DNA from: Parvularia atlantis
Taxonomy: Eukaryota; Opisthokonta; Rotosphaerida
Assembly (NCBI GenBank): GCA_943704415.1
Contig: CALSCO010000784.1
Location: 1-26,908, forward strand
Direction: 5' to 3'
Length of the DNA stretch: 26,908 bases
A program made the position numbers and the translations under genes. The notes beneath the pieces were generated by a model. The model searched no databases, had not been told where the DNA came from, and was given only the letters and a program-made list of their open reading frames with translations. Of the stretch, positions 1 to 26,908 are shown piece by piece; position 1 is the first letter of the stretch, and every line of letters starts with the position of its first letter.

Positions 1-64
1 CCCACACCGCTGGCCTCCCCGCCCCGCCAGCGCGCGCGCCCCGGCGGTTTGTGCGAACGCGCAC

Positions 65-173
65 CTTTGAGGAACCCCTTGTACCACTGCTGCAGCTCCT
101 TGCGGTCAAAGTTGGTGGCCTTGGTCAGCTCGGCGAGCTGCTCGGGCGAGAGCTTGCTGTTCTGTTTGCCCAT
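65..173 (-). CDS. NCS1: Neuronal calcium sensor 1 (frequenin), first coding exon only
   Basis: NCS1/frequenin is an N-myristoylated EF-hand calcium sensor that regulates phosphatidylinositol 4-kinase and other membrane targets. Only the N-terminal 36 residues are visible. They begin [16 protein letters not shown], with Gly2 as the myristoylation site, and continue through the near-invariant family block [11 protein letters not shown]. The exon stops after FLK plus one base at a GTGCGC donor. The family continues KDCPSG, but no acceptor near the left edge gives that sequence, so the rest of the gene, including all EF-hands, presumably lies beyond the window or past an unresolved edge. It is on the same strand as, and downstream of, the 270-residue gene, with 129 bases between them. 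Identification is firm for so short a fragment; the edge splice is not settled. Confidence 0.85.
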
Positions 174-302
174 TGGAAGGTGGCGGGCGCGTGCGACTCG
201 GCCTGCGCGGCCGGGTCAGTCGCAAGAAGAGGGCCACAGCTTGCCAGATAACTTCTGAGATACAAATGTTATGAGTACTCTCATTATACATAAATCATCA
301 GG
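174..302. promoter_or_regulatory. Short AT-richer spacer between two minus-strand genes
   Basis: This 129-base gap holds the 3' end of the 270-residue gene and the 5' region of NCS1. Its part near 255-300 is clearly poorer in G and C than the rest of the window and contains the 8-base palindrome GAGTACTC at 273-280. AT-rich 3' flanks of this kind often carry polyadenylation signals; no canonical AATAAA is visible. Promoter function is inferred from position only. Confidence 0.35.
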
Positions 303-1216
303 CTACATGATCAGGTCGTCGAGCAGCGCCTCCAGGTTCTGCGCTGCTGGCGCGGGTGCGGGTGCGGGCGCGGGTGCTGGCGTGGCTGCTGGCGTCGGCA
401 CTGGTGCAGGTGCAGGCGTCGGTGCAGGTGCGACGGGCGACGCAGCGACAGGCAATGCGGCAGTTGGCTTGGCAGTTGCGATTGTCGTGGCCGCGGGTAC
501 GGCCGGACGCGCGACAGTCGGCTGCTCAAGCACCCACTGCGCGCACACGTGAGCCGATCATCAGCTGCGCGATGTGACACACACCTCGGCCAGCGACGCG
601 CTCATGCCCACACGCCGAGCGAGCGGCACCTGCTGCACGAGCGCCCCGAGCCGCGTCAGGTCGAGCTCAAACGCGTCGCGGTAGGCTTTGTCGTCGCGCC
701 GCTCGTCCTCGTCGTCCGCGGTCGGCGCCCACGCCGTCGCCGCCGCCGCGCGCGTTACATCAGCAGCCGCAGCGACCACGTCCGTCGGCGCGCTGGCCAG
801 CGTCTGCAGCAGCTCGCGCGTCTCCCGCGCTAGCGCCGCCTCGAGCGACTCGTCGCCAGCCGCAGCAGCGCCGTCGGCCGGCTCCGCGAAGCGGAACGCG
901 TTGCTCACGAGCTTGCGCCGGCTGTAGACGGGCCGCCGTCGGTCGTCGTCGTCGCCGTCGTCCGACGCCCCCTCACCGTCGCTGCGATCGCTGTCGTTGC
1001 CGGCCGGTGCGGCTGTCGGGCGCGGGCGGCCGTGCTGCGGTTGGTGTGAGCAACGCATCGGAAGTGGCAACGGGGCACATCACGCACGGCCGGCCCCGCA
1101 TCGGCCAGGGCCCGCCCGCCGCGCTGCTTGCGCTGGTACTGGCGCGACCTGCGCATCCCCGCGCCGTGCGAGCGCTCAGTGCTCGCGCGGCGAGGCTCCG
1201 GCGCACGAGACGGCAC
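303..1216 (-). CDS. Unrecognised 270-residue protein, 3 exons
   Basis: I do not recognise this protein. Three exons (1088-1216, 585-1034, 303-536) join in phase 0 with GTGCGT and GTGTGT donors. Residues 1-43 are strongly basic, which could be an unstructured or nuclear-targeting segment. Residues about 55-75 are acidic (runs of D), followed by YSRRKLVSNAFRF, the most conserved-looking block. A helical stretch around LEAALARETRELLQTL and another around FELDLTRLGALVQQV follow. The C-terminal third is Ala/Pro-rich (PAPAPA repeats), and the protein ends NLEALLDDLIM. Translation could instead start at Met21. The gene is divergent from BMS1 with only 58 bases between the start codons, so the two may share a promoter. 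The reading frame and splicing look real; function is unknown. Confidence 0.65.
350..432. repeat. Low-complexity GGTGCGGGC-type repeat coding for PA/AP run
   Basis: Short GC-rich units of six to nine bases recur here and, read on the minus strand, encode the alternating Pro-Ala tract near the C-terminus of the 270-residue protein. The tract is compositionally simple and probably varies in length between strains. Confidence 0.6.
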
Positions 1217-1274
1217 TTCTGCTGCTTGTGTGGATCCGGCCGCATCTCGATAGATCGATCAGGCTCTTGTCAAC
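1217..1274. promoter_or_regulatory. 58-base divergent promoter region (270-residue gene / BMS1)
   Basis: The start codons of two opposite-strand genes are only 58 bases apart. The spacer contains the perfect 8-base palindrome GATCGATC at 1253-1260, within a locally AT-richer patch. No TATA box is evident. A shared bidirectional promoter is inferred from the geometry. Confidence 0.4.
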
Positions 1275-4200
1275 ATGGAGGTGTGTGACAGCGCGCGCCA
1301 TGTGGCGGGCCTGCTCAACGCTCTGCGCCGGCCTCGCAGAGGGACCGGCCGCAGCACAAGCACAAGAAGGGCCGCGCCGGCGTCAAGTTCGACCGCCGCC
1401 AGGGGCGCGCGCAGCAGAAGCAGGCGCAGCGCGAGGAGGCGCAGCAGCAGCGCCGCGACGCTGGCGACGCCGGCGACGCCGCGGGCGTGACCGACGAGAC
1501 GACGCGCGCCGGCAAACACGACAAGTCGAGCAACGCCAAGGCGCGTTGCCGGCCACGGGCAGCCTGCGTGGATGGCTGACGTGTACTCGCACGCACAGGC
1601 GTTTGCGCTCAACTCGGGCCGCTCCGCCCTCCGCGCCGTTGCGCGCAACGCCGACCGCGAGCAGCGCCGCCTGCACGTGCCGCTGGCCGACCGGTCGCAG
1701 GAGGAGCCGCCGCCGGTGCTCATCGCCGTCGTGGGCCCGCCCAAGGCACGCGCTTCCTGCGTGTGTAGACGTGTGCTGAACGCGCACGAAACGCCAGGTC
1801 GGCAAGAGCACGCTCATCCGCTCGCTCGTCAAGCGCTACGCGGCGCAGAACCTGGGCGAGGTCAAGGGCCCCGTGACGGTCGTGTCGGGTGCGCAGTGTC
1901 CGTGGCAGTGCACGCGTGCTCACACGCCGGGGCCCCGCAAGGCAAGAAGCGCCGTCTGACGTTTGTTGAGTGCGCGAACGACATCAACGCGATGCTCGAC
2001 TGCGCCAAGTCGGCCGACCTCGTGCTGATGCTGATCGACGCGTCATTCGGGTTTGAGATGGTGCGCGCAGCGCCTCGTGTGTGCTACGTGTGCGGCTGGC
2101 GTGACGCGGTATTGTGGCGTGCAGGAGCAGTTTGAGTTCCTCAACATGTGCCAGGTCCACGGCTTCCCCAAGATCATGGGCGTGCTCACGCACCTGGACA
2201 AGTTCAAAAACATTGCGCAGCTGCGCAAGCGTAAGAAGGCGCTCAAGCAGCGCTTCTGGACCGAGATCTACGACGGCGCCAAGCTGTTTTACCTCTCGGG
2301 TCTGATCAACGGGCGCTACCCGAAGATGGAGATACAGAACCTGGCGCGGTGCGTCCGCACGGTCTGTACAAACGCTGAGGGGCGCGCGCTGACACCCGCG
2401 CTCACCAGCTTCATCTCCGTCATGAAGTTCCGCCCGCTCATCTGGCGCAACACGCACCCGTACATCCTCGCGGACCGCATGGAGGACCTGACGCCGGTGG
2501 AGCAGATCAAGGCCAACCCGAAGACCGACCGCCGCGTGCGCCCGCTGCAGCCCGTGCGCCCACATTGTGCGCCGCTGACCGCGAGGTGCCTCGTTGCAGG
2601 TCACGCTGTACGGCTACGTGCGCGGCACCAACCTGAAGCACGGCAACAAGGTGCGCCCAATGCGCCGTGCAGACGCCGTGCTGAAAGCGGCGCTCCCGTC
2701 AGGTGCACATCGCGGGCCTCGGCGACTTTGCCGTGGCCGAGGCGACAATGCTGCCGGACCCGTGCCCGCTCCCGGACACGTTCAAGGCCAAGACGCTCAA
2801 CATGAAGCAGCGCCTGCTGTACGCGCCGGTGCGTCCAGCGCGCGTGCGCGCGTGAAGGTGGCCGCAGCGCGTCGGCTGATTGCGCGCGGCGTACAGATGG
2901 CCGACATCGGCGACATCCTGTACGATAAGGACGCGGTGTACATTGAGGTGCCCGGGGTGTACTCCAAGGCCGCACCCAAGGACGACGACGACGACGCTGA
3001 GGGCGAGGACGGGACTGCGCCGGCGCCCAACCTTGGTGCGCCGTCGTCGGCGAGCGCGGCGGCCGCCTGGCCTTACCAGACGCGCCGGCAGCGCGTACCG
3101 AGGGCGACTCCATGATGCTAGACCTGCAGAACACGCGGCGGCCGGTGTCGGAGCAGCTAAAGCAGAGCGAGGTGCGCCTGCTTGCCGAGTCGGTGCCGCT
3201 GCGGTCCGAGGACGTCGAGCACGATGGTGCGCGCTTGTCGCGCTTCCGCTGTGACTAAGTGGCTACTGCAGGCCGAGTGCGGCGGCGTGTTCTTTTCGAC
3301 GACGACAACGACGACAACGACGACAACGACGACAACGACGACAACGACAGTGGCGCGGATGACGGCGACGACGACGACGATGGCGCGGATGACGATGATC
3401 GCGGTCCACGGCGAGTGGGTCGTGCGCTGGTGGCGTGCCCGGGGCCTTGAAGTGCGCGTGCTTTCCCCTGACAATCGCGTGCCGCCAGGACCTTGACGAT
3501 GGCGACCAGGAGCACTACGGCGGCATCGCATTCGAGGACAGCGACTCGGATCTGGGCAACGCCGAGGACGACGACGATGATGCCGCACAAGACGAAGATG
3601 CGGCGGGCGGTGATGATGCGCAAGCGAGCTCGCAAGCGAATGAGGACGCCAACGACCAGCAGTCGCAGGAGCTGTCGGCGCTCAGGTGGAAGGCAAGCGG
3701 TGCACTCGCGCACAACGCACGCACGCACTGACTGCCGTGCGGCCCTGGCCAGGAAAATATCAACGCCCTGGCCGACCGCGCGTTCCGGCTGGGACGGCGC
3801 GTCAACCTCATGGCGCTCGTGTACGGCATCGACAAGAAGAACGCGCTCGAGAGCGACGAGACGCGCGCCCAGAGCGACGACCTGTTCCGCGTGCGCCAGC
3901 CGACCGGTAGCGGCACGGGCGATGACGACGTGACACAGAGCGTGGACAGGTGCGCACACCGCCGAGGACGCCCATGCGCGTGCATGCTCACGCCGCGCCG
4001 CATCACAGCATCAAGGCCCTGCTGCGCTCGGGGGGCTACTTTGACGGCGCCGAAGACTGGAGCGACGACGAGGTGCAGCAGTCGATCCGGCACCGCTTCA
4101 TCACGGGCGGGCCCGCGCCTGTGGCGCCAGCTTCCGCGGCGGGCGAAGACGACGAGGCCGGTGCGCTTGGCCTCCGTGCGACTCGCGGCGGCACATTGAT

Positions 4201-6417
4201 GAGCGCCACCAGACGGCGACTTTGAGGACCTCGAGACGGGCGAGAAGCACGCGGGGCAGGCGGCGCCTGCGACGGCCGACAGCATGGCGGTCGGCCACAA
4301 TGACGACGAGCCTGCCGATGAGGACGAGCTGATGCGCAAGAAGGCCGAGCTCAAGCGCAAGTTCCTCGAGCAGTGCGTGCGCATGCACGTGTACCGGCCG
4401 TGCCTGACGCAGCCGCCGCAACGCAGGTACGACGCCGAGACGGAGGCCAAGAGCGCGGGCGGGAAGGACCAGACGTACTACGATTCAATGAAGGAGGAGA
4501 TCGACGCGCAGCTGAAGAAGAACCGCGCCGAGTTTGCCGACGAGTCGGACGAGGTGCGCCGACTGCGCCCGTGCCTGCTGCTGCTGCGCGTTCTCAGCGC
4601 AGCTGCGTTGCGCGCCAGGCACGCACGCTCTACGAGGGCTTCCGGCCGGGCCAGTACGTGCGTCTCGTGTTTGACGGTGCGGCTGCGCTGTGAAGACGAC
4701 GTCTTTGACTCGCACCGCAGGCGTCCCGTGCGAGTTTGTGGAGCACTTTGACCCGCGCGTGCCCGTACTGGTCGGTGGCCTGCTGCCGGGAGAGGACGCA
4801 CTCGGGTTTATCCAGGCACGTTTGCTTGTTCACGTGCATGTACGCGGGGCTGACACCAGGCTATACACCAGGTCCGCATCAAGCGCCACCGCTGGTTTGG
4901 CCGCGTGCTCAAGAACAACGACCCGCTCATCTTCTCGATCGGCTGGCGGCGGTTTCAGTCGCTGCCGATGTACTCGCTCAAGGACGACGGGCAGCGCAAC
5001 CGCATGCTCAAGTACACGCCCGAGCACATGCACTGCAACGCGACCTTCTACGGTCCCATCACCCCGCCCAACACGGGCCTGTGCGCGCTCCAGTCGCTCG
5101 CGTCGAACACGGTGCGCGTCCGCGCTGCGCTGCGCCGACGGCCTGCTCACGCGCGCTGCCCCCTCCGTGCAGCCGCACTTTCGCGTCGCGGCCACGGGCG
5201 TTGTGCTCGAGCTCGACAAGTCATTCACGCTCGTCAAGAAGCTCAAGCTGACGGGCGTGCCCGTGCAAGTGTTCAAGAACACGGCGTTCATCAAAAACAT
5301 GTTTACGAGCGCGCTTGAGGTGGCCAAGTTTGAGGGCGCGGCCGTGCGCACCGTGTCGGGTGCGTGCGTGCTGGCGCGTGCGTGCACCGGCGGCACTGAC
5401 CGCGACGTGGCGCCTCGCAGGGATACGCGGCCAGGTGAAGAAGGCGCTGCCAAAGCCCGAGGGGTGCTTCCGCGCGACCTTTGAAGACAAGATCCTCATG
5501 AGCGGTGCGCGCACAGGCACGTGCGCGCGCTGTGCTGAGCGTGCGTGCGCAGACATCGTCTTCCTGCGTGCCTGGGTGCCCGTCACGCCGCGCAAGTTCT
5601 ACTTCCCTGTGACGTCGCTGCTGCTGCCCGACAAGACGCAGCCGTGGGTGGTGCGTGGCCGGCCGAGCCGTTGTGATGAGTTCCCGCTCACGCGCTCGGC
5701 CAGGGCATGCGCTCTGTCGGCGAGCTGCGGCGCGAACGCAGCGAGCGGGCGCCGGTCAAGAAGGACTCGCAGTATCAGGTATGCGTGCAGAGCAGCGGCT
5801 GTCGATCTGAGCGCGCGTGCGCGCGCGCGGGCTTCAGAAAATCGTGCGCAAGGAGCGCAAGTTCAGTCCGCTGCAGATCCCCAAGTCGCTGCAAGCCGCG
5901 CTACCGTTCGCGTCCAAGGTGCGGGCGTGTGCGGGCGTGTGCACCGAGGCACCGAGCGTTACGGTCGCTCCGCCGTCGCGCAGCCCAAGCAGCTCAAGCC
6001 GCGCGCGTCGAGCAAGCCGACGTACGCGGTGCGGCGCGCAGTGGTGATGGACGAGAGCGAGAAGAAGGCGCGCACGCCACCGCTCGCGTGCACGAGCCGT
6101 CACGTGACGCCCGCCACCCCCGCCAGATCTACACGCTCATGCAGCAGATCAACACGCTGCGCAATGAGAAGGCGCAGACGCGGCGGCTCAAGGACGACCA
6201 GCGCAAGGCCGAGCACGTGAAGAAGCTCGCCAAGGAGGAGGTGCGCACGCTCTCTCTCGCGCGCGCGATATGTGCCGTCGCGCTCGCGAGTGTGCTCACG
6301 CGGCGCCACCGGCAGGCCGAGGCGGCGGGCCGGCGGCGCGACGCGAAGCGCAAGCACTTTGAGGAGGCGGCGCGAAGCGGCAAGCGGTCGCGGCCGTCTG
6401 ACACGCAGCAGCAGTGA
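1275..6417 (+). CDS. BMS1: Ribosome biogenesis GTPase BMS1
   Basis: BMS1 is the nucleolar GTPase that binds Rcl1 and drives 18S rRNA processing in the small-subunit processome. The spliced protein is about 1190 residues, matching yeast length. Recognisable blocks in order: the start M-E split from a basic HKHKKG tail; HVPLADR; the P-loop [89 protein letters not shown]; a long acidic middle; [40 protein letters not shown]; the C-terminal core [45 protein letters not shown] and [20 protein letters not shown]; then a basic coiled tail. I place 27 introns. Five use GC donors (1541-1598, 1746-1797, 3693-3752, 4816-4871, 6068-6126). The first coding exon is only ATGGAG. Confidence 0.96.
3301..3345 (+). 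repeat. Five tandem copies of GACGACAAC within BMS1
   Basis: A perfect 9-base unit occurs five times in a row and is flanked by partial units, coding for a (DDN)n run in the acidic linker of BMS1. The exon then continues with further GAC-rich sequence. It is in frame, so length changes would be tolerated in a disordered acidic region. Confidence 0.85.
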
Positions 6418-6536
6418 GCGCACAAACAGCGGTCAGTGTGCGACAGGGATGCGCTGGGCGTACTGGTGCACGCGCGCGCGACGAGTGCGTCGTTTGGGTC
6501 GAGGCCGACAATCTCGTCACGGCGGGATAAATGCTC

Positions 6537-6548
6537 TGGAACGTTCCA
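6537..6548. promoter_or_regulatory. Perfect palindrome resembling a heat-shock element
   Basis: TGGAACGTTCCA is a perfect 12-base palindrome containing GAA and TTC spaced by two bases, the inverted pair recognised by heat-shock factor. A further GAA lies five bases downstream, out of the canonical five-base register. It lies upstream of the RGS gene. Factor binding is inferred from motif resemblance only. Confidence 0.35.
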
Positions 6549-6727
6549 CCGAAACACACGTGCGACGTAGGCACGTTGTCACAGCGATCGACGTGCCGCG
6601 TGATTGGCTCGCTGCGTCGCACGCAGCACAAAAAACACTGCCCCTGTTTGAGCCGCGCGCGCGCGGGGGCCCTGCTGTCCCCCACCCCCCCCCCACCCGC
6701 CGGCGCGTCGGCCGCGGCGCACGTGTA

Positions 6728-6746
6728 CTGAAACGCTTCGTTTCAG
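6728..6746 (+). promoter_or_regulatory. Inverted repeat CTGAAACG / CGTTTCAG with 3-base loop
   Basis: Two perfect 8-base arms flank CTT, 15 bases upstream of the predicted start codon of the RGS gene. In RNA this would be a compact hairpin in the 5' leader; in DNA it could be an operator-like site. The right arm also ends in TTTCAG, so it could alternatively be an intron acceptor for an unseen 5' exon. Confidence 0.4.
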
Positions 6747-6761
6747 GTGAAAAAAAGGACG

Positions 6762-8946
6762 ATGCTGTCGCCGCTGTCGAGCCCGTGGTCGGCACAGGAG
6801 ATCTTTGGCGTGGCGACGTGGCCCGTCGTGCTGTTCATGCTGCCGTGTGCGTCCTCTGCATGAAACGTGTGGGGCGGTCCGTGACGAAGACGCCTGCGCC
6901 GCGCAGACACGGTCCTGTTTGTGCTGCGGCGGCACCGGCGGCCGATCAAGGTGCGCGCCGCTCGGCAGTGTGCGTGCGAGCGTGGCTGACGGCGCACACC
7001 AGGGGCGCATGATCGGCCTGTCGCTGGCCATGGACGTGGCGACGATCCTGTGGGCGTTCGTGCTGTGCTGGAAGATGGTCTTTTGGCGCGACTGGCCGTG
7101 CCTGCTCAACATCTGGGACTCGCACATCGTCGCCAACTTCCTCGCCGTACTGTACATGGCCCGGACGTGGCTGCTGCTGATCGAGCACAACAAGACCGAC
7201 CTCAAGAACGCCATCGCCACCGCCTCCTCGCCCGCGCAGATGGACGCGTACCAGCCGCAGCTGGGCTGGCGGCCATCGCAGGCGCGTTGTCGGCGCGCGG
7301 CGGCGCTGGACGGCGGCCTGACGCCGCAGCACAGATCGCCGCGTACGTGACCTACATCGTCTCGTACGCCTCGCCGCGCTTCGTCGTCTCGGTCGTGCTC
7401 GTCGTGCTTACGGCCACGATCATCCCCGTGTTTATCTTCACCAACAGGGCCGCGCCGCCGGATGACTTTTGGGCGTGGGGTGCGCCGTGTGCGCCGCGCG
7501 GCGACGGCGGCCACCTCACGCCCGCGCCGCGCGGCAGAGGGCTGCTATACCACGCCGGCGGCCGCGCTGCTCGCCGCCGAGCTGGTGATGTACGCGGCCG
7601 CGGCCACGGCCTTCGCCTTCAAGATCCGCAGCAGGGAGGACGACAACTACGGCATCAAGAACGAGCTGCGCATCACGGGCTACACTCTCGCGATCTACGT
7701 CGTGCCCTGGGTCCTGTTCAATCTCGTGCCCAAGCTGCGCGCGCTCAACGACACCGTCTTCCGCATCACGACCGCACTCGCGCTCTTTCTCATCACGCTG
7801 CTGTTCGTCTTCCGCACGGTCCTGCCTGTGCACGACAGCGTGCGTGCTTTGCGTCGCGCGGTGCACCATGTGCTCACGCCGCGCGCGCACGCCAGTACCG
7901 CATCCGCCGCATCTACAAGCGCAGGGTCAGCCACGAGATTGACCAGTTCACCGAGCTGCGCTTCCTGCTAGCCAACCCGAGCGGCTTTGCGGTGCGCGCC
8001 TGCACCTTGCTGTTTTTTTTTTGCGGGTGCGCTGACGCCCAGCCGCACCCAGGCGTTTGCGTCGTTCCTCGCCAAGGAGTTTTCAAACGAGAACATCCTG
8101 TTCTGGGACGAGGCGCGCACGTTCCGGCACTACGTCGAGCGTGAGATGTCGCCCATGAGCGAGATCATGAAGAGGTGTGCGTCGCGGCGTGGTGGCTGCG
8201 CGGGCTGACGCAGCGCACCGCGCCACAGCGCACAGGCCATCTTTGACAAATACATCGCCGAGGGCGCGATCGCGCAGGTGCGTGGGGCCGCACTGTCGTG
8301 CAGACATGCCATGGCCGCTCACGCGTCGCCGCAACAGGTCAACCTGACGCACGGCATCGTTCGCGCGCTCATGGCGCGCATGAGCAAGCTGCGCGAGGCC
8401 GCTGCCCTCCCCGGCGTGTCGCCCACCGACTCGGCGCTCAAGCACCAGGCCGGGCAGCTCTACGCCGAGGCCGAGAAGCACATCTTCAACGTGCTTGTGC
8501 AGGTGTGCGCAGGCGTGCGTGCTGCCGTGAAGCGCGTTGCTGACACGCGCGCGCATCGCAGGACCCGTACCCGCGCTTCTGCCGCAGCGCAGAGTACGCT
8601 GCCGTGCGCGAGCTGGTGCAGGACATCCGCATCGAGGCACGCACTCCCCGAGCGCGAGACGCGCGGCGCTGTGCTGTGCTGATGCGCGTACGCCAGTTTG
8701 TCAGCCTCGGCCCCGACGCGGCCACGCAGCGACTGTCGTCGATGTACTCGCTCCTGCCGCCGCCCGTGCACTTTGTCGACCGGCCATCACTCGGTGCGCA
8801 CGCCTCCTCTTTGTGCGCGCACGGCTGCTGACCCGCGTGGCGCAGCGGTTGACTCGGACCTCGAAATGCACAGCAGCACGTCGTTTCTGCTGCTCTCGCC
8901 GTCGTCCGGCGCACCGCCTGCGCGCGACGCCGAGGTCGAGCCCTGA
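6762..8946 (+). CDS. Seven-transmembrane RGS-domain protein
   Basis: The protein is predicted to be a membrane protein that accelerates GTP hydrolysis by a G-alpha subunit, combining a GPCR-like bundle with an RGS domain as in plant AtRGS1 and fungal GprK. About 515 residues are spliced from 12 exons. Seven hydrophobic segments are visible, around VVLFMLPYTVLFVL, LSLAMDVATILWAFVL, NFLAVLYMARTWLLLI, VVSVVLVVLTATIIPVFIF, ALLAAELVMYAAAATAFAF, LAIYVVPWVLFNLV and ALALFLITLLFVF. They are followed by the RGS core FASFLAKEFSNENILFWDEA, AIFDKYIAEGA, VNLTHGI and IFNVLVQDPYPRFCRS. A Ser-rich tail ends the protein. The start is the first ATG giving TM1 in frame. The intron at 7282-7334 has a GC donor after CAG. 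A second possible GC-AG intron (8637-8696) is 60 bases, in frame and stop-free, so it might be retained. Confidence 0.85.
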
Positions 8947-9038
8947 CCGGGGCCGCACGCATGGCAGCTGCTGTGCAGCCGCCTTGTAGTAGCAGCAGCA
9001 CCATCACCACCACCTTGTCCAGCTATTGTCAACTCTCA

Positions 9039-12000
9039 TCACACAAACAGGCGCACGGTCGCGTCCGCGCCGCAGGTGAAAATCCACGGCTGGTGCGGGT
9101 GGAACTGGCAGTCGAGCACGCCTTTGTGTCATGCGCGCGCATCAGTCGCGCTTTCGCCGCGCAAGCCGCACGAGAGCGCACCGAGGTGGTCGGTAATGCC
9201 GTGGCCGCGCAGCACCTTGACCGGCACGATCAACGGGTTCTGCAGCAGGTCTGCGTGCGGCGCGGCAGTGAGTGCCACGGCATCCCCTCCGTGGCGCGCG
9301 CGTCCGTGCCGCCGCACCGGCGTAGACCATGCCGTGGAAGATGTGCACGCTGGCGTCGTCCGAGCATGACGCAAAGAGCGGCAGGGTCGGGTGGAAGGCG
9401 ACGCGGCGTACGGCGAACGTGTGGTAGCTGGGCGCCGCGCGTGAGCCCCGCCGCGCACGAGCGATGACGCTACCGCAGCGCGCGGTACGGCCGCGTCGAC
9501 AGGTCCATGTCGAACCAGCACAGGCGCTTGTCGTAGCTGCCGATGATCACGTTGTCGCCACCCGGGTGCACGGCCATGCTCGAGATCCACTTGACGCCCG
9601 ACTGCAGCTTCTTGACAAGCTCTTGCTTGAGCAGGTTGTACACGCGCACGTAGCGCTGCGTCTGCGTGCGCGCGGCTCAGCGGGCGTATGCGCGTGCCAG
9701 CGTGTGCGGCGCGGCTGTGCGCACCGCCACGAAAAAGATCGGCTTGGACGGGTGGAACAGGACGCTCTGCACGTGGCCCTTGAGTTTCTTGAACGGGTTC
9801 TGCGTCGAGCGCTTCGAGAGCTGGTGCACGAGCACGGCCTGCGTGTTTGCTGCGCGGCACACCAAGCACGGGTCAGCACGGCCCGCTCCCTCCCGCGCAG
9901 TATGCAGCCGCACACCGTCTGGGCACACGGTCGCAAAGTAGTCGCCCTTGAAGTGCCAGCAGACGTCCTTCAGCGGCTTGCTGTGCTCAATCACAAACAG
10001 GCGCCCCTCGGCCGCGTCCTTGGCCGGGCACAGCGACCACCGCGCGAGGCTGGCCAGCACGCCGTCGCCGGCCTGTGCTGCGCCCTCGAATGCCGCCTGT
10101 GCCCAACGCGCTTGACCTTGCGGCACTTGTGGCACCGGCGGCTGCGCGCACCTTAACGAGCGCCGTCGTCGCATCGGTGATCTCCTGGGACGCGCACATC
10201 GGGTTGAGGAACGTGGCCGTCGCGCCGCTGTGGGTCACGCATCAGCCCCCGAAGCGTGCGTCCACGGAAGGCGACGCGACCTCAGCACGGCGATGAGCAC
10301 GACGCTCGCGGTCGGGCTGAACGCGACGCGCACGACGCCCGCCGGCATCTGCCACGTGCGCAGGCACCGCGTCGTCGCGATCTCCCACAGCCGGACGCTA
10401 CCGTCGTCGCTGCCTGAGGTAGGTGTGAGTGCTGCGGACGTCGCTGGCCAGGTCGTGGGGGCGCACCTGTGACCAGCCACCGCCCGGTCGGGTCGACCGA
10501 GAGCGCGCGGACCTTGTCCGTGTGGCCCTCGTAGACCATGCTGAGCGTGGTGGGGAAGGGCTGGAGGTCGCGCGGCTTGGGCAGAGGCGGGATGAGCGCC
10601 TCGGGGTCGATGTTGAGCTGCGCACGGCCGTCAGCACGGGTGCAGGCAGCACGCTTGGCGCACGCGCGCGCGCTCTCACCCGGTTCTTGCGCACGCGCGG
10701 GCACAGGTACAGGTCCAGGCAGCGCTCGAAGCGCTCGTTGATAAAGCGGTTGTACGAAGGGACGTGGCGCAGGCAGTCGAACCTGTAAGCGCAGCGTGAG
10801 CGCACATGCACGTGCGCGCGCGAGAATGCGCACTTGCGCGGGACGATCTTGTCGGGGGGCCGGTCCTGCGAGTCGGTCCGGTTCCACTCGTCCAGCTTGT
10901 CCTTGGACCAGAGAAACTCGGCCGGCGGGTTGTACGACTCGTGGTGGTCTGCGCGGGGCGGGCGGGCGTCACCACGTGCGCTCGGCGATGTGCGCCGTTG
11001 GACAGCGCGCACTCGGCAGCTTCATCTTGGGCGCGGGCAGGACCATGACGTCGGGCACGTTGCGCTGTGACCCCGGCGCGCTGCTCCACGAAGCGTCAGC
11101 CGCGGCGCATCCGGCACAAGCGCCGCACCTGTCCCAGATGTTGTAGAAGCGCGTGGTGGGAGCCTCGGCCTTGCGCGTGACGATACGACCGGCACGGATG
11201 GCGCGCACGAGCTTCATGACCTGCGCATAACGCGATGGGCTAGCTGCGTGCCAGCATTGCCCGTCGCCACGCACCTTCTTCGCCTCCCACTTGGACGGCA
11301 CGAAGCGCCGCTTGGGCTCGGGCGTGTTGGTGACCGGGTGGATCATCTTGTGGCGCGTGAAAAAGTCGCCGTAGTCCTGCGTGCAGGCATGCGTCGTGAG
11401 CCGACCACCCGAGCACGGCACCTAGAGCGCACCTCGTACGGGTCGTAACCGCCCTCTGGCAGCTTGCCCATGGTGATGCGTTCTATCATCTCGATCTCCT
11501 CGTCCGTCAGCTCGACCTTGCGCCCGGTCTTGTCCTGGATGGTGCGCCTGGCGATGCCGCGCGCTCAGCTGACGCCGGCCACAACGGAAAGGGTAGCGCA
11601 CGCACCACCACTTCTCCGGGTCCTCCATCTCGTCCAAGAACTTTTCCAACTCGTCGCCCTTGGCGGGCTTGAGGATGCGCTCGCCTGCACGCGCGCGCGC
11701 GCGCGTGTTTGCGGGCATGGGCGCGCGGGCACACACACTCACGCCGCGCACCGTTCAGGTCGTAGCCGATGTGCGGAAAGTCGTTGTACCACTCGAGCGG
11801 GATGCGCCCGACCGTGTTGCGCGAGTGCTGTGCGGCACGTGCTGAGCGGGGGGCTGGCGCGCTGTGCGGGCATCGGCGCGCACCACCGTGTCCTCGTCAG
11901 ACGACACGTCCTCATCGTCGACCGCGGCCGGCTTATCTTCCGGTGCCGCTGGCGCGTCGCTGGCGCGCTCAGACTCGTCCTCGGGCCCGTCTTCGTCGCT

Positions 12001-12267
12001 CGTTTCGGCGTCCGAGCCGCTCACGAAGACCTCGCGCGCGAACGGGTCGTCCTCGTCGTCCTCGTCCTCGTCCTGTTTGTCGTCCGCGCCCTCGTCGTCA
12101 CCCTCGTCGTCGTCGTCCTCGCGGATCTCCAGCCGTCCAAACAGGTCTTCGCCCTCGTGCGCCCCCTCGTCGCGCGCGCGCACGCGCGTGGCCGCCGCCA
12201 CCGCTGCAGCAGGCGCCACAGCGGGCGCGGCAGGTGCAGTCGAGGTGCGCTTGCCACGTGGCCCCAT
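9039..12267 (-). CDS. ERB1: Ribosome biogenesis protein ERB1/BOP1
   Basis: ERB1 (BOP1 in animals) joins Nop7/PES1 and Ytm1/WDR12 in the PeBoW complex needed for 27S/32S rRNA processing of the large subunit. The spliced product is about 745 residues, the usual length, from 18 exons. After an acidic N-terminus comes the BOP1NT region: [85 protein letters not shown] and [17 protein letters not shown]. The WD40 propeller follows ([73 protein letters not shown], and a final [15 protein letters not shown]). All introns I place have GT donors; the first acceptor (near 11838-11850) is ambiguous. The start MGPRGKRT lies only 19 bases past the proteasome gene's stop. It converges on the RGS gene with 92 bases between stops. 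Confidence 0.95.
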
Positions 12268-12277
12268 CGTCACCAAA

Positions 12278-12283
12278 CACGTG
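12278..12283. promoter_or_regulatory. CACGTG E-box in the 19-base gap upstream of ERB1
   Basis: The whole space between the proteasome stop and the ERB1 ATG is 19 bases and contains CACGTG, the core bound by bHLH factors such as Cbf1/USF/Myc. In DNA of this composition the hexamer is expected by chance about every 3 kb, so the evidence is positional only. Confidence 0.3.
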
Positions 12284-12286
12284 ACC

Positions 12287-13405
12287 TCACTTGGGCCCGG
12301 CGGCCGACGCCGACCCCTTCTTCTTGGCAGCCTCGGCCGCTTCCTTCTCCTTCTCGAGCTGCTGCACGAGCGCCTCGAGCTCGGCTGGGTCCATGAACTG
12401 CGCGAGAGCGCGTCAGCACGAGCTTTGCGCGTGCAAAGACGGGCAAAACGGCGCACCCGGACTTTCTTGTCCTTCTCCATCACGGCCACCTCAATGTTCT
12501 TCGCGCCCGACTGCACGACCTCGAGCAGCGAGCGCACGGCGAGCTTGATCGTGTCGTCGGTCGACATGTTGTCCTGCGTTCGCGGCCGGCCGGTCAGCGT
12601 GGGACCGTGCGTGCGTGTGCGCGCGCCCACGTGCCTGATAGTTCTTCTCGAGAAACTCACGCACGGTGACGTAGCTGCGGCCGATCGCGTTGGCCTGCGT
12701 GCACGCGTGGGGGGTCAGCACGCGGCCGGCAGGCGGCAGGAGCGCGCGCCTTCCACGCATGGTAGATGCCCGACGGTTCGGTCTGGTACAGCCGCGGCAC
12801 GCCGGGCGTGTCGAAGCCGACGATGAGCGCTGCGATGCCAAAGGGCCGTGCACCACCGCGCTGCGTGTAGCGCTGCGAGGCGGGGCCGGTTGCGCGACAA
12901 GCGGACAGTGTAGGGCGGCGACCCGCGCACCTGCTGCACGCCCGCGATGTACCGCGTGATGTACTCGACCGTCACGCGGTCCTCGACCATCAGGCGGTGG
13001 CTTTGGCACTCGACGCGCGCGCGGTTGACGAGCACGCGGGCGTCGGCCGAGAGGCCTGCACGGGACGCTTGTCAGCGCGCCCACCGAGCGCGCGCGCGTG
13101 TGCTGATCTCGCCCCGTTGCGCACCTGCGAAGGCCATGCACACGTGGTCGTCGAGCATGACGACCTTGCGCACCGTGCGCGGGTCCTGCAGCTTGAGCAC
13201 GGTCTTCTTCTCGACACCGAGCACGACGCAGTCCTTCCCGCGCACGCCGACCTGCCGCCCGCGCCGTGAGACGCGCTGTGACGCCGGGTCGCGCGGCGGG
13301 GCGCACCGCCGTCGTGCCGCGGCGCACGGCCTCCATGGCGTACTCGACCTGGAACAGGTGCCCGTCGGGGCTGAAGACCGTCAGCGCGCGGTCGTACGAG
13401 CCCAT
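12287..13405 (-). CDS. PRE6: 20S proteasome subunit alpha-4 (PRE6/PSMA7)
   Basis: This is an alpha-ring subunit of the 20S proteasome, structural rather than catalytic. The spliced protein is about 258 residues from seven exons. It opens [19 protein letters not shown], carrying the alpha-subunit N-terminal signature. It continues [115 protein letters not shown] and [15 protein letters not shown] Lys/Glu-rich tail follows; both the order of blocks and this tail match alpha-4. Two of the six introns use GC donors (12695-12749 after AAG, 12574-12634 after CAG). It lies 112 bases from DPH5 and 19 bases from ERB1, all on one strand. Assignment to alpha-4 rather than another alpha subunit rests on the VECQSHRL and AWKANAIGR blocks. 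Confidence 0.95.
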
Positions 13406-13517
13406 GTGGTCTTCGTCTGCCTCGGGGGCGCGCTTGCGGCTGGCTGACGCGGCGGCCTTCTGGAACTGCGCTCGGGACGTTTCTGGGCGTTATACCAGCT
13501 ATGCTCTGTACATAATC

Positions 13518-14721
13518 TCAACCTTGCTGCGCCATGAACGCGTCGATGCTCGCGGGCCGGACCGCGCTCAGCTTGAGAAAGTCCGCCTCGACCGGGTGCA
13601 GGTGGCCTGCGAGCACGACGCTGTGCAGCGGTGCGCCAAAGTCGACCGCGAGCAGCTCCTGCAGCGTGCCCGAGACGATCTGCGATGCAATCAGCAGCGC
13701 AGCGCGGAGGCGAGCCCACAGACGCGCACCAGCTGGTCGTCGGCGCCGAGCCGCGCCACGCCGACGGCGATCGCGCCCGGTGCGCAGACTGGCATGTGCG
13801 CGCACTCAGCATCGGTCATCGCGCACGTCCGACGGGCGTCCCGCACCGCCCTGCTGCCGCCGCTGCTCGACCTCGAGCAGCTGCTCAATGCACTGGTTGA
13901 CGGTCATGTAGCGCGGCGGCTCGTAGACCTTGCGGCGGCGCAGCATGTTTTCAATGCTCTGCTCCTTGACCTTGATGTCTGCGCGCGCCGATCAGCGTCG
14001 CGCAAGGCACGCGGCGCACGGCGCGCCCGGCGCACCGAGCAGGCACAGCGTGTGCAGCCCGATCCGCCGGTTCTCGTGGATCTTGTCGTAGAAGCTGTCC
14101 GGCCGCCACGTCTCGGTGAAGAGCGGCACCGAGACGGTCTGGCCGTAGTGGTACAGCTGCAGGCCGCAGCTGCCGACCGCGTTCATGATCGACGCGTTGT
14201 GGATCGTCCGGACGGGCACGCCGAGCTGGCGCGCACGCAGGACGAGGTCCGTGTGCGTGGTGGCGCTGCGTGGAACGATCGCGCCGCTGCTCAGCCGTGG
14301 CACGCAACCGAGCCGTGGCACGCAACCGCGCCGCGGCACAGCGCGCACCCAAACGGGTCGCCCACGACCAAGAACGCGACCGACTCCGTCTCTGCGCCGC
14401 GCAGGATCTCGTCGGCCTGCGTCTCGACCATGTCGCGGTCGGCCAGCACGACGTTCTTGCCGTACAGCGCCTCCTGCGCGTCGCTCAGCCGGCGGCCACG
14501 CTCGCGCCCCGCCCGCCGATGCGCACCAGCGTCGCCGTCTCCGTGCGCAGCAGCACGCTCGTGTACGCCTCGAGGTAGATGCGCGACGCGGCGCGGATCT
14601 GCACCGCGGCGTCAAGGCCATCGCGGCGACAACGCGCCCGCGCTCTCCGTACCGCCTCGAGGCCCTTGAGTGTCACGTCGCGCTCGTCCGCGAGGCCCAG
14701 GCCGACCAGCACCAGCGGCAT
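13518..14721 (-). CDS. DPH5: Diphthine methyl ester synthase DPH5
   Basis: DPH5 is the SAM-dependent methyltransferase that methylates the modified histidine of elongation factor 2 in diphthamide synthesis. The spliced length is about 288 residues, close to the human 285. Blocks in order: [179 protein letters not shown]. The start at 14721 gives the family's initial M-x-LVxVGLGL; an in-frame ATG three codons upstream (14730) would extend it into the archease reading frame. Six GT-AG introns; the third carries an 18-base tandem duplication. Confidence 0.95.
14293..14328. repeat. Perfect 18-base tandem duplication in a DPH5 intron
   Basis: AGCCGTGGCACGCAACCG occurs twice head to tail (14293-14310, 14311-14328). 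Read in the sense direction, the copy nearer the acceptor supplies the GCTGAG branch-like motif. It lies wholly inside the intron between the GDPFG and ATTHTD coding blocks. Confidence 0.9.
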
Positions 14722-14722
14722 G
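14719..14722. promoter_or_regulatory. CATG shared by two divergent start codons
   Basis: The minus-strand ATG of DPH5 (14721-14719) and the plus-strand ATG chosen for archease (14720-14722) overlap in one CATG, leaving no intergenic DNA between the coding regions. The DPH5 start is well supported by homology. The archease start is supported by three successive exons that join in frame. Confidence 0.6.
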
Positions 14723-15948
14723 AGTTTCAAGAGAGCCGCGGGAGCAGGTGAAACTGGCGACGAAACGCCGGCGCGAATCGGATGCGGCGCCGGCCACAGA
14801 CGACGACGCGGCCGAGGGCGCGGGTGCGCCTGAAGGGCGATCGCGTGCCAGCAGCTGAGACGGCGCCGGGGGGGGGGGGGGGGGGGGGGCGCAGAGGAGC
14901 ACGTAGACGACGTCGAGGCCGACGACGGTGCCGGCGCGCCGCACGATGAGGAGGCCGACCCGCACGAGGGCGAGGAAGGCGTCGCGGGCGACGACGGCGA
15001 CGACGGCGAGGATGGCGAGGGTGAGGAGGGCTACGAGGGCGGCGAGGGCGCCGAGGGCGAGGAGTACGACGACGAGGGCGAGGGGACCGAGGGCGAGGGC
15101 GACGACCCCGAGAGCGCCTGGCCGACCCATCTCGCCGACATGGAGGTCGATCTGACGGCGCCCGCGGGCTACGAGTGTGCGTGGCGGCGGGCTGGCGGCT
15201 GTCTGGCGGGCGCGCTTGCTGAACCCGCACCCACCCGCGCACACCAGACAAGGACCACACGGCCGACGTCCAGTGCGTGCGGCCGACCTTCGCGGCCCCG
15301 TGCTGATGGTGTGCGCGCACGCAGGCTGCACGCGTGGGGCCCGACGCTGGCCGCGGCGCTCGAGCAGCTCGTCGTGGCAATGTTTGGCTACATGACCGAC
15401 CTGCGCCAGGTTTGTTGTCGCCGCTGGGCGCACTGTCGTGCTGAGACGCGCGTCTCGCGCAGGTCGACGTCGACGAGACGTGCACGGCCCAGATCGAGGC
15501 GTCGGGTGCGCCGCTGCGCCTTGCTCGGCTCGGCCCAGCCCGGCCCGCTCACCGCAACGGATCGCAGGACACGACCTGCCGTCGCTTGTATTCAAGCTGC
15601 TGGACGAGTTCCTCTTCCTGTTTTCGACGCAGCTCACGGTCGTGCGCGACGTGCGCGTGCACCACGTGGACCTGCGCAAGTTTGCCGTCGCGGCCGAGGG
15701 GTTTGCGGCCACGCTGTTCTCTGTGCCGCGCGGCCCTGCTCACACGCTCGCGCAGGAAAGGCGAGGTCTTCGACATGCACAAGCACCCGCAGGGCACGGA
15801 GGTCAAGGCGATCACGTACTCCAACATGCAGGTGTTCACGGACGTGGCGGGCGCGCCGGTGCCACTCGAGACGGGCGACAACGTGGGCATCGTGCGGCCC
15901 TGGACCACGCCCGGCCGGCACGAGCTCTTTGTGATCATCGACATCTGA
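14720..15948 (+). CDS. Archease (tRNA-splicing ligase cofactor) with acidic N-terminal extension
   Basis: Archease promotes guanylylation and multiple turnover of the RtcB tRNA ligase. The conserved domain is spread over small exons: YEYKDHTADVQ, LHAWGPTLAAALEQLVVAMF, GYMTDLRQVDV, HDLPSLVFKLLDEFLFLFST, VRVHHVDLRKF, and the hallmark MHKHPQGTEVKAITYSNMQV, ending at the invariant FVIIDI. The total is about 273 residues against about 167 in human; the excess is an Asp/Glu/Gly-rich extension of roughly 110 residues. From the ATG at 14720, exons 14720-14747, 14800-14823 and 14895 onward join in frame ([20 protein letters not shown]). Starting at the Met at 15139-15141 would remove the extension. 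Intron 1 has a less typical GTGAAA donor. Intron 2 (14824-14894) contains 22 consecutive G. Identity is firm; the start is moderately supported. Confidence 0.9.
14868..14889 (+). repeat. Poly-G run (22) inside archease intron 2
   Basis: Twenty-two consecutive G lie on the sense strand between the branch region and the GCGCAG acceptor of a 71-base intron. Such a run can form a G-quadruplex in RNA or on the non-template strand. Its exact length may be affected by sequencing error. Confidence 0.85.
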
Positions 15949-16020
15949 GCACTGCGGGCGCTGCCGACTCGACATGATGGAAGACGCATGTGTCTTTTTG
16001 CGCGCGAAGGCCGTTGCAAA

Positions 16021-18703
16021 ATGGCGTGCACGCCGCCGCGCGCCAAGGTGCGCCCACCGCCACCGGCCACCGCGGGCCACGCCTGACACGCGCACGGACG
16101 CAAGACGGAAGCAGAGCCGTGGCTACTGGCGTCGCCGCCGCCGCCGAGCCCCGAGCGGCGCGGCCTGCGTCTGCGCGGTGCGCCAACACACGCTGGGGCA
16201 CCGTGTTCGCTCACACCAGAGTGCAGACGCCAACGCGCTCGCGATGCCCGGCGCGGGCGAGTCGCCGCACAAGCGCAGCAGCCCGCTCAAGGCACGGCAG
16301 CAGCTGCTGGGCAGTGCCGAGCCGCTGCTGGCGCAGGCCAAGTCGCCCGAGCGGCATCCCGGCGCGGCCGCGCTCTTCCTGGCAGACAAGGAGAATGTCT
16401 TTGAGGTGCGGCGCGCGCCGCCGTCGGCCCTGTCGCGCAGCATGCGCTCACGCCGCATGCGCACACGTGCAACGATGCAGCCCCTGCGATCCCTGCCCGA
16501 CGGCGACGCGCTGCACCCGCCCGCCGTGCCGTGGACGAGGGCGACGCCCGCGGCGCCCCTCAGCTACCGCTCGCCGACCAAGGCGCGGCACACGCGCGCG
16601 TGACACACCGCGCCCACCCCCTCGCTGATGTCGATGCATGCCGCCAGACGCCGCGCGCACCCGCTGCGCCACGACCCGCCATCCCGCAGTTCTTCTTCCC
16701 CGGAGGCGGGGCCGCGCAGATCGACGCGCTCGCGCAGCGGCAGCGTGCCCAGCTGGTGCGTCGCAGGCGGGCGACCTCCCCTCCCCTTGCCGCCGTCGCG
16801 TGACATGCGCACGTGCCGTACAGGACGCCGTGCGCCACCTGTTTGCGCCCCACGTCGCCCTTGACAATTTCCACCTCGTGTGCAACGCCGTCGGACTGCC
16901 GCGGTGCTTTGCGCGGCCGCTGTTTGACGCCGTGACGGGGCCGGTCGAAGACGACGTCGAGCAGCTGCCCTACGCCGACTTTGCGCGGTGCGTGGCCGTG
17001 GCTACGCCGGCCGACAACAGCGTGTCTTACACGAGCCCAGCTTCTGGACGGCCTTCTCGAGCAAGTTCACGGACGAGCGCGGCCAGGCGTACGCGCTGCT
17101 CGTGGGCGATGGCGGCGGCGAGCTCGAGCCAAAGTGCCTGCTCACGATCATCTACGGTGCATCACGGCTGGCACGCGTCCGTCATCCGCACGCGCGCTCA
17201 TCGCCGGTCTCGCTTGCGCAGACATCGTCCTCACCCACCCGGCCCTGAGCTTTCTCCAGGGCACGGCCATGTTCCAGGAGCGCTACGGTGCGCGCGCGCA
17301 CGCACGCTTCGCCCTTGTTGACACCCTCGCAAATACAAAAAAAGTCGAGTCGGTCATCGTCCGCATCTTTTACGCGCTCGACCGCGGCCGCACGGGGCGC
17401 ATCACGCTGCGCGATTGGCGCAACAGCGACGTGCTCGACGCGATGCGCGCGGTCGAGCACGCGAGCGACGTCAACACGGTGCGCTGACTCTGGCAGCGGC
17501 GGGTGGCGCTGAGCCCTCGTGCAGGTCGTGCAGTACTTTTCGTACAACCACTTTTACGTGCTCTACTGCCGCTTCTGGGAGCTCGACAAGGACCACGACG
17601 GGCTGATCGGAAAGTGCGCACGCCCCTGCCTGTGCGCGCGCTTGCGGGAGAGTCGCTCACCGGCTCGGGCGGCGCGCAGGTTTGAGATGCTGCAGTTTGA
17701 CGAGGGCGCGCTCAGCACGCGCGTGGTGGACCGGATCGTCAAGGGCTTTGGGCGACTGGACCAGGTGCGCGACACCTGCACAGGCGGGAGGCGCGCGGGG
17801 TGGCTCAGCGGTGCCCCGTGCGCAGAACTCGAGGGACCTGCGCTCCAACACGACCGTGCGATCGCGTGCCGAGGTCGGCAAGATGAACTTTGAGGACTTT
17901 ATATGTGCGCGCGGCGCGGCGCGGCGCGCTTGGCTGGCGATCCCTGCGCGCGCGTGACCGTGTCCTCGCGCAGGGTTTCTCATGAGCGAGGAGGACAAGA
18001 CGACGCCGACGGCCATCGAGTACTGGTTCCGCATCCTCGACTTTGTGCGCTGCGCGGTGCTGCTGCGCGGCGCACTGCTGGCTGAATTCGCCGCTGGACG
18101 CGCTGCGGCCGTAGGACCGCGACGGCTTGCTGTCGATGTTTGAGCTCGAGTACGTGATCGAGGAGCAGATCAAGCGCCTTCAGCAACTCGAGGCCGACCC
18201 GCTCAAGCTGCGCGACATCTTCTGCCAGATGTGAGCGACGCACACTGGCAGCGCTGTCTGTGCGCTCACTGGCCCTCCCGCCCGCCTGCCCAGGTTTGAC
18301 TACATCCACCCGCGCAAAGGCACGAGCATCACTGTGGCCGACATCAAGCGCTCGCGCCTCGCGCCGGTCTTCTTCAACGCGCTGTTCAACGTCGAGAAGT
18401 ACATCGCGCACGAGCTCAAGGAGCCCGCGCAAAAGCGCCGTGAGCTCGCCCTGCCGCCCATGAGGTACACGCGCGCGCATTCGTTTGCGCCCTCGTCTGA
18501 CTTGGCGACCGCCGCGCAGCGACTGGGACCGCTTCGCGATGATCGAGTACGAGTACCTGGCCGAGATGGAGCGGCAGGAGCAGCAGAAGCGCGCGGCGGG
18601 TGCCCGGACCGCGCTCTTTGCCGCCGCGGCGCACGACTCGCCCGACGCGATGGACGGCGTCGTCGTGGGCTCCGAGCTGAGCGACGAGGAAGACGGGCTT
18701 TGA
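16021..18703 (+). CDS. PP2A regulatory subunit B'' (PPP2R3 family)
   Basis: B'' subunits are EF-hand proteins that target and regulate protein phosphatase 2A. About 594 residues come from 16 exons. The ATG at 16021 (context AAAATGG) gives exon MACTPPRAK (16021-16047), then [15 protein letters not shown] (16105-16177), which joins in phase to [15 protein letters not shown]. The family core follows: [68 protein letters not shown], the first EF-hand-like loop [37 protein letters not shown]-like [20 protein letters not shown], the second loop [14 protein letters not shown], and [17 protein letters not shown] charged tail ends DEEDGL. One intron (16583-16647) has a GC donor after AAG. It lies 72 bases after archease and converges on Hook with 65 bases between stops. 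Confidence 0.92.
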
Positions 18704-18768
18704 CTTCTGCACGTGGGCCCACAGACGACAGCACCACAGAGACACACAAAAAGCCGCCGTGCGCGCTT

Positions 18769-21700
18769 CTAACTCGCAGACAGGCCCGGCCGCGCCGGCG
18801 TCGCCTTGTCGGCCTCGGCGCGTTTCCGGCTGAGCCATGTCGCCGAGCGCGTGCCCGCCCCGGCGACCTTGGTCCGCTGCGTCTGGATTGACAGGTTGTA
18901 CCACGCCGTGGCCATGAGTCGCTGCTCGGTCTTGGCCGTGTCGAACAGCTGCTGGAAGCCCTCGCGGATCTCCTTGAGCCTGGCCTCGGCGTCGGCGACT
19001 GCGAGCGCGGTGTCAGATCCACCAAACGCAACGCCGCGCACGCACCACGCTGCGACGCGTCCTCGCTGCTGACCTGCGACACGAGCGCGAGTGGCGTCAG
19101 TTCACGGCAGCGCAACAACAAAGCCGCCACCTTTTGCGTCTCCTTCTGCAGCGCGTCCTTGAGCTTCTTGAGGCTGACCTGGTGCTCCTTCAGGCTCGCC
19201 TGCAGCTCCTCGATTTTCTCTGCACGCCCGCGCCGGCGTCAGTACCACCACACGCACACGCACCCCCCCCCCCCCCCCCCCCCCCTGCGCACCCATCGCC
19301 AGCTTGAGCTTCTCCTTCAGGATCTCGGGGTGCTCGGCTGCGTTCATCGGCAGGCCCTTCTCTAGCACCTCGGCGTACTTGACCTGCAGCAGCATGTGAG
19401 AGGGGACGCGAGCACAGACCCCGGGCTGCGGCACCTGCATCTCGTTGATCTGCGTGCGCAGCGTGCTCTCCGTGCGCATGTGCGTCTGCACCTGCAGGTT
19501 GAGGTCGCTGCGCGCGGCGAGCACAGCAGATCAGTCAGCAGGCGACAGCGCGTGCGGCCGGCGCACTTGTTGGCCGCCTGCAGCGCGTTCAGCTCGGCCG
19601 TCATCGCCTGGTGCTTCTTCTCGAGCGTCGCAAGCTCGGCCTCGCGGGCCTCCTTCTGCGCCGCGACCGACTTGATCTGCGGCGCCCGACCAGTCAGTCC
19701 CGCGCGCACAAAATGGCGCGTGCAGTGCGCACCTGCTCGTGCATGCGCCCGTCGTACTGCTTCTTCAGCTCCTCCATCATCTGCTGCTGGTCCTTGCCCA
19801 CGAGCGCCACTGTGCGCGGGCGTGTGAGAGGCCCACCCCAGCGCCCATGTCGCACGCACGCTCCGCCTTGAGCGTGAGCGACTCTTTCGTGAGCGCGTCG
19901 AGCGCGTCCTTGGTCGCCGATAGCGTGCGCTGCAGGTCGGCCAGCTGACGACCGCAGCGCGGTTCGTCAGCCGCGCAGCGCGGTTCGTCAGCCGCGCAGG
20001 CTGTGCGTACCTCGCGCTCCTGCTCAAGCAGCTTGGCGCGCGCCGTCTTGAGCTCGCGGTCGCGCTCGGCCAGCTGCGTGAGCACGGCTGTGTCGTCCCT
20101 GCGCGGCTGTCAGCCGGTGGCAGCGCAGAGCACGGAGGGGGGCGCGTGCGTACGCGGCACGGAAGGTCATCGATTTGGTCTCGAGCTGCTGCAGCTGCGC
20201 CTGGAGCTTCTCGACCGAGTCTACGCACGCACGCGCGACCGTCCAGCGGGGCGCGCACAGGCACACGCGCACACGACGGCACCGTTCAGGTGCAGCGACT
20301 TTTCAAGCTCCTCCTTGTACTTTTGCTCAAGCGCTTCGCGTGCCTTCTTCTCGTCGTCGAGCATGCTGGGCGGCGTGAACGCCCACGCTCAGATTGGGGG
20401 CGCAAGGCGCACCGCACCACAGCACCTGTTCAGCAGCACCTCCTTGTCGCTGCCTCCGGCGCTCTGGCGCAGTGAGCGGTTTTCGCGCTCGAGCCGAGTG
20501 ATGCTCATTTTGCTGCGCCGCAAATCAGTCACCGTGCCCGACGGCTGCCGTGGCGCGGGCACGCACAGCTCGTTGACGATCGTCGCCTGGCCCAGCTCGG
20601 CGGCAAAGCCGGACACGTCTGCGGCCGTTGCGCCGTCAGCTTGCACACACGGCGCCTGCACGCAACCCGCGCACCACCGCCCGCGCCGCCGCCACCGGTC
20701 GCGCCCATCAGCTCGGCCTCGCGCAGGCGCGTCTCGAGCGCGTGCACCTTCTCGAGGCTCTGCGTGCGCTCGGCCTCGAGCCCGCTCACCTGAGGCGGGC
20801 GCTCAGCACACACGCGCGGACGCGCGGTGCGGTGCCACAGCACAGACCTGCTCACGCAGCTTCTTGAGCTCAAACTCAGCCTTGGTCTGCGACGCCACAA
20901 GCTCCTGGTTTTTGCTCGACAGGGCTGGGCCACGCGCCTGAGCGCTGCTGCTTCGCCGCATGCGCGCGCCGCGCGCACGCACCGGCGACCTGCTCCTTGT
21001 ACGCCTCGACCGCGCTCTGCTTAGACGCGGTCTTCACGTAGGCGTCCTCGAGCTGGTTCTGCTTGGACAGCGTCTCCTCCTTCTCCTGCTGCAGCAGCTT
21101 GACCTGCTTGCGCAGCTCGGTGGCCTCCTCGGCCTTCTGCTTGAGCTTCTCAATGATGGCCTCAGACTACGATGTGCGCGTTGCGCAAGCCTTAGCCTGT
21201 TGGTCCGGTCGCATCGCCGCGCGACGCACCTTGGCGAGCCGGTCGGTCATGTGCTTCATCTCGTCGAGCTGGTCGCGCAGGCGTGCGGCCTCCTCCGCCT
21301 GCTTCGCCAGGCTCTCGTTCTGGCGAGGAGGCACGCCCGCGGGTCAGCACGCCTGCGGGTCAGCACGCCTGCGTTGCGTCGCGCTGCGCAATCGGCACAC
21401 GCCTTCTTTGTCAGGTCGCTGATCGACACCGCCTGCTTCTCGGCCAGCTGCTCCGCCTCCTGGCGCTTGGAGTCCGCTTTGAAGCTGCGCATGCCAGGCC
21501 GCTCCATCAGCCGCAGGTCTGCACCGGCAAGAGAGCACACGCACAGCTCCGCCCGCAGCGAGTCGAGCTCGACGCGCAGCACGACGTCTTGCCGTGACGT
21601 CTGATCCTTGCGCGTGAGCAGCTCTTCCCGCTGTTGCGCCTCCTGCAGCTTGCCCTTGAGGTCGTCGTTCTCGAGCAGGAGCTCCTCCTGCAGTCGCGCA

Positions 21701-22681
21701 CGCGGGGTGAGTGCGCTGGCGCGTGTTGCTCTGCGCACGACCGCGCACGTTGTTGCGCGTGAGGCTGTTGAGGTCGGCCGCGAGCTTGGTCTTCTCGGCC
21801 AGCAACTGCTCCTTCTCGGCGGTCAGCTGGTGCAGCTCGGCGCTGAAGTCGGGCTGCTGCTCTTGGCTCCTGCAGCGCGCAGCGTGAGGGTCACAAAGCA
21901 AGGCGCGCTCATGCGTCGCGCACCCGCTCGAGTACGTGCGCGCCCGCGCCGCGGCCTGCGTCAGGTCCATCACCTCCTTCATCACGGCGGCGAGGATGAA
22001 CTGGGTCTGCTCGCTCAGCTCGGTGATGCGCTGGATGTACGTCTCGTTGTTGGCGCACATGATCGCGCAGCCCATGACGATCTTTGCGGTCGCGCGGGGG
22101 CGGCGCAGTCAGCGCCTCGTGCTCGTCGTCGCACACGCGCACGCGCGCAGAGACCCGCACCTGCACCAGCCGCGCGACCAGCTTGACCGTCGGGTGCTGC
22201 GCCACTTCGCTCGGCGGCACAATGAGTGCGCTGCTCTCGAGCTCGAACCCGCTCTGCTTCTCGTACCAGCGCGCGAGGTTCTGCATGGCGGGCGCCGCGT
22301 CAGCCGGCGCGCACAGGCTGCACGCGGCGCGCCTTGAGCAGCTTCTTCAGGTTGGCCTCCTTCAGCACCCAGTTGTCGCGCGCGTCGGCCTTGACCGTCG
22401 ACATGTTGAACAGGGCTGGGTCGCTGCGGCGCGCGCGGCGCGGGTTGGCGCGCATAGCGGGGACAGCGGGGACGGCGGTGCGGGCACGCACATGTCGTTC
22501 ATGATCTCAAACAGCGCCACGCCGTCGGCCAGGTCTAGCAGCGTCTCGGGCTGGCTGCGGAGCGGAAACTGGCGGACCTGCGGACCGGCCATGCGCCCGT
22601 GAGCCGCCGTGCCCGTGCGCCGCCGCGCCGCACCCAGTCGAGCAGCGCGCTCGCGAGGTCGTCGTCGTCCATGTCGTCCAT
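18769..22681 (-). CDS. Hook-family dynein adaptor
   Basis: Hook proteins link early endosomes to dynein-dynactin through an N-terminal CH-like domain and a long coiled coil. The spliced protein is about 840 residues from 25 exons. The start MDDMDDDDLASALLDW opens the Hook domain, which continues DLADGVALFEIMNDIDPALF, NWVLKEANLKKLLKNLARWY and ETYIQRITELSEQTQFILAA. A coiled coil of several hundred residues follows (for example TAEKEQLLAEKTKLAADLNS, LETRLREAELMG, MSITRLERENRSLRQ). The C-terminus LMATAWYNLSIQTQR plus a short basic tail matches the AWYNMGM ending of animal Hooks. GC donors occur at 22281-22332 and 21320-21402. One intron (19220-19292) contains 23 consecutive G in sense, and two introns carry perfect tandem duplications. 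The gene lies 82 bases downstream of the SAC2-like gene on the same strand. Confidence 0.92.
19263..19285 (-). repeat. Poly-G run (23, sense strand) inside a Hook intron
   Basis: On the plus strand this is 23 C; in the Hook transcript it is 23 G, starting a few bases after the GTGCGCAG donor end of a 73-base intron. It closely mirrors the 22-base run in archease. Confidence 0.85.
19954..19995. repeat. Perfect 21-base tandem duplication in a Hook intron
   Basis: The unit GCAGCGCGGTTCGTCAGCCGC (21 bases) is repeated exactly at 19954-19974 and 19975-19995. On the sense strand each copy contains a GGCTGACG branch-like motif, so the intron has two candidate branch sites. Confidence 0.9.
21339..21370. 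repeat. Perfect 16-base tandem duplication in a Hook GC-AG intron
   Basis: GCGGGTCAGCACGCCT is repeated exactly (21339-21354, 21355-21370). In the sense direction each copy contains GTGCTGACCC, again duplicating the branch-like motif. The host intron (21320-21402) begins GC after AAG. Confidence 0.9.
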
Positions 22682-22763
22682 GGTGTCGGGGGCTGCGGCG
22701 TGTGCGCGCGGCTCAGTGCGTGGCACAACCGGCACGAGCCATACAACACACAAAGTGCGATGC

Positions 22764-22771
22764 TCACGTGA
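22764..22771. promoter_or_regulatory. TCACGTGA palindrome overlapping the SAC2-like stop, upstream of Hook
   Basis: An 8-base palindromic E-box begins at the stop codon of the SAC2-like gene and lies 83 bases upstream of the Hook ATG. It is a candidate bHLH site for Hook. The same core hexamer occurs in the gap upstream of ERB1. It is suggestive only, since the hexamer is fairly common in GC-rich DNA. Confidence 0.3.
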
Positions 22772-25625
22772 CCGATACTGTCTGTGACGCATGTAGCGCG
22801 GGCTCGGGCGTCGTCGCGCCGAAGAACCACAGCGTCCGCCGCCGGCTGAGCGGCTCTTCCACGACCTGCGAGCGCGCGGGCGCGCGCGCGCGGGGGGATT
22901 GGGCGACCGTCGTGCACGCCCAGGGCAGCACGGATGGCGCGCACCTTGAGGCGCTCCTTCACCGCGGCGGCGTAGGCGCGCGCGAGGACCTGCACGAGGT
23001 CGGCCAGCAGCAGCGCACCGTCGCCCTCCATCGGCGCGTGCGCGCGGATAATGTAGGTGCGCACGCCCTCGCGCTCGCTGCGTCCGCGCGTGCACCGGCG
23101 CGTTCAGCGGCCAGGCGGGTCGGGTACACATGCGCGAGCGCGCGCGCACCGCTCGGCCGCGTCGGCGGGCGCGTGCAGGGTCACGAACGTGCGGAGGGCG
23201 TACGTGCCGGGCATGCCCTGCGTCGAACGTTGAAAACATCCACGGGCGGCGCGCGTACTGCGACTGCGCACCGCGAGCGGGCCCTTCTGGACGTGGTCGA
23301 TGTCCTCGAGCGGGATGCGGATAAAGTGGTCCACAGCCGCGGCGCGAGCGCGCAGCTTGATGCGGTAGCACGCGAGGCTCGTAAGCATCAGCAGGCGCGG
23401 CTGCAGCTCCTCGCGCTTGTTGATGCTACGCGAGCGTCAGCGCACGCGCGCGCAGAGCCATCCTGCGGGGCGACGTGCCTCGTCACGGGCCACACGCCCA
23501 GCACCGTTTCATTTTCGCGCAGACCGATCGCGGGCATGAGCGGGCCGAGCTGCTGCGTCTGCACGGCGCGCGTCAGCCCCCGTGCGGCGCCACCTCACAG
23601 CAAGCGTGCCTCGACGTCGAATGTGACCAGCGCGAAGCCCGCACGAGCCGGGCGCGGGGGCACGGGCATCAGGCCGAGCGCATAGGCCAGGGCCTCGTCC
23701 AGCTGCGTGCGTCTATCAGCCGGCCTGCGCACGCACTCCGAGACCGCACCGCGTTCTCGGCCGATGGCGCCTGGGCAAACGCGCGACGGATCGGGTCCGA
23801 CGCCTGCAGGCCCATCTCGACGGCGCGCGTGGCGTGCCAGACGCGGTGGATCGGCTTGGACGCGTCCGTGTGCTCGCGCCAGACTGCCGCGCTGCGGTCA
23901 GCCCCACGTGCGCGCATCGTGTGCCCTCGCACCGCTCATGCCAACCTGCCGCCACGCCATAATGGCCGCGCCGCTGTCTTCCTGCAGGCCGGCCATGCGC
24001 TGCAGCAGCACTTGGGCGAGCTCGGTGTGGGCGGTCATGCTCGTGTTGAGGCTGCCGTTGTCGGCCGCGACGTGCATGAGGCCGCGCTGGATCAGGCTCA
24101 CGTCGCGCCCGGCGCTCGACGACGTTGAGCCCTCGGCCGCCTGCATCGGGCCCGCGAAGAAGCTGTGCGCGCGTGGCGACCCGTCAGTCGGGAGACCCAT
24201 TGCGCCGCGCACGCACCCCAACTGCAGCAGCCGGCGCGTCAGGTGCGGCGACAACATCGCCTCCTGCAGGTCGCTCGGCGCCAGCTCGGGCGGCGGGGCG
24301 ACCTCCTGGCAGTAGCTGCGCGCGCGTTTTAGCCCTCTCGCAACGGCGATCGTACGCATCGGCACCTCACGCCTGGTGTCTGCTGCAGCATCGTCGCAAA
24401 GGGCGTCATCTGCGCGCCAAAGTTGACCAGGACGACCGACTCGCACTCCTTGGCCAGGGCGGTCACGTAGCGGCGCAGCAGCGACTGATGAGGGTGCGCG
24501 ACGTCAGCGGGTTGCGGTCTCGGCCGCCTGCCAGGGCGGGCGTCACCTCGATCGCCTCGTTGGCCGCCTGCTTCTGCGACGCCAGCACACGCGGAGCCGC
24601 GCCGCGGCGTTGCACAAAGCTCGCGAGCTGCGCGCCGCGGCAGACGACCAGCTCGACCTCGACCGGCGGCGTGAGCGGGGCGGGCCAGTCTGCGCAAGCG
24701 CGCGTGAGCGACGTCGCGGTCACCAAGGGGGCGCCACCGAACCGTTGCGCGACACGATGCCGCAACGCGTGACGATGGCGATGCTGCTGCCGCTGCCGAT
24801 GTTGGCCACGCCGTCGAGCTGGCGCGTCGTGATCGCTGCGCGCCTTCCCACCCTCAGCAGGCATTGCGCGCGCGTGTCTGTGACGCGCACCGCCGAGCAC
24901 AAGCGAGACCGTCCACTTGCGCTTAAGCTGCGTGCTCTCAACGAACGGCCGGCACATCGATCGGTTCCAGCAGAAGAGCGGGTCGGGGCTGGCCGAGCCG
25001 CGCTCCTGACACGGGCGGGTGAGGTCGAGTGTCGGGCAGTAGTGCAGCACGCCGCTCTGCATTAGGCGGCGCAGCTCGTCCAGGCGCGCCTGCTCGAGGC
25101 GGCGCTGCACGGTGGCGATGAGCCGATCGGACGCGTGCGCGCAACACGCACCGCCGCCTCGGGCAGATCCAGCGGCACGTAGCCGATGCGCACAATGTCG
25201 ACCGCGCGGACCGTGTGCGCGGCGTGGCCGCCCCAAAGCGCGCGCTGCGAGGTCTCGCTGAGCAGGACGAGGTGCGGCCCTGCCATAACCCGTTCTTCAG
25301 GTGCACACGCTCATGCACGCGCCCGTAGTACGCACCCAGGCCCGCGTCCAGCACGCCGAGTACACCGACGTACGCCCGCGACGTGACCAGGACCGAGTCG
25401 CGCAGCGTGTCTGCGCCCGCGGGCGCTCAGCGCAAGGCACCACCCTGTCATCGACTGCGTCACACACCGCTCTCGCTCAGCGCGCCCGTGTCACGCGCGA
25501 CGAGCAGCGCGGGCCCCGCATCGGGCGGCTGCAGCACGAGGTGCGTCTGGGCGGGTTGGGTCCGGTCAGCACCAGCAGCGTGACGCCGTTGCTGGTTTGC
25601 GCGCCTCGTTGGCGAGGAGTTTCAT
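22764..25625 (-). CDS. SAC2/INPP5F-like protein, predicted catalytically inactive Sac domain
   Basis: INPP5F/SAC2 is an endosomal PI4P phosphatase with a Sac domain followed by an hSac2 homodimerisation domain. About 650 residues come from 17 exons. MKLLANETHLVLQ parallels the INPP5F start. Further matches are LHYCPTLDLTRPCQ then DPLFCWNRSMCRPFV (YDLTNSVQ..FFWN), VEVELVVC..LASFVQRRGA (VETEQ..SFVQTRGS), and the hSac2 region FIRIPLEDIDHVQKGP and RTYIIRAHAPMEGDGALLLA. At the catalytic site, where the family has CX5R(T/S), the sequence reads GLMHVAADNGSLNTS: the Cys position is Ala (24063-24065) and the Arg position is Asn (24045-24047). The motif rich in RAGTR and VANFVETE is also eroded. GC donors occur at 25547-25604, 23559-23609 and 23426-23478. 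It ends 82 bases before Hook. Confidence 0.72.
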
Positions 25626-25708
25626 GCGGTCAAACGCGTGTCGTCGCTGTCGCATCGTCCTGTGCAATCCGATCGTCATGTGCAGCATGTGCAAACTCAA
25701 CAACCGCT

Positions 25709-26908
25709 TCAAATGGGCAGCGACACAATCCGCGCAAGGGCGAGGCGGTCGCGCGCGGCGGCTGAGCGAGGCTGGCGTGCCCAGAGCTGTTGGAAGGCGC
25801 ACGAGCAAACGAGCGCAGGATGATTTGGAGCACTGCGCGAAAGTGCCGCCGCATCGTCAGGTACTCGTGCATCGGGTGCATGTGCATCCAGCGCGGCTGG
25901 CGGCCACCACGCGCTGTTGTTGGCACTGGTCTCGGGCGCGGCCTCGGCGTCGGCGTCGGCGCGCGGCTGCAGGCGCCGGTAGAAGAGCTGCAAGTCGCCC
26001 GCCACGGCCACAGCTCCGCCCCACAGGAAGCGCACAAACTTGTCGCCCGCGAGTGACCCGATCGCGTACAGGTCTGGGCAGCCTGGTCAAATACCGGTGC
26101 CACAGCGGCAACGGCGCAGACGCACCTGGCTCGCCGGGCCAGGCAAAGGTGTTACGGTCGAGCGGCACCGGCTGCGTGTCGCCTACAGCCGTCGCCGCAA
26201 GGAGGTGCTGCGGCAGGAAGCCCAGGCACGGCCGCCGCCCGATCAGCACAAAGACGGCCTCGACGTCGGTCAGCGTGACGCTGTGTCGCTCGGCCGAGGC
26301 CGGCGCGCCCGCGGGAACGGGCAGGAGCACGCGCACGGTCACGGGCCCGTGCTCGTCGTCCGTGCCCGGCACAATCGCCTCGACCGCGGCGTCCTGCCGC
26401 TCGTGGCGCGCGTCAGGGCACGGCTCACACACGCGCGCGTCTCGCGGCACCGCACCGCCAGCGGCATATAGTACGCGCCCGAGTCATCGGCCACGACAAT
26501 CTTGCCCGCGCGCATCTGCCCGTACAGCCTGGCGTAGCCCGGGTACTCCTCGGCCGGCAGCTTGGCGAGCGGGCGCGTGCCGGTTCTGCCACCGCGCGCG
26601 GCGTGAGCAAGGCACGCAACGGCCGCAGTGGCGCCCGCGCACGCACCGATGCTTGAACAGGTGCACGACGTTGCAGCCCTTTGCGTGCGCCCCAAAGACC
26701 GCGTCGGCCGCCGCGATGCCCGAGCCGACCTGCAGGGCGATGCTCAGAACATTGATGGGTCTGCATCGCTACCGTCGCCCACGCACCACGACGACCGTGC
26801 GCCGCGCTGGCCGGTCTGTGTGTGTCGCAGGGGCGAGATCGGCGCGCTTGCCGGCGGTATGGTACACGCGCTGCCAGCGGTGCGCGTCAGGAGAGTGCGG
26901 CCCCCCCC
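25709..26908 (-). CDS. OSGIN-like FAD/NAD(P)-binding oxidoreductase, N-terminally partial
   Basis: OSGIN1/2 (OKL38) proteins are flavin-monooxygenase-like oxidoreductases of the pyridine-nucleotide-disulfide fold. Visible are the end of one exon, the Rossmann motif VVVVGSGIAAADAVFGAHAK, NVVHLFKHR, the family block LAKLPAEEYPGYARLYGQM, TDVEAVFVLIGRRPCLGFLP, and the FAD-contacting DLYAIGSLAGDKFVRFLWGG. Four introns fall between these blocks. The N-terminus lies beyond the right edge: the first visible exon appears to start at 26870, after an intron end (CTGAC, GCAG) preceded by poly-G. The C-terminal tail is unsettled. The unspliced frame stops at 25709, while a possible extra splice would read MHEYLTMRRHFRAVLQ and stop at 25630. 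Its start side cannot be judged. Confidence 0.75.
26901..26908 (-). repeat. Poly-G (sense) at the right edge, probably in an OSGIN-like intron
   Basis: On the minus strand the sequence opens with eight G, then a CTGAC branch-like motif and a GGCAG acceptor at 26871-26875 before an open exon. This matches the arrangement of the archease poly-G intron, and suggests that the assembly ended inside a homopolymer. Confidence 0.5.

Follow-up and report, generated by a model that had tools for sequence, protein, structure and literature searches.

Abundant GC-AG introns in a GC-rich region of the Parvularia atlantis genome

Introns that begin with GC and end with AG are given as less than 1% of mammalian introns (PMC2490688), as 1.009% of fungal introns on average (PMC7072748) and as 1.85% of introns in Ganoderma lingzhi (PMC11590231). 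Much higher shares are reported from GC-rich algae. In the survey of Iwata and Gotoh 2011, which calls the abundance of GC-AG introns in algae an enigma, the share is 39.6% in Aureococcus anophagefferens, 22.2% in Micromonas pusilla and 7.7% in Chlorella; the first two genomes are listed at 69.5% and 65.9% GC, with a canonical U1 in both (PMC3033335). Emiliania huxleyi has a 65% GC genome in which GC-AG introns are described as very common, some of them verified by RT-PCR (PMC4028052). A raised share, 3.46% and backed by RNA-seq, is also given for Globodera rostochiensis (PMC4901422). As that genome is put at 38.1% GC, its raised share does not stem from GC pressure.

The window analysed here is the whole 26,908-nucleotide stretch of Parvularia atlantis contig CALSCO010000784.1 (assembly GCA_943704415.1, positions 1 to 26,908, forward strand). 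An initial annotation had placed 14 GC-AG introns in it and put their frequency at about one intron in ten. That figure stands: we count 15 of 134 introns in the window (11%), and our estimates range over about 7-11%, far above the fungal mean. In the open-licence literature, which was covered mostly at listing level, no fungus with a share near 10% came to light. Among marker domains, Fungal_trans has one match and integrin beta none in a search run without a positive control, a result that would suit a fungus. The high share matches the pattern known from GC-rich algae (Aureococcus, Micromonas) and Emiliania. High GC (65-74% in the window's 1-kb bins, a figure for the window only), a GC-AG share well above 1% and the canonical U1 reported for the first two algae all recur here, and the dependence on an AG exon end and on A at +3 was measured here as well. 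The share is lower than in Emiliania, where 56% of 241 curated junctions are given as GC-AG (PMC4028052).

GC-AG introns of the window

All 14 annotated introns begin with GC and end with AG at exactly the positions proposed for them. A self-trained hidden Markov model (HMM) gene finder recovered every one without access to the annotated calls, and added an intron at 8637 that is probably the one the annotation had listed as optional; GC and AG ends are present in 15/15 (Table 1). Training was unsupervised, on sequence that included the window, and no splice signal was modelled for exon bases -3 to -1. The posterior exceeds 0.9 for 11 of the 14 annotated donors and for 8637; it is lower at 1746, 3693 and 23478. 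A BMS1 homologue that aligns without a gap secures the first two of these. In places the gene finder merged neighbouring genes, for example the DPH5-like, proteasome and ERB1 genes.

Table 1. GC-AG introns of the window (slashes mark junctions).
Gene	Donor	Phase	Position	Strand	Posterior	Remarks
BMS1	AAG/GCGCGT	0	1541..1598	+	1.0	Gapless NAK/AFAL to NPKAFAV of homologue; read-through gives stop and frame shift
BMS1	AAG/GCACGC	0	1746..1797	+	0.80	Within P-loop GPPK/VGKST; gapless over conserved P-loop; GT alternative at 1731 would remove P-loop residues
BMS1	AAG/GCAAGC	0	3693..3752	+	0.85	Gapless ALRWK/ENINA to ALKWKEDLSRK
BMS1	CAG/GCACGT	0	4816..4871	+	0.998	Gapless to homologue segment GYVQMRLKKHRW
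BMS1	AAG/GCGCGC	0	6068..6126	+	0.997	Length not divisible by 3; junction lies beyond the end of the printed alignment
RGS-domain protein	CAG/GCGCGT	0	7282..7334	+	0.909	RGS domain by Pfam
RGS-domain protein	GAG/GCACGC	0	8637..8696	+	0.955	Additional intron
Proteasome subunit alpha type-7 (alpha 4)	CAG/GCACGT	0	12574..12634	-	0.962	Directly after conserved FLEKNY; one-residue gaps in next residues
Proteasome subunit alpha type-7	AAG/GCGCGC	0	12695..12749	-	0.969	Gapless YHAWK/ANAIGR to YHAWKANAIGR
PP2A B''-like	AAG/GCGCGG	0	16583..16689	+	0.963	Read-through gives stop; junction upstream of aligned part
Hook-like coiled-coil	AAG/GCGTGT	0	21320..21402	-	0.986	Best GT-only path uses GT two bases downstream with weak GAG acceptor
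Hook-like	AAG/GCGCGC	0	22281..22332	-	1.0	Read-through gives stop
SAC2-like	GAG/GCACGT	2	23426..23478	-	0.734	Weakest of set; GT alternative 15 bases upstream
SAC2-like	GAG/GCACGC	0	23559..23609	-	0.91	Read-through gives stop; GT-only path donor 54 bases upstream
SAC2-like	GAG/GCGCGC	0	25547..25604	-	0.989	Read-through gives stop; GT-only path donor 31 bases upstream

Protein homology fixes 11 GC junctions without a gap. Five are among the 14 annotated ones, where PDB homologues cross four BMS1 junctions and one of proteasome alpha type-7. Outside the window, PDB homologues fix one junction in FEN1, two in cystathionine beta-synthase, two in a UFD2-like gene and one of the two in an HSP70-like gene, whose first GC junction has a one-residue gap nearby and was not counted. 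When 14 other dinucleotides were admitted as decoy donors with equal prior, each collected between 1 and 7 donors above 0.95, whereas GC collected 34-42. Summed posteriors were 21.5-55.4 for decoys and 105.7-118.9 for GC; since decoys draw posterior too, weak GC calls contain noise. Independently of any gene model, a branch site and acceptor come after the motif AG/GC[AG][CT]G in 45/298 cases; the figure for the other 14 dinucleotides is 85/2008 (p 4e-11). The gene finder, decoys, motif test and protein homology together confirm these as real GC-AG introns at the level of sequence. Splicing at GC donors in vivo is predicted; the protein homology supports eleven of the junctions.

Frequency and distribution between genes

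Across the window and 20 regions of 20 other contigs, 47 of 654 introns with posterior >0.9 are GC-AG (7.2%). At this threshold the share is slightly lower outside the window (35/541) than inside (12/113; p 0.16). One of the 20 regions (L005) yielded no introns from the gene finder. The eight loci excluded from training contain 57 confident introns, 6 of them GC-AG; lowering the threshold to >0.5 gives 67 GT, 12 GC and 3 other donors, and one of the six weaker GC calls follows AG. The motif count, made without a gene model, gives about 10%.

The window count of 15/134 depends on filtering by hand. The unfiltered best path holds 146 introns (119 GT, 22 GC and 5 with other donors), from which we dropped seven GC calls, none after AG, and the five other-dinucleotide calls; GT calls were not filtered likewise. 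The dropped GC calls lie at 3229 (posterior 0.81), 6372 (0.20), 6598 (0.21), 8909 (0.70), 22819 (0.18), 25914 (0.84) and 26851 (0.005). Two of them, 3229 and 25914, outscore the retained 23478. Inspected by eye, the call at 3229 stands for a GTGCGC donor that lies 2 bases upstream. A sensitivity check that removed region L009 from 2900 on, together with its minus-strand call, left 42 GC of 638 introns, 39/42 of them after AG. The L009 donors at 2906 and 3322 were kept in the main figures, because both lie between a GTP cyclohydrolase II domain and a reverse-transcriptase-like part and dropping them is poorly founded.

The annotation had also held that use of GC donors is uneven between genes, pointing to ERB1, where none of 17 introns has one. 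The description of ERB1 is accurate. Of the 18 introns that the HMM calls there, 16 have GT donors. Inspected by eye, the single GA donor (10283) is a GTCGCG donor called 2 bases off, and the single CC donor belongs to a call that links ERB1 with its neighbour, so that 17 GT introns remain after correction. The generalisation is not supported: the chance of 0/17 is 0.15-0.27, and a permutation test over 59 genes with at least three confident introns, in which the most extreme gene (in L009, 8/23) was retained, gives p 0.34. Gene-level unevenness is therefore rejected.

Donor context

In the window, AG closes the upstream exon at 14/14 annotated donors (8 AAG, 3 CAG, 3 GAG), as had been described, 12/14 continue GCRCG (3693 reads GCAAG and 21402 reads GCGTG) and 13/14 introns are in phase 0. 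Among all donors with posterior >0.9, the exon ends in AG at 40/47 GC sites and 161/607 GT sites, and +3 is A at 21/47 and 21/607. The six confident GC introns of the training-excluded loci all follow AG in phase 0, with +3A in 4/6. The AG rule, first described as strict, holds in the window and remains strong in the whole sample without being absolute. Of the seven GC calls not after AG, the donor at L019 7770 (ATG/GCGCG) is real by gapless homology, so some GC donors manage without AG; L009 2906 and 3322 have posteriors of 0.99 each, and four are doubtful by eye (L009 306 and 5436, L016 6453 and L018 6826, the last 261 bases long and of low complexity). The preference for phase 0 is largely a by-product of the AG exon end: among introns after AG, 39/40 GC and 139/160 GT introns are in phase 0 (p 0.09).

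In other respects these introns are of ordinary U2 type in donor, branch site and acceptor. The donor has +5G in 46/47 cases, and a CTNAC branch site occurs in 30/47 GC and 337/603 GT introns. U12-type introns, described with ATATCC-type donors and a CCTTAAC branch site (PMC3033335), were rejected: the 15 donors begin with GC, and the branch sites in the intron listing are mostly CTGAC or CTCAC.

Stronger exon-side U1 pairing had been proposed to offset the C at +2. Outside +2, the U1 pairing score is indeed higher for GC than for GT donors (5.21 versus 4.42, p 2e-8), and the GC share climbs with it (0/20, 3/128, 13/286, 31/216). Together with the preference for +3A, this places the flanks closer to consensus, much as reported for mammalian GC donors, where the rest of the site apparently offsets +2C (PMC2490688). 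The compensation is not assignable to U1 alone, because AAG is preferred to CAG and GAG (19/40 AG-ending GC sites versus 46/160 AG-ending GT sites, p 0.037), a bias that would fit U5 loop 1 better than U1. Moreover, +3A is avoided by GT donors (0.036 of A+G, versus 0.217 in intron bodies), so U1 pairing strength alone fails to explain +3.

Splicing machinery and the origin of GC donors

The recognition sequences found are canonical. Scoring of 41/149 U1 candidates gave a single match, with the canonical 5' end AUACUUACCUG, on which we reject a variant U1. We likewise reject a variant loop in U5 and a variant ACAGA box in U6, on one canonical match each, U5 loop GCCUUUUAC and U6 box ACAGAG (46/95 and 47/492 candidates scored). 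Two losses were considered as the cause of the unusual +4. Loss of SNRNP27K was rejected on SNRNP27 matches, found along with LUC7 family matches on two contigs that represent one gene or two. Loss of METTL16 was rejected on matches to the Methyltransf_10 family (E 1.6e-52); as this family also matched in 5/14 prokaryotic control genomes, the METTL16 orthologue itself is only likely to be present.

The explanation we favour, and consider probable, is that these are ordinary U2-type introns in which +2 T changes to C under GC mutational pressure and is tolerated where nearby pairing compensates. A strong pull of the genome toward G and C would keep converting GT donors to GC, and the major spliceosome, with canonical snRNA letters, would still splice them. 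The lost +2 pair would be offset by neighbouring pairing at an exon end in AG, best AAG, and at +3A, presumably to both U1 and U5. Mutation and weak selection may then settle at about 7-11% GC donors, and at about 20-29% where the exon ends in AG. The C/T ratio is 2.19 in intron bodies (2.60 in G-N-R context); from the intron-body ratio we derive a scaled selection against +2C of ~3.3 overall, 2.2 after AG and 4.9 otherwise. Counting against a mutational pull, GC content is no sole predictor: the survey lists Micromonas RCC299 at 64.1% GC with a share of only 2.7% (PMC3033335).

A rather unlikely alternative is that the lineage's spliceosome accepts +2C more readily because of a change in RNA modification or in a protein, for example U1-C, PRP8 or a member of the LUC7 family. 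With the snRNA letters found canonical, any change would have to concern modifications or proteins, a suggestion that Iwata and Gotoh made for algae (PMC3033335), and both a GC-AG share several times the fungal mean and at least one GC donor without an AG exon end would suit it. We regard as similarly doubtful its stronger form, in which a derived component lowers the cost of the +2 mismatch and C has become a second regular donor letter with a code of its own, AG/GCACG versus the GT code GTGCG; the opposite treatment of A at +3, favoured by GC and avoided by GT donors, is the relevant contrast. Most GC donors nevertheless keep AG and favour +3A, neither of which relaxed reading of +2 would need, and their closer fit to consensus is the same in kind as that described in mammals (PMC2490688).

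A functional role in regulated splicing or retention, for which GC-AG introns would be maintained as a class, is very improbable. Alternatively spliced sites are cited as enriched in GC donors in human, nematode and Arabidopsis (PMC2490688); here the GC donors show neither clustering by gene nor a position bias (mean relative position 0.47 versus 0.50), and retention would bring a frame shift or stop for 14/15 window introns, the readable one being 8637, which is divisible by 3 in length and contains no stop. That the gene models are at fault and nearby GT donors true, for which there is precedent in Heterorhabditis (8.87% GC-AG, reported as 0.79% on re-annotation; PMC5906903), is largely refuted: nearly barring GC moves the best path at 5/15 window sites (1746, 21402, 23478, 23609, 25604) and decoys draw some posterior, but 10/15 keep the GC donor even at a ~3000-fold cost of +2C, and the homology-fixed junctions and the decoy and motif tests argue against it.

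Judging from the share and intron number, gene finders restricted to GT would break roughly half, if not more, of the intron-rich genes of a genome like this one. The same genome provides a clean natural setting for testing how pairing outside +2 makes a mismatch at +2 tolerable. If mutation and selection set the share as we propose, the neutral C/T ratio, the exon end and the GC-AG share would be numerically linked across GC-rich eukaryotes.

Evidence for the GC-AG introns

The GC-AG introns of the window are real, and the observation was well made. A two-strand hidden Markov gene finder, self-trained on the window (all of contig C188) and 20 regions of 20 other contigs (∼205 kb of a 16.25 Mb assembly in 616 contigs), could place donors at GT, GC or any of 14 other dinucleotides. 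It recovered all 14 GC donors of the initial annotation, each at its stated position, and added one more, at 8637. The predicted window proteins are coherent: PDB chains match BMS1, proteasome alpha type-7 and PP2A B'', and Pfam matches include an RGS domain, archease, TP_methylase and a SAC2-type phosphatase; the names ERB1 and Hook are those of the initial annotation. Several junctions are bridged without gaps by homologues. In regions of other contigs, gapless GC junctions were found in genes for FEN1 (one; L021) and cystathionine beta-synthase (two; L010), an HSP70-like gene (the second of its two; L008) and a UFD2-like gene (two; L019).

Positions of GC donors and other features. Unprefixed positions are in the window, L handles are regions of other contigs of the assembly, and a slash marks the junction; 'lost' means that the GC donor leaves the best path when C at +2 is penalised ∼3000-fold
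Position	Feature	Observation
1541	GC donor, BMS1	gapless against PDB BMS1 homologue
1746	GC donor, BMS1	gapless against PDB BMS1 homologue; within P-loop, GPPK/VGKST; lost
3693	GC donor, BMS1	gapless against PDB BMS1 homologue
4816	GC donor, BMS1	gapless against PDB BMS1 homologue
6068	GC donor, BMS1	
7282	GC donor, RGS	
8637	GC donor, RGS-domain protein	added by gene finder
12634	GC donor, proteasome alpha type-7	
12749	GC donor, proteasome alpha type-7	YHAWK/ANAIGR, gapless against PDB homologue
16583	GC donor, PP2A B''	
21402	GC donor, Hook	lost
22332	GC donor, Hook	
23478	GC donor, SAC2-like	least supported of the 14 claimed; lost
23609	GC donor, SAC2-like	lost
25604	GC donor, SAC2-like	lost
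3229	GC call dropped before count	posterior 0.81
25914	GC call dropped before count	posterior 0.84
14782-15948	archease gene	PF01951, E 1.7e-35
L019 7770	GC donor without AG	ATG/GCGCG, gapless junction with UFD2
L009 2906	candidate GC donor without AG	
L009 3322	candidate GC donor without AG	
L009 ∼4343-5087	predicted translation resembling reverse transcriptase by eye	downstream of GTP cyclohydrolase II gene (Pfam)
L016 5017-9685	predicted protein, ASPM-like by eye	calponin-like with many IQ-like repeats
L023 1501-1662 (G000:C142:8820-8981)	sole U6 match	∼48-base insertion right after ACAGAGAAGATTA, before GCATGG

Of the 15 window introns, 10 kept their GC donor on the best path under the ∼3000-fold penalty. 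In a decoy test with equal priors, each of the 14 other dinucleotides gained 1-7 confident donors against 34-42 for GC, and summed posteriors were 21.5-55.4 against 105.7-118.9. A motif count independent of any gene model found AG/GC[AG][CT]G followed by a branch site and acceptor in 45 of 298 cases, compared with 85/2008 for the 14 other dinucleotides and 90/243 for GT. With a pyrimidine pair upstream, GC showed no excess in this count (81/2137 vs 358/6790 for other dinucleotides), and that of GT persisted (75/881). A warning case is Heterorhabditis, where PMC5906903 reports a GC-AG share falling from 8.87% to 0.79% upon re-annotation, but a gene-model artefact of this kind is opposed here by the homology, decoy and motif tests.

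Share of GC donors

The best path through the window used 119 GT, 22 GC and 5 other donors, and filtering left 15 credible GC donors of 134 (11%), after removal of seven GC calls, none following AG, of which two (3229 and 25914) had posteriors above that of 23478. With one donor context applied to every donor class, 607 GT, 47 GC and 5 other donors exceeded a posterior of 0.9 across the whole sample, so GC made up 7.2% of GT plus GC. The share was 10.1% at a threshold of 0.5, 6.0% at 0.95 and 4.4% at 0.99. Among introns whose length is not divisible by three, where the frame forces the intron, it was 38/441 (8.6%), and eight loci kept out of training gave 6/57. The motif count yields ∼10% after background subtraction and scaling by the AG-ending fraction of GT introns, assuming zero GC introns after other exon ends. 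The proposed unevenness of use between genes finds no support: dispersion was as expected in the 59 genes that have three or more confident introns (permutation p 0.34), and the lack of GC introns in ERB1 (0/17) has a chance probability of 0.15-0.27.

Reported GC-AG shares are 1.009% on average in fungi (PMC7072748) and 1.85% in a mushroom annotation corrected by hand (PMC11590231), so the share here is notable for a fungus, if the host is one. The Fungal_trans family has one match in the assembly. Archease, a partner of RtcB-type RNA ligase, is unusual in yeasts, and its presence may hint at an early-diverging fungus; the ASPM-like protein may point to a lineage that has centrioles or flagella.

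Donor context and splicing machinery

Exon-side statistics were not built into the gene finder, whose model gave exon bases -3 to -1 no splice signal. AG ended the exon at 40 of 47 confident GC donors and 161 of 607 GT donors (odds ratio 16). The AG rule of the initial annotation thus holds as a preference and fails as a strict requirement: the GC donor at L019 7770 lacks AG and, judged by its alignment, is real. Two of the other six confident non-AG donors are candidates, and four are doubtful by eye. Phase 0 (44/47 vs 308/607) is mostly explained by the AG end, because AG-ending GT introns also favour it (139/160). A at +3 was likewise enriched (21/47 vs 21/607). The six confident GC introns at the loci kept out of training had AG in 6/6, phase 0 in 6/6 and +3A in 4/6.

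The GC share rose with the U1 pairing score outside +2 (0/20, 3/128, 13/286, 31/216). Flanks are reported to compensate for +2C in mammals (PMC2490688). Compensation is supported here, but is not limited to the exon side as first proposed, since +3A is also favoured. U1 strength is no guide to +3 in GT donors, which avoid A there; A forms 0.036 of A+G at this position, against 0.447 in GC donors and 0.217 in intron bodies. Among AG-ending sites, AAG was preferred over CAG and GAG by GC donors (19/40 vs 46/160, p 0.037). The U1 base facing -3 is G, which would favour C, so U5 loop 1 is a better candidate for this AAG preference, a reading we draw from the two-class model in PMC11732430.

The U1 5′ end, singled out for inspection by the initial annotation, starts AUACUUACCUG; the U5 loop is GCCUUUUAC, and U6 contains ACAGAG. 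Candidates were scored in part and each RNA rests on one match, so more copies are possible; the letters of these single copies hold nothing that accounts for the high GC-AG share. The ends of the U6 insertion do not form a clean GT-AG intron. U6 introns occur in some yeasts, but this match could also be a divergent copy. The SNRNP27 and LUC7 families have matches in the assembly, as has the family holding METTL16, but the latter is also present in bacteria.

GT donors are of the GTGCG type, with +4C in 541/607 and +4G in ∼1%, compared with 55% C and 12% G at the middle base of GNG in intron bodies. Despite the SNRNP27 and METTL16-family matches, +4A is rare (13/607). T at +6 occurs in 62% of GT introns that follow an exon ending in a base other than G and in 21% of those that follow AG, the see-saw that one would expect of a shared U1 helix.

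Proposed mutational pull and comparable genomes

The GC content of the window is 65-74% in 1-kb bins. PMC4028052 gives GC content as the probable cause of a 56% GC-AG share among curated junctions of Emiliania huxleyi. A pure GC-content effect is opposed by Micromonas RCC299, which has a 64.1% GC genome and only 2.7% GC-AG introns (PMC3033335). The share probably reflects a balance between mutation and splicing cost. The C/T ratio of 2.19 in intron bodies predicts C at ∼69% of C+T at an unconstrained +2, where 47 C and 603 T were observed; scaled selection against +2C is ∼3.3 overall, ∼2.2 after AG and ∼4.9 elsewhere. A strong mutational pull towards C against a moderate cost of +2C would give the observed share, and strong flanking pairing would lower that cost and let GC donors accumulate.

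Similar abundance is reported in PMC3033335 for Aureococcus (39.6%), Micromonas pusilla (22.2%) and Chlorella (7.7%), the first two having canonical U1 and being called an enigma there. No new mechanism is shown here; the abundance of GC-AG introns fits what GC-rich algae display, and the context preference of GC donors is unusually clear.
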